Positions 1 to 43,979 of a stretch of DNA of 43,979 nucleotides are shown here, piece after piece. The number at the start of each line of letters is the position of its first letter. Positions within the stretch are counted from its first letter, which is position 1. The notes below the pieces were generated by a model. It saw only the letters and a program-made list of their open reading frames with translations. It was not told the DNA's origin and searched no databases. The DNA is from Gemmatimonadaceae bacterium (GTDB lineage Bacteria; Gemmatimonadota; Gemmatimonadetes; Gemmatimonadales; Gemmatimonadaceae): positions 1-43,979 of the forward strand of contig JADGQS010000009.1 in NCBI GenBank assembly GCA_017881585.1, given 5' to 3'. The position numbers were made by a program, and so were the translations under genes.

Positions 1-530
1 GGATGCGCGAGCACCACGCGAAGTTTGGCCGGCACCGGCAGCGAGATGATGTCGACCGGGTCGAGCGAGCGCACGAGGATGACTCCGCCGAACAGCGCGG
101 ACGCGAGGTTGTCGCCGTGCCGGCCCGACAGCTTCGACTCGGCGACGAGCGCGCACTCGAAGAGCGCGATCGCATCGAGCGGATTGCCCAGCAGGCGATT
201 CACGGCGACGGCACCCGCGACGGCCGACGCGGCGCTGCCGCCCTGTCCGCCGGAGAGGGGCAGCCGCTTCTCGAGCGTGAGGCGCACGCCGTCGTCCAAA
301 GTGCCGGCGCGCTCGAGCACCGCGATCGCCGCGATCCCCGCCGCGTTCCTGTCCGCCGCGCGCGGAAGATCCGGGTGCCCGCCGTCGATCATCGTGACGC
401 CCGGTTCGTCCGCGCGCTCCGCGATGACGCGATCGCCGGGACCCGTGACGGCCATGCCGAGCACGTCGAGTCCCGGTCCGATGTTTCCCACACCGCCGGG
501 AGCGAGCGCAGACGCGCGTTCGAGTCGCAT
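1..530 (-). CDS. thrB: Homoserine kinase, N-terminal part (cut by window edge)
   Basis: Predicted GHMP-family kinase that phosphorylates homoserine in threonine biosynthesis, in the cytoplasm. Reading the minus strand from the ATG at 530 gives about 176 residues. The segment PGGVGNIGPGLDVLGMAV (residues 11-28) matches the family's N-terminal signature, usually written PAS-xNLGPGFD. A glycine/serine-rich ATP-binding loop, PLSGGQGGSAAS, follows near residues 91-102. The loop reads GGQGGSAAS where GLGSSAAS is usual, a mild deviation. The C-terminal part lies outside the window. The gene diverges from the APC permease across 64 bases. Other GHMP kinases are possible, but the N-terminal motif favours ThrB. 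Confidence 0.85.
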   Translation of the reverse strand, partial: MRLERASALAPGGVGNIGPGLDVLGMAVTGPGDRVIAERADEPGVTMIDGGHPDLPRAADRNAAGIAAIAVLERAGTLDDGVRLTLEKRLPLSGGQGGSAASAVAGAVAVNRLLGNPLDAIALFECALVAESKLSGRHGDNLASALFGGVILVRSLDPVDIISLPVPAKLRVVLAH

Positions 531-594
531 GCGTCAGGTTAGCACCGGTGCACTTTGCTGTCCATCAGAGGAACGCAGAATTACATTCACGGCC

Positions 595-1908
595 GTGAAG
601 CTCCAGAAAACGCTGACGGGCACCGCGCTCGTGTTCGTGATGTTCTTCAACGTGTCCGGCGGGGCCTACACCACGGAGGGCCTCGCCGGTGCCGTTGGAC
701 CAGGACTCGCTTTGCTCGCCCTGTTGGTTGTACCGCTCGTGTGGTCGCTCCCGGAGACGCTGATCATCGGCGAGCTCGCCAGCATGCTGCCCGAAGAAGG
801 TGGCTACTACCGCTGGGTGCGCCGCGCGTTCGGCGAGTTCTGGGCCTTCCAGAACGGATGGGCGACGTGGCTGTACTCGCTCGTCGACATGGCGATCTAT
901 CCGGTGCTGTTCAGCCAGTACCTGCGCTGGTTCTTCCCGTCGCTCGGCGCCGGGAGCGCGTGGATCGTCTCGCTCGCGGTGATCTGGGGTGCGACGGCGA
1001 TCAACCTGCGCGGGGCGTTTCCGGTTGGGCGGGTGTCGATCTGGGCGGGATCGTTCGTGCTGCTGGGCTTCCTCGCGCTCGCGCTGTTCGCGATTCCGCA
1101 CGCGCAGCACGCGCCGTGGACGCCGTTCACGAATCCGGGCACGACGGTTCGCGCGGGACTTGCCGTGGGACTCTCGACCGCGCTCTGGAACTACATCGGG
1201 TGGGACAACGCGAGCACGGTGCAGGGCGAGGTGATCGACGCGTCGCGCAGCTACCCGCGCGCGCTGCTGGTAGCTCTGCCGCTCGTGACCCTCGGCTACT
1301 TCGTTCCGCTTCTTCCGGCGCTCGCGGCGAGTGATGGAAGCACGTGGCGGGATGGCTCGTGGCCCTCGATCGCGGCACATGTGACGGGCGGGGCAGGACC
1401 GTTCATCGCGGCGTGGATCGCGCTCGGCGGACTGGTGAGCGCCCTCGCGCTGTTCAACGCGCTGCTGCTCTCGTACTCGCGGATTCCGCTGGCGATGGCG
1501 GAGGATGGATTGCTGCCGAAGTCGCTCGCGCGGACCGATGCGCGTGGAACGCCGACGCGAGCAGTGCTGGTGTCCGCCGTGTTCTACTCCGTGTTCGTGC
1601 TCGTGCCGTTCGGCAAACTCGTGGTCGCGGATGTGCTGCTGTACGCGATCGCGTTGATGCTCGAGTTCGGCGCGCTGATCGCGCTGCGGCGGAGGGAGCC
1701 GGAGTTGCGGGGCGTGTTCAGGATCCCGGCGGGCGTCGGCGGGGTGACGGCGCTCGCCGCACTGCCGGCGATCGTGCTCGGAATCGTGATCTGGCTGTCA
1801 TTCAACGACGGAGACATCGCGCGGCCGTCGCTGATCGGCTCTGCGATCGGTCTCGCCTTGGGCCCGGTGCTGTATCTGCTCCTGCGCCGCCGTGACCGGA
1901 GCCAATAA
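595..1908 (+). CDS. APC-family amino acid permease
   Basis: Inner-membrane amino acid/polyamine-type transporter of about 437 residues with roughly 12 hydrophobic segments. The first, KTLTGTALVFVMFFNVSGG, carries the glycine-rich break typical of TM1 in the APC superfamily, and ELASMLPEEGGYYRWVRRAFG matches the conserved TM2-TM3 loop. I chose the GTG at 595 because it puts TM1 at the usual distance from the N terminus. The open frame continues upstream to base 25, but that part is the shadow of the homoserine kinase. The substrate cannot be told from sequence. The stop codon lies inside the first unit of a heptamer repeat (1902-1929). Confidence 0.85.
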   Translation: MKLQKTLTGTALVFVMFFNVSGGAYTTEGLAGAVGPGLALLALLVVPLVWSLPETLIIGELASMLPEEGGYYRWVRRAFGEFWAFQNGWATWLYSLVDMAIYPVLFSQYLRWFFPSLGAGSAWIVSLAVIWGATAINLRGAFPVGRVSIWAGSFVLLGFLALALFAIPHAQHAPWTPFTNPGTTVRAGLAVGLSTALWNYIGWDNASTVQGEVIDASRSYPRALLVALPLVTLGYFVPLLPALAASDGSTWRDGSWPSIAAHVTGGAGPFIAAWIALGGLVSALALFNALLLSYSRIPLAMAEDGLLPKSLARTDARGTPTRAVLVSAVFYSVFVLVPFGKLVVADVLLYAIALMLEFGALIALRRREPELRGVFRIPAGVGGVTALAALPAIVLGIVIWLSFNDGDIARPSLIGSAIGLALGPVLYLLLRRRDRSQ

Positions 1909-1946
1909 CCAATGACCAACGACCAACGACAGATTACTCGCCCCTA
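1902..1946. repeat. Heptamer repeat element H1, single arm
   Basis: Four consecutive seven-base units, CCAATAA, CCAATGA, CCAACGA and CCAACGA (1902-1929), are followed by CAGATTACTCG. The first unit contains the TAA stop of the upstream permease. The same words and the same 3' tail (GATTACTCG) recur in the right arm of the inverted repeat at 4474-4589, so the two are copies of one element family. It sits in a convergent junction. Confidence 0.8.
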
Positions 1947-1958
1947 AGTTCTCCTCCC

Positions 1959-4391
1959 TCACTCCCGCCGCAGCGCATCGACCGGATCGAGACCCGATGC
2001 CTTCCTCGACGGAATCCAGATGGCCAGCGCGGCGACGGCAATCAGCACGAGGGGAACGACGGCGAAAGTGACGATGTCGAATCCGCCGCTGCCATAGAGC
2101 TGGCTGCTCGCGAGTTTCGCGGCTCCGATCGCAAGTGCGAGCCCGATCCCGAGGCCCGCCGCCACCAGACCGAGCCCCTGACGCATCAGCAGGCGCACGA
2201 CGTCGCCGCGTCCCGCGCCGATCGCCATGCGAATCCCGATCTCCCGCGTCCGCTGCGCCACGGCGTACGCCATGACGCCGTAGATCCCGATCGCCGCGAG
2301 ACCGAGACCGAGCAGGCCGAAAATCCCGAGTACCGCGCCCGTGAGGCGCGCCGGGAACAGCGCGATGCCGAGGTGCGCCTCCATTGTGCGCACGTCGGAC
2401 AGGGGCATTTGCGCGTCGATCGCCGCCATCTCCGCGCGAAGGGTCGGGGCGAACGAGGCGGGATCTCCCGCGGTGCGGACCTGCACCCAGCGCCCGGCCG
2501 CAAAGTGCTGCTCCAGCGAGAGGTACATGTACGACGTCGGATCTTCGCCGAGCCGCCGGTACTTGCCGGTCGGCACGACGCCGATGACGACGTGATCGTT
2601 CCCGCCCGTGTGGACGGTGCGGCCGATCGCGTCCTGGCCCGGCCAGAAATGATCGGCGAAGTGCTGGTTGACGACGATCACCTTCTGCGCCGTGGAGTCG
2701 TCGCGCGTTTCGATGCCGCGTCCTTTTCGGATCGGGATTCCCATCGTGGCGAAATAGTCCGGGCCGATCTGGCTGACCTCGATGCTCATCATTTCGTTCG
2801 GCGAAGGCGTGTAGCCGGGAATGGTGACGCCCCAGTCGTTGTTCGAGAGCCCGAGCGGCATCAGCGTCGTCGTGGACACGTGGCGCACGGCGGGAAGCGC
2901 GGTCAGCCGTTCGTTCAGGCGGCGATAGAACTCCGCCGACCGCGCCCGGTCGTAGCCCTGCAGCGAAGGATCCACACTCGCGATCAGCAGGTGGCTGCTG
3001 TCGAATCCCTTCTCGATCGTCGTCGCCGCCTGGAGGTTGTGCAGGAAGAGTCCCGCGCACACGAGGAGCACGATCGACAGGGCCATCTGCGCGACGACGA
3101 GCCCGCTGCTCGCCCGTGCGCGCGACCGTCCGGCGGGCGCCTCGCCCTTCAGCGCCGGCACGAGCGACGGGTGCGTCGCCTGCAGCGCCGGCGCGATCCC
3201 GAACAGGATCCCGGTGAGGGCCGATGCGCCGAGCGTGAACAGCAGCACCTTCGGGCTGAGCCGCAAGTCGGGGCTGAACCCGATGTCGAACGGGATCTCG
3301 ATCCTGTTCGCGAGGCCGATCGCCCACTGCGCGACCGCGAGCGACGCGATCCCGGCGGCGGCGGCGAAGAAGAGGCTCTCGGTGAGCAACTGGCGGAGCA
3401 GCACGGAGCGTCGCGCACCGAGGCTCAGGCGAATCGCCATCTCGCGGGCGCGGTCGCGCGCGCGGGCCAGGAACAGGTTGGCGACGTTGACGCAGGCGAT
3501 GAGCAGGAGAATCGCGACGACCGCCATGACCACCGACGTGAGCCCGACCTCGGTGTTCCTGAACATCGGATGGACTCCCGCTTCGGGCTGCGGCACCATG
3601 GTGATCCCGCTCTGCTTGTAATCGTCAGGGTAGACCGCGTGAAGCTCCGAGACCAGGGCGTCCATGCGCGTGCGCGCCATCGCGGGCGTCACTCCGGGCT
3701 TGAGCCGCGCGATCATATCCATCGAATTGTTGTCGCGGTTCTCGTACCCCTTCACGTTGCCCGGGCGCGCGTCGCTCCACTGAGTGAGCGGAATCCAGAG
3801 CGAGGGCTGCACGATGGGCATGAGGCCCCGGAACTCGGCGGGCGCGATGCCGATGACCGAATAGCTGCGGCCGTTCAGCACGACCTTCCGGCCGATGATG
3901 TCCGGATCGCCGCCGAACATCGTCTTCCACGCCGGCTCGCTGACCACCACCACCGGATGCGCGTCGCGCCCGACGTCCTCCTCGGGGAGGAAGAACCGGC
4001 CCTTCAGCGGCTTCACGCCCAGGAGCGAGAAGAAGTTCGCCGACACCATCTGGCCGAAGGTGCGCTGCGGTCGGTTCGCGGCGGTGATGCTGAACAGTTC
4101 GAAGTCCGAGGCGGCGACGTCCGAGAACACGTCGGTCGCGCGCTCGCGGACGCTGAGAAAATGCGGGACCGAATTCGACCCGTACTTCATGTCGCCGGGC
4201 CACGAGCGATAGAGCTGCAGGAGCTCCTTCGGTGCGCGCACGCCGGGGAGCGGCCGGAGGAGCAGGGCGTCGACCGCGGAGAAGACCGCGGTGTTCAGCC
4301 CGATGCCGAGCGCGAGCGTGACGACGACGATGGCGGTGAAGCCCGGGTTCTTGATGAACAGGCGCCAAGCGAGTCGCAGGTCACGCAGCAT
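1959..4391 (-). CDS. ADOP-family ABC permease (MacB/FtsX-like, duplicated)
   Basis: Membrane permease of 810 residues in the family annotated as ABC transporter permease ADOP, built like two fused MacB/FtsX permeases. The N terminus (LAWRLFIKNPGFTAIVVVTL, residues 6-25) is typical. A periplasmic core domain follows (about 50-250), then FtsX helices near 290-400, a second periplasmic core (about 430-650) and final helices near 690-800. The end IPSRKASGLDPVDALRRE is the usual FtsX-type terminus. Such proteins are abundant in Acidobacteriota and Gemmatimonadota, often without an adjacent ATPase, and none is adjacent here. The substrate is unknown. The ATG at 4391 begins immediately before the conserved N-terminal motif. 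Confidence 0.9.
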   Translation of the reverse strand: MLRDLRLAWRLFIKNPGFTAIVVVTLALGIGLNTAVFSAVDALLLRPLPGVRAPKELLQLYRSWPGDMKYGSNSVPHFLSVRERATDVFSDVAASDFELFSITAANRPQRTFGQMVSANFFSLLGVKPLKGRFFLPEEDVGRDAHPVVVVSEPAWKTMFGGDPDIIGRKVVLNGRSYSVIGIAPAEFRGLMPIVQPSLWIPLTQWSDARPGNVKGYENRDNNSMDMIARLKPGVTPAMARTRMDALVSELHAVYPDDYKQSGITMVPQPEAGVHPMFRNTEVGLTSVVMAVVAILLLIACVNVANLFLARARDRAREMAIRLSLGARRSVLLRQLLTESLFFAAAAGIASLAVAQWAIGLANRIEIPFDIGFSPDLRLSPKVLLFTLGASALTGILFGIAPALQATHPSLVPALKGEAPAGRSRARASSGLVVAQMALSIVLLVCAGLFLHNLQAATTIEKGFDSSHLLIASVDPSLQGYDRARSAEFYRRLNERLTALPAVRHVSTTTLMPLGLSNNDWGVTIPGYTPSPNEMMSIEVSQIGPDYFATMGIPIRKGRGIETRDDSTAQKVIVVNQHFADHFWPGQDAIGRTVHTGGNDHVVIGVVPTGKYRRLGEDPTSYMYLSLEQHFAAGRWVQVRTAGDPASFAPTLRAEMAAIDAQMPLSDVRTMEAHLGIALFPARLTGAVLGIFGLLGLGLAAIGIYGVMAYAVAQRTREIGIRMAIGAGRGDVVRLLMRQGLGLVAAGLGIGLALAIGAAKLASSQLYGSGGFDIVTFAVVPLVLIAVAALAIWIPSRKASGLDPVDALRRE

Positions 4392-4473
4392 GGATTGGCT
4401 CGGTCGAGAGGGGTCGCTCTATGCTGGGACACTACGACCCGAGCCCATGGTTTGATTCAGCGCATCGAAACAG

Positions 4474-4589
4474 CGAGTAATCGGTCGTTGGTCATTGGTC
4501 GTTGGTAATTGGCCCGGCCACGAACCGTGCGAGGCGAATCGTGGCCGGGGCTAACTACCAATGACCAACGACCAACAACGGATTACTCG
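4474..4589. repeat. Heptamer repeat element H1, 50-bp inverted pair
   Basis: Two arms of about 50 bases (4474-4523 and 4539-4589) are imperfect reverse complements around a 15-base loop. Both start from CGAGTAATC, run through heptamers of the TCGTTGG/TCATTGG type (4485-4512 on the left) and end in a GC-rich CGGCCACGA stem base. The right arm ends 3 bases from the amidohydrolase stop codon, so it would form a large hairpin at that transcript's 3' end. No U-tract is seen. Confidence 0.85.
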
Positions 4590-4592
4590 TTC

Positions 4593-5912
4593 TTAAGGCC
4601 GCTTATACACGACCCCCGACTTCATCACGAACCTCACATTGCCCGCGCGGATCTTCGCGATGTCGCGCGTCGGATCCCCATCCACCGCGATCAGGTCCGC
4701 CCACAGCCCGACCTTCACCGCGCCCAGCCGGTTCTCGAGGTGCAGCACGCGCGCATCCACGCTCGTCGCGGCCTTGAGCGCCGCGGCGGGCGTCATGCCG
4801 TAGTTCACCAGCAACTCGATCTCGCGCGCGTTCTCGCCGTGCGTGAACACTCCGACGTCGCTGCCGTTGCAGATCCGCACGCCCGACTCGAGCGCGAGCT
4901 TGAACGACGCGCGCTTGCGCGTGATGCCCGCGGGTTCCGCGGTCACGCCCTTCTGCCAGCCTGAGTACTGGCTCGTCGCGTCGCCGGCCGCGAGGGTCGG
5001 GCAGAACGACACGTCGTGTTGCTTCATGAGCGCGAACACCTCCGCCGTGCCGGCGTCGCCGTGCTCGATGTCGTCGACGCCGGCCATCACCGCGCGGCGC
5101 ATGCCCTCGGCCGTCGTCGAATGCGCAACGACGTAGCGTCCGCTCGACTTCGCCGTCTCCACCATCACGCGCAGTTCCGCTTCGCTGAACGTCGGCATCG
5201 CCTCGCCGTTCGGGCCCCAGCGATAGTCGGCGTACACCTTGACCCAGTCGGCGCCGTGCGCGATCTGGTCGCGCGTCACGCGGATCACGTCCTCGGGCCC
5301 GTTCGCTTCTTCCGCGCCCTGAGCGGGCTCGAACGAGAAGTCGGTGCGCTTCGGCGCGTAGCTTCCGGTCGCGACGATCGCCCGCGTGACGACGTACATG
5401 CGCGGGCCGGGAATGACTCCCTGGTTCACCGCCTGCTTGAGGCCCACGTCCGCGTAGCCCGCGCCCTCGGTGCCGAGGTCGCGGATCGTCGTGAAGCCGG
5501 CCATCAGCGTGTTGCGCAGCGAGACGGTCGCCCGTGCGGTGCGAAGCGCGAGCGGCTCCTTCATGACCTGGTCGTTCCACTGCGCCTCGTTGTACGGATG
5601 GAGCAGCACGTGCGCATGTGCCTCGATCAATCCGGGAAGGAGCGTGGTGCCTGGAAGGTCGACCACCGTCGCGCCCGCGGGCGAGCCGACCTGACTCGCC
5701 GGGCCGACGGCGTCGATGCGGTCGCCGCGCACGAGCACCGTCCATCCCGCATGGGGCGTGTCGTCGATAGCGTCCCACACGGCGGCGGGTTTGAGCAGCA
5801 CGAGCGAGTCGCGCTGCGCACCGGCGGAGGCGCCCGGAGGGGCGGCGCGGCCGCGCTGTGCGAGCAATGCGGCCGGAAGCAGGAACGCCGCGGCGAACAG
5901 TGATTTCTTCAT
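4593..5912 (-). CDS. Secreted metal-dependent amidohydrolase
   Basis: Amidohydrolase-superfamily enzyme of 439 residues, predicted exported by a signal peptide ([19 protein letters not shown]). The metal site is complete: HxH in LIEAHAH (H99, H101), a likely carboxylated lysine in ADWVK (K225), H264 in VVAHS, H284 in DIEHG and D352 in NGSDVG. This set fits the imidazolonepropionase/prolidase-like branch, which hydrolyses amide or imide bonds. The natural substrate cannot be inferred. The ATG at 5912 overlaps the stop of the upstream DUF502 gene (ATGA), which suggests translational coupling. A hairpin repeat follows the stop codon. Confidence 0.88.
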
Positions 5913-6469
5913 GAGTCGCTGATCCTGGGAACCTCGGTGACACCGCCGGAAACGACGAACGCCATCACGTCGGACGAGACCGCATCGATGCGCGTGACGC
6001 GCGACGCGGGCACGATGATCGTGTTCCCGGCGAACGCGTACGACTGCGGGAAGTAGACGGCGACGGAATCGTGCAGTCCGAGCATCGCGAGCGATTCCTG
6101 CGTGATGAACCCGAACCCGCGCAGCGCGCCATCCGCCGAGAGCGTGACGATGACGGGCTTGTCGAAGCGCCGCTTCTCGCCGACGAACGCGTTCAGCAGG
6201 TCTTTCGTCGACGTGTAGAGCAGGCGGACGAACGGGAGCCGCTCGATGAGCTTCTCGAACCCGTCGACGAGCGGCTTGCTGAGGACGGTCGGTCCCAGGA
6301 ATCCGATCAGCGTGATCGCGCTGATGGTCGCGACGAAGCCGGCGCCCGGAATCGGCAGGTGCAGCCAGCTGTCGATGCGAACGAACACCCCGTAACACAC
6401 GTATCCCGTCACGACCGCGGGGACGGTGAGGATCAGGCCCTGCACGAAGTAGCGAAGGAGGCGCTTCAT
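5909..6469 (-). CDS. DUF502 family membrane protein
   Basis: Protein of 186 residues matching the DUF502 family, of unknown function. Two N-terminal hydrophobic segments are visible (about 8-30 and 40-62), followed by the family-typical stretch with [20 protein letters not shown] and a soluble C-terminal region ([26 protein letters not shown]). The ATG at 6469 begins directly before [11 protein letters not shown], and the longer open frame upstream is the antisense of the S9 peptidase gene. It is coupled by ATGA overlap to the amidohydrolase, so the two are probably co-expressed, and diverges from the peptidase gene across about 110 bases. Confidence 0.85.
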
Positions 6470-6578
6470 GCTTCCAAGATAGCTCGCCGTAGTTCTCGTC
6501 GCCCCTCGCTTAGCGTAAACCTCAGGGGCCGCGTATTGTAGCATGTCCCGACCAACATCACTCCCACTGGCCCGCCCC

Positions 6579-9533
6579 ATGAACACTCGCCTCTTCTCCG
6601 CTTCGTGCCGCGCGCTCGCGCTGCTCCTCGTGATGAGCGCCGTCTCACTCGCCCAGTCGGCGAAGAAGCCCATCACGCAGGACATGTACGATTTGTGGCG
6701 CGCGCTCAGCGGCCCGTCGCTGTCACCTGACGGCAAGTGGACCGCGTACACCGCGGGTCCCGTCGTGGGTGAGGGCGAGCTCGTGGTGCGCGCGACGTCG
6801 GGCAGCACGGAGTTCCGCGTTCCCCGCGGATTCACGGGCCGGCCGCAGATGCAGCCGAATGCCGACTCCACGTCCACCTTCAACGCCGCGCCCGCGCAGT
6901 TCTCCGCCGATTCGCGCTTCGTCGCATTTCTGCAGTACGCGCCCAAGGCGCAGTACGACGCCGCGTCGCGCGGCGGGCGGGGTCGCGGTGCCGCCGCGCA
7001 GCCGCGCAACAACCTCGGCATCGTCGCGCTCCCCGACGGTAACGTGACGATCCTCGGGAAGGTGCGGTCGTTCCGCCTCGCACGCGACGGCGGCAAGTAC
7101 ATCGCGTACCTGATGGAATCCGACAGCGCGGTGCCGGCCTCGGGCGGCGGCGGCCGTGCCGGCGGTGGACGTGGCGGCGCGGCTGCCGCGGGTGCGACGA
7201 CGACCGGCGGAGCGGGCGGCGCGCGGCGCGATCCGGGCTTCACGCTCGTACTGCGCGAACTCGCGAGCGGCACGGAAACGAGATTCGAGGACGTTTCGGC
7301 GTTCACGATGGACGACGCAGAGAAGTGGCTTGCGTACACGACTTCATCGGCGGACTCCACGAAGCCGGGCGCCTTCGTTCGGCAGCTGTCGACCGGCGCG
7401 ACGACGACGCTGCTCGCCGGAAAGGGGAACTACCGCTCGCTCGTGCTCGATCGAAAGGGCACCCAGGCTGCGTTCGTCTCGGATCACGCGGACGTCGCGT
7501 CGGCCAAGCCGAAGTTCTCGTTGTACATGAGTGTCCTGTCCGGCGGGAAAGGACAGACTGCGCCGGCACCGGCCGCCGAAGTTGTGACTGCGTCGCAGTT
7601 CGGCGCGGGGCTCCTCGTCTCCGATCGCGGAACGGTGAGCTTCACACGCGACGGCTCGGCGCTGATCTTCGCGCTCGCGAAACCCGCGCTGGACTCGATT
7701 CCGGCGGACTCGCTTGCCGACAAGGCCATCTACGATCTCTGGCACTGGCAGGACCCCGTCATCAACGCGGTGCAGAAGGTCGGCGCCGCCCGCGACCGCA
7801 ACAAGACTTTCACGGCGATCTACCAGCCGCTCACGAAGAAGGCGCTGCGGTTGACCGATGACTCGATCGAGCGCGTGCTGGTGAGCGACAACGGCAAGGT
7901 TGCCCTCGGCACGAATGCGCTGCCGTATTCGATCGACGCCGGCTGGGGTGAGGGCGGCACCGACGTGTACGTCGTCGACCCGAACTCCGGCGCGCGCACG
8001 CTCGTGATGAAGAAGATGAAGCAGACGGCTACGCTCTCGGTCACCGCGAAGTACCTGGCGTATTTCCACGAGGGCGCGTGGCTGGCGCGCAACATCGCGA
8101 CCGGCAGGACGGTGAACCTCACCGCGAGCCTGAAGGACGTGCACTTCTTCGACGAGGAACTCGCCGCGGACGCCGACGAGCCGCGGCCCTTCGGCCTCAT
8201 GGGCTTCACGAAGGACGACTCGCGGATGCTCGTCTACGACAAGACCGACGTCTGGGAACTCGACCCGGCCGGTGCCGTCGCGCCGCTGAACGTCACGGCC
8301 GGAGCGGGGAAGAGGAGCAACATCACGTATCGCATGGGCCTCGCCGATCGCGAGGAGCCGGGCATCGATCCCGCCCAGCCGCTCGTACTCAGCGCGCTCA
8401 ACAACGACACGAAGGAGAGCGGCTACTGGAGTGCGAAGATCGGCGCGAGCGCCGCGCCGGAGCAGCTCGTGATGGGGCCGAAGAGCTATTCGGCGCTCGT
8501 GAAGGCCCGCAAGGCCGATGAGTACGAAATGCGGCAGTCCACCTACGGCGAGTATCCGGACCTCTACGTCGGAACGAGCATCGCGCAGACGACGAAGGTC
8601 AGCGACGTCAACCCGCAGGAGAAGAGCATTCCGCGCGGAACCGCCGAGCTGGTCAGCTGGCTCAGCGACGACGGCGTGAAGCTGCAGGGCATGCTCTACA
8701 AGCCGGAGCGCTTCGATCCCGCAAAGAAGTACCCGCTGATCGTGTACTACTACGAAAAGCTCTCGGACGGACTGAACGGCTACGTGGCGCCGACGGGCCG
8801 CAACGTCGTCAACCCGCTCGTCTACAACTCGCTCGGCTATGTCGTCTTCTTCCCCGACATCGTCTATACGATCGGTGCGCCGGGACCGAGCGCGGCGAAG
8901 TGCATCATTCCGGGCGTGCAGGCCCTTGTGGCGAAGGGCTTCATCGATCCCAAGCGCATGGGAATCACGGGCCAGTCGTGGGGCGGTTACGAAAGCGCGT
9001 ACCTGATCACGGTCACGAACATGTTCGCCGCGGCGGTCCCGAACGCGGCCGTGGTGAACATGACGAGCGCGTACGACGGCATCCGCTGGCAGACGGGAAT
9101 CGCGCGGCAGGGCCAGTACGAGCACGGCCAGAGCCGCATCGGCGGCTCCCTGTGGGAGTACCCGGAGCGCTTCATCGAGAACTCACCGCTGTTCCATCTC
9201 GATCGCGTCACCACGCCGATCATGTGGATGGAAAACGACGCGGACGGTGCCGTACCGTGGTATCAGGGGATCGAGTTCTACCTCGCGATGCGCCGTCTTA
9301 AGAAAGAGGCGTACATGATCACGTACAACGGCGAGGGGCACAACCCGAGCAAGCGCGCGAACCAGAAGGACATCGACAAGAAGATGCAGGAGTTCTTCGC
9401 GAACAAGCTGCTGGGGGCGCCGGCTCCGGACTGGATGACGCGCGGGATCCCGTTCCTCGAGAAGGGGAGGGATCAGATCAAGGCGGGATCGACGTCAGGT
9501 GGGATGGGCAATGAAGAGAAGCGGCCTCAATAG
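6579..9533 (+). CDS. Secreted S9-family prolyl oligopeptidase-like peptidase
   Basis: Serine peptidase of 984 residues, predicted secreted (signal peptide NTRLFSASCRALALLLVMSA). A long beta-propeller-like N-terminal half precedes an alpha/beta-hydrolase C-terminal domain. Catalytic residues are visible: S800 in GQSWGGYES, D889 in NDADGAVPW and H921 in NGEGHNP. This fits the S9 family (prolyl oligopeptidase, DPP-IV, acylaminoacyl peptidase); the exact cleavage preference is not determinable. A low-complexity Gly/Ala-rich insert lies near residues 185-215. I prefer the ATG at 6579 over the in-frame ATG at 6543 because it places the signal peptide at the N terminus. The 3' end abuts a convergent repeat element. 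Confidence 0.88.
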   Translation: MNTRLFSASCRALALLLVMSAVSLAQSAKKPITQDMYDLWRALSGPSLSPDGKWTAYTAGPVVGEGELVVRATSGSTEFRVPRGFTGRPQMQPNADSTSTFNAAPAQFSADSRFVAFLQYAPKAQYDAASRGGRGRGAAAQPRNNLGIVALPDGNVTILGKVRSFRLARDGGKYIAYLMESDSAVPASGGGGRAGGGRGGAAAAGATTTGGAGGARRDPGFTLVLRELASGTETRFEDVSAFTMDDAEKWLAYTTSSADSTKPGAFVRQLSTGATTTLLAGKGNYRSLVLDRKGTQAAFVSDHADVASAKPKFSLYMSVLSGGKGQTAPAPAAEVVTASQFGAGLLVSDRGTVSFTRDGSALIFALAKPALDSIPADSLADKAIYDLWHWQDPVINAVQKVGAARDRNKTFTAIYQPLTKKALRLTDDSIERVLVSDNGKVALGTNALPYSIDAGWGEGGTDVYVVDPNSGARTLVMKKMKQTATLSVTAKYLAYFHEGAWLARNIATGRTVNLTASLKDVHFFDEELAADADEPRPFGLMGFTKDDSRMLVYDKTDVWELDPAGAVAPLNVTAGAGKRSNITYRMGLADREEPGIDPAQPLVLSALNNDTKESGYWSAKIGASAAPEQLVMGPKSYSALVKARKADEYEMRQSTYGEYPDLYVGTSIAQTTKVSDVNPQEKSIPRGTAELVSWLSDDGVKLQGMLYKPERFDPAKKYPLIVYYYEKLSDGLNGYVAPTGRNVVNPLVYNSLGYVVFFPDIVYTIGAPGPSAAKCIIPGVQALVAKGFIDPKRMGITGQSWGGYESAYLITVTNMFAAAVPNAAVVNMTSAYDGIRWQTGIARQGQYEHGQSRIGGSLWEYPERFIENSPLFHLDRVTTPIMWMENDADGAVPWYQGIEFYLAMRRLKKEAYMITYNGEGHNPSKRANQKDIDKKMQEFFANKLLGAPAPDWMTRGIPFLEKGRDQIKAGSTSGGMGNEEKRPQ

Positions 9534-9708
9534 GCGACGGGTGAGGGGAACAACGGCGACGGGCGACAGGTGAGGGGCGATCTGGCGAAGAGCAATGAGC
9601 GACGGGTGAGAGGCGATCTGGCGAAGCGCGACGTGCAAGAAGCGAGGAGACGTTCCCCTCACTCCTCACACGTCGCGCTTCGCCGTAGTTCCCCTCACCC
9701 CTCGCGCT
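9534..9708. repeat. Heptamer repeat element H2 with inverted arms
   Basis: Fills the convergent junction between the peptidase and the cytochrome. It is made of variants of GAGCGAC, GGGTGAG, GGGCGAT and CTGGCGA. A perfect 16-base arm pair (GGCGAAGCGCGACGTG at 9620-9635, its complement at 9669-9684) extends imperfectly to 9598 and 9708. The right arm reaches into the stop codon of the cytochrome gene. The same words recur at 15921-16080. Confidence 0.85.
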
Positions 9709-10615
9709 ATCGAGCCCCGAACTCGCGCGGCGGCACCGTCTTCAGGTACAGCCACACCGCCCTGATCTCGTCGTCCGTCATCTCTTTCGTCCGCCGCCAC
9801 GGCATCGCCTCGTTGATCTTCGACCCGCCCGGCCGAACGCCCGTGCGCAGCGCGGTGAAGAACGCCGCCTCGTCGTAGGCCTTCAGCCCGCTCGGCGTGA
9901 GGTTCGCCGCCGGCGGCCACGACGGATCGCCGACGTCGATCTTGCCGCCGGCCAGCGTCGGCCCGTGGCACTCGGCGCATCCAGCGGTGTGCACGATGTA
10001 GTCGCCGTATTCGGCTGTCGGGCCCTCGGCGGGCGCGAGGGCGCGCGCGCTCTTCGAGTGGTCGATCCGCTCGACGCTGAAGAACGTCACCTTGCCGGAC
10101 CCGATCAGGCCGCGTGCGACCGGTCCGAGGGTGAGCGGCGGCAATTCGTTGTCCACCGGAGGAACCGACTTCACGTAGGCGATGATTTCGCCGAGATCGC
10201 CGACGGAGAGATTCTGGTAGACGACGCTCGGCATGATGAACAGCGGTCGGCCGTCGTGCCCGACGCCGTGGCGGATCGCGCGCACCCAGTCCTCGTCCTT
10301 CAGTACGCTGCCGACGCCGCCCTTGCCGCGCGTGAGGTTGACCGGAACCCAGCGCCCCATCGCAGCGCTCTCCTGCATGACGGTGCCGGCGAGGTTCTCG
10401 CCGTGACAGTCAACGCATTTCGAGATCGAACGGACGAGGTGCCGCCCGCGCGCGATCGAGAGCGAATCGGTTGGAATCGGAATCGACTCCGGTGCGATTT
10501 CGTATTTCCTTCCAATGTGCCGCTGGCTTGCGACGAACCCTCCCGCCGCCACGAGGACGACCAGCAGGAGCAGCGAACCAAAGACCAGCCCTGTGCGTCG
10601 AAGGATCACGTTCAT
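9707..10615 (-). CDS. Membrane-anchored dihaem cytochrome c
   Basis: Predicted electron-transfer protein of 302 residues. An N-terminal hydrophobic segment (about residues 8-26) would serve as signal anchor, leaving two cytochrome c domains in the periplasm. Haem attachment motifs are CVDCH (67-71) and CAECH (213-217). A distal Met may be supplied by segments such as FIMPSVVYQNLS and NEAMPWRR. I chose the ATG at 10615, directly before the anchor; the open frame extends a further 31 residues upstream without resembling coding sequence. Its maturation would need the Ccm system encoded at 26286-31915. The redox partner is not indicated by neighbours. Confidence 0.88.
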   Translation of the reverse strand: MNVILRRTGLVFGSLLLLVVLVAAGGFVASQRHIGRKYEIAPESIPIPTDSLSIARGRHLVRSISKCVDCHGENLAGTVMQESAAMGRWVPVNLTRGKGGVGSVLKDEDWVRAIRHGVGHDGRPLFIMPSVVYQNLSVGDLGEIIAYVKSVPPVDNELPPLTLGPVARGLIGSGKVTFFSVERIDHSKSARALAPAEGPTAEYGDYIVHTAGCAECHGPTLAGGKIDVGDPSWPPAANLTPSGLKAYDEAAFFTALRTGVRPGGSKINEAMPWRRTKEMTDDEIRAVWLYLKTVPPREFGAR

Positions 10616-10670
10616 ATGTGGTGCTCCGATGAGTAGTCGCCGCGGCCGCCATAGCCGACGGGATTCGGCC

Positions 10671-10731
10671 ATGCCCAGCCGCGGAGATTCTACGCACTGG
10701 CTGGGCATCGCGCGAGTTTCGTAGATTCCGC
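10671..10731 (+). promoter_or_regulatory. Interleaved inverted repeats in the leader of the ABC exporter
   Basis: Two inverted repeats are interlocked in A-B-A'-B' order. A is ATGCCCAGCC (10671-10680) and A' is its perfect complement (10699-10708). B is GCGGAGATTCTACG (10681-10694) and B' is CGTAGATTCCGC (10720-10731), pairing except for a small bulge. B' ends one base before the ATG at 10733. In RNA this could form a pseudoknot or alternative hairpins; on DNA it could be an operator in a divergent promoter region. Confidence 0.4.
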
Positions 10732-10732
10732 A

Positions 10733-11758
10733 ATGCCCGGAATGATCGAGACGCGCGCGCTGCGCAAGGTGTATCTCGCCGCATCGCGCAAGCGCGTGAC
10801 TCCGCCGCGAGGAACGGCGACGCCGTCCGGCGGAACGCGGGCGGCGTCCTCACCGCAACAGTCCGGCGAGATCGCCGCGCTCGACGGACTCGATCTCGAG
10901 ATCCACGAGGGTGAGTTCTTCGGGCTGCTCGGGCCGAACGGTGCGGGGAAGACGACGACCATCGGCGTGCTCACCACGCGCGTGCTCGCGACGTCCGGCG
11001 AGGCATTCGTCGCCGGCAAGAACGTCGCGACGGAAGAAGTCGCCGTCCGACGGCGCATCGGCGTCGTGCCGCAGCGGCCGAATCCCGATCGCGGCCTCAA
11101 CGTGATCGAGAACCTGCTCTTTCACGGCGCGTACTTCGGGCTCTCGCACGCCGTCTCGATGCAGCGCGCGATGGGGTTGCTCGAGCTGTTCGAGATCGCC
11201 GACCGCGCGCACGCGGAGGTGGAGGAACTCTCCGGCGGCCAGCAGCAGCGCCTCATGATTGCGCGCGCGCTGCTGCACGAGCCGCGCGTCATCTTCCTCG
11301 ACGAGCCCACGGTCGGTCTCGATCCGCAGGCGCGCCTCGCGCTCTGGGACATCCTGCGCATTCTCCACGCGCAGGGCCGCACGATCGTGATGACGACGCA
11401 CTACATGCAGGAGGCCGACGAGCTCTGCGACCGCCTGGCGATCGTGGACCGCGGCAGGCTCCTCGCCCTCGACACGCCGTCCCGACTCCGACTGCAAGCC
11501 CCGGGCTCCACCCTGATAGACCTCACCATCGAGGGCGACTGCGCCGCGGCGGCGAGTCTCTGCCGCCGGCTGAGCGGCGTGCAGCGCGTCGACGAGGCCT
11601 CGGGCGACCTGCGCGCGTACAGCGATCGCGGCGGAGAGCTCATCCCCGCGCTGATTCACGCCGTGGAGGAGGCGGGGTGCCGCGTGCAGAACATCAATCT
11701 CTCGAAGCCGAACCTCGAGACGCTGTTCGTCTCGCTCACGGGGAGAAAGCTCGCGTGA
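10733..11758 (+). CDS. ABC-2 exporter ATP-binding protein (DrrA-like)
   Basis: Cytoplasmic ATPase of 341 residues that would power export with the permease encoded next. Walker A is GPNGAGKTT (67-75), the signature LSGGQ (166-170) and Walker B VIFLDEP (186-192), followed by the VGLDP region and the H-loop TTHYMQEADELCDRL, typical of DrrA/CcmA/NodI-type ATPases. An insert of about 28 residues rich in Pro, Thr, Ser and Arg (residues 17-45) separates the first strand from the second, longer than usual. An alternative ATG lies at 10742. The stop overlaps the next start (TGATG), so the two genes form an operon. The substrate is unknown. Confidence 0.88.
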   Translation: MPGMIETRALRKVYLAASRKRVTPPRGTATPSGGTRAASSPQQSGEIAALDGLDLEIHEGEFFGLLGPNGAGKTTTIGVLTTRVLATSGEAFVAGKNVATEEVAVRRRIGVVPQRPNPDRGLNVIENLLFHGAYFGLSHAVSMQRAMGLLELFEIADRAHAEVEELSGGQQQRLMIARALLHEPRVIFLDEPTVGLDPQARLALWDILRILHAQGRTIVMTTHYMQEADELCDRLAIVDRGRLLALDTPSRLRLQAPGSTLIDLTIEGDCAAAASLCRRLSGVQRVDEASGDLRAYSDRGGELIPALIHAVEEAGCRVQNINLSKPNLETLFVSLTGRKLA

Positions 11759-12558
11759 TGTCCAGCCACGAGGACGACGCGCCGCTGCCGGTCTCCGATG
11801 TGTTCTTCGCGATGCTGCGCCGCGACGTGCGCGTCGCGCGCCGCGAGCTGCCGTTCTTCCTCCTGCGCACCACCATGCAGCCGCTGCTGCTGATGGTCGT
11901 GTTCGGCTACCTCCTCCCGAAAATGGGGATGGTCGCGAAGGGATACACCGCGACGCTCCTCCCCGGCGTCGTCTCCCTGTCGCTCGCCCTCTCCGCGGTG
12001 CAATCCGTTTCCCTGCCGATGGTCGCGCAGTTCGGATTCTCGAAGGAAATCGAGGACCGCCTCCTCGCGCCGATCCCGAGCCATCTCGTCGCGCTCGAAC
12101 TCGTCACCGCGGGCACGCTCCAGGGTTTGCTCGCCGGACTCTTCGTGCTGCCCGTCGGCCGCTTGATCATGGGCGCGATTCCCGGACTCGGATTCTCGAA
12201 CGCCGTGCAGGTCTTCAGCGTGATGCTCCTCGGCGCCGCGACCTTCAGCGCGCTCGGGCTGCTGATCGGCTGTGCGATCAACCCGCAGCAGATCGGCCTG
12301 ATGTTCAGCTCGATCATCGGCCCGATGATCTTCTTCGGGTGCATGTACTATCCGTGGAAGGGCCTCGACAGCGTGCCGGTCATGAAGTACGCGGTGCTCG
12401 TGAACCCGCTCGTGTACGTCGCCGAGGGCATGCGCGCGACGCTGACGCCGGGCATGCCGCACATGGATCTCATCGTGATCAGCTTCGCGCTGCTCACGCT
12501 GCTGCTGCTCTTCTGGTGGCTCGGACTCAGGGCGTTCATGAAACGGGCGGTGACGTAA
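11758..12558 (+). CDS. ABC-2 type transporter permease
   Basis: Integral membrane partner of the preceding ATPase, 266 residues with about six hydrophobic segments (QPLLLMVVFGYLLP, a pair in the middle, and ISFALLTLLLLFWWLG at the end). It fits the ABC-2 membrane family used for export of polysaccharides, drugs or lipids. The motif MFFGCMYYPW-like segment (FFGCMYYPWKGLDSVPVMKY) near residue 195 is typical of that family. The ATG at 11758 shares one base with the upstream stop. Nothing nearby indicates the cargo. Confidence 0.85.
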   Translation: MSSHEDDAPLPVSDVFFAMLRRDVRVARRELPFFLLRTTMQPLLLMVVFGYLLPKMGMVAKGYTATLLPGVVSLSLALSAVQSVSLPMVAQFGFSKEIEDRLLAPIPSHLVALELVTAGTLQGLLAGLFVLPVGRLIMGAIPGLGFSNAVQVFSVMLLGAATFSALGLLIGCAINPQQIGLMFSSIIGPMIFFGCMYYPWKGLDSVPVMKYAVLVNPLVYVAEGMRATLTPGMPHMDLIVISFALLTLLLLFWWLGLRAFMKRAVT

Positions 12559-12603
12559 CCCGCCGGTACCGCAGATGCCGCGAAGCGCCTACTATTGAAG
12601 GCC

Positions 12604-14571
12604 ATGACCACGACTTCACCCGATCCCGCCGTCGTAACGCCGCCCGGCGAGCCTCGAACCAGCTGGACGATCGACGCGGCGCGCGCGCTGTACAACGTCG
12701 AGGGCTGGGGCGACGGATTCTTCGACATCAACGAGAAGGGACACGTCGTCGTCAGGCCCGACAAGGACCATCCGGATCGCTCACTCGACCTGTTCGAGCT
12801 CGCGATCGACCTGGAAGCGCAGGGTGTGACCCTGCCGGTGCTGCTGCGATTCTCCGACATCCTCCGCTCGCGGATCGAGGCGCTCAACACGAAGTTCCAC
12901 GGCGCGATGGAGGAGTTCGCGTACACCGGCGGCTACACCACGGTGTATCCGATCAAGGTCAACCAGCAGCGCCATGTGGTGGAGGAGATCGTCGAATTCG
13001 GCAAGGCGACCGGGGTTGGTCTCGAGTGCGGATCGAAGCCGGAGCTGCAGGCCGTGCTCGCGCTGCGGGAGAGCACCGACCATCTCATCGTCTGCAACGG
13101 CTACAAGGACGAAGAGTTCATGCGGCTCGCCCTCATGGGCCAGCGGCTCGGTCACAAGGTGTTCATCGTCATCGAGCAGGTCAGCGAGCTCGACGTGCTG
13201 TTGCAGGTGGCGGAGCAGATGGGTGTGGAGCCCGAGTGCGGGGTGCGCATCAAGCTGAGCACCGAGGGCAGCGGCCGCTGGGCGCAGTCCGGCGGCGAGA
13301 AGTCGAAGTTCGGCCTGAGCCCCGCCCAGCTCATGCAGGTCATCGACAAGCTGGCCGCGGCCGGCAAGCTCGGCATCGTGAAGCTGATCCACTGCCATCT
13401 GGGATCGCAGATCACCGACATCCGCTTCATCAAGCGCGGCCTGCAGGAGCTGTCGCGCTTCTACGCCGAACTGCGCGCGATGGGCCTCGACATCACGCAC
13501 GTGGACGTCGGCGGCGGCCTTGGCGTGGACTACGACGGCTCGCAGTCCACCGCGCAGGCGAGCGTGAACTACTCGCTGCAGGAATACGCGAACGACATCG
13601 TCTACACGCTCGCGGAAGTGTGCCGCGATCGCGAGCTGCCGATGCCGCACATCATCAGCGAGTCGGGACGTGCGCTCACGGCGCACCATGCGCTGCTGCT
13701 CATCAGCGTGATCGATGTGGAATCGGCGGCGGAGCAGCCGGTGCCCGCGATCAACGGTGAGGATCACCAGCTGCTGCACGAGATGTCCGACGATCTCAAG
13801 ACCGTGACGCGCAAGAATGCCTCGCTGCGACGGGTGCGCGAGGTGTACCACGACGCGGTGTTCGACAAGGAACGCGCGCAGGCGCTCTTCAACAGCGGCG
13901 TGCTGTCGCTGCGGAATCGCGCGCTCGCGGAGCGGCTGTACCTGTGCTCGATCAACCAGATCGCGCGCGTCGCGCAGAAGCATCGCGACGAGTTCGAGGA
14001 CATCATGGCGGACCTCGACGCCGCGCTGGTGGACCGGTACTTCTGCAACTTCTCACTCTTCCAGTCGCTGCCCGACAGCTGGGCGATCGACCAGCTCTTC
14101 CCGATCATGCCGATCCACCGGCTCGACGAAGAGCCGAGCCGGCAAGGGACGCTGCAGGACATCACGTGCGATTCCGACGGCAAGATCGACCGGTTCGTCG
14201 GCGGCCGCACCGGTGAGCCGAGCATGGCGCTCCATCCGTTCAGCGACGCCGATCCGTACATCCTCGGGATATTCCTCACGGGCGCGTACCAGGAAATCCT
14301 CGGCGATTTGCACAATCTGTTCGGCGACACGAACGCCGTGCACGTGCGGCTGACGGACCAGGGGTACGAGATCACGGATCTCGTGCACGGGGATACCGTG
14401 ACGGAAGTGCTGAACTACGTGCAGTTCCGCGCGTCCGACCTGCTCACGACGTTCCGCCGGAAGGTGCAGGCGGCGACGGCGATTTCGCGCGAGGAGGCGA
14501 ATATGTTCATCGCGGAATATGTGGCGGGGCTCGAAGGCTACACCTACCTGGAAGGAGAAGCGGCACGTTAG
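12604..14571 (+). CDS. speA: Biosynthetic arginine decarboxylase
   Basis: PLP enzyme of 655 residues that decarboxylates arginine to agmatine, the first step of one polyamine route. Length matches the SpeA family (E. coli about 658). The PLP lysine is K118 in YPIKVNQQ; GLECGSKPEL, HCHLGSQITDIRFIKRG and HVDVGGGLGVDYDGS are characteristic, and ISESGRALTAHHA marks the C-terminal sheet domain. I prefer the ATG at 12604 over a TTG at 12595. No agmatinase or agmatine deiminase gene is adjacent, so the downstream steps must be encoded elsewhere. Confidence 0.95.
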   Translation: MTTTSPDPAVVTPPGEPRTSWTIDAARALYNVEGWGDGFFDINEKGHVVVRPDKDHPDRSLDLFELAIDLEAQGVTLPVLLRFSDILRSRIEALNTKFHGAMEEFAYTGGYTTVYPIKVNQQRHVVEEIVEFGKATGVGLECGSKPELQAVLALRESTDHLIVCNGYKDEEFMRLALMGQRLGHKVFIVIEQVSELDVLLQVAEQMGVEPECGVRIKLSTEGSGRWAQSGGEKSKFGLSPAQLMQVIDKLAAAGKLGIVKLIHCHLGSQITDIRFIKRGLQELSRFYAELRAMGLDITHVDVGGGLGVDYDGSQSTAQASVNYSLQEYANDIVYTLAEVCRDRELPMPHIISESGRALTAHHALLLISVIDVESAAEQPVPAINGEDHQLLHEMSDDLKTVTRKNASLRRVREVYHDAVFDKERAQALFNSGVLSLRNRALAERLYLCSINQIARVAQKHRDEFEDIMADLDAALVDRYFCNFSLFQSLPDSWAIDQLFPIMPIHRLDEEPSRQGTLQDITCDSDGKIDRFVGGRTGEPSMALHPFSDADPYILGIFLTGAYQEILGDLHNLFGDTNAVHVRLTDQGYEITDLVHGDTVTEVLNYVQFRASDLLTTFRRKVQAATAISREEANMFIAEYVAGLEGYTYLEGEAAR

Positions 14572-14573
14572 TC

Positions 14574-14657
14574 CGGCAGCTGGCGGGTGACGGCTGCCGT
14601 CTGGCAGTTTTCCTGCAACGCTCTCACCTGACAGCTATCAGCATCTAGCCGCCAGAC
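14574..14657. repeat. Heptamer repeat element H4, inverted arms
   Basis: Arms at 14574-14607 and 14628-14657 are degenerate reverse complements built on CTGGCAG/GGCAGCC-type words. The right arm reads in sevens (TGACAGC, TATCAGC, ATCTAGC, CGCCAGA). It lies between two same-strand genes. The match is weaker than in the other elements, but the words relate to those at 39665-39757. Confidence 0.55.
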
Positions 14658-14690
14658 AACGACTCGCCGACAATTCCGCGCACGGAGACC

Positions 14691-15914
14691 GTGTACTCAC
14701 TCCTTCTCTCGCTTGCGGCGGTCATCATCGCGACGAAGCTCCTCGGCGAGCTCGCGCGGCGGTTCGGGCAGCCGTCCGTTCTCGGAGAACTGTTCGCCGG
14801 TGTGCTGCTCGGCGGCGGTGCGCTCGCGGTGCTCGATGCACACGATCCGGCGATCCATGCGCTCGGCGAACTCGGCCTGTTCGTCCTGCTCTTCCAGCTC
14901 GGCCTCCACACCGACATGCGCTCGCTGCGGCGGGTGGGTTCGTCGGCGATGATGGTCGCGGTCGCCGGGGTGGTGCTGCCGTTCGGCGCGGGGTTTCTCG
15001 CTGTGCGCGCGCTGGGCATCGCGGTGATCCCGGCGGTGATCGCGGGAGCGTCGCTGACCGCGACGTCGATGGCGATCTCCGCGCGCGTGCTCGGCGACAA
15101 GGGCGTGCTGCACACGCGGGAAGGACAGGTCGTCCTCGGCGCCGCGCTCGCCGACGACGTGATCGGGCTGATCGTCCTGTCGGTCGTGGTGGCGCTGGTC
15201 GGCGGCGAGAGCGTGTCCGCGATGGGTATCGCGCGCACGTCCGCCATTTCCGTCGGATTCATCGTGATCGCGCTCGCCGTCGGAGGGTATGCGATCCCGC
15301 CGCTCTTCCGCGTGCTCGATGGAATCCGCGCGAAGGGGTCACTCGGCATGTTCGGGATCTCGTTCGGTTTGCTGCTCGCGGCGATCGCGATGGCGAGCGG
15401 AACCGCGATGATCATCGGCGCGTTCGTCGGCGGCATGATCCTCCATCCCACGCCGCAGCGCCAGGAGATCGAGCGCACCACCGCGCAGATCGGGCATTTG
15501 TTCGTGCCGATCTTCTTCGCCGTCGTGGGCGCGTCGATCGAGCTGTCCGCGCTGGCGAGCCCGTCCATTCTCGCAATCGGTGCGGCGCTCATCGCCGTCG
15601 GCATACTCGGCAAAGTGATTGCCGGCTTCGCGCCCTGGAACTTTCAGGGGAACAAGTTGCTCGTCGGTGTCGCGATGGTCCCCCGCGGCGAAGTCGGCCT
15701 GATCTTCGCGCAGATGGGACTCTCGACTGGTGCGATCACACCGGAGCTGTTCGGCGCGATCCTGTTGATGGTCGTCGTGACGACGTTCGTGGCGCCGCCG
15801 CTTCTCGGCGCCGTCATCAGGCGCGACGAATCGCTCGAGCGCGAGGAGCTGAGCGGACCGGAGATTCTCGCGCCGGACGGACCGCGGCAGACGACCGTCG
15901 GGCGGAAGCACTGA
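14691..15914 (+). CDS. CPA2-family cation/proton antiporter
   Basis: Inner-membrane antiporter of 407 residues with about 12 hydrophobic segments, resembling the KefB/KefC and NapA-type monovalent cation:proton antiporters. LGELARRFGQPSVLGELFAGVLLGG at the start and the central AALADDVIGLIVLS with paired aspartates (the ion-binding DD-type site) are diagnostic; MVPRGEVGLIFAQMG is the conserved late helix. There is no C-terminal TrkA-N domain, so ligand gating of the Kef kind is unlikely. Start is GTG at 14691, preceded by a GGAG ribosome-binding site. Na+ versus K+ preference cannot be told. Confidence 0.88.
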   Translation: MYSLLLSLAAVIIATKLLGELARRFGQPSVLGELFAGVLLGGGALAVLDAHDPAIHALGELGLFVLLFQLGLHTDMRSLRRVGSSAMMVAVAGVVLPFGAGFLAVRALGIAVIPAVIAGASLTATSMAISARVLGDKGVLHTREGQVVLGAALADDVIGLIVLSVVVALVGGESVSAMGIARTSAISVGFIVIALAVGGYAIPPLFRVLDGIRAKGSLGMFGISFGLLLAAIAMASGTAMIIGAFVGGMILHPTPQRQEIERTTAQIGHLFVPIFFAVVGASIELSALASPSILAIGAALIAVGILGKVIAGFAPWNFQGNKLLVGVAMVPRGEVGLIFAQMGLSTGAITPELFGAILLMVVVTTFVAPPLLGAVIRRDESLEREELSGPEILAPDGPRQTTVGRKH

Positions 15915-15920
15915 CCAACA

Positions 15921-16080
15921 GGAACGAGCGACAAGTGAGGGGCTTTCAAAACTGGGAACGAGCGACGCGTGAGGGGCGCCTTGGCGAAGAGCGACGCGTG
16001 AGGAGCGAAGAGACATTCTCCTCACCCATCGCGCGTCGCTCTTCCCAGATCGCCCCTCACCCGTCGCTCGTTGCTCTTCC
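15921..16080. repeat. Heptamer repeat element H2, second copy
   Basis: Inverted arms of about 50 bases (15957-16005 and 16018-16072) in a convergent junction, preceded by an extra direct copy beginning near 15921. Words are GAGCGAC, GCGTGAG and GGGCGCC followed by TTGGCGAAGAGCGAC. It shares the consensus GAGCGACGGGTGAGGGGCGA with the element at 9534-9708. Confidence 0.85.
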
Positions 16081-16109
16081 AGCCGATTCGAGCGTTAGGT
16101 TTCAGAGCC

Positions 16110-16718
16110 TCACCTTGCGTCGTACCGCTTCCCGACCTCTCCCCAGTTCACCACGCTCCACCACGCCCCGATATAATCCGGCCGGCGGTTCTGGTACTTC
16201 AGATAGTACGCGTGCTCCCACACATCGAGCCCGAGCACCGCGTGCTTCCCGTCCATCAGCGGGTTGTCCTGGTTCGGCGTGCTCTCGATCGAGAGCTTTC
16301 CGTCTTTCGCCGCGACGAGCCACGCCCAGCCTGATCCGAAGCGCCCGACGCCGGCGGCGGCGAACTGCTCCTTGAACTTCGCGAGATCGCCGAACGCGCT
16401 CTTGATCGCGGCGGCGAGCGCGCCCGTCGGCTCACAGCCGTCCGCTTTGTGCATCAGCGTCCAGAACAGCGAGTGGTTCCAGTGTCCGCCTCCGTTGTTG
16501 CGCACGGCGGTTCGGACGGCGTCCGGAACCTTCGCGATGTTGCGGCAGAGGTCGTCGAGCGACCAGCTCGCGAGTTCGGGCGCCTTCTCGATCGCGGCAT
16601 TCAGGTTGTTGACGTACGCCTGATGATGCTTGCCGTGGTGGATCTGCATCGTCTGCGCATCGATGTGCGGCTCGAGCGCGTCGGGAGCGTAGGGAAGGGG
16701 CGGAAGAGTATGCGCCAT
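16110..16718 (-). CDS. sodA: Superoxide dismutase, Mn-type (Fe/Mn family)
   Basis: Cytoplasmic enzyme of 202 residues that dismutates superoxide. Metal ligands are all present: H27, H82 (HWNHS), D165 and H169 (LDVWEH). [10 protein letters not shown] and TPNQDNPLM, with the second-sphere glutamine in the latter, are features of the manganese rather than the iron subgroup; a cambialistic enzyme is possible. There is no signal peptide. The ATG at 16718 has a GGAG ribosome-binding site and a near-consensus promoter at 16744-16772. The gene is convergent with the antiporter. Confidence 0.93.
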
Positions 16719-16743
16719 GCGATTCTCCAGTGGGTTCTAACTC

Positions 16744-16772
16744 AATATAGCCGGACTGCACCAGTGTGTCAG
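16744..16772 (-). promoter_or_regulatory. Sigma-70-type promoter of sodA
   Basis: On the minus strand, CTGACA (16772-16767) and TATATT (16749-16744) are separated by exactly 17 bases, close to the TTGACA/TATAAT consensus. The -35 box overlaps the stop codon of dedA, so sodA can be transcribed separately from its upstream neighbour. The leader would be about 30 bases. Confidence 0.65.
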
Positions 16773-17404
16773 GCGCGCTTCGTCCCCCGGGATCTCAGCC
16801 ATGTCACGATCGGCGGGGAGATCGAGAGCAGGATGACCACGGCGACCAATCCCTCGATGTGATTGCCGACGACGGGGAACTGCCTGGCGAGAAAGTATCC
16901 CAGCAGCAGCATCGACCAGATCCAGCCGACCGCGCCGACGATGTTGAAGGTGATGAACGTCGTGTAGCTCATGTCGGCGGCACCCGCGACGACCGGGGCG
17001 AAGGTGCGAACGATCGGCATGAACTGCGCCATGATGATCGTCTTGCCGCCGTGCTTCTCGTAGAACTCGTGCGCGCGAATCAGCTGCGCGCGCTTGAAGA
17101 ACCGCGAGTCCTCTCGCGTGAACAGCGCGCGTCCCGCGCGGTTCCCGATGAAATAGCCGCTGGTGTTGCCGAGGATCGCCGCGATCGAGCAGCACACGGC
17201 GAGCACCCAGACATTCAGCTTTACGGGCCCGTCGGGTTGCGACGCGAGCAGTCCGGCCGTCACCAGCAGCGAATCTCCGGGAAGCATGGGAAAGAGCAGC
17301 CCGGTCTCGATGAAGATGATGACGGGGATGCCGATCATTCCGACCGCGCTGATGAGCGCCGACGGATCGCGGAGCGCGTGGAGGAGGTCGGTGAGCGAGT
17401 GCAA
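16769..17404 (-). CDS. DedA/SNARE-associated family membrane protein
   Basis: Integral membrane protein of about 211 residues in the DedA family, linked in other bacteria to lipid (undecaprenyl phosphate, phospholipid) translocation and proton-motive-force homeostasis. Key motifs are FIETGLLFPMLPGDSLL, GNTSGYFIGNRAGRALF, FYEKHGGKTIIMAQFMPIVRTFAPVVAGAADM and NIVGAVGWIW. I place the start at the TTG at 17404, about 30 residues before the FIETG helix as is usual. The open frame reaches an ATG at 17476, but the extra 24 residues (SSIFHLRSF and similar) are translated heptamer repeat and resemble no DedA N terminus. Confidence 0.85.
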   Translation of the reverse strand: MHSLTDLLHALRDPSALISAVGMIGIPVIIFIETGLLFPMLPGDSLLVTAGLLASQPDGPVKLNVWVLAVCCSIAAILGNTSGYFIGNRAGRALFTREDSRFFKRAQLIRAHEFYEKHGGKTIIMAQFMPIVRTFAPVVAGAADMSYTTFITFNIVGAVGWIWSMLLLGYFLARQFPVVGNHIEGLVAVVILLSISPPIVTWLRSRGTKRA

Positions 17405-17410
17405 TGGGAA

Positions 17411-17521
17411 CGATCGAAGATGGAAGATGGAAGATCGAACGCGCGCGGTCGACGTGGGAAGAATACTATCATTCACCGCTGATGTCTCGTCCTTCCATCT
17501 TCCATCTTCGATCTTCCATCC
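17411..17521. repeat. Heptamer repeat element H3 flanking a divergent promoter region
   Basis: The left arm (about 17415-17437) reads CGAAGAT, GGAAGAT, GGAAGAT; the right arm (17491-17521) is the complement, TTCCATC-type units. The 50-base core between them holds TACTAT (17464-17469), a plausible -10 for the + strand, overlapping TAGTAT on the minus strand. Each arm would lie in the 5' leader of one divergent gene, within a few bases of its start codon. Confidence 0.75.
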
Positions 17522-17525
17522 TGAC

Positions 17526-18275
17526 GTGTCGGTCCTCGATCAAGTCGTCATCGTCCTGAACGAACCGCAGGATCCCATCAACATCGCGGCTACGATTCGC
17601 GTGATGAAGAACATGGGGGTGCGTGATCTGCGCCTGGTGAACCCGGTGCCGTACGATCCGTGGCGCGTCGAGGGAGTTGCGCACGGCACGAGAGATCTCG
17701 TCGATCGGATCAAGCACTTCGACTCGCTGCAGGCCGCACTCGCCGACTGCGTGAGAGTCGCGGCGTTCGCCGGGAAGCGGAGGGCGGTGCGCTGGGCAGT
17801 GGCGACGCCGAGAGACATGGCCGCGCAGTTCATCGAGACCGCCGCCGAGGGCAAGGTCGCGTTGCTGTTCGGCCAGGAGGATCACGGCCTTCCCAACGAA
17901 GCGCTCGACCTGGCGCAGCTGCTCGTGCACATCCCGACTACCGAGCACAGCTCGCTCAACCTCGCGCAGGCGGTGATGGTCGCGCTGTACGAGCTGCACC
18001 TCGCGGCGGGAGATGCGACGCGGGTACTCGCGCCGCCGAAGAAGGAGGCGCCGCCGGCGGCGCAGGCGGAGTGGGAGCAGACGTACGCAGATCTCGCGCG
18101 TGCGCTGGAGGAGATCAGATTTTTTCGGACACGGAATCAGGACAACGTGATGCGATCGGTTCGATCGCTGCTCGCGCGCGCGGAGCCGGATGGGCGCGAA
18201 TTGATGCTCGTGCGCGCGATGGGAATCGAGGTGCTGCGGACAATCGAGAGGATTCGGAAAGGGCTGCCCGACTAG
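17526..18275 (+). CDS. trmJ: tRNA (cytidine/uridine-2'-O-)-methyltransferase, TrmJ-like
   Basis: SPOUT-family methyltransferase of 249 residues predicted to 2'-O-methylate the anticodon loop (position 32) of tRNAs. The three SPOUT motifs are seen: NIAATIRVMKNMGVRDLRLV near residues 19-38, LLFGQEDHGLPNEAL, and IPTTEHSSLNLAQAVMVALYEL, which forms the knotted SAM site. The helical C-terminal extension (LARALEEIRFF through LRTIERI) matches TrmJ rather than the shorter TrmL. Start is GTG at 17526, four bases after a heptamer-repeat arm and without a clear Shine-Dalgarno sequence. The longer open frame upstream is antisense to dedA. Confidence 0.87.
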   Translation: MSVLDQVVIVLNEPQDPINIAATIRVMKNMGVRDLRLVNPVPYDPWRVEGVAHGTRDLVDRIKHFDSLQAALADCVRVAAFAGKRRAVRWAVATPRDMAAQFIETAAEGKVALLFGQEDHGLPNEALDLAQLLVHIPTTEHSSLNLAQAVMVALYELHLAAGDATRVLAPPKKEAPPAAQAEWEQTYADLARALEEIRFFRTRNQDNVMRSVRSLLARAEPDGRELMLVRAMGIEVLRTIERIRKGLPD

Positions 18276-18370
18276 AAACTGAGCTCGTCGCTTCAACTCC
18301 CGCGCCGTTCATCCGTTAAGGGTTGCGAACTCCCGCTCCGACAATCATTTTAACCCGTCCCGATCGGCCA

Positions 18371-18388
18371 TTGTGAAGACTTTCACAA
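18371..18388. promoter_or_regulatory. CRP/FNR-family-type operator upstream of actA
   Basis: TTGTGAAGACTTTCACAA is an 18-base palindrome with perfect 7-base arms. It contains TGTGA-N6-TCACA, the consensus of CRP-type regulators. Its centre lies 53 bases before the actA ATG. A possible -10, TAAACT at 18397-18402, would put the site over the -35 region. No regulator gene of this family is in the window. Confidence 0.6.
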
Positions 18389-18432
18389 GACCGAATTAAA
18401 CTTCGTCTACTCCGAAACTTCCCCGATTGTTA

Positions 18433-19152
18433 ATGACCGGACTCAGGAAGTGGGCTGCCATTGCAGGCGTGGCCGCCATAGCTGTGACAGCCACGATGAT
18501 GTCCGCCTATGCAGGCGCACAACAGGGTGCCGCCACCGCCGCTCCGAAAAAAGAAACCCCCACCGAAGCCGCCAACCGCGAGGCCGCCGGCAAGGCGGTT
18601 CCCGGGCCATGGGCCTACAGCGGCGCATCCGGGTACACGCATTACCTCGGGCAGGGCACCGGTCGCTCGCCCGTCCAGCCCATCAAGTTTCCTCACCCGG
18701 TGCACGTGAACACGCTCAAGATCAATTGCGTGTTCTGCCACTTCGCCGCGTTCAAGTCGCCTGATCCGGGACTCCCCGCCGTCGGAACGTGCATGGGATG
18801 CCATTTGATCATGGGCGCCGACCGCCCGGAGATCCAGAAACTCGCGGCATACGCAAACAAGAAGCAGCCCGTGCCATGGGTGCGCGTGCACAAGGTGCCC
18901 GAGTACGTGCGCTTCCCGCACATGCGCCACGTGAATGCCGGCGTCACCTGCCAGACGTGCCACGGACAGATCAACAACATGCCGCAGGTTTTCCAGTACG
19001 CATCGCTCAACATGGGCTGGTGCGTCAGTTGCCACGTGCAGGGTTACTCGCCGGCCGAGGGACTGAAGGCTGCCGGCTACGTGCCCGATTCGGCGACGAT
19101 CGCGCTGCCGCGCAAGAAGGCGTCGTACGACTGCTCCAACTGCCACTACTAG
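18433..19152 (+). CDS. actA: Alternative complex III subunit ActA, pentahaem cytochrome c
   Basis: Periplasmic multihaem cytochrome of 239 residues, the electron-output arm of alternative complex III, which oxidises menaquinol and reduces a cytochrome or oxidase. Five CxxCH motifs are visible: 99-103, 120-124, 173-177, 197-201 and 234-238, the last ending one residue before the stop. An N-terminal hydrophobic segment (about 8-27) acts as signal or anchor. The many extra histidines (HPVH, HMRH) would supply distal ligands. I prefer the ATG at 18433 over the TTG at 18427. It is the first gene of the act operon, 10 bases before actB. Confidence 0.93.
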   Translation: MTGLRKWAAIAGVAAIAVTATMMSAYAGAQQGAATAAPKKETPTEAANREAAGKAVPGPWAYSGASGYTHYLGQGTGRSPVQPIKFPHPVHVNTLKINCVFCHFAAFKSPDPGLPAVGTCMGCHLIMGADRPEIQKLAAYANKKQPVPWVRVHKVPEYVRFPHMRHVNAGVTCQTCHGQINNMPQVFQYASLNMGWCVSCHVQGYSPAEGLKAAGYVPDSATIALPRKKASYDCSNCHY

Positions 19153-19162
19153 GAATCGCGAG

Positions 19163-22100
19163 ATGAGCCAGGACCCAAGCGACACGGCAGTGAGCGACCC
19201 GAAGCCCGGCGTCAGGCGACGTGACTTTCTCAAGGTGGTCGGCGTGTCGAGCGCCGCGGTGGCGGCCGTCGGATGCTACAGCGACAAGGTGGAGAAGCTC
19301 ATCCCCTACGTCGCGTCGCCCGACAACACGGTTCCAGGAGTCTCCACCTACTACGCCACGACGTGCCGCGAATGCGCCGCCGGTTGCGGCGTGCTCGTCG
19401 AGACGCGTGACGGCCGGGCCATCAAGGCTGAGGGAAATCCCGATCATCCCGTGAATCGCGGTGCGCTCTGCGGCCGCGGCCAGTCGGCGTTGCAGGGCCT
19501 CTACAATCCCGATCGTTTCCGCGGCCCCATGACGCGCGAGAGCGGCAAGCTGGTGCCGGTCACGTGGGAGAGGGCGCTGCAGCTGCTCTCGCAGAAACTT
19601 GGTGAAGCAAAGAGTAAAGGTCCTGCAGCCAATGCGGTCTTCATCAATCAGCACGAGCAGGGATCGTTCGGTGCGTTCCTCGATCAGTGGCTCGGCGGCT
19701 ACGGCATGCCGGCGCACGTCAGCTACGACGCCGAGGCGCCGCTCTCGACGATCGCCGCGAACCGCGCGTCGTACAGCGTCGCGTGGCCGAAGCTCGACTT
19801 CGCCGCGGCGAAGGTCATCGTCTCGTTCGGCGCGGACTATCTCGACGGCTGGGGACTCTCGGTCACGCAGCAGCTCGATTTCGCCGAGGCGCGCGCGAAG
19901 CTGGAGGGCGGGCCGAAGGTCGTCTACATCGGCGCGCGCCGTTCGCTCACCGGGCTGAACAGCGACACGTGGATTCCCGCGAAGCCGGGCAGCGAGAAGG
20001 GCCTCGCCGATGCCCTCCTCGCCGCGGTCACGGGAAAGGGTGCCGGCGCGCTCACGGCCGCCGCCGCCGCCGCCGGCGTTTCGGTCGCGTCGCTCGAGTC
20101 GCTTGCCAAGGATCTGCAGTCCGCGAAGCCGAGCCTGCTGCTCGCGGGCGGCACCGGCGAAGACGGCACCGCGCTCGGCACGGTGGTGAACGATCTCAAC
20201 AAGGCGCTCGGAAATGTCGGCGTGACGGTGAGGCCGAGCGATTCTTCGCTCGCCTACGAGGGGCTTTCCTCGCATTCCGCCGTGCGTGAAGCGGCCGAGC
20301 GCATGGCGGCGGGCCAGGTGTCGCTCGCGTTCGTTCGCGGTGCGAACCCTGCGTACTCGCTTCCCGGCGGGGTGAAGTTCGCCGAAGCGTTCGCGAAGGT
20401 GCCGTTCAAGGTTTCGTTCTCGAGCTATCCGGACGAAACGACGGATTTGGCGGATCTGATTCTCCCCGACAACCACTCGCTCGAGAGCTGGGGCGACGCC
20501 GAGCCGGCGAAGGGAACGCTCGGGCTGCAGCAGCCCGTGATGGATCCCGTGTTCAACACGCGGGCGACGGGCGACGTGCTCATCGCCGCGGCGAAAGGTG
20601 ACGCGGCGATGGCGTCGAAGTATCCGGCGGCCGATTATCGCGCGTGGATCGTGGCGCGTGCCGGCGGGATTTCGGCAATCACGAAGGCGCTGCCGACAGG
20701 CATGATGAGCGGCTCGCCGCTCGCCGCCGCCGCGCCGAAGCCGGTCGCTGCGAAGAGTGCGGGCGCCGCGACGGGCGACTACTTCCTCCACGTCTACTCC
20801 TCGCCCGCACTCGGCGACGGACGCGGTGCGAACAAGCCCTGGCTCCAGGAACTCCCCGATCCCGTCACGAAAATCGCGTGGCAGACGGTGATCGAGCTCC
20901 ACCCCGAAACCGCGACGAAGCTGGGCCTCGAGGAAGGCGAACTCGCGACAGTCGAGACGAAGCAGGGAAGCGTCACCGCGCCCGTTTATCTGTTCATCGG
21001 GCTCCGCCCTGACACGATCGCGATAGCCACGGGCCGCGGACACACGTCGTACGGTCGCTACGCCAACGGCTGCGGCGTGAACCCGATGACGCTGCTCCCG
21101 GTCGGCGAGGATTCCCGTTCGGGCGCCGTCTCGCTCGTCACGAAGGCCTCGCTGCGCAAGGCGGGCGGCGCGACCCGGCTGATCACCACCGAGGGTTCCG
21201 GCCGCCAGCACGGACGCGGCATCGCGCGGGCGCTCACCGTCGCGCAGCTCGTCGCCGGCGACACGAAGGATGAGAAGGAAACGTTCGTCGGCCAGGCGAG
21301 CAACGATTTCCTCCCGGGACTCCGCTCGCCCGTCGCGAACGACGCGCAGGGCGACCTGGGCGATCCGAAGTCGAAGGACCACGGCCAGTACGATCCGAAT
21401 CACTGGAGCGGCGTCGCGAAGCGGCGATGGGCGATGACCATCGACCTCGCGCGCTGCACGGGCTGCGCGGCGTGCGTCACCGCGTGCTACTCCGAGAACA
21501 ACATTCCGACGGTCGGCGCGCCGTGGCAGGGCCCGCGCGTCCTGCCCGACCGCACCGGCTTCGGCGCGAACATCACGCGCAGCCGCGAGATGGCGTGGAT
21601 ACGTCTCGAGCGTTACTTCGAGATCGACCGCGAGCCGAAAGACGTCGCGTTCAATCCGGAGTTCGACACGCGCGTCATCCCGATGCTCTGCCAGCAGTGC
21701 GGCAACGCGCCATGCGAGCCGGTGTGCCCCGTGTACGCGACGTACCACTCGCCGGACGGACTGAACGTCCAGGTCTACAACCGCTGCGTCGGCACGCGCT
21801 ACTGCTCGAACAACTGCCCGTACAAGGTCCGCTACTTCAACTGGTTCGGCTACGGCGAGCCGAACCGCTCGCAGTACGCCTTTCCGGAGCCGCTCAACTG
21901 GCAGCTCAACCCGGACGTCACCGTCCGCGGAAAGGGCGTGATGGAGAAGTGCACCTTTTGTGTGCAGCGCATCAAGGAGGCAGAGAACAGAGCGACGCTT
22001 GAGCATCGCGAACTGCAGCCGGACGAGTTCACGGTGGCGTGCGCGCAGGCCTGCCCGTCGCGCGCGATCGTGTTCGGTGATGCGGCCGATCCCAAGTGGT

Positions 22101-22198
22101 CGGTCTCGAAGATGGTCAACGACGAACGCGCCTATCACGTGTTCGAGGAACTCAATACTTACACGGCCGTGGTCTACTTGAAGAAGGTGAACCACTAA
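19163..22198 (+). CDS. actB: Alternative complex III subunit ActB (molybdopterin-like and FeS fusion)
   Basis: Peripheral subunit of 1011 residues. It begins with a Tat signal (RRRDFLKVV, 18-26) and a lipobox-like AVGC (C38). The first two thirds resemble molybdopterin oxidoreductases; the last third is a polyferredoxin-like domain with cysteine sets CTGCAACVTAC, CQQCGNAPCEPVC, CVGTRYCSNNC and KCTFC...ACAQAC, for three [4Fe-4S] and one [3Fe-4S] clusters in known ActB proteins. The N-terminal half also keeps C68-x2-C71-x3-C75-x27-C103, the spacing of a [4Fe-4S] site in the DMSO reductase family. The stop shares one base with the actC start. Confidence 0.93.
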   Translation: MSQDPSDTAVSDPKPGVRRRDFLKVVGVSSAAVAAVGCYSDKVEKLIPYVASPDNTVPGVSTYYATTCRECAAGCGVLVETRDGRAIKAEGNPDHPVNRGALCGRGQSALQGLYNPDRFRGPMTRESGKLVPVTWERALQLLSQKLGEAKSKGPAANAVFINQHEQGSFGAFLDQWLGGYGMPAHVSYDAEAPLSTIAANRASYSVAWPKLDFAAAKVIVSFGADYLDGWGLSVTQQLDFAEARAKLEGGPKVVYIGARRSLTGLNSDTWIPAKPGSEKGLADALLAAVTGKGAGALTAAAAAAGVSVASLESLAKDLQSAKPSLLLAGGTGEDGTALGTVVNDLNKALGNVGVTVRPSDSSLAYEGLSSHSAVREAAERMAAGQVSLAFVRGANPAYSLPGGVKFAEAFAKVPFKVSFSSYPDETTDLADLILPDNHSLESWGDAEPAKGTLGLQQPVMDPVFNTRATGDVLIAAAKGDAAMASKYPAADYRAWIVARAGGISAITKALPTGMMSGSPLAAAAPKPVAAKSAGAATGDYFLHVYSSPALGDGRGANKPWLQELPDPVTKIAWQTVIELHPETATKLGLEEGELATVETKQGSVTAPVYLFIGLRPDTIAIATGRGHTSYGRYANGCGVNPMTLLPVGEDSRSGAVSLVTKASLRKAGGATRLITTEGSGRQHGRGIARALTVAQLVAGDTKDEKETFVGQASNDFLPGLRSPVANDAQGDLGDPKSKDHGQYDPNHWSGVAKRRWAMTIDLARCTGCAACVTACYSENNIPTVGAPWQGPRVLPDRTGFGANITRSREMAWIRLERYFEIDREPKDVAFNPEFDTRVIPMLCQQCGNAPCEPVCPVYATYHSPDGLNVQVYNRCVGTRYCSNNCPYKVRYFNWFGYGEPNRSQYAFPEPLNWQLNPDVTVRGKGVMEKCTFCVQRIKEAENRATLEHRELQPDEFTVACAQACPSRAIVFGDAADPKWSVSKMVNDERAYHVFEELNTYTAVVYLKKVNH

Positions 22199-23640
22199 TG
22201 GCGACGATCGCGCGTCCCACCGACGACATGCCGCGCCCCAACATCGCGAAGGCGGGGCTGCAGCTTCCGGCGGTCAAGGACTACGAGCAGGTCGATCGCG
22301 AGATCATGGCGACGCTGCGCCCGACCAAGGGATGGTTCGCGGCGCTGACGATCGCGATCGTCTGCCTGATGATCGGCGCCGCCGCGTGGACCTACCAGAT
22401 TCACGAGGGCCTGGGTGTGGCCGGCTACAACCCACCCGTGATGTGGGGCGTGTACATCGTGACTTTCGTGTTCTGGATCGGTATCGGACACGCGGGCACG
22501 CTGATCTCGGCCATTCTCTATCTGTTCCGAGCAGGCTTCCGCACCACCATCTACCGCTGCGCCGAAGCGATGACGGTGTTCGCCGTCTTGACCGCGGGAC
22601 TCTTTCCGATCCTGCACCTCGGACGGCCGTGGAAGTTCTTCTGGCTGGTTCCGTACCCGAACTGGCGCCTCCTCTGGCCGCAGTTCAAGAGCCCGCTCGT
22701 GTGGGACGTGTTCGCGATCTCCACGTACCTCACGATCTCGACGACCTTCCTCTTCATCGGCCTGATTCCCGACGTCGCCGTGCTGCGTGACGCCGAGAAG
22801 AACCCGATCAAGAAGCAGATCTTCTCCGCGCTGTCGTTCGGCTGGCGCAACTCGGAGGCGGAGTGGCGCCACTTCGCCCGCGCGTACCTGTTCCTCGCCG
22901 CGTTCTCCACGCCGCTGGTGCTCTCTGTGCACTCGGTGGTGTCGTTCGACTTCGCGATGGCGCTGGTGCCCGGCTGGCACACCACGATTTTCGCGCCGTA
23001 CTTCGTGGCCGGCGCGATCTTCTCGGGCATGGGAATGGTCTTCACGATCATCATCCCCATCCGGAAGTTCTTCAAGCTGCAGCACTACGTGACGCTCAAC
23101 CACCTCGACGCGGGCGCCAAGCTCTGCCTGTTCACGTCGATGGTGGTCGGCTGCGCGTACATGGTCGAGTTCTTCATCGGCTGGTACGGCGCGGTGCCGG
23201 TTGAGCAGGAGTACTGGTGGAACCGGGTGTTCGGCCAGTGGTGGTGGGCCGCGTGGATCATGCTCACCTGCAACATGATCCTGCCGCTCTCGCTCTTCTC
23301 GCAGAGCCTGCGCCGCAACCCAACCTGGCTCTTCATCCTCTCGCTGTTCATCAACCTCGGCATGTGGTTCGAGCGCTTCGTCATCATCGTACCGGGCCTG
23401 TCGCACGAATACGAGCCGTGGCAGTGGAGCACGTACGTGCCGACGTTCGTCGACTACTCGATTCTGATCGGGTCGTTCGGCTGGTTCTTCATGTGGTTCC
23501 TGCTCTTCATCCGGCAGCTGCCGGTGATCGCGATCTCCGAGGTGAAGGAGATCGTGCCGCCGCGCCTGAGACGCGTGCACCCGTATGCGCCCGCGCCCGA
23601 AGGGGAGTTCGCATCCGACACACCGGGGGCCCACGCATGA
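22198..23640 (+). CDS. actC: Alternative complex III subunit ActC (NrfD/PsrC-like)
   Basis: Integral membrane quinol-interacting subunit of 480 residues with about ten helices, of the NrfD/PsrC family. Helices include WFAALTIAIVCLMIGAAAW and GVYIVTFVFWIGIGHAGTLI, the latter with the conserved IGHAG quinol-site region. HLGRPWKFFW and WWNRVFGQWWWAAW are typical. In solved complexes ActC receives quinol electrons and passes them to the ActB clusters. The ATG at 22198 overlaps the actB stop, and the stop overlaps actD (ATGA). Confidence 0.93.
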   Translation: MATIARPTDDMPRPNIAKAGLQLPAVKDYEQVDREIMATLRPTKGWFAALTIAIVCLMIGAAAWTYQIHEGLGVAGYNPPVMWGVYIVTFVFWIGIGHAGTLISAILYLFRAGFRTTIYRCAEAMTVFAVLTAGLFPILHLGRPWKFFWLVPYPNWRLLWPQFKSPLVWDVFAISTYLTISTTFLFIGLIPDVAVLRDAEKNPIKKQIFSALSFGWRNSEAEWRHFARAYLFLAAFSTPLVLSVHSVVSFDFAMALVPGWHTTIFAPYFVAGAIFSGMGMVFTIIIPIRKFFKLQHYVTLNHLDAGAKLCLFTSMVVGCAYMVEFFIGWYGAVPVEQEYWWNRVFGQWWWAAWIMLTCNMILPLSLFSQSLRRNPTWLFILSLFINLGMWFERFVIIVPGLSHEYEPWQWSTYVPTFVDYSILIGSFGWFFMWFLLFIRQLPVIAISEVKEIVPPRLRRVHPYAPAPEGEFASDTPGAHA

Positions 23641-24140
23641 TTCAGGGCATGCTTGGCGCGTTCAGGGAACTGGATGCTGCGGTCGACGCCATCGAGGCGC
23701 TGAAGAAAGATCGCACCGGCGAGATCACGGTCTACACGCCGACTCCCCGTCACGAACTGGAACACGCGGTGCATCCGCCGGTCAGTCCGGTGCGCAAGTT
23801 CACGCTCGCCGGCGGCCTTTTCGGTGCCATCGCGGGCTACTGGATGGCGATCTGGTGCTCGGAATACTGGCCGCTGGTCGTCGGCGGCAAGGCGATCTCG
23901 ACCTGGATTCCCTACACGGTGTTCTCATTCGAGCTGATGGTGCTCATCGGCGGGTTGTCCACCGTCGCCGGATTGTTCATCTGCGCCGGAATCCCGCGCC
24001 TGACCATGACGGTGGGCTACGACGGCCGCTTCAGTCACGGCGAGTACGGAGTATGGGTGCAGTGCGCGCCCGAAAAACTGAAAGACGCCGAGGCGATCCT
24101 GCGCCGCTGCGGCGCGGTGGAGGTGCACGGTGCGCAATAA
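23637..24140 (+). CDS. actD: Alternative complex III subunit ActD (DUF3341)
   Basis: Small membrane subunit of 167 residues, DUF3341 family. A soluble N-terminal domain (LGAFRELDAAVDAIEALKKD, ITVYTPTPRHELEHAV) is followed by two helices (LAGGLFGAIAGYWMAIW; FSFELMVLIGGLSTVAGLFI) and a short cytoplasmic or periplasmic tail with DGRFSHGEYGVWVQC. It has no cofactor and a structural role in known complexes. The ATG is coupled to actC, and the 3' end overlaps actE by 11 bases. Confidence 0.9.
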   Translation: MIQGMLGAFRELDAAVDAIEALKKDRTGEITVYTPTPRHELEHAVHPPVSPVRKFTLAGGLFGAIAGYWMAIWCSEYWPLVVGGKAISTWIPYTVFSFELMVLIGGLSTVAGLFICAGIPRLTMTVGYDGRFSHGEYGVWVQCAPEKLKDAEAILRRCGAVEVHGAQ

Positions 24141-24843
24141 CTCTCTGTTGCGCGTTCTCGCGCTCGCAACCTGCACGCTCTGGTTCGGCGCGTGCGACTG
24201 GTTCACGGACTTCAAGCAGCAGCCGTCGGTGCACACGTGGGGCGAGTTCTCGGCGGACAGCGCGGAGCTGAAGGGCTTCCGCGGCCAGCCCGCCGGATCG
24301 GTCGGCACGAACGGAACGCTCGTCTCGATCTACCAGGTCTCGAACTCGCCGTTGCCCCTGACGATCGATTCGATGTCGGCGCTGCCGAACCCGGTCGCGG
24401 TCGACGATAGCTCGCTGCTCAACGGCCGCAAGTATTTCCAGATCAATTGCGCGGTGTGTCACGGCGAATCGGGCGACGCCAACACGCCGATGAAGCAGCT
24501 CAATCCCATGTTTGGGTTCCCGCCGAGCCTCCTCACGGATCAGGCGAAGGGGCGGAGCGACGGCTACATCTGGGGGATGATGCGCAACGGCCGCGGCCTG
24601 ATGCCGCCGTACAACCGCATCGAGGAAGCCGATCGCTGGGACGTCGTGAACTACGTGCGCGGCCTGCAGGGCCGGTATCCCGTGACGGTCGGTCCGGTGG
24701 GCCGCCCGGGTGAGACGGGAGACAAGCTCCCCGGCGTGACGCGCCTCGGCCCGACGGTTCCGGCCGCGTATTTCCATCCAGTCGTCGTCTCGCGCGCCGC
24801 ACGTGCCGGCGGCGAGGCGAAGCAGGCGGAGATCAAGCCATGA
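24130..24843 (+). CDS. actE: Alternative complex III subunit ActE, monohaem cytochrome c lipoprotein
   Basis: Predicted periplasmic lipoprotein of 237 residues with one haem motif, CAVCH (107-111). A lipobox, WFGAC, gives an acylated C22. The domain contains GRKYFQINCAVCHG and RNGRGLMPPYNRI, the latter offering the axial Met. It transfers electrons with ActA towards the terminal acceptor. Start is GTG at 24130 inside actD, and the stop overlaps the actF start (ATGA). Confidence 0.92.
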   Translation: MRNNSLLRVLALATCTLWFGACDWFTDFKQQPSVHTWGEFSADSAELKGFRGQPAGSVGTNGTLVSIYQVSNSPLPLTIDSMSALPNPVAVDDSSLLNGRKYFQINCAVCHGESGDANTPMKQLNPMFGFPPSLLTDQAKGRSDGYIWGMMRNGRGLMPPYNRIEEADRWDVVNYVRGLQGRYPVTVGPVGRPGETGDKLPGVTRLGPTVPAAYFHPVVVSRAARAGGEAKQAEIKP

Positions 24844-26168
24844 GCCTCACCTCACCCTTCACGGTCTCGCGCGAGCGCGTCGTGAGCGCCGGCGCCAAGC
24901 AGTTGCCGCCGGTCATTCGCCCGATCTCGCTCGCGCTGGCCGCGCTCGGCCTCGCCATCTTCGTGTTCGGCGTGGCCACCGGAAACGACCGCGCGTGGCA
25001 CGCGTTCCACGTGAACTGGCTGTTCTTCACGACGATCTCGTCCGCCGCGGTGATGTTCGTCGCGGTGCAGCGCATCACCACCGCTCGCTGGTCGCGCGGC
25101 ATCATCCGCTTTTCCGAGGGCTTCGTCGCGTTCCTGCCGCTGGCGCTGGTCGGGCTGATCGTGATGATCGTGTTCGGCAAGAGCCACGTGTACCCGTGGT
25201 GGACGCAGCTGCCGTCGCTGCAGCACGAGAAGCAGGTCTATCTGGCGCACCGCTTCTTCGCGCTGCGCTCGATCCTGGTCTTCGCGGCGCTCGTCGCGCT
25301 GCAGCTCTGGTACGTGTGGACCTCGGTTCGCCTCGACGTCGGCGTCTCACCGGAGGGCGGGGCCAAGTGGGCGGCCGGCCTTCGCGCGAGAATGCGTGCC
25401 GGCTTTGGCGAGGAGCGTCGCGAGCTGCACAGCACGCACTCGCTGCAGGGCAAGCTCGCGGTGTTCATGACGATCCTGTTCGCGTTCGGCTGGGTGGTGC
25501 TGGCGTGGGACCAGTCCATGACGCTCGACCCGCACTTCTACAGCACGATGTATGGATGGCAGGTGTTCATGGGCGGCTGGCTCGTGTCGCTCATGGTGCT
25601 CTCCGTGCTGCTGCGCGCGTTCAACAAGTACCTGCATGCCGGCGACCTCATCACCCACGCGCATTACCACGACGTCGGCAAGCTCTGCTTCGCCTTCACG
25701 GCGTTCTGGGGCTACCTCACGTTCGCCCAGTTCCTCGTGATCTGGTACGGCAACCTGTCGGAGGAAACGCACTTCTTCACGCTGCGACTGACGCACGCGT
25801 GGAAGAACTGGACCGTCGCGACCGCCATGCTGACCTTTGTGGTGCCGTTCTTCGGCCTGCTCGGCGTGAAGGCCAAGATGTGGGCGCCGTCGATGTTCTT
25901 CTTCGCCGCGTGCAGCTTCGTCGGACTGTGGATCGCCCGCTACGTCGAGGTGTATCCGTCGGTGTATGGCGTGACGGGGAATGCGCCCTTCAGCTTCTGG
26001 GAAGTGGGCATCTTCCTCGGCTTCCTCGGCGCGTGGGGGTTCTGTTACTCCTCGTTCATGGACGCGTTCCCGAAGTTCCGTGTGGTGCTGCTCACGTCGC
26101 CGTACCGCGACGAGGTGCAGGTGCCCGTGGACCCGCGTACGATGGAGCCGCTGCCCGCGCACGAGTAG
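24840..26168 (+). CDS. actF: Alternative complex III subunit ActF (NrfD-like)
   Basis: Second NrfD/PsrC-like integral membrane subunit, 442 residues, about ten helices, paralogous to ActC in fold. Recognisable segments are WHAFHVNWLFFTTISSAAVMF, AFGWVVLAWDQSMTLDPHFYSTMYGWQ and LCFAFTAFWGYLTFAQFLVIWYGNL, which are strongly conserved in ActF. It is thought to stabilise the complex and may take part in proton movement. It closes the act operon; tRNA-Ala begins 26 bases after its stop and ccmA 117 bases after. Confidence 0.92.
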   Translation: MSLTSPFTVSRERVVSAGAKQLPPVIRPISLALAALGLAIFVFGVATGNDRAWHAFHVNWLFFTTISSAAVMFVAVQRITTARWSRGIIRFSEGFVAFLPLALVGLIVMIVFGKSHVYPWWTQLPSLQHEKQVYLAHRFFALRSILVFAALVALQLWYVWTSVRLDVGVSPEGGAKWAAGLRARMRAGFGEERRELHSTHSLQGKLAVFMTILFAFGWVVLAWDQSMTLDPHFYSTMYGWQVFMGGWLVSLMVLSVLLRAFNKYLHAGDLITHAHYHDVGKLCFAFTAFWGYLTFAQFLVIWYGNLSEETHFFTLRLTHAWKNWTVATAMLTFVVPFFGLLGVKAKMWAPSMFFFAACSFVGLWIARYVEVYPSVYGVTGNAPFSFWEVGIFLGFLGAWGFCYSSFMDAFPKFRVVLLTSPYRDEVQVPVDPRTMEPLPAHE

Positions 26169-26194
26169 CCGGCCGCGATTATACTTCCAGTGCC

Positions 26195-26267
26195 GGGGCG
26201 TTAGCTCAGCTGGGAGAGCGCTGCCTTTGCAAGGCAGAGGTCGTGGGTTCGATCCCCACACGCTCCA
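26195..26267 (+). tRNA. tRNA-Ala (anticodon UGC)
   Basis: A 73-base cloverleaf. Acceptor arms GGGGCGT (26195-26201) and ACGCTCC (26260-26266) pair with one G-U; the D arm has TAGCTCAGCTGGGAGAGC, the anticodon stem is CTGCC/GGCAG with TGC at 26228-26230, and the T arm holds GGTTCGATCC. The discriminator is A26267, and CCA is not encoded. It lies between actF and ccmA, close to both, on the same strand. Confidence 0.97.
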
Positions 26268-26285
26268 TTTCACTTCTCTCCCGGT

Positions 26286-26930
<645 letters not shown>

Positions 26931-26987
26931 TGGCCCGGAGCGACGAAAGGCGCGACCTATGTCACAGTCGGACGTGAGGAGCCCCTG

Positions 26988-27674
26988 ATGTCATGGAAGG
27001 ATGACTGGCGCCGGGTGCGCGCCATCGCGTGGAAGGATCTCACTACGGAGCGGCGGTCGAAGGCGGGCTTCAATGGCGTCGTCGCGCTCGGCGTGACGAT
27101 CCTCGTATTGTTCGGCTTCGCCCTCGGTCCGGACACCCAGGCGATCCGCGACGCGGCGGCAGGCGTGCTCTGGCTCGCGGCGCTCTTCTCGGCCGTGCTC
27201 GCGTTCAATCGTTCGTACCAGGTGGAACTCGAGAGCGGCGCTCTGGAGCCGTTGCTCCTGTATCCGGGCGCGCGCTGGACCATCTTCTCGGGAAAGCTGC
27301 TCGCGAACCTCGCGTTCGTCGGGCTGATGCTGGTCATCGTCGTGATGGTCGGCATCGTGTTGTTTCAGGTGACGGTCCCTGCGGGGTGGCCGGCGCTGCT
27401 CGGCGTGCTGGCGCTCGGAGCGGTGGGGATCGTGGCGCTCGGGACCTTTTACGCCGCCATGGCGAGCCGGAGCAGGGCGCGCGAGGTGCTGTTGCCCCTG
27501 CTGCTCTTCCCGATGCTCGTCCCCGTGCTGCTGGCCGCCATCGAAGCCTCGAGGGCGCTCCTCGCCGGCGACGTGATGCACGAGGCGGGCGCGTGGGTGA
27601 AGCTTCTGGTCGCGTATGACGTCATCTTTCTGGTGGTCACGCATCTCGCCTTTGAACATGTGATCGAGGCCTGA
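26988..27674 (+). CDS. ccmB: Haem exporter protein CcmB
   Basis: Integral membrane partner of CcmA, 228 residues with six hydrophobic segments. RAIAWKDLTTERRSK at the start, LAFNRSYQVELESGALEPLLLYP and GTFYAAMASRSRAREVLLPLLLFPMLVPVLLA are conserved CcmB features. The ATG at 26988 follows a strong GAGGAG ribosome-binding site. A 9-codon mini-ORF (26959-26988) ends on the start codon (TGATG). A 57-base gap separates it from ccmA. Confidence 0.93.
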   Translation: MSWKDDWRRVRAIAWKDLTTERRSKAGFNGVVALGVTILVLFGFALGPDTQAIRDAAAGVLWLAALFSAVLAFNRSYQVELESGALEPLLLYPGARWTIFSGKLLANLAFVGLMLVIVVMVGIVLFQVTVPAGWPALLGVLALGAVGIVALGTFYAAMASRSRAREVLLPLLLFPMLVPVLLAAIEASRALLAGDVMHEAGAWVKLLVAYDVIFLVVTHLAFEHVIEA

Positions 27675-27681
27675 GTCGACA

Positions 27682-28395
27682 ATGGTATCGAGAGAACCGC
27701 CTTCGTCATGGGATCCGCCGCGCCAGGGCCGCTGGCCGTGGTTCGGCGCGTTCGCATTCCTGTTCCTGGTCGCGTCGCAGACAGTCGCGATCGTGACCTC
27801 GCCGCCCGATCGCGACATGGGCGACCTGGAAAAAATCCTGTACGTGCACGTGCCCGCAGCGTGGATCATGTCGCTGACCTTCGCGGTGGTGATGTTCTAC
27901 AGCCTTCGCTACCTGTGGAAGGGGCGAGAGACCGACGATCTCGCCGCCGCGTCGGCGGCTGAAGTCGGCACGCTCTTCAACGGCCTCACGCTCCTGCTCG
28001 GCATGCTCTGGGGCAAGCCGGCGTGGGGCGTGTGGTGGGCGTGGGACGCGCGGCTCACGTCGACGCTCGTGCTCTTCCTGATCTTTGTGGGGTATCTCTC
28101 GTTGCGCGCGTTCGTCGACGAGCCCGAGCGCCGCGCGCAGTGGAGCGCCGCGGTCGGCATCCTCGGCGCGATCAACGTGCCGATCGTGTATATGTCGGTG
28201 CGCTGGTGGCGTACCCTTCACCAGGTCCAGTCGAGTCCCGATACGGTGGCCGGCATCTACGTGCTGAGTCTCAGGGCCAACGCGTTCGCATTCTTGTTCG
28301 TGATGATCTATCTCGTGCGGCGTCGCTACGAGGCGGCGTGCCTCGATCGCGCCGCCGATCACGCCGAGCAGGACGCGGCGCTCGGGGGGAGATGA
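27682..28395 (+). CDS. ccmC: Haem exporter/handling protein CcmC
   Basis: Inner-membrane protein of 237 residues that loads haem onto CcmE. The haem-handling WWD motif is present as KPAWGVWWAWDARLT, and flanking histidines for haem ligation appear in YVHVPAAW and WRTLHQ. About six helices are visible. The 3' end overlaps the ccmD-like gene (ATGA). Family, motif and position agree. Confidence 0.95.
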   Translation: MVSREPPSSWDPPRQGRWPWFGAFAFLFLVASQTVAIVTSPPDRDMGDLEKILYVHVPAAWIMSLTFAVVMFYSLRYLWKGRETDDLAAASAAEVGTLFNGLTLLLGMLWGKPAWGVWWAWDARLTSTLVLFLIFVGYLSLRAFVDEPERRAQWSAAVGILGAINVPIVYMSVRWWRTLHQVQSSPDTVAGIYVLSLRANAFAFLFVMIYLVRRRYEAACLDRAADHAEQDAALGGR

Positions 28396-28550
28396 CGATG
28401 ACGGTAAACAACTGGACGTATGTGTCGGTGGCGTATGCCGCCGTGTGGGTCGCGATCGGCGGCTACTGGCTGCACGTGCATCGCGTGCTCAAGCTCGCGC
28501 GCGCGCGCTACGAGCACGCGACCTCGCAAAGGGAGGGAGCAGCTAAATGA
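28392..28550 (+). CDS. ccmD: CcmD-like small membrane protein
   Basis: Short protein of 52 residues. One helix (VSVAYAAVWVAIGGYWLHVH) precedes a basic tail (RVLKLARARYEH), the general form of CcmD, which in System I helps release holo-CcmE from CcmABC. Sequence conservation in CcmD is low, so the call rests mainly on topology and position between ccmC and ccmE. The ATG at 28392 overlaps the ccmC stop; a second in-frame ATG is at 28398. The stop overlaps ccmE. Confidence 0.7.
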   Translation: MTMTVNNWTYVSVAYAAVWVAIGGYWLHVHRVLKLARARYEHATSQREGAAK

Positions 28551-29005
28551 CTGAATCGAAATCGAAGCGCCGGCCCTGGGTGATCGCCGGCGTCGTGGCG
28601 GTGGTGGCGGTCTTCGGCTGGCTGCTGTACGGCGGCCTCGACAAGAACGTGGTGTTCTTCCTGACGCCGCAGGAACTGCTCGCCAAGGGCACAGCGGGCT
28701 ACGACGTGCCCGTGCGGCTCGGCGGCCAGGTGAAGCCCGGCACCGTGAAGTGGGACGACAAGACGCTCCGGCTCACCTTCGAGGTCACCGACGGCAAGAG
28801 CGACGTCGCCGTGCAGAGTTCGGGCGCGCCGCCGCAGATGTTCCGCGACGGCATGGGCGTCGTGGTCGAAGGGCGCTTCGGCCGCGATCACGTGTTCAAC
28901 TCGACCGGGTTGATGGTGAAGCACTCGAACGAGTACCATCCGCCGAAGCCGGGGGAGAAGCCGCAGGAGATGTACAAGACGCTCATCAAAGGGTCCGGCT
29001 CGTGA
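28547..29005 (+). CDS. ccmE: Haem chaperone CcmE
   Basis: Periplasmic haem chaperone of 152 residues anchored by one N-terminal helix (WVIAGVVAVVAVFGWLLYGGL). It binds haem covalently through the histidine of the HxxxY motif, here H126-S-N-E-Y130 in LMVKHSNEYHPP, then delivers it to CcmF. The beta-barrel strands (VRLGGQVKPGTVKW, VVVEGRF) are typical. Both ends overlap neighbouring genes by 4 bases. Confidence 0.95.
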   Translation: MTESKSKRRPWVIAGVVAVVAVFGWLLYGGLDKNVVFFLTPQELLAKGTAGYDVPVRLGGQVKPGTVKWDDKTLRLTFEVTDGKSDVAVQSSGAPPQMFRDGMGVVVEGRFGRDHVFNSTGLMVKHSNEYHPPKPGEKPQEMYKTLIKGSGS

Positions 29006-30960
29006 CGAGACTGCTGGCACACGACGCGATCCTGGTGTCGATGGCCGTCGTGCTGTTCGGGATCGTCGCGGTGCCAGTGGCAATGCGGACCGGACGTCGA
29101 GGGCTGCTGCCGTACGCGTTCGCCGCGGTGTACACGAACTTCTTCCTCGTCAGCGTCGCGGCGGTCGCGATGGTGTACGCGCTCGTCACGCACGATTTCT
29201 CCGTGTCGTACGTCGCGCAGGTGGGAGGCCGCGCCACGCCGCTCCTGTTTACGGTGATTTCGCTGTGGGGCGCGCTCGAGGGATCGATCCTCTTCTGGGC
29301 GTGGGTCCTCTCGATGTACGCGGCCGCGGTCGTATGGATCAACAGCCGCCGCCCCGGAAACCTCGTGCCGTATGCGGCCGCGACGCTGCTCTTCGTCTCC
29401 TTCTTCTTCGCGATTCTCCTTGTGGGGCCGGCCGATCCGTTCGGCGCGGTGTCGCCGGTGCCGTCGGACGGCCCGGGTCCGAATCCGCTCCTGCAGAACC
29501 ACATCCTGATGGCGATCCATCCGCCGCTGCTCTATCTGGGCTACGTCGGGATGTCGGTGCCCTTCGCGTTCGCCGTGGGCGCGATGCTCTCGGGCGAAGT
29601 CGAGACCGACGACTGGATGCGCATCACCCGCCGCTGGACGCTCTCGGCGTGGGCGCTGCTCTCCGCGGCGATCATCGCCGGCATGTGGTGGTCGTACGAA
29701 GTGCTCGGCTGGGGCGGATACTGGGCCTGGGATCCCGTCGAAAACGCATCGTTCCTTCCGTGGCTCACCGCGACCGCCTTCCTGCATTCCGCGATGGTAC
29801 AGGAGCGTCGCGGGATGCTGCGGCTCTGGAATCTCAACCTCGTCGTGGGGACGTTCCTCCTCACGATCCTCGGCACGTTCCTCACGCGATCGGGGATCGT
29901 GTCCTCGGTGCACGCCTTTACCACGGGCACGATCGGCTACTACTTCCTCGCGTTCATTGCGATCGTGATGCTCGCGTCGCTGGCCCTCGTCGCCGGCAAC
30001 TCCGAGCGGCTGCGCAGCACCGGGCGCTTCGATTCGGCCGCGTCGCGCGAGACGGTGTTCCTGCTGAACAACCTGTTCCTCACCGCGTTCATGTTCACGG
30101 TGCTCACGGGCACGCTGTTCCCGCTGGTCGCCGAGGCGATCAAGGGCGTGAAAGTCAGCGTCGGCGAACCGTTCTTCAACAGGATGTCGCTGCCGATCGT
30201 CGTGACGCTGCTCTTCCTGATGGGCGTGGGGCCTGCGCTGCCGTGGAAGGCCGCATCGAAGGCGGAGCTGAAGGCGAAGCTCGTGCCGCCGGCTGCTGGA
30301 GCCGGCCTCATGCTGGTCATCGCACTCGTCGCCGGCGCGCGAAATGTCTACGCGCTGCTCGCGTTCGCGTTCGCGGGATACGCGGCATTCGCCAACCTGC
30401 GAGAATACTGGATCGGCATGCGCGCGCGCCGCATCGCGCACGGTGAAGGGTGGGGCACTGCACTCGTGCGGCTCGTGGGCGGCAACCGGCATCGGTACGG
30501 CGGCTACACGGCGCACCTTGGCGTGATCCTCGTCGCGTTTGGAATCGCGGCGTCGTCCACGTTCCGCACGGAATACGAGGCGACGATCAAGCCGGGCGAG
30601 ACCATCTCGCTCTCCGGGCACACGCTTCGGCTGAAGGCGATGTGGGGGCGGGAGGAGCCGCAGCGCTCCGTGGTCGGCGCGACGCTCGAGGTCATGAACG
30701 GCTCGATGGTGAAGGGGACGATGGAGCCGCGCATGAATTTCTATCCCATGTCGCAGTCACCGGTCCCGACGCCCGCGGTGCGCAGCCGCTTCCTCGGCGA
30801 TCTCTACGTGAACCTGCAGGCCTTCCGTCCCGACGGTTCGAACGCGACGATTCGCGTCATCTATGAACCGCTCGTGCCGTGGATCTGGTTCGGCGGCGGC
30901 GTGGTGGTCTTCGGCGCGCTCATCGCGATCTTCCCGACGGGGAGGCGGACCGACGCATGA
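29002..30960 (+). CDS. ccmF: Cytochrome c haem lyase CcmF
   Basis: Large integral membrane protein of 652 residues that, with CcmH, ligates haem from CcmE to apocytochrome CxxCH motifs. The WWD domain reads WGGYWAWDPVENASFLPW; conserved histidines occur in NHILMAIHPPLLYLGYVG and TAHLGVI. Start is GTG at 29002, overlapping the ccmE stop, which matches the usual N terminus (an early helix starting AHDAILVSMAVVL). The longer open frame upstream is an out-of-frame reading of ccmE. The stop overlaps ccmG. Confidence 0.95.
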   Translation: MTRLLAHDAILVSMAVVLFGIVAVPVAMRTGRRGLLPYAFAAVYTNFFLVSVAAVAMVYALVTHDFSVSYVAQVGGRATPLLFTVISLWGALEGSILFWAWVLSMYAAAVVWINSRRPGNLVPYAAATLLFVSFFFAILLVGPADPFGAVSPVPSDGPGPNPLLQNHILMAIHPPLLYLGYVGMSVPFAFAVGAMLSGEVETDDWMRITRRWTLSAWALLSAAIIAGMWWSYEVLGWGGYWAWDPVENASFLPWLTATAFLHSAMVQERRGMLRLWNLNLVVGTFLLTILGTFLTRSGIVSSVHAFTTGTIGYYFLAFIAIVMLASLALVAGNSERLRSTGRFDSAASRETVFLLNNLFLTAFMFTVLTGTLFPLVAEAIKGVKVSVGEPFFNRMSLPIVVTLLFLMGVGPALPWKAASKAELKAKLVPPAAGAGLMLVIALVAGARNVYALLAFAFAGYAAFANLREYWIGMRARRIAHGEGWGTALVRLVGGNRHRYGGYTAHLGVILVAFGIAASSTFRTEYEATIKPGETISLSGHTLRLKAMWGREEPQRSVVGATLEVMNGSMVKGTMEPRMNFYPMSQSPVPTPAVRSRFLGDLYVNLQAFRPDGSNATIRVIYEPLVPWIWFGGGVVVFGALIAIFPTGRRTDA

Positions 30961-31520
30961 ACTGGAAACGCGCGACGATCGCGGCGGCGTGCGTCGTACC
31001 GCTGATCATCCTCTTCGGCTACGGCCTGACGCGCGATCCGAAAGACATTCCGTCGCCGCTTCCGGGTCACGAGGCGTCGCCGTTCGCGCTCGCCGTCTTC
31101 GCGCCCGGCCAGCCGCCGCTCAATCGCGCGCCGGGCGACACCGTGCGCCTGGCGGAGCTGAAAGGCCAGGTCGTGGTGCTCAACTTCTGGGCGTCGTGGT
31201 GCCTGTCCTGCCGCGACGAACACCAGATCCTCTCGGAGACCGCGAAATCGTACGCCGGAAAACCCGTCCACTTTCTCGGCGTTCTCTACAATGACGAACC
31301 CGGGAACGGCACGCAGTGGATCGAGCAGATGGGCGGGCAGAGCTATCCGTCGGTCACCGATCCTGGGGCCCGAACCGCGATCAACTACGGATTGTACGGA
31401 GTGCCGGAGACGTATTTTCTCGATGCCAGCGGACGGATCGCGTACAAGGCGACGGGCCCGGTCAACGAGCGGCTCATTCGGCATGTCGTCGATTCGCTGA
31501 TGGCGGTCGCCGCAAAGTGA
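30957..31520 (+). CDS. ccmG: Thiol:disulfide oxidoreductase CcmG/DsbE
   Basis: Membrane-anchored thioredoxin-like protein of 187 residues that keeps apocytochrome cysteines reduced for haem ligation. One N-terminal helix (IAAACVVPLIILFGYGL) is followed by the thioredoxin fold with the active site WCLSC (C82, C85). NYGLYGVPETYFLDASGRI carries the cis-Pro loop GVPE typical of the DsbE group. Overlaps of 4 bases at both ends place it in the ccm transcription unit. Confidence 0.93.
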   Translation: MNWKRATIAAACVVPLIILFGYGLTRDPKDIPSPLPGHEASPFALAVFAPGQPPLNRAPGDTVRLAELKGQVVVLNFWASWCLSCRDEHQILSETAKSYAGKPVHFLGVLYNDEPGNGTQWIEQMGGQSYPSVTDPGARTAINYGLYGVPETYFLDASGRIAYKATGPVNERLIRHVVDSLMAVAAK

Positions 31521-31915
31521 CGCGACTGCTCGCTGCCTTCGCGTTCGCTGCGCTCGGCGCCCTCGGCGCGGTTCAGCAGTCGCCGGCGGATTCGGTTCTC
31601 GAAGCCCGCACCGCCGAAGTCGCAGCGCAGCTTCGATGCCCGGTGTGCCAGGGGCTGTCCATTCAGGATTCGCCGTCGGAGCTGTCGCAGCAGATGCGGT
31701 CGGTGGTGAAGGATCAGTTGAGGGCGGGGAAGAGTCCGGATGAGGTCAAGGCGTATTTCATTTCGAAGTACGGGGAATGGATTCTCCTCGAGCCGAAGCC
31801 GAAGGGGTTCAATGTTCTGGTGTACCTGATGCCGGTTCTGTTGGTCGTGATCGGCCTCGGATGGATTGTTGTGGCAGTTCGCAAATGGACACGGCCGCCG
31901 GATTCACCGGCGTAG
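31517..31915 (+). CDS. ccmH: Cytochrome c maturation protein CcmH
   Basis: Protein of 132 residues with an N-terminal signal ([15 protein letters not shown]), a periplasmic domain with the redox motif [14 protein letters not shown] (C41, C44), and a C-terminal helix ([23 protein letters not shown]). It forms the apocytochrome-handling part of the haem lyase with CcmF and CcmG. The short single-domain form implies that a CcmI-like TPR protein, if present, is encoded elsewhere; none follows here. Start is GTG at 31517. Confidence 0.93.
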
Positions 31916-31964
31916 CATTCCACCACTCAACCGGTCCCTGCTCGTCCCTGGACCTCGGAACTTC

Positions 31965-32435
31965 ATGCCTCCTCGCATCCCCGCTTCCGGCGAAACCGCT
32001 CCCGACTTCACTCTGGTCACCACCACCGGCCAGCCGGTGACCCTCTCGAGTTTCCGGGGCGACAAGAACGTCCTGCTCGCGTTCTTCCCGCTCGCCTTCA
32101 CCAATACCTGCGCCGCCGAGCTCGCCAGCTTCACGGAGGACTACGCCGCGTTCGAGTCGCAGGGGGTCGTCGTGATCCCGATCAGCGTGGACGCGGTGCC
32201 GAGCCTGAAGGCGTTCAAGGAGAAACTCAGCATCGGCCCCGAGCTCGCGAGCGATTTCCGCCGCGACACGGCGCGCGCGTACGGCGTGTTGAACGAAGAG
32301 AAGTTCTTCGCGAACCGGTCGTATTTCCTGATCGACAAGCAGGGCGTCGTCCGCTGGTCGCACGTCGAAAAGCTCAACGGCGAAAAGCGCGCGAACTCCG
32401 AGATTCTCGCGGAGATCGCAAAGCTGCCCGCTTGA
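31965..32435 (+). CDS. Peroxiredoxin, 1-Cys AhpE-like
   Basis: Thiol peroxidase of 156 residues. The peroxidatic motif is PLAFTNTC (C49), and C49 is the only cysteine, so it should act as a 1-Cys peroxiredoxin needing an external thiol, as in Ahp[20 protein letters not shown] and [12 protein letters not shown] are standard family segments. The ATG at 31965 is chosen; 33 upstream in-frame residues overlap ccmH and are not peroxiredoxin-like. It lies 49 bases after ccmH, so it may belong to that transcript. The stop overlaps the glycoside hydrolase start. Confidence 0.88.
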
Positions 32436-34495
32436 TCGATCTGGTCGAACAGCTCGCCCGCGCGGACAAGTGGCAGTTGGGCGCGGGCGACGGCACGCTG
32501 TTCGCGCCCGCGTTCCCGCGCTGGCTCGATGTCCCGGGATTCTGGGACGGCGCGAATGTCCTGCGGCGCGGAGTCGCGCCGTTGTTCACGGTCACGGTTC
32601 TCGACGACGAGGGGCGTGAGATCGCCGCCCGCGTCACCGCGCGCAGGTGGACGCCGGCCGAGCTGACGCTGCAGTACCGGTTCGGTCAGGGCATCACCGC
32701 GACCGAAGTCCGCACCGTGCATCCAGGCGGCATTTTCGTGTCCGAGTGGAGATTCGCGGCGTACCGGCCGGAGCGAATCCATCTCGTGGCGTGGACGGCC
32801 CAGCGCGCATCGCGTGTCGAACGCGGGTCGGCGCGGTGGAATGGGGCGCTCCAGTTCGTCGTCGCGGCCAAGACCAACGAAGCGGACGCGTCGGCGTTGC
32901 GGGTGCGCGCCGAGCTCGCGTGCGTAGGTGGCGCGGCGTCGTGGAGCGCGACGTGGAGCGAGGGCAAGATCCCCGAGCCGGCCTGGGAGTTCACCCCGTT
33001 CGTCGAGCAGTGGCGCGGAGGAGTGCTGCCGAAGGTTGTGCGCGCAGACACGGATGCGCCGGAAGGAGGGACGTTTTTCGCGGCGGTGCATCGGGCGCTC
33101 GAGGTGGAGTACGCGGGAGCGTCGGCGACGTTCGCGATGCGTCTCGTGCCGGGTGACGACGCCGCGCGAGAGGGGGACACCACGCCCTCGGGGGCGCGAC
33201 TGGGCACGTTCGGTGGAGCGAGTCGCAAGAGATGGAGTGACTACTTCGCCTCGCTGCCGACGTTCCGCTGCTCGGATCCCTACATCGAATCGCTCTACTG
33301 GTATCGCTGGTACGTGCTGCGGATGAACGCGCACGCGCCCGCGGCGGGCGCGGCGAACGCCGTCGGGAGGGTGCGCGAGCTGCGGTGGAGCGGGGATGCG
33401 GCGGGCGCGCGCGAAATTATCCGCGAGTTCCTCGAGCAACCCGTGGCGGCGGATTGGGGATCGGGGCTGAGTGCGCTCGGCGCGGTGTGGCCCGACGAAG
33501 CGTTCGTTCGGGAGGTCTATCCCAAGGTCGTCGCGGCGGCGGAGTGGCTTTCCGCCGAACGCGATCGGGAAGAGAGCGGATTGTTCGACATGGCCCGCGA
33601 CGACCCTTCGCTCGAGCTGCGCAGTGCCGATGCCCGGACCGGCCGGATCAAGGGGACGGAGGCTGCCGTGTACGCGTATCTGCTCTACCGGTGGCTCGAG
33701 CGCTCGGCGCCCGACGCGGATGGACCGCGATGGACACGACTGGCGGAGCGGACACGGACTGCCGTGCGCGAGAAGATGTGGAACGGGTCCGCGGGGATGT
33801 TCAGCGACGTCGATGCGAAGACCCATGCGCACATGGGGGTGAAGCACGCGCGGTGTTTCCTGCCGTATCGCACCGACATCGTCGATGCCGAGCACCTCGC
33901 GGGGCTCGAGAAGCATCTGCTCGATCCCGCCGAGTTCTTCTCGGCGTTTCCGGTTCCGTCGCTCTCCGCCGGCGATCCGCGATTCAGCGCGGAAGGCGAG
34001 TGGAAATCGCGGCGTGCCGGGGATCCGTGGAACGGGCGCAGTCATCCCGAGGTGAACGCGGAGGTCGTCGACGCCCTCGCACACGTCGCGCGGACGCACG
34101 CGCCGCATCTTCGCGCCCAGGCGGCGACGCTGCTGCGCCGTTTCGTGCGCATGATGTTCCACGATGGCGAACTGCACCGGGTGAACTCGCACGAGCACTA
34201 CAACCCGCTAACCGGACATGCATCCGTATATCGCGGAGCTGACGATGTGCAGCATGCGTGGCTGAACGACCTGATCATCCGGCATGTCATCGGGATCGAC
34301 GCAGGAGATCAGGGCCTGACGATCGATCCGCTGCCGTTCGGCCTCGAGCACGCCGAGATCACGGGAGTCCGCGTTCGCGGCCGAGTGGTCGACGTTCTCA
34401 TCGAAGGACAGGTGATCACCGTGACCATCGACGGCGTGAAATCCGTGGGTGCGCTCGGAACTCCGATGGTTTTCGCAACACCGTCAGCGGGTTGA
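32432..34495 (+). CDS. GH63/MGH1-like glycoside hydrolase
   Basis: Enzyme of 687 residues resembling the GH63/MGH1-like (alpha/alpha)6-barrel hydrolases that act on glucosides such as mannosylglycerate or trehalose-type sugars. An N-terminal beta-rich domain (about 1-280) precedes the barrel. Family-type segments are [13 protein letters not shown], the [19 protein letters not shown] loop (WRGPVW-like position) and HEHYNPLTG, where E588 is the candidate catalytic base. No signal peptide is evident, so it is probably cytoplasmic. The start is the TTG at 32432, coupled to the peroxiredoxin stop; this start is uncertain. The substrate cannot be named. Confidence 0.7.
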
Positions 34496-34599
34496 CACTG
34501 GCGCATGTCGGACGGACGTGCGCCAACACTCGGTCCTCCACCGCTCGCACCGTTCGGTCATCTTGTCCGGCGAACGCCGCGCGCGTACCTTGACGCACC

Positions 34600-36171
34600 G
34601 TGAGTCCCTCCCTCGCCGCGTCGCTCGCCGGTTCGCATCCGTCCCCGCCGTCCCGGGGACTCCCGGCGCTTGCCGCGATCATCGCCGAACTCGCGTCGAA
34701 TCAGCCGCTCGAGGAGCGCGTCGCGCGGTCGCTCGAATCGCTCCGGGTGGTTCTCGGCGTGCCGGAATGCGCGATCTGGCTGCATTCCAGGGACGGACTC
34801 GTCCGCTCATGGGGAGCCGGCGATCCGATCATCACTGCGACGCAGGTTCACGCGCGGCTCGCGCATCCGGAGCCGGTGCAGGATTCGGTCCTCGTCGTGG
34901 GGATCGGCTCGGGCGACGGCCAGGCCGGCGCGCTCACGATGCGGCTGACGCACGAACTGAATGACGAGGAATCGCTGCTCGTCACCGCCGTCGCGAATCT
35001 CCTCGGCCCCGAGCTCGCGCACGCGGCGAAGAATCGCCAGCTCGAGGACGAAGTCGAGGCGCGCACCGCCGAGATCAATCGCGAGCGGATCTTCACCGAG
35101 AAGATCATCGACTCGCTGCCGCTCGGCCTGTACGTGATCGACCGCGAGTATCGCATTCAGGCGTGGAATCGCAAGCGCGAAACAGGCATGCAGGGCGTCT
35201 CGCGCGAAGAGGCGATCGGCCGGACGATCTTCGAGATCCTGCATCGCCAGCCGCCCGAGATGCTGCGGCGTGAGTTCGACGATGTGTTCACGACCGGCCG
35301 CATCCAGGAATACCAGATGGAATCGCTCGCCACCGGCGAGCTCCGCACCTATCGCATCACCAAGATCCCGATGCGCCTCGGCGATTCGGCGGTGACGCAC
35401 GTCATCACCATCGGCGAGGACGTCACCGACTGGAAGGAAGCGCAGCAGCGGTTCGCGCAGGCCGAGAAGCTTGCGGCCATCGGGCAGCTCGCCGCCGGCG
35501 TGATGCACGAGATCAACAACCCGCTCGCGACCATCGCCGCGTGCGCGGAGAGCCTCGGCTTCAAGCTCGAAGACGTGAAGAAGGCCGGCAGCGCGATCCC
35601 GACCGACGCGAACGAGTATCTGCAGATCATCGACAACGAGGTCTCACGCTGCAAACAGATCGTCGATGGCCTGCTCGACTTCAGCCGGCCCAAGCAGGCG
35701 CTGAAGGAGCGCGTCAGCCCCAACGACGTCATCGAGCGGACGTTGCTGCTGCTCAAGCACCACGTGCGCTTCAAGAGGCTTACGGTGATCACCGAGCTCG
35801 ACGCCGACCTCGCGCGCGTGCCGCAGGCGAACAACGAGCAGCTCGTGCAGGTCTTCATGGCGCTCCTGCTCAACGCGATGGACGCCGTCGGCGATCGCGG
35901 ACAGATCACGATTCGCACCCGCCGCGGGACGACTCCCGACGAGGGCGTGATCGCCGAGGTCATCGATCAGGGACACGGCATCGCGCGCTCGGAGCTCTCG
36001 AAGATCTTCGAGCCGTTCTATACGACGAAGGCGCCGGGTCGCGGCACCGGACTCGGACTTTCGATCTGCTACGGCATCATCCAGGAACACGGCGGCCGGA
36101 TCGAGGTGGACAGTGCACTCGGGCAGGGGAGCACCTTCCGCGTGCTGCTGCCGACCGTGGAGCGCCGGTGA
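34600..36171 (+). CDS. NtrB-like sensor histidine kinase (GAF-PAS-HisKA-HATPase)
   Basis: Soluble-looking kinase of 523 residues with no clear membrane helix. An N-terminal GAF-like region (about 25-145) is followed by a short coiled coil (LEDEVEARTAEINRE), a PAS domain (about 165-285) and the kinase core. The phosphoacceptor is H303 in VMHEINNPLA. The N box (LLLNAMDAVGD), DQGHGIARSEL, FEPFYTTKAPGRGTGLGLS and the G2 box are present. The arrangement is that of NtrB/AtoS-type kinases that pair with NtrC-type regulators, and such a gene follows with a 4-base overlap. The signal is unknown. Start GTG at 34600. Confidence 0.9.
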   Translation: MSPSLAASLAGSHPSPPSRGLPALAAIIAELASNQPLEERVARSLESLRVVLGVPECAIWLHSRDGLVRSWGAGDPIITATQVHARLAHPEPVQDSVLVVGIGSGDGQAGALTMRLTHELNDEESLLVTAVANLLGPELAHAAKNRQLEDEVEARTAEINRERIFTEKIIDSLPLGLYVIDREYRIQAWNRKRETGMQGVSREEAIGRTIFEILHRQPPEMLRREFDDVFTTGRIQEYQMESLATGELRTYRITKIPMRLGDSAVTHVITIGEDVTDWKEAQQRFAQAEKLAAIGQLAAGVMHEINNPLATIAACAESLGFKLEDVKKAGSAIPTDANEYLQIIDNEVSRCKQIVDGLLDFSRPKQALKERVSPNDVIERTLLLLKHHVRFKRLTVITELDADLARVPQANNEQLVQVFMALLLNAMDAVGDRGQITIRTRRGTTPDEGVIAEVIDQGHGIARSELSKIFEPFYTTKAPGRGTGLGLSICYGIIQEHGGRIEVDSALGQGSTFRVLLPTVERR

Positions 36172-37544
36172 CCGGCAAACAGCCGATCCGCGTCCTCATC
36201 GCCGAGGACGAAGCCAATCTCGGCGAACTGCTCCAGAGCTATCTCGCGGGCCGCGGCCACAAAGTCACGGTGACGCTCGACGGGCGTGCCGCGCTCGACG
36301 CCCTCCACTCGCAGCCGTTCGACGTCGCGCTCCTCGACATCGTGATGCCGAAACTCGACGGCCTCGAGGTGCTGCGCCAGGTGCGCGAGAATCCCTCGCC
36401 GCCCGAGTGCATCATCATCACCGGCAACGGCACGGTCGACACGGCGATCGCCGCGATGAAGCTCGGCGCGTACGACTACGTCTCGAAGCCGTATCGCCTG
36501 GCCGAGATCGACGTGCTCGTGCGGCGCGCGTGGGAGAAGCGGAGGCTCACGAGCGACAACCTGCGGCTCAGCACGCGGCTCTCGCGTGTCGATGCCGCAC
36601 GCGATTTCACCTCGGTGTACGCGCCCATGCAGGCCGTGCTCGCGCTCGCGCGGCATGCGGCGCTGGGCGAGGCGCCGGTGCTGATCACGGGCGAACCCGG
36701 CACGGGCAAGAACGAGCTCGCGCGCTACATCCACGCGCACTCGTCGCGCACCACGGGCCCGCTCGTGGACGCGGTCTGCGCCGCGATGACCAGGGGCCAC
36801 GCCGCGGTCGACCTGTTCGGCATGGAACGTCCTAAGGACGACGAGCCGTCGGGCGGAGTGACGGCGGCGATCGGGCTGGTCGAATCCGCGGCCGGCGGCA
36901 CGCTCGTGCTCGACGACGTGCAGCTGCTCGATCCGCCAGCGCAGGCCGCGCTCGCGGAAACGCTGGCGGAAGGATCGTTCCGGCGGGTGGGCTCGCAGCA
37001 CCGGATCGAGACCGAAGCGCGATTCATCGCGACCGCCGGAGCGGACCTCCCCGCGGCGGTGCGCGCCGGATCGTTCCGCGCCGACCTGTTCGATTCGCTT
37101 GGCCACGTCAGCATCGCGCTGCCGCCGCTCCGCGAGCGCTCGGTGGACATCGCGATCCTCGCGCAGGCGTTTGTGCGTGAGTTCGGCGGGCTGAGGGGGC
37201 CGTCGCTGGCCTCCGAGGCCATTGAAGCACTGCAGGATTATTCGTGGCCCGGAAACCTCCGGGAGCTGCGCAACGTGCTCGAGCGCGCGGTGCTGCTCGC
37301 GGGCGGCGGGATCATCCACGCGCACGACCTGCCGCTCCCGGCGGCGGTGCGCTCCGGTTCGTCCGCGGACGATGCGCCGCTCGCGCTGCAGGAAGTCGAG
37401 CGCCGCCACATCGCGGCCGTGCTGCAGCGCACCAGCTGGCACCAGGGCAAGGCCGCGAGCCTCCTCGGCATCTCGGCGAAGACCCTCTACCGGAAGATTC
37501 GCGAGTACCGCTTCGAGCGGCCGGCTGGTGTCGGAGCCCCGTGA
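36168..37544 (+). CDS. NtrC-like response regulator with degenerate AAA+ domain
   Basis: Regulator of 458 residues: receiver (D57 in LLDIVMP, K107 in SKPY), AAA+ domain (about 145-380) and Fis-type helix-turn-helix (HQGKAASLLGISAKTLYRKI, 425-444). The AAA+ part is eroded: Walker A is GEPGTGKN instead of GESGTGKE, Walker B ends DD instead of DE, ATN is ATA, and the sigma-54-contact loop GAFTGA aligns with GGVTAA (229-234) after a charged insert. The arginine-finger region FRADL and LPPLRER remain. It probably regulates without sigma-54. Start GTG at 36168 is coupled to the kinase gene. Confidence 0.88.
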   Translation: MTGKQPIRVLIAEDEANLGELLQSYLAGRGHKVTVTLDGRAALDALHSQPFDVALLDIVMPKLDGLEVLRQVRENPSPPECIIITGNGTVDTAIAAMKLGAYDYVSKPYRLAEIDVLVRRAWEKRRLTSDNLRLSTRLSRVDAARDFTSVYAPMQAVLALARHAALGEAPVLITGEPGTGKNELARYIHAHSSRTTGPLVDAVCAAMTRGHAAVDLFGMERPKDDEPSGGVTAAIGLVESAAGGTLVLDDVQLLDPPAQAALAETLAEGSFRRVGSQHRIETEARFIATAGADLPAAVRAGSFRADLFDSLGHVSIALPPLRERSVDIAILAQAFVREFGGLRGPSLASEAIEALQDYSWPGNLRELRNVLERAVLLAGGGIIHAHDLPLPAAVRSGSSADDAPLALQEVERRHIAAVLQRTSWHQGKAASLLGISAKTLYRKIREYRFERPAGVGAP

Positions 37545-38209
37545 GAGTCCTCGTGATCGAGGACGACCCGACGGTCGGACAGTTCGTGAAGCGCGGGCTC
37601 GAGGAACAGCGCTGGAGCGTGGATCTCGTCGCCGACGGTGAGGAGGGTGAGTCGCTCGCGCGCAGCCAGCCGTACGATCTCGTCGTGCTCGACATGCGGC
37701 TGCCCGGGCGGTCGGGGCTCGAGGTGCTGCGCAATCTCAGGGCGCGCGGATTCGAGCGTCCGGTGCTCGTGCTCACGGCGCAGGACGCCGTCGACGCGAA
37801 GGTCGAGACGCTGCGGGCCGGCGCCGACGACTACGTCACCAAGCCGTTCGCGTTCGAGGAACTGCTCGCCAGAATCGAAGCACTCGCGCGCCGCCCGCGC
37901 GTGCTCGCCACGCCGGTCCTGAAGGTCGCCGACCTCGAGGTCGACCTCGACGCGCGCGAAGTGCGCCGCGGCGGTGTGCTCGTGGAACTCACGCCGAAGG
38001 AGTTCCTCGTCCTCGAGTACCTCTGCCGCCACAAGGGCCGCGTGATGAGTCGCACGCTGATCACCGAATACGCGTGGGGCTACCACTTCGATCCCGGCAC
38101 GAATATCGTGGACGTCGTGATCAACCACCTGCGCAAGAAGATCGACTCCGGGAAGGGAAAGAGGATGATCACGACGGTGCGCGGCGTGGGTTACGTGATC
38201 AAGGAGTAG
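37541..38209 (+). CDS. OmpR/PhoB-family response regulator
   Basis: Regulator of 222 residues: receiver domain with D51 (VVLDMRLPG) and K in VTKPF, then a winged-helix DNA-binding domain (about 125-222) with the typical LTPKEFLVLEYLCRHKGRVMSR and IVDVVINHLRKKID recognition region. Start is GTG at 37541, overlapping the NtrC-like stop by 4 bases. The kinase that follows 13 bases later is its likely partner. A candidate binding site of the OmpR type lies at 39766-39798 upstream of tonB. Confidence 0.92.
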   Translation: MRVLVIEDDPTVGQFVKRGLEEQRWSVDLVADGEEGESLARSQPYDLVVLDMRLPGRSGLEVLRNLRARGFERPVLVLTAQDAVDAKVETLRAGADDYVTKPFAFEELLARIEALARRPRVLATPVLKVADLEVDLDAREVRRGGVLVELTPKEFLVLEYLCRHKGRVMSRTLITEYAWGYHFDPGTNIVDVVINHLRKKIDSGKGKRMITTVRGVGYVIKE

Positions 38210-38222
38210 GGGGCGACAGCGC

Positions 38223-39698
38223 ATGGCATCGATCCGCACGCGCATCACCGCGAGCTACGCGCTCGCGTTCGCGGGGACGATGTTCGCGTTCTCCGCCGTG
38301 GTGTGGGCGGAGCGCCGCGACGTGGCGCAGCAGGACCTTCGCGATCGCGCGATCACCGTCGCCGATCTCGGCATCCGGATCCTCCGCCAGGCCGGCGTCG
38401 GGAACGAGTCGATGACGATCCGGACCGACTCGCTCATCGGTCGCGAACTCACGACGCGCTACAAGGCACAGCTCGACGTGCTCCCGGGATACGTGATCAT
38501 CGGCGACGCGACGCACGCGGTGTACGAGTCGCCCGCCGTTCGCGCGCTCAGCGAAAAGGACTCCACGAACCTCACGGCCGCCGCGTTCAGCCTGACCGTG
38601 AAGACGGACGCGCTCGTGGACCTCGACGACGAGCGCACGCAGATCCTGCTCGTCGTGCGCTTCGATTCGCTCTCGGCTCCGCCGTCCGTGCGCCGCGTCG
38701 TTGCGGGCGTATCGACTCAGCCGCTCGCCATCGCGGGCGCGCAGGTGCTGTTCCTCTCGTTCGTCGTCGCGCCGATCATCCTGCTGATCTCGGCCGTCAC
38801 GGCGTGGACGCTCGCCGGCCGCATGCTGCAGCCGATCGACCAGATGGTGAACGACGTCGAGGCGATCAGCGACGGGCGCTCGCTGCATCGCAGAATTCCC
38901 GTCGAGGACCTGGGCGACGAAATCGGCCGCCTCGGCACGACACTCAACGCGATGATCGGCCGCCTCGAGACGAGCTTCGCCGCCCTCCGCCGGTTCACCG
39001 CCGACGCCAGCCACGAACTGAAAACCCCGCTCACGGTTCTCCGCGCGGATATCGAACGGGCGATGACCACCCGGCAGGGCAGCACCGACCAGCTCGTCGC
39101 GCTCGAAGAAGGCCTGCAGGAAACCACCCGCATGGCCGACCTCGTGGAATCCCTTCTCACGCTGGCGCGCGCCGACGAAGGCCGGTTCGACCTGCATCGC
39201 GAGCCCGTCGAGATGGAACCACTCGTGCGGGAGGTCGTCGAGACCGCGAATATCCTCGGCGAGGCGGCCGGCATTCTGGTCTCGGTGCCGGTCCTGCAGC
39301 ACGTGACCGTCCTCGGCGACCGCGTCCGCCTCCGCCAGCTTTTCCTGAATCTCGTGACGAACGCGATCAAGTACACCGCGAAAGGCGGCAAGGTCGAGCT
39401 CACCCTCGAATCCACCGACGGCGGGGCGGTCTTCACGGTGAAGGACACGGGCATCGGAATAGCCGGCGCCGATCTCCCGTTCATTTTCGAGCGTTTTTGG
39501 CGCGTCGACCGCGTGCGATCACGTGGCGGCGAGCGAGGGGGCGTGGGCCTCGGCCTCGCGATTTCGCAATGGATCGCCCAGGCCCACGGCGGGTCGATCA
39601 ATGTCGCTTCGAGACTGGGTCGCGGCAGCAGTTTTGCGGTGACCATTCCTGCACTTCCGATCGCGGACGGCAGTCGGCAGACGACGGACGGCGGTTAA
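38223..39698 (+). CDS. Membrane sensor histidine kinase (EnvZ/CusS-like)
   Basis: Kinase of 491 residues with two transmembrane helices (about 10-29 and 172-197) around a periplasmic sensor domain, then HAMP (about 198-250) and the kinase core. The phosphoacceptor is H264 in ASHELKTPLTVL. The N box (LVTNAIKYTAKGG), DTGIGI, FWRVDRVRS and GVGLGLAIS are in place. It is the expected partner of the OmpR-like regulator just upstream. The last residues (ADGSRQTTDGG) are encoded by a heptamer repeat arm, so the original stop may have been displaced. Confidence 0.92.
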   Translation: MASIRTRITASYALAFAGTMFAFSAVVWAERRDVAQQDLRDRAITVADLGIRILRQAGVGNESMTIRTDSLIGRELTTRYKAQLDVLPGYVIIGDATHAVYESPAVRALSEKDSTNLTAAAFSLTVKTDALVDLDDERTQILLVVRFDSLSAPPSVRRVVAGVSTQPLAIAGAQVLFLSFVVAPIILLISAVTAWTLAGRMLQPIDQMVNDVEAISDGRSLHRRIPVEDLGDEIGRLGTTLNAMIGRLETSFAALRRFTADASHELKTPLTVLRADIERAMTTRQGSTDQLVALEEGLQETTRMADLVESLLTLARADEGRFDLHREPVEMEPLVREVVETANILGEAAGILVSVPVLQHVTVLGDRVRLRQLFLNLVTNAIKYTAKGGKVELTLESTDGGAVFTVKDTGIGIAGADLPFIFERFWRVDRVRSRGGERGGVGLGLAISQWIAQAHGGSINVASRLGRGSSFAVTIPALPIADGSRQTTDGG

Positions 39699-39757
39699 CT
39701 GCCCTCCGCTGTCCGCCGTCCCAACTGCAGTCCGTCTTCTGCCGTCTGCCGACCGAC
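39665..39757. repeat. Heptamer repeat element H4, copy overlapping a gene end
   Basis: The left arm (39665-39694: GGCAGTC, GGCAGAC, GACGGAC) lies within the last codons of the kinase gene. The right arm (39711-39757: CCGCCGT, CCCAACT, GCAGTCC, GTCTTCT, GCCGTCT, GCCGACC) lies beyond the stop. The arms are imperfect reverse complements around a loop of about 17 bases. No U-tract follows. Confidence 0.75.
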
Positions 39758-39765
39758 TTCAAGTT

Positions 39766-39798
39766 CTAACTTCGCGTTAAGCGAATCTTAATGAAAAT
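39766..39798 (+). promoter_or_regulatory. Triple 11-bp direct repeat, OmpR-type binding site candidate
   Basis: Three successive 11-base units begin CTAAC, TTAAG and TTAAT at 39766, 39777 and 39788 (CTAACTTCGCG, TTAAGCGAATC, TTAATGAAAAT). One-helical-turn spacing of direct half-sites is the rule for OmpR/PhoB winged-helix dimers, and TTAA-N7-TTAA equals the spacing known for CtrA. It lies about 90 bases before tonB and after the operon that encodes an OmpR-type regulator. TTCGC-N5-GCGAA is superimposed. Confidence 0.45.
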
Positions 39799-39886
39799 CC
39801 CTATCGACGGCGTGTATGGAACAATAGGTTCTCTCCCATCGCACCCGCTCGCAGTCCGAGTCCACCAGTAAGACGGGGTACGGACA

Positions 39887-40576
39887 TTGTTCAACAACCT
39901 GCTCGAGTCCAAGGCTAAAAAGCAGAAGTCGCCTGGCGGCATGGTCGTCAGCGCGATCCTCCACGTGCTCGTGATCTTCCTTGCCATTCAGGCCACGCTG
40001 AACGCGGGCCAGAAGAAGGAGAAGCGCGAGGAGAAGGTCGACTTCGTCGAAGTCAAGAAAGACGAGCCGCCTCCGCCGAAGGAGAAGGCGCCCGAGGTCA
40101 TGGTGGCGCCTCCGCCGAAGGGGTTCCAGACGCTCACCGCTCCGGTGAACATTCCCGACGTCCTCCCCGACATCGACCTCAGCAAGAAGGTCACGAACGA
40201 GGCGGACTTCACGGGCAAGGGCGTGGCGGGCGGCCGCGAGAAGGGCATCGTCGGCGCTGCTCCGGTCGAGAACCAGACCTACTTCGAGTACCAGGTGGAA
40301 AAGCCGGTGATGGCCGTCAATGGCTCTCCGACGCCGCGTTACCCGGACATCCTGAAGTCGGCTGGCGTCGAGGGCGAAGTGGTCGTCGCGTTCGTGGTGG
40401 ACACCACGGGCCGCGCCGACGTCTCGTCGCTCAAGATCCTCAAGTCGACCCACGAACTGTTTTCCGCGGCGGTGAGGACGGCGCTCCCCACCATGCGTTT
40501 CCTCCCGGCCGAGGTGGGCGGAAAGAAAGTGAAGCAGCTGGTGCAGCAGCCGTTCGTGTTCAACATCATCAAGTAA
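39887..40576 (+). CDS. tonB: TonB energy transducer
   Basis: TonB-family protein of 229 residues that transmits proton-motive force to outer-membrane receptors. One N-terminal helix (MVVSAILHVLVIFLAIQATL, 19-38) is followed by a Lys/Glu/Pro-rich spacer (KKDEPPPPKEKAPEV) and a TonB C-terminal domain (about 140-229) with PRYPDILKSAGVEGEVVVAFVVD. Start is TTG at 39887, which preserves the cytosolic residues before the helix; GTG/ATG alternatives would remove them. The gene heads the tonB-exbB-exbD-exbD run. Confidence 0.88.
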   Translation: MFNNLLESKAKKQKSPGGMVVSAILHVLVIFLAIQATLNAGQKKEKREEKVDFVEVKKDEPPPPKEKAPEVMVAPPPKGFQTLTAPVNIPDVLPDIDLSKKVTNEADFTGKGVAGGREKGIVGAAPVENQTYFEYQVEKPVMAVNGSPTPRYPDILKSAGVEGEVVVAFVVDTTGRADVSSLKILKSTHELFSAAVRTALPTMRFLPAEVGGKKVKQLVQQPFVFNIIK

Positions 40577-40622
40577 CCCGCGTTACCCCGCGCCTTTCAT
40601 TTCACGCGTCAGGAGCTGAGAA

Positions 40623-41360
40623 ATGCAGATTTCATTGACCCAGATGTTCGCTTCGATGGGCGGCTTTGCGAAGGGCATCGTGTATACGCTGCTCGTGATG
40701 TCGCTATACTCGCTCACGATCATGATCTCCAAGTGGTTCTACCTGCGTTCCGCGCAGGCGCAGACCCGCAAGTTCGCGCCCGAGTTCTCGCAGTTCCTCG
40801 AGGAGGACAACCTCACGGAAGCGATCAACCTGGCGCAGAGCTACAAGAAGTCGCACGTCGCCCGTGTGCTCGGCAACGCCCTCGCTGAAATCAAGCCGCT
40901 GATCCAGGACGGTTCGGTGACGGTCGCCGACATCAACTCGGCGGAGCGCGCGGTCGAGCGCGAAATGCTGATGACGATCGTGCTCATCAAGCGCGGGCTG
41001 GGCGTGCTGGCGACGGTCGGCGCGACGGCTCCGTTCGTCGGACTTCTCGGAACCACGATGGGTATCGTCAACGCCTTCGAAGGCATGGCGGCGGGCGGCG
41101 GCGGATCGATCAGCTCGATCGGCGCTGGCGTCGCGGAAGCACTGATCACGACGGCGTTCGGTCTTCTCGTCGCAATCCCGGCGGTGTGGGCGTACAACTA
41201 TTTCCAGACGAAGGTCGACAACATCACGGCGGAAATGACCTACTCGTCGAAGGAAATGATCGACTACTTGATCAAGGGTGTGTCCGGTGAGTTCGGCCGC
41301 TCGCGCTTCACGCGTGAGTTCAACACGGCCGCGCAGAACGCCGGCAAGTCTGCGGTCTGA
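40623..41360 (+). CDS. exbB: ExbB/TolQ-family proton channel protein
   Basis: Inner-membrane MotA/TolQ/ExbB protein of 245 residues with three helices (about 17-37, 121-147 and 165-190). IKRGLGVLATVGATAPFVGLLGTTMGIVNAFEGMA and ALITTAFGLLVAIPAVWAYNYF are conserved channel segments. It forms the pentameric proton channel with ExbD that powers TonB. The ATG at 40623 follows AGGAG. Confidence 0.93.
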   Translation: MQISLTQMFASMGGFAKGIVYTLLVMSLYSLTIMISKWFYLRSAQAQTRKFAPEFSQFLEEDNLTEAINLAQSYKKSHVARVLGNALAEIKPLIQDGSVTVADINSAERAVEREMLMTIVLIKRGLGVLATVGATAPFVGLLGTTMGIVNAFEGMAAGGGGSISSIGAGVAEALITTAFGLLVAIPAVWAYNYFQTKVDNITAEMTYSSKEMIDYLIKGVSGEFGRSRFTREFNTAAQNAGKSAV

Positions 41361-41394
41361 GCTGACCCCCCTCGCAGCATAAGGAGCACTTCCG

Positions 41395-41871
41395 ATGTCG
41401 ATGTCCATGGGAGGGGGCGGTGTAAAGGCGGAGCCGAACGTCACGCCGATGATCGACGTGATGCTCGTGCTGCTGATCATCTTCATGATCGTCATCCCCG
41501 CACTGAATGCCGGCTTCAACGCGATTCCCCCGCAGGCACAGAACCTCAAGCCGCACCCCGAGGAAGAGCAGGATCAGGTGCTCGGAATCGACAAGGACGG
41601 CCAGTACTACCTGAACAAGAAAGCGCTGCCAAACGCGGATCTCGGTGACAAGCTCAAGGAGATCTACGACCGCCGCACGGCCGATAAGATCATGTATGTA
41701 AAGGCGCACAAGGAGCTGAAGTACGAAAAGGTCATCGACGCAATCGACGTCGCCGCGCATTCCGGCGTGCGCGTGGCCGGCATGATCTCCGATCCGATCC
41801 CGGGCACGAAGTCGACGGTTGAAGGCGACAACGTGCTGCAGGAAGGCATGAAGAAGGGAGGGAAGCCCTAA
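41395..41871 (+). CDS. exbD: ExbD/TolR-family protein, first copy
   Basis: Biopolymer transporter of 158 residues. The short cytoplasmic start leads to PNVTPMIDVMLVLLIIFMIV, the single helix with the proton-carrying aspartate (MID). The periplasmic domain (about 60-150) has KDGQYYLNKKAL and a C-terminal extension longer than in the second copy. The ATG at 41395 follows AAGGAG. The stop shares one base with the next gene. Confidence 0.92.
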   Translation: MSMSMGGGGVKAEPNVTPMIDVMLVLLIIFMIVIPALNAGFNAIPPQAQNLKPHPEEEQDQVLGIDKDGQYYLNKKALPNADLGDKLKEIYDRRTADKIMYVKAHKELKYEKVIDAIDVAAHSGVRVAGMISDPIPGTKSTVEGDNVLQEGMKKGGKP

Positions 41872-42287
41872 TGGCGATGTCAGCAGGCGGCAATGAAGGG
41901 CTCAAGAACGAGCCCAACGTCACGCCGATGATCGACGTGCTCCTCGTGCTGCTCATCATCTTCATGATGATCATCCCGCTGAGCCGGAAGGCCATCGACG
42001 TACAGCTTCCCGATCCGACGCCGACGAAGGAACCGCCGAACGCGAAGCCCGACCAGATCGTGCTCGAGGTGCTCCCCGGTCCGACGTTCGCTATCAACAA
42101 GGCGCCGGTAGACAAGGCGAACCTCGGTGCGCGGTTGAAAGAGATCTACGATCCGCGTCCGGTGAAGATCATGTTCCTCAAAGGCGATCCGGAAGTCACC
42201 TATCAGGATGTGATTTTCGCGATGGACCAGGCGCGCGGCGCCGGCGTGAAGGCCATCGCCACGGTGCCTAAGGGTGCGGCGAAGTAG
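41871..42287 (+). CDS. exbD2: ExbD/TolR-family protein, second copy
   Basis: Second biopolymer transporter of 138 residues, paralogous to the first (PNVTPMIDVLLVLLIIFMMII with the conserved aspartate) but divergent in its periplasmic part (RKAIDVQLPDPTPTKEPPNAKPD). Two unequal ExbDs in one operon are frequent in Bacteroidota and related phyla, where they may form a mixed pair within one ExbB pentamer. Start overlaps the first copy (TAATG). A 16-bp stem-loop lies after the stop. Confidence 0.9.
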   Translation: MAMSAGGNEGLKNEPNVTPMIDVLLVLLIIFMMIIPLSRKAIDVQLPDPTPTKEPPNAKPDQIVLEVLPGPTFAINKAPVDKANLGARLKEIYDPRPVKIMFLKGDPEVTYQDVIFAMDQARGAGVKAIATVPKGAAK

Positions 42288-42315
42288 AAAAGATCAGCGG
42301 TTCTTTCAGGAAGTG

Positions 42316-42353
42316 ATGCGACGGACGAACCTTTTGGGGTTCGTCCGTCGTAT
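42316..42353 (+). terminator. Stem-loop after exbD2
   Basis: ATGCGACGGACGAACC (42316-42331) pairs with 42338-42353 through 16 base pairs including one G-U, around the loop TTTTGG. It is the most stable simple hairpin in the window. No U-tract follows (CATTAGGGG), so it may attenuate, terminate without a U-tract or stabilise the upstream mRNA. The next gene starts 12 bases later. Confidence 0.6.
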
Positions 42354-42364
42354 CATTAGGGGAC

Positions 42365-43177
42365 ATGACGCCAGGAACCTTTGATCGAGAATCCCGTGAG
42401 CGGCCGCGGTATCGCGGCCCGGTGGGAATGCCGCTCCCGAAGCAGTCCAGCTTCGGGGGCTCGTTGGGGTCCCTCCTGGTCCACCTGCTGATCATTCTGT
42501 TGCTCATCGGTCCGTGGTGGGCGACGAACGTGATAGAGCAGAAGATGGGCGGAGGCGGTCCCGGCCCCGCCGGCGGCGGTGGCGGCGGCAACAACGGCTC
42601 CGGCGGAGTGGTGCAGGAGCGCACGCGTTTCGTGCAAGTCCAGCCGCCCACGCCTCCTCCGCAAGTGAAGCAGCCGCAACTCGTGGTGCCGCCGGTCATC
42701 AGGCCGCCGCCGCCGGAACAGCCGAAGCCCGAGCCGCCCAAGGCTACGCCCGCACCCCAAGCAACGAAGGACGCGAGCCAGGTGATCGGCACGGGCGGCG
42801 GCACGGGTCACGATGGCACGGCCGGCAACGGCCCAGGCACGGGCGGCGGCGTCGGCTCGGGTGACGGCACCGGCCGCGGATCCGCGAATGGCCCCGGTAC
42901 GGGCGGTGGAGCGGGGCGAACCTACCCGCCGACGGTCACGAACCTGGCCATCCTCCCGATCCCTGTCCCCTCCAAGGTCCGTCCGTACAAACTCATCGCC
43001 TATTTCGATGTCGACGAGAGGGGGAACACGACTCTTCTGCGCTGGAATGCGTCGCCGGACCGAGACTACAACAGGAAGATCGAGGCGATGCTGAAGGAAG
43101 TGCGGTTCCGTCCGGCCGTGAAGTGGGACGGCACGCCGGTTCGCGACACGACCTGGATTACTGCGGAGGCTCCATAG
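42365..43177 (+). CDS. TonB-like protein with Pro- and Gly-rich linkers
   Basis: Protein of 270 residues. One helix (LGSLLVHLLIILLLIGPWWA, about 34-53) leads to a periplasmic region: a Gly-rich stretch (61-80), a Pro-rich segment (about 91-128, with PPTPPPQVKQPQ and PPPPEQPKPEPP), a second Gly/Thr-rich stretch (about 139-184) and a C-terminal domain resembling TonB_C (KLIAYFDVDERGNTTLLRWN, VRFRPAVKWDGTPVRDT). It is likely a second energy transducer or periplasmic adaptor using the same ExbBDD motor. Start ATG at 42365 is just after the stem-loop. The function as TonB is inferred. Confidence 0.75.
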   Translation: MTPGTFDRESRERPRYRGPVGMPLPKQSSFGGSLGSLLVHLLIILLLIGPWWATNVIEQKMGGGGPGPAGGGGGGNNGSGGVVQERTRFVQVQPPTPPPQVKQPQLVVPPVIRPPPPEQPKPEPPKATPAPQATKDASQVIGTGGGTGHDGTAGNGPGTGGGVGSGDGTGRGSANGPGTGGGAGRTYPPTVTNLAILPIPVPSKVRPYKLIAYFDVDERGNTTLLRWNASPDRDYNRKIEAMLKEVRFRPAVKWDGTPVRDTTWITAEAP

Positions 43178-43202
43178 GGCTTTAGGGTCTGCGCGCGCGG
43201 TC

Positions 43203-43316
43203 GGGCTCGGTGGTATCGCTGCGTCGGGCTCCGCTCGTTTAACGCTTCGAGCCGCGCGCTGCGCACGCGAATCTCTCGCTACTCGCTAAGCCCGCCTCCG
43301 CGACACCACCGAGCCC
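43203..43316. repeat. Large inverted repeat (possible heptamer element H5)
   Basis: Arms at 43203-43230 and 43289-43316 are reverse complements with few mismatches; the outer 16 bases (GGGCTCGGTGGTATCG) differ at one position. The 58-base interior contains a smaller GCTCG/CGAGC hairpin and a perfect tandem CTCGCTA CTCGCTA (43275-43288) immediately next to the right arm. It occupies much of the 278-base gap between the TonB-like gene and the second permease; I see no gene in that gap. Confidence 0.65.
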
Positions 43317-43455
43317 TCCCTGACCGAGCGCACGCTTGAGGGATGGCTTCAGCGATTCCGACGGGACCGACCGCGGCGCGCATCGTCCAGACAAACGAAG
43401 AAAGACGACGAAATTCTCTTCCGTAACCCAGTCACCGCAGTAACTTTCCCCGCTT

Positions 43456-43979
43456 ATGTCATCCCCCGACACAGGCGCGAAACCGCAGTTCGTGAAAGCC
43501 CTCACGCTGACCGACGCCACGATGCTCGTGGCCGGCTCCATGATCGGTTCCGGCGTCTTCATCGTCGCCGCCGACATGGGGCGGACGCTCGGGTCGCCGG
43601 GATGGTTGCTGATCGCATGGATCCTGACCGGGATCATCACCGTCCTCGGCGCGCTGGCCTATGGCGAACTCGCGGCGATGTATCCGCGCGCCGGCGGGAT
43701 GTACACGTTCCTTCGTGAATCGATGAGCCCTCTTATGGGCTTTCTGTACGGTTGGACGCTGTTCGTCGTCATTCAGACCGGTACGATCGCGGCCGTCGCC
43801 GTCGGATTCGGGAAGTTCCTCGGCGTTCTCTGGCCGGCAGTCACGGCGGATACGTATTCGTGGTTCCCGCACATGACGCTGCACACGTCCGATGGGTCGG
43901 CGATCGACCTCGGGCTCTCGCCGCAGCGGCTCGCCGCCCTGGTCACGATCTGGGTGCTCACCTGGATCAACCTGCGCGG
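43456..43979 (+). CDS. APC-family amino acid permease, N-terminal part (cut by window edge)
   Basis: About 174 residues of a transporter that continues beyond the window. TM1 is LTDATMLVAGSMIGSGVFIVAADM with the canonical GSGVFI break; WLLIAWILTGIITVLGALAYGELAAMYPRAGGMYTFLRE covers TM2 and the conserved loop; LMGFLYGWTLFVVIQTGTIAA is TM3. It fits the amino acid-polyamine-organocation family, closer to the canonical LAT-like form than the permease at 595. The ATG at 43456 is in the usual position. Substrate unknown. Confidence 0.85.
   Translation, partial: MSSPDTGAKPQFVKALTLTDATMLVAGSMIGSGVFIVAADMGRTLGSPGWLLIAWILTGIITVLGALAYGELAAMYPRAGGMYTFLRESMSPLMGFLYGWTLFVVIQTGTIAAVAVGFGKFLGVLWPAVTADTYSWFPHMTLHTSDGSAIDLGLSPQRLAALVTIWVLTWINLR

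What the first reader, a model, noticed from the sequence alone, without database searches (positions are those of the whole stretch)
1902..43316. A class of intergenic elements built on seven-base periodicity with inverted arms
Sites at 1902, 4474, 9534, 14574, 15921, 17411 and 39665, and probably 43203, share an architecture (period 7, imperfect inverted arms, short core) but use at least four unrelated words: CCAACGA, GGGTGAG/GAGCGAC, GGAAGAT and GGCAGAC. All three convergent junctions in the window carry one. Period 7 excludes coding. Heptanucleotide tandem repeats (STRR) are known in cyanobacteria, but I know of no such inverted, multi-word class in this kind of genome. They could be terminators, RNA structures or relics of a copying process.
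Basis: seen in the sequence. Interest (0 to 1): 0.75.

Follow-up and report, generated by a model that had tools for sequence, protein, structure and literature searches.

The report
Seven-base-repeat hairpins at gene ends
This bacterium ends many of its genes with hairpins built from seven-letter repeats, and in a sister species a hairpin is often found at the same gene end with a quite different sequence.

Summary
The class is real, but not every listed site belongs. Of the 8 sites, 7 show a lag-7 signal above dinucleotide shuffles and 6 a significant inverted repeat; 5 have both. 1902 is one-armed, 14574 weak, 43203 a different dispersed element. In 950 kb, lag-7 places number 131 against 15-28 at five control lags; in 623 kb picked mainly by contig number, 80 against 10-16.

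Heptad regions fold far better than shuffles, favour convergent junctions, and in tandem junctions lie nearer the upstream stop codon (31 of 34). All 49 inverted elements found, over about seven word families, have the G-rich arm first.

In sister genome G011 all 4 comparable convergent junctions also carry hairpins, with dissimilar sequence, though one pair keeps related arms. One element kept loop and flank while both arms changed word. Two gene ends followed through 18 genomes mostly kept hairpins.

Best reading: gene-end hairpins, probably terminators or end protectors, grown by 7-nt slippage and fold-back copying. Function and mechanism are inferred. Inverted heptamers are published for Xanthomonas and mixed heptamers for cyanobacteria, so this is a new variant of a known kind.

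The parts
1902..1940 (.). one-armed CCAAYGA heptad relic between convergent genes; no hairpin
   Evidence: lag-7 p 0.002, IR p 0.93; G011 has a full composite inverted repeat here
4474..4589 (.). CCAAYGA / GGTnnTT element: arms 4474-4515 and 4548-4589 around a GC-rich core hairpin, close behind the stop of the - strand gene at 4593-5912
   Evidence: arms; IR p 0.002, fold z -12.5; G011 keeps the outer ends with both arms changed
9534..9706 (.). GGGTGAG/GAGCGAC element between convergent genes
   Evidence: lag-7 p 0.006, IR p 0.002, fold z -6.2. In G011 the next gene is missing here, so the junction is not comparable
14574..14690 (.). weak element (GGCAGCT/CTGACAG-like) between tandem genes
   Evidence: lag-7 p 0.002 but IR p 0.06, fold z -0.8; absent in G011
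15915..16095 (.). GAGCGAC/GGGTGAG element between convergent genes (Na/H exchanger-like and superoxide dismutase); main arms 15957-15978 and 16051-16072
   Evidence: (IR p 0.002, fold z -7.6), arms, genes; unrelated inverted repeat in G011
17405..17525 (.). GGAAGAT element between divergent genes; arms 17407-17438 and 17487-17517
   Evidence: (lag-7 and IR p 0.002, fold z -8.4), arms; shared with G011 with changed unit content
39664..39755 (.). GGCAGAC/GGACGGC element; arms 39664-39696 and 39723-39755; the left arm overlaps the 3' end of the histidine kinase gene
   Evidence: (lag-7 and IR p 0.002, fold z -4.9), arms; shared with G011, which is 7 nt shorter here
43190..43322 (.). not a member: dispersed inverted-repeat element without period 7
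   Evidence: lag-7 p 0.18, IR p 0.002; related copies in G011

Best explanation
These are gene-end hairpins. Shown: they concentrate behind stop codons and at convergent junctions, fold much better than shuffles, and a hairpin at a given gene end is usually present in relatives although its sequence often differs. Inferred function: they act in RNA as (often bidirectional) transcription terminators or as barriers that protect transcript 3' ends. Inferred growth and turnover: one arm gains, loses or changes units by 7-nt slippage; the imperfect palindrome then folds back so that one arm templates the other (quasipalindrome template switching) and both arms come to share the new word; selection keeps the hairpin at 3' ends and removes it from promoters and coding sequence. 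A GC-rich terminator hairpin may be the seed around which heptad arms grow, since several elements have such a core.
For: Heptad regions: median fold z -5.7 convergent (n 21) and -4.0 tandem (n 32), against -0.5 (n 132) and -0.1 (n 56) in tandem and divergent regions without heptads. Convergent 23 of 59, tandem 40 of 243, divergent 14 of 99 regions carry lag-7 arrays. 31 of 34 tandem elements lie nearer the upstream stop. Orthologous junctions with G011: 4 of 4 convergent have hairpins in both genomes, all with similarity below 0.5. L048 10091: right flank 50 of 50 and loop 66 of 90 aligned bases identical, yet the arms read GGAAGAT in G000 and GGCAGAC in G011. 7-nt length differences between orthologous elements. 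Hairpins (z at most -2.5) at the SOD junction in 13 of 15 scored genomes and at the 3' end of the 6579-9533 gene in 14 of 17 scored, against 3 of 15 on the 5' side of the SOD-junction genes.
Against: No transcript data. U-tracts are weak: 5 of 22 convergent perfect stems have T in at least 5 of 10 bases. At L048 10091 a fully conserved canonical terminator stands next to the element, so the heptad hairpin need not be the terminator there. 11 of 72 inverted elements lie between genes called divergent, and 17411 is kept in G011. In the less biased sample the convergent excess is weaker: 12 of 35 against 11 of 64 divergent, p 0.08, and 26 of 161 tandem, p 0.019. Arms of one GGTnnTT element match each other only slightly better than swapped arms (0.772 against 0.743, p 0.005) and a 7-nt shift fits as well (0.787 against 0.769), so exact arm-to-arm copying is not visible there. 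At one gene end GGGTGAG-type heptads recur in three species, so words are not always replaced. No spacer inversion, the mark of template switching, was found or systematically sought.
Confidence: 0.5

Rival explanations
1. Neutral by-product: heptad palindromes arise by slippage and fold-back copying, do nothing, and survive mainly behind stop codons because coding and promoter regions reject them.
For: Rapid turnover between sister genomes; patchy abundance within the genus; a canonical terminator next to one element; some single arms without partner (48 of 117 arrays).
Against: Convergent junctions without heptads carry hairpins too (median z -4.3, n 17), and gene ends keep hairpins across the genus, so a hairpin there seems wanted; heptad hairpins may simply supply it.
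Confidence: 0.3
2. Mobile palindromes of the MITE or REPIN kind, spread by a transposase acting in trans; the shared outer ends of the GGTnnTT family (CGAGTAATC...GATTACTCG) would be terminal repeats.
For: 32 GGTnnTT elements with similar outer ends in G000 and G011 stretches; presence and absence between sister genomes.
Against: Unrelated words share one architecture and one polarity; no Y1_Tnp match in G000 or G011 (G000 about 90% complete); unit-wise 7-nt length changes; no common terminus across families.
Confidence: 0.1
3. G-quadruplex elements: each G-rich arm folds on its own, and the inverted partner is secondary.
For: Most words contain GG or longer once per heptad and the G-rich arm comes first; G4 formation of GGGAATC oligonucleotides was shown in vitro (PMC4692102, abstract and discussion read).
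Against: Several main words have only GG per unit, two-tier at best; the CTGACAG and ACTCAGT arrays have no G-run; 69 of 117 arrays have an inverted partner against 4 in the reversed control.
Confidence: 0.05

Closest known systems
GGGAATC heptameric repeats of Xanthomonas and GGGGA(C/T)T of Nostoc (Rehm et al. 2015, PMC4692102; abstract, passages and two sections read)
   Same: Heptamers, intergenic, close to stop codons, scarce between divergent genes, variable unit number; in Xanthomonas 70 and 75 pairs in convergent orientation that can form hairpins
   Different: One G4-forming word per genome studied there; here several unrelated words in one genome, all inverted elements with the G-rich arm first, and different hairpin sequences at orthologous gene ends
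TAACTGA and other heptamers of Beggiatoaceae and cyanobacteria (MacGregor 2015, PMC4679880; abstract and one section read)
   Same: Heptamer arrays, in Microcystis often mixed with other heptamers; indels in 7-nt steps between Cyanothece strains
   Different: Direct repeats (one indirect set in the Beggiatoaceae genome), there mostly just upstream of start codons
Intrinsic terminators, including hairpin clusters without poly-U (PMC8355165; abstract and one section read)
   Same: Hairpins close behind stop codons; GC-rich core in several elements
   Different: Heptad arms of 30-40 nt; weak U-tracts; termination untested
Template switching between inverted-repeat arms (PMC8604942; abstract and passages read)
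   Same: Makes the two arms of an inverted repeat alike
   Different: Reported there for short arms in yeast genes; here whole arms of about 30 nt would be rewritten, and spacer inversion was not seen

Membership tests
Heptameric tandem repeats (STRR / heptameric SSR kind) | Tandem units of 7 nt above chance | tested here: met
   131 places against 15-28 at control lags; 80 against 10-16
Heptameric tandem repeats (STRR / heptameric SSR kind) | Mostly intergenic | tested here: met
   49 of 131 lag-7 places are mostly coding, the rest mainly noncoding, with about 8% of the sequence noncoding
Heptameric tandem repeats (STRR / heptameric SSR kind) | Unit-number changes in 7-nt steps between relatives | tested here: met
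   39665 and L080/L123 differ by 7 nt from their G011 counterparts; two cases
Xanthomonas-type inverted heptamers | Arms in convergent orientation and scarcity between divergent genes | tested here: met
   G-rich arm first in 49 of 49; 14 of 99 divergent against 23 of 59 convergent regions, weaker. The paper's own polarity was read from its text, not recomputed
Xanthomonas-type inverted heptamers | Four consecutive runs of three or more G (G4) | tested here: not met
   Several main words (GGTnnTT, GGAAGAT, GGCAGAC, GGAAGCC) have only GG per unit
Intrinsic transcription terminator | Stable hairpin close behind the stop codon | tested here: met
   Fold z; median 9.5 nt behind the upstream stop in tandem junctions
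Intrinsic transcription terminator | U-tract behind the stem | tested here: inconclusive
   T 0.23-0.36 at the 12 positions behind the elements against 0.19 in intergenic DNA; T-rich tail behind 5 of 22 convergent perfect stems
Intrinsic transcription terminator | RNA 3' ends at the site | not testable with these tools
   No transcriptome available here
REP / REPIN with RAYT | Y1 transposase (TnpA_REP type) in the genome | tested here: not met
   No PF01797 match in G000 or G011; 2 of 21 genomes match
REP / REPIN with RAYT | GTAG or CGTC tag at one end (abstract of PMC3733652, listing only) | not tested
   -
MITE | Terminal inverted repeats with target-site duplication | tested here: inconclusive
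   Shared outer ends only within the GGTnnTT family; duplications not systematically sought
Rfam families | Match at the gathering score | tested here: not met
   Only a tRNA at 26195-26267 in the window

The most novel reading that the evidence does not exclude
A self-renewing class of gene-end hairpins: the hairpin is kept at a junction while its sequence is rewritten, both arms together, by 7-nt slippage plus fold-back copying, under a polarity rule (G-rich arm first) shared by unrelated words. Function would be conserved with almost no sequence conservation, and the same process could underlie inverted heptad repeats in several phyla.
Probability: 0.35. Interest if true: 0.75.

Novelty: new variant of a known kind. 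Interest (0 to 1): 0.55.

Why it matters
Heptameric repeats are over-represented in many bacteria, yet the authors of PMC4692102 conclude that a functional role remains to be elucidated. This genome offers a testable link: heptads as material of gene-end hairpins. If arms really change in concert, gene-end hairpins can be conserved in place without conserved sequence, and searches by sequence similarity would miss them. The polarity rule (49 of 49) is a sharp constraint on any mechanism. The sister pair G000/G011 and the patchy word distribution in the genus make the origin of words open to direct study with closer strains.

Tried and rejected
Loss of mismatch repair or of the palindrome nuclease as the cause of the amplification: MutS_I matches are present in G000 and G011, and SbcD-like matches in all 61 genomes, although only 4 of 61, not G000 or G011, pass the SbcD cut-off. 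REP/RAYT: no Y1_Tnp in G000 or G011. A shared terminal motif AACnGCGA: 2.3-fold enriched in noncoding DNA, not a common terminus. A general rule of five fixed plus two variable bases: strong in GGTnnTT (mean consensus frequency 0.89-0.97 at five phases, 0.65 and 0.46 at two), but over arrays the two most variable phases are adjacent in 33 of 78 (G000, p 0.06), 17 of 44 (G011, p 0.28), 3 of 7 (G036, p 0.43), 39 of 86 (cyanobacterial loci, p 0.014) and 20 of 43 (others, p 0.05), with 1 in 3 expected. Strict covariation of arms: weak (of 32 elements found, 28 were used, with the ortholog copy in L123 and three without both anchors dropped). One search used an open frame at 4603-5943 that is a shadow frame (Pfam gave 0 families; relatives show stops inside); it was not used further.

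Limits. The gene caller is home-made and unvalidated; two small calls at 5937-6395 are probably spurious and a tRNA in L058 was not called. Sampling bias: the own stretches L041-L050, L075, L076, L079-L081 and L090 came from contigs known to carry the CCAACGA word, and the G011 and G036 stretches likewise. One search repeats the main counts on 44 stretches chosen mainly by contig number (C4 and C9 left out; rest of C1, C6, C24 and C37 added for length); the window is not in it.
Full report
What was checked. I tested each site, sampled 950 kb in 61 stretches, window included, and compared with a sister genome (G011, about 92% identical over aligned parts), other genus members, and named loci from other phyla.

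The observation. Seven of the 8 sites have a lag-7 signal above dinucleotide shuffles, 6 a significant inverted repeat, 5 both. 1902 is one arm only, 14574 has weak arms, 43203 has no period 7. Over 950 kb there are 131 lag-7 places (28-base windows with at least 18 matches) against 28, 15, 24, 22 and 17 at lags 5, 8, 10, 11 and 13; 49 of the 131 are mostly coding. In 623 kb chosen mainly by contig number: 80, against 10-16 at lags 4, 5, 8, 10, 11, 13, 16 and 17, with 55 at the harmonic lag 14.

The class. Words in inverted elements fall into about seven families: GGTnnTT (= CCAAnGA), GGAAGAT/GGAAGAC, GGCAGAC, GGGTGAG/GAGCGAC, GGATGCG, GGGGAGT and GGAAGCC; CTGACAG and ACTCAGT arrays also occur. 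Of 117 arrays, 69 have an inverted partner within 200 bp, against 4 in a reversed control. In all 49 inverted elements of G000 the G-rich arm is the 5' arm (two of the 49 lie in called genes); likewise 23 of 23 in G011 and 6 of 6 in G036; 1 to 2 in G001, G006 and G014 together, 27 to 6 in cyanobacterial loci and 9 to 5 in other phyla. Elements of one word are not independent, but all seven families follow the rule. Counted by region on predicted RNA folds the rule is less strict: heptad regions 17 to 3 (convergent), 26 to 4 (tandem) and 7 to 3 (divergent); strong hairpins without heptads 12 to 1 (convergent) and 10 to 4 (tandem); poorly folding tandem regions 38 to 39, convergent 4 to 3, divergent 27 to 13. 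Several elements have a GC-rich core hairpin inside the arms, and some convergent junctions carry composite inverted repeats without heptads.

Place. Regions with a lag-7 score of at least 18: convergent 23 of 59, tandem 40 of 243, divergent 14 of 99; other lags tried give 0-4 per class apart from the harmonic 14 (10, 27 and 8). Fisher p 0.0008 against divergent and 0.0003 against tandem. In the less biased stretches 12 of 35, 26 of 161 and 11 of 64, p 0.08 and 0.019. Of 72 inverted elements in G000 and G011, 34 lie in tandem, 19 in convergent and 11 in divergent junctions, 6 at stretch ends and 2 in called genes; 31 of the 34 tandem ones are nearer the upstream stop (median 9.5 nt) than the next start (median 79.5 nt). 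In cyanobacterial loci 16 of 24 and in other phyla 5 of 9 tandem elements are nearer the stop.

Folding. For intergenic regions of 50-350 nt (30 shuffles each), median RNA z: with heptads -5.7 convergent (n 21), -4.0 tandem (n 32), -2.0 divergent (n 10); with weak lag-7 signal -7.3 (n 8), 0.6 (n 13) and 0.5 (n 4); without -4.3 (n 17), -0.5 (n 132) and -0.1 (n 56). Convergent junctions thus tend to carry hairpins anyway, and heptad arms are one way to build them.

Turnover between sister species. Of 60 orthologous junctions with G011, all 4 convergent ones have hairpins in both genomes with similarity below 0.5; scores for pairing across genomes are 5, 8, 21 and 40 against 34, 15, 66 and 50 within G000, so the last pair (L087 11575) still has related arms. 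Of 44 tandem junctions 10 (G000) and 12 (G011) have hairpins, 8 in both, 4 of those dissimilar, one of which is the non-heptad element at 43190. Of 12 divergent ones 1 and 2, one shared. Two of the 13 shared cases (L062 5274, L070 4546) look like missed genes. At the SOD junction G000 has GAGCGAC heptads while G011 has a CACGGATTTACACGG repeat with a GGGGGAACGGCAAC core. At 1902 G011 has a full composite repeat where G000 has one arm; at 4474 both arms differ while the outer ends match; at 39665 the element is shared but 7 nt shorter in G011; 14574 is absent in G011. At L048 10091 the loop is 66 of 90 aligned bases identical and the right flank 50 of 50, yet both arms read GGAAGAT in G000 and GGCAGAC in G011; that flank holds a canonical terminator. 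Arrays mixing these two words exist, so a path between them is visible.

Across the genus. At the SOD junction the hairpin z is at most -2.5 in 13 of 15 scored genomes of 18 (G012 and G010 miss; G007 had no gene called at the right place, G002 has a 15-nt gap, G013 has Ns); on the 5' side of the same genes in 3 of 15 scored. At the 3' end of the 6579-9533 gene (looks like an S9-type peptidase, untested) 14 of 17 scored of 18. Sequences at the SOD junction range from plain GC hairpins to heptads of other words. At the second gene end GGGTGAG-type heptads recur in G000, G002 and G005, so words are not always replaced. The amplification is local: the two commonest words are abundant only in G000 and G011 of 18 genus members, with CCAACGA arrays also in G036 of the family. 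In 542 kb of 14 other genus members there are 8 noncoding lag-7 places against a mean of 2.8 at five control lags; some of those contigs were chosen because they carried the SOD or neighbouring gene.

How it most likely works. Hairpins are kept in place more than in sequence, which points to a structural role at transcript ends. Termination or end protection is the natural reading but is not shown; U-tracts are weak, though PMC8355165 reports that poly-U is not necessary. The paired change of arms is best explained by one arm templating the other during replication, a known process for inverted repeats (PMC8604942). Within the GGTnnTT family arms match each other only slightly better than swapped arms (0.772 against 0.743, p 0.005) and a 7-nt shift fits as well, so copying is at most occasional: arms share the word, not the order of units. 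Why the unit is 7 is unknown; PMC4692102 cites a proposal that it reflects the DNA segment at the polymerase active site.

What is known. PMC4692102 (abstract, passages, two sections read) describes GGGAATC heptamers in Xanthomonas, with 70 and 75 pairs in convergent orientation, scarcity between divergent genes and closeness to stop codons. PMC4679880 (abstract, one section read) describes mixed heptamers in Microcystis and 7-nt indels between Cyanothece strains. Passages of PMC13289151 and PMC4060949 were also seen. Nine searches of the paper library listed no title or abstract start that describes a multi-word inverted heptad class in this kind of genome, the polarity rule or paired word switching; only the top 7-25 papers of each search were listed, and most subscription papers and all preprints are missing from that library. 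The finding is therefore rated a new variant of a known kind.

Noticed in passing
window 43190-43322; L282, L038: A dispersed inverted-repeat element of about 130 nt without period 7; G011 has two related copies at this junction, one inverted, and L038 of the own genome shares an exact 23-base stretch with L282.
   Followed up: partly
L086 3355-3502, L058 6835-7010, G011 L158: Composite inverted repeats with CACGGATTT-type outer arms and a core of TTGGGGGAAC...GTTCCCCCAA at convergent junctions.
   Followed up: no
L043 14018-14235, L043 4259-4473, L047 3538-3721: Another composite inverted repeat: outer arms AACAAAGGGGATGAGTTA..., core CGGCGACGGGACCGGTCG with T-rich tail.
   Followed up: no
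window 39664-39698: The left arm of the element makes up the last codons of the histidine kinase gene, so the element supplies a protein tail.
   Followed up: no
L347, 3' end of the orthologous gene in G014: Arms of GTCTnnn / AGACnnn units (four fixed, three variable bases) around a perfect core hairpin with A and T tails.
   Followed up: no
L345, L348, L360: GGGTGAG-type heptads at the same gene end in G000, G002 and G005 although the G002 and G005 proteins are only 82% and 50% identical to the query: inheritance or repeated origin.
   Followed up: no
L139, L140 (G036, same family): A genome with very dense heptad repeats: 14 noncoding places in 40 kb of contigs chosen for the CCAACGA word.
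   Followed up: no
window 26195-26267: tRNA gene, the only Rfam match in the window.
   Followed up: no
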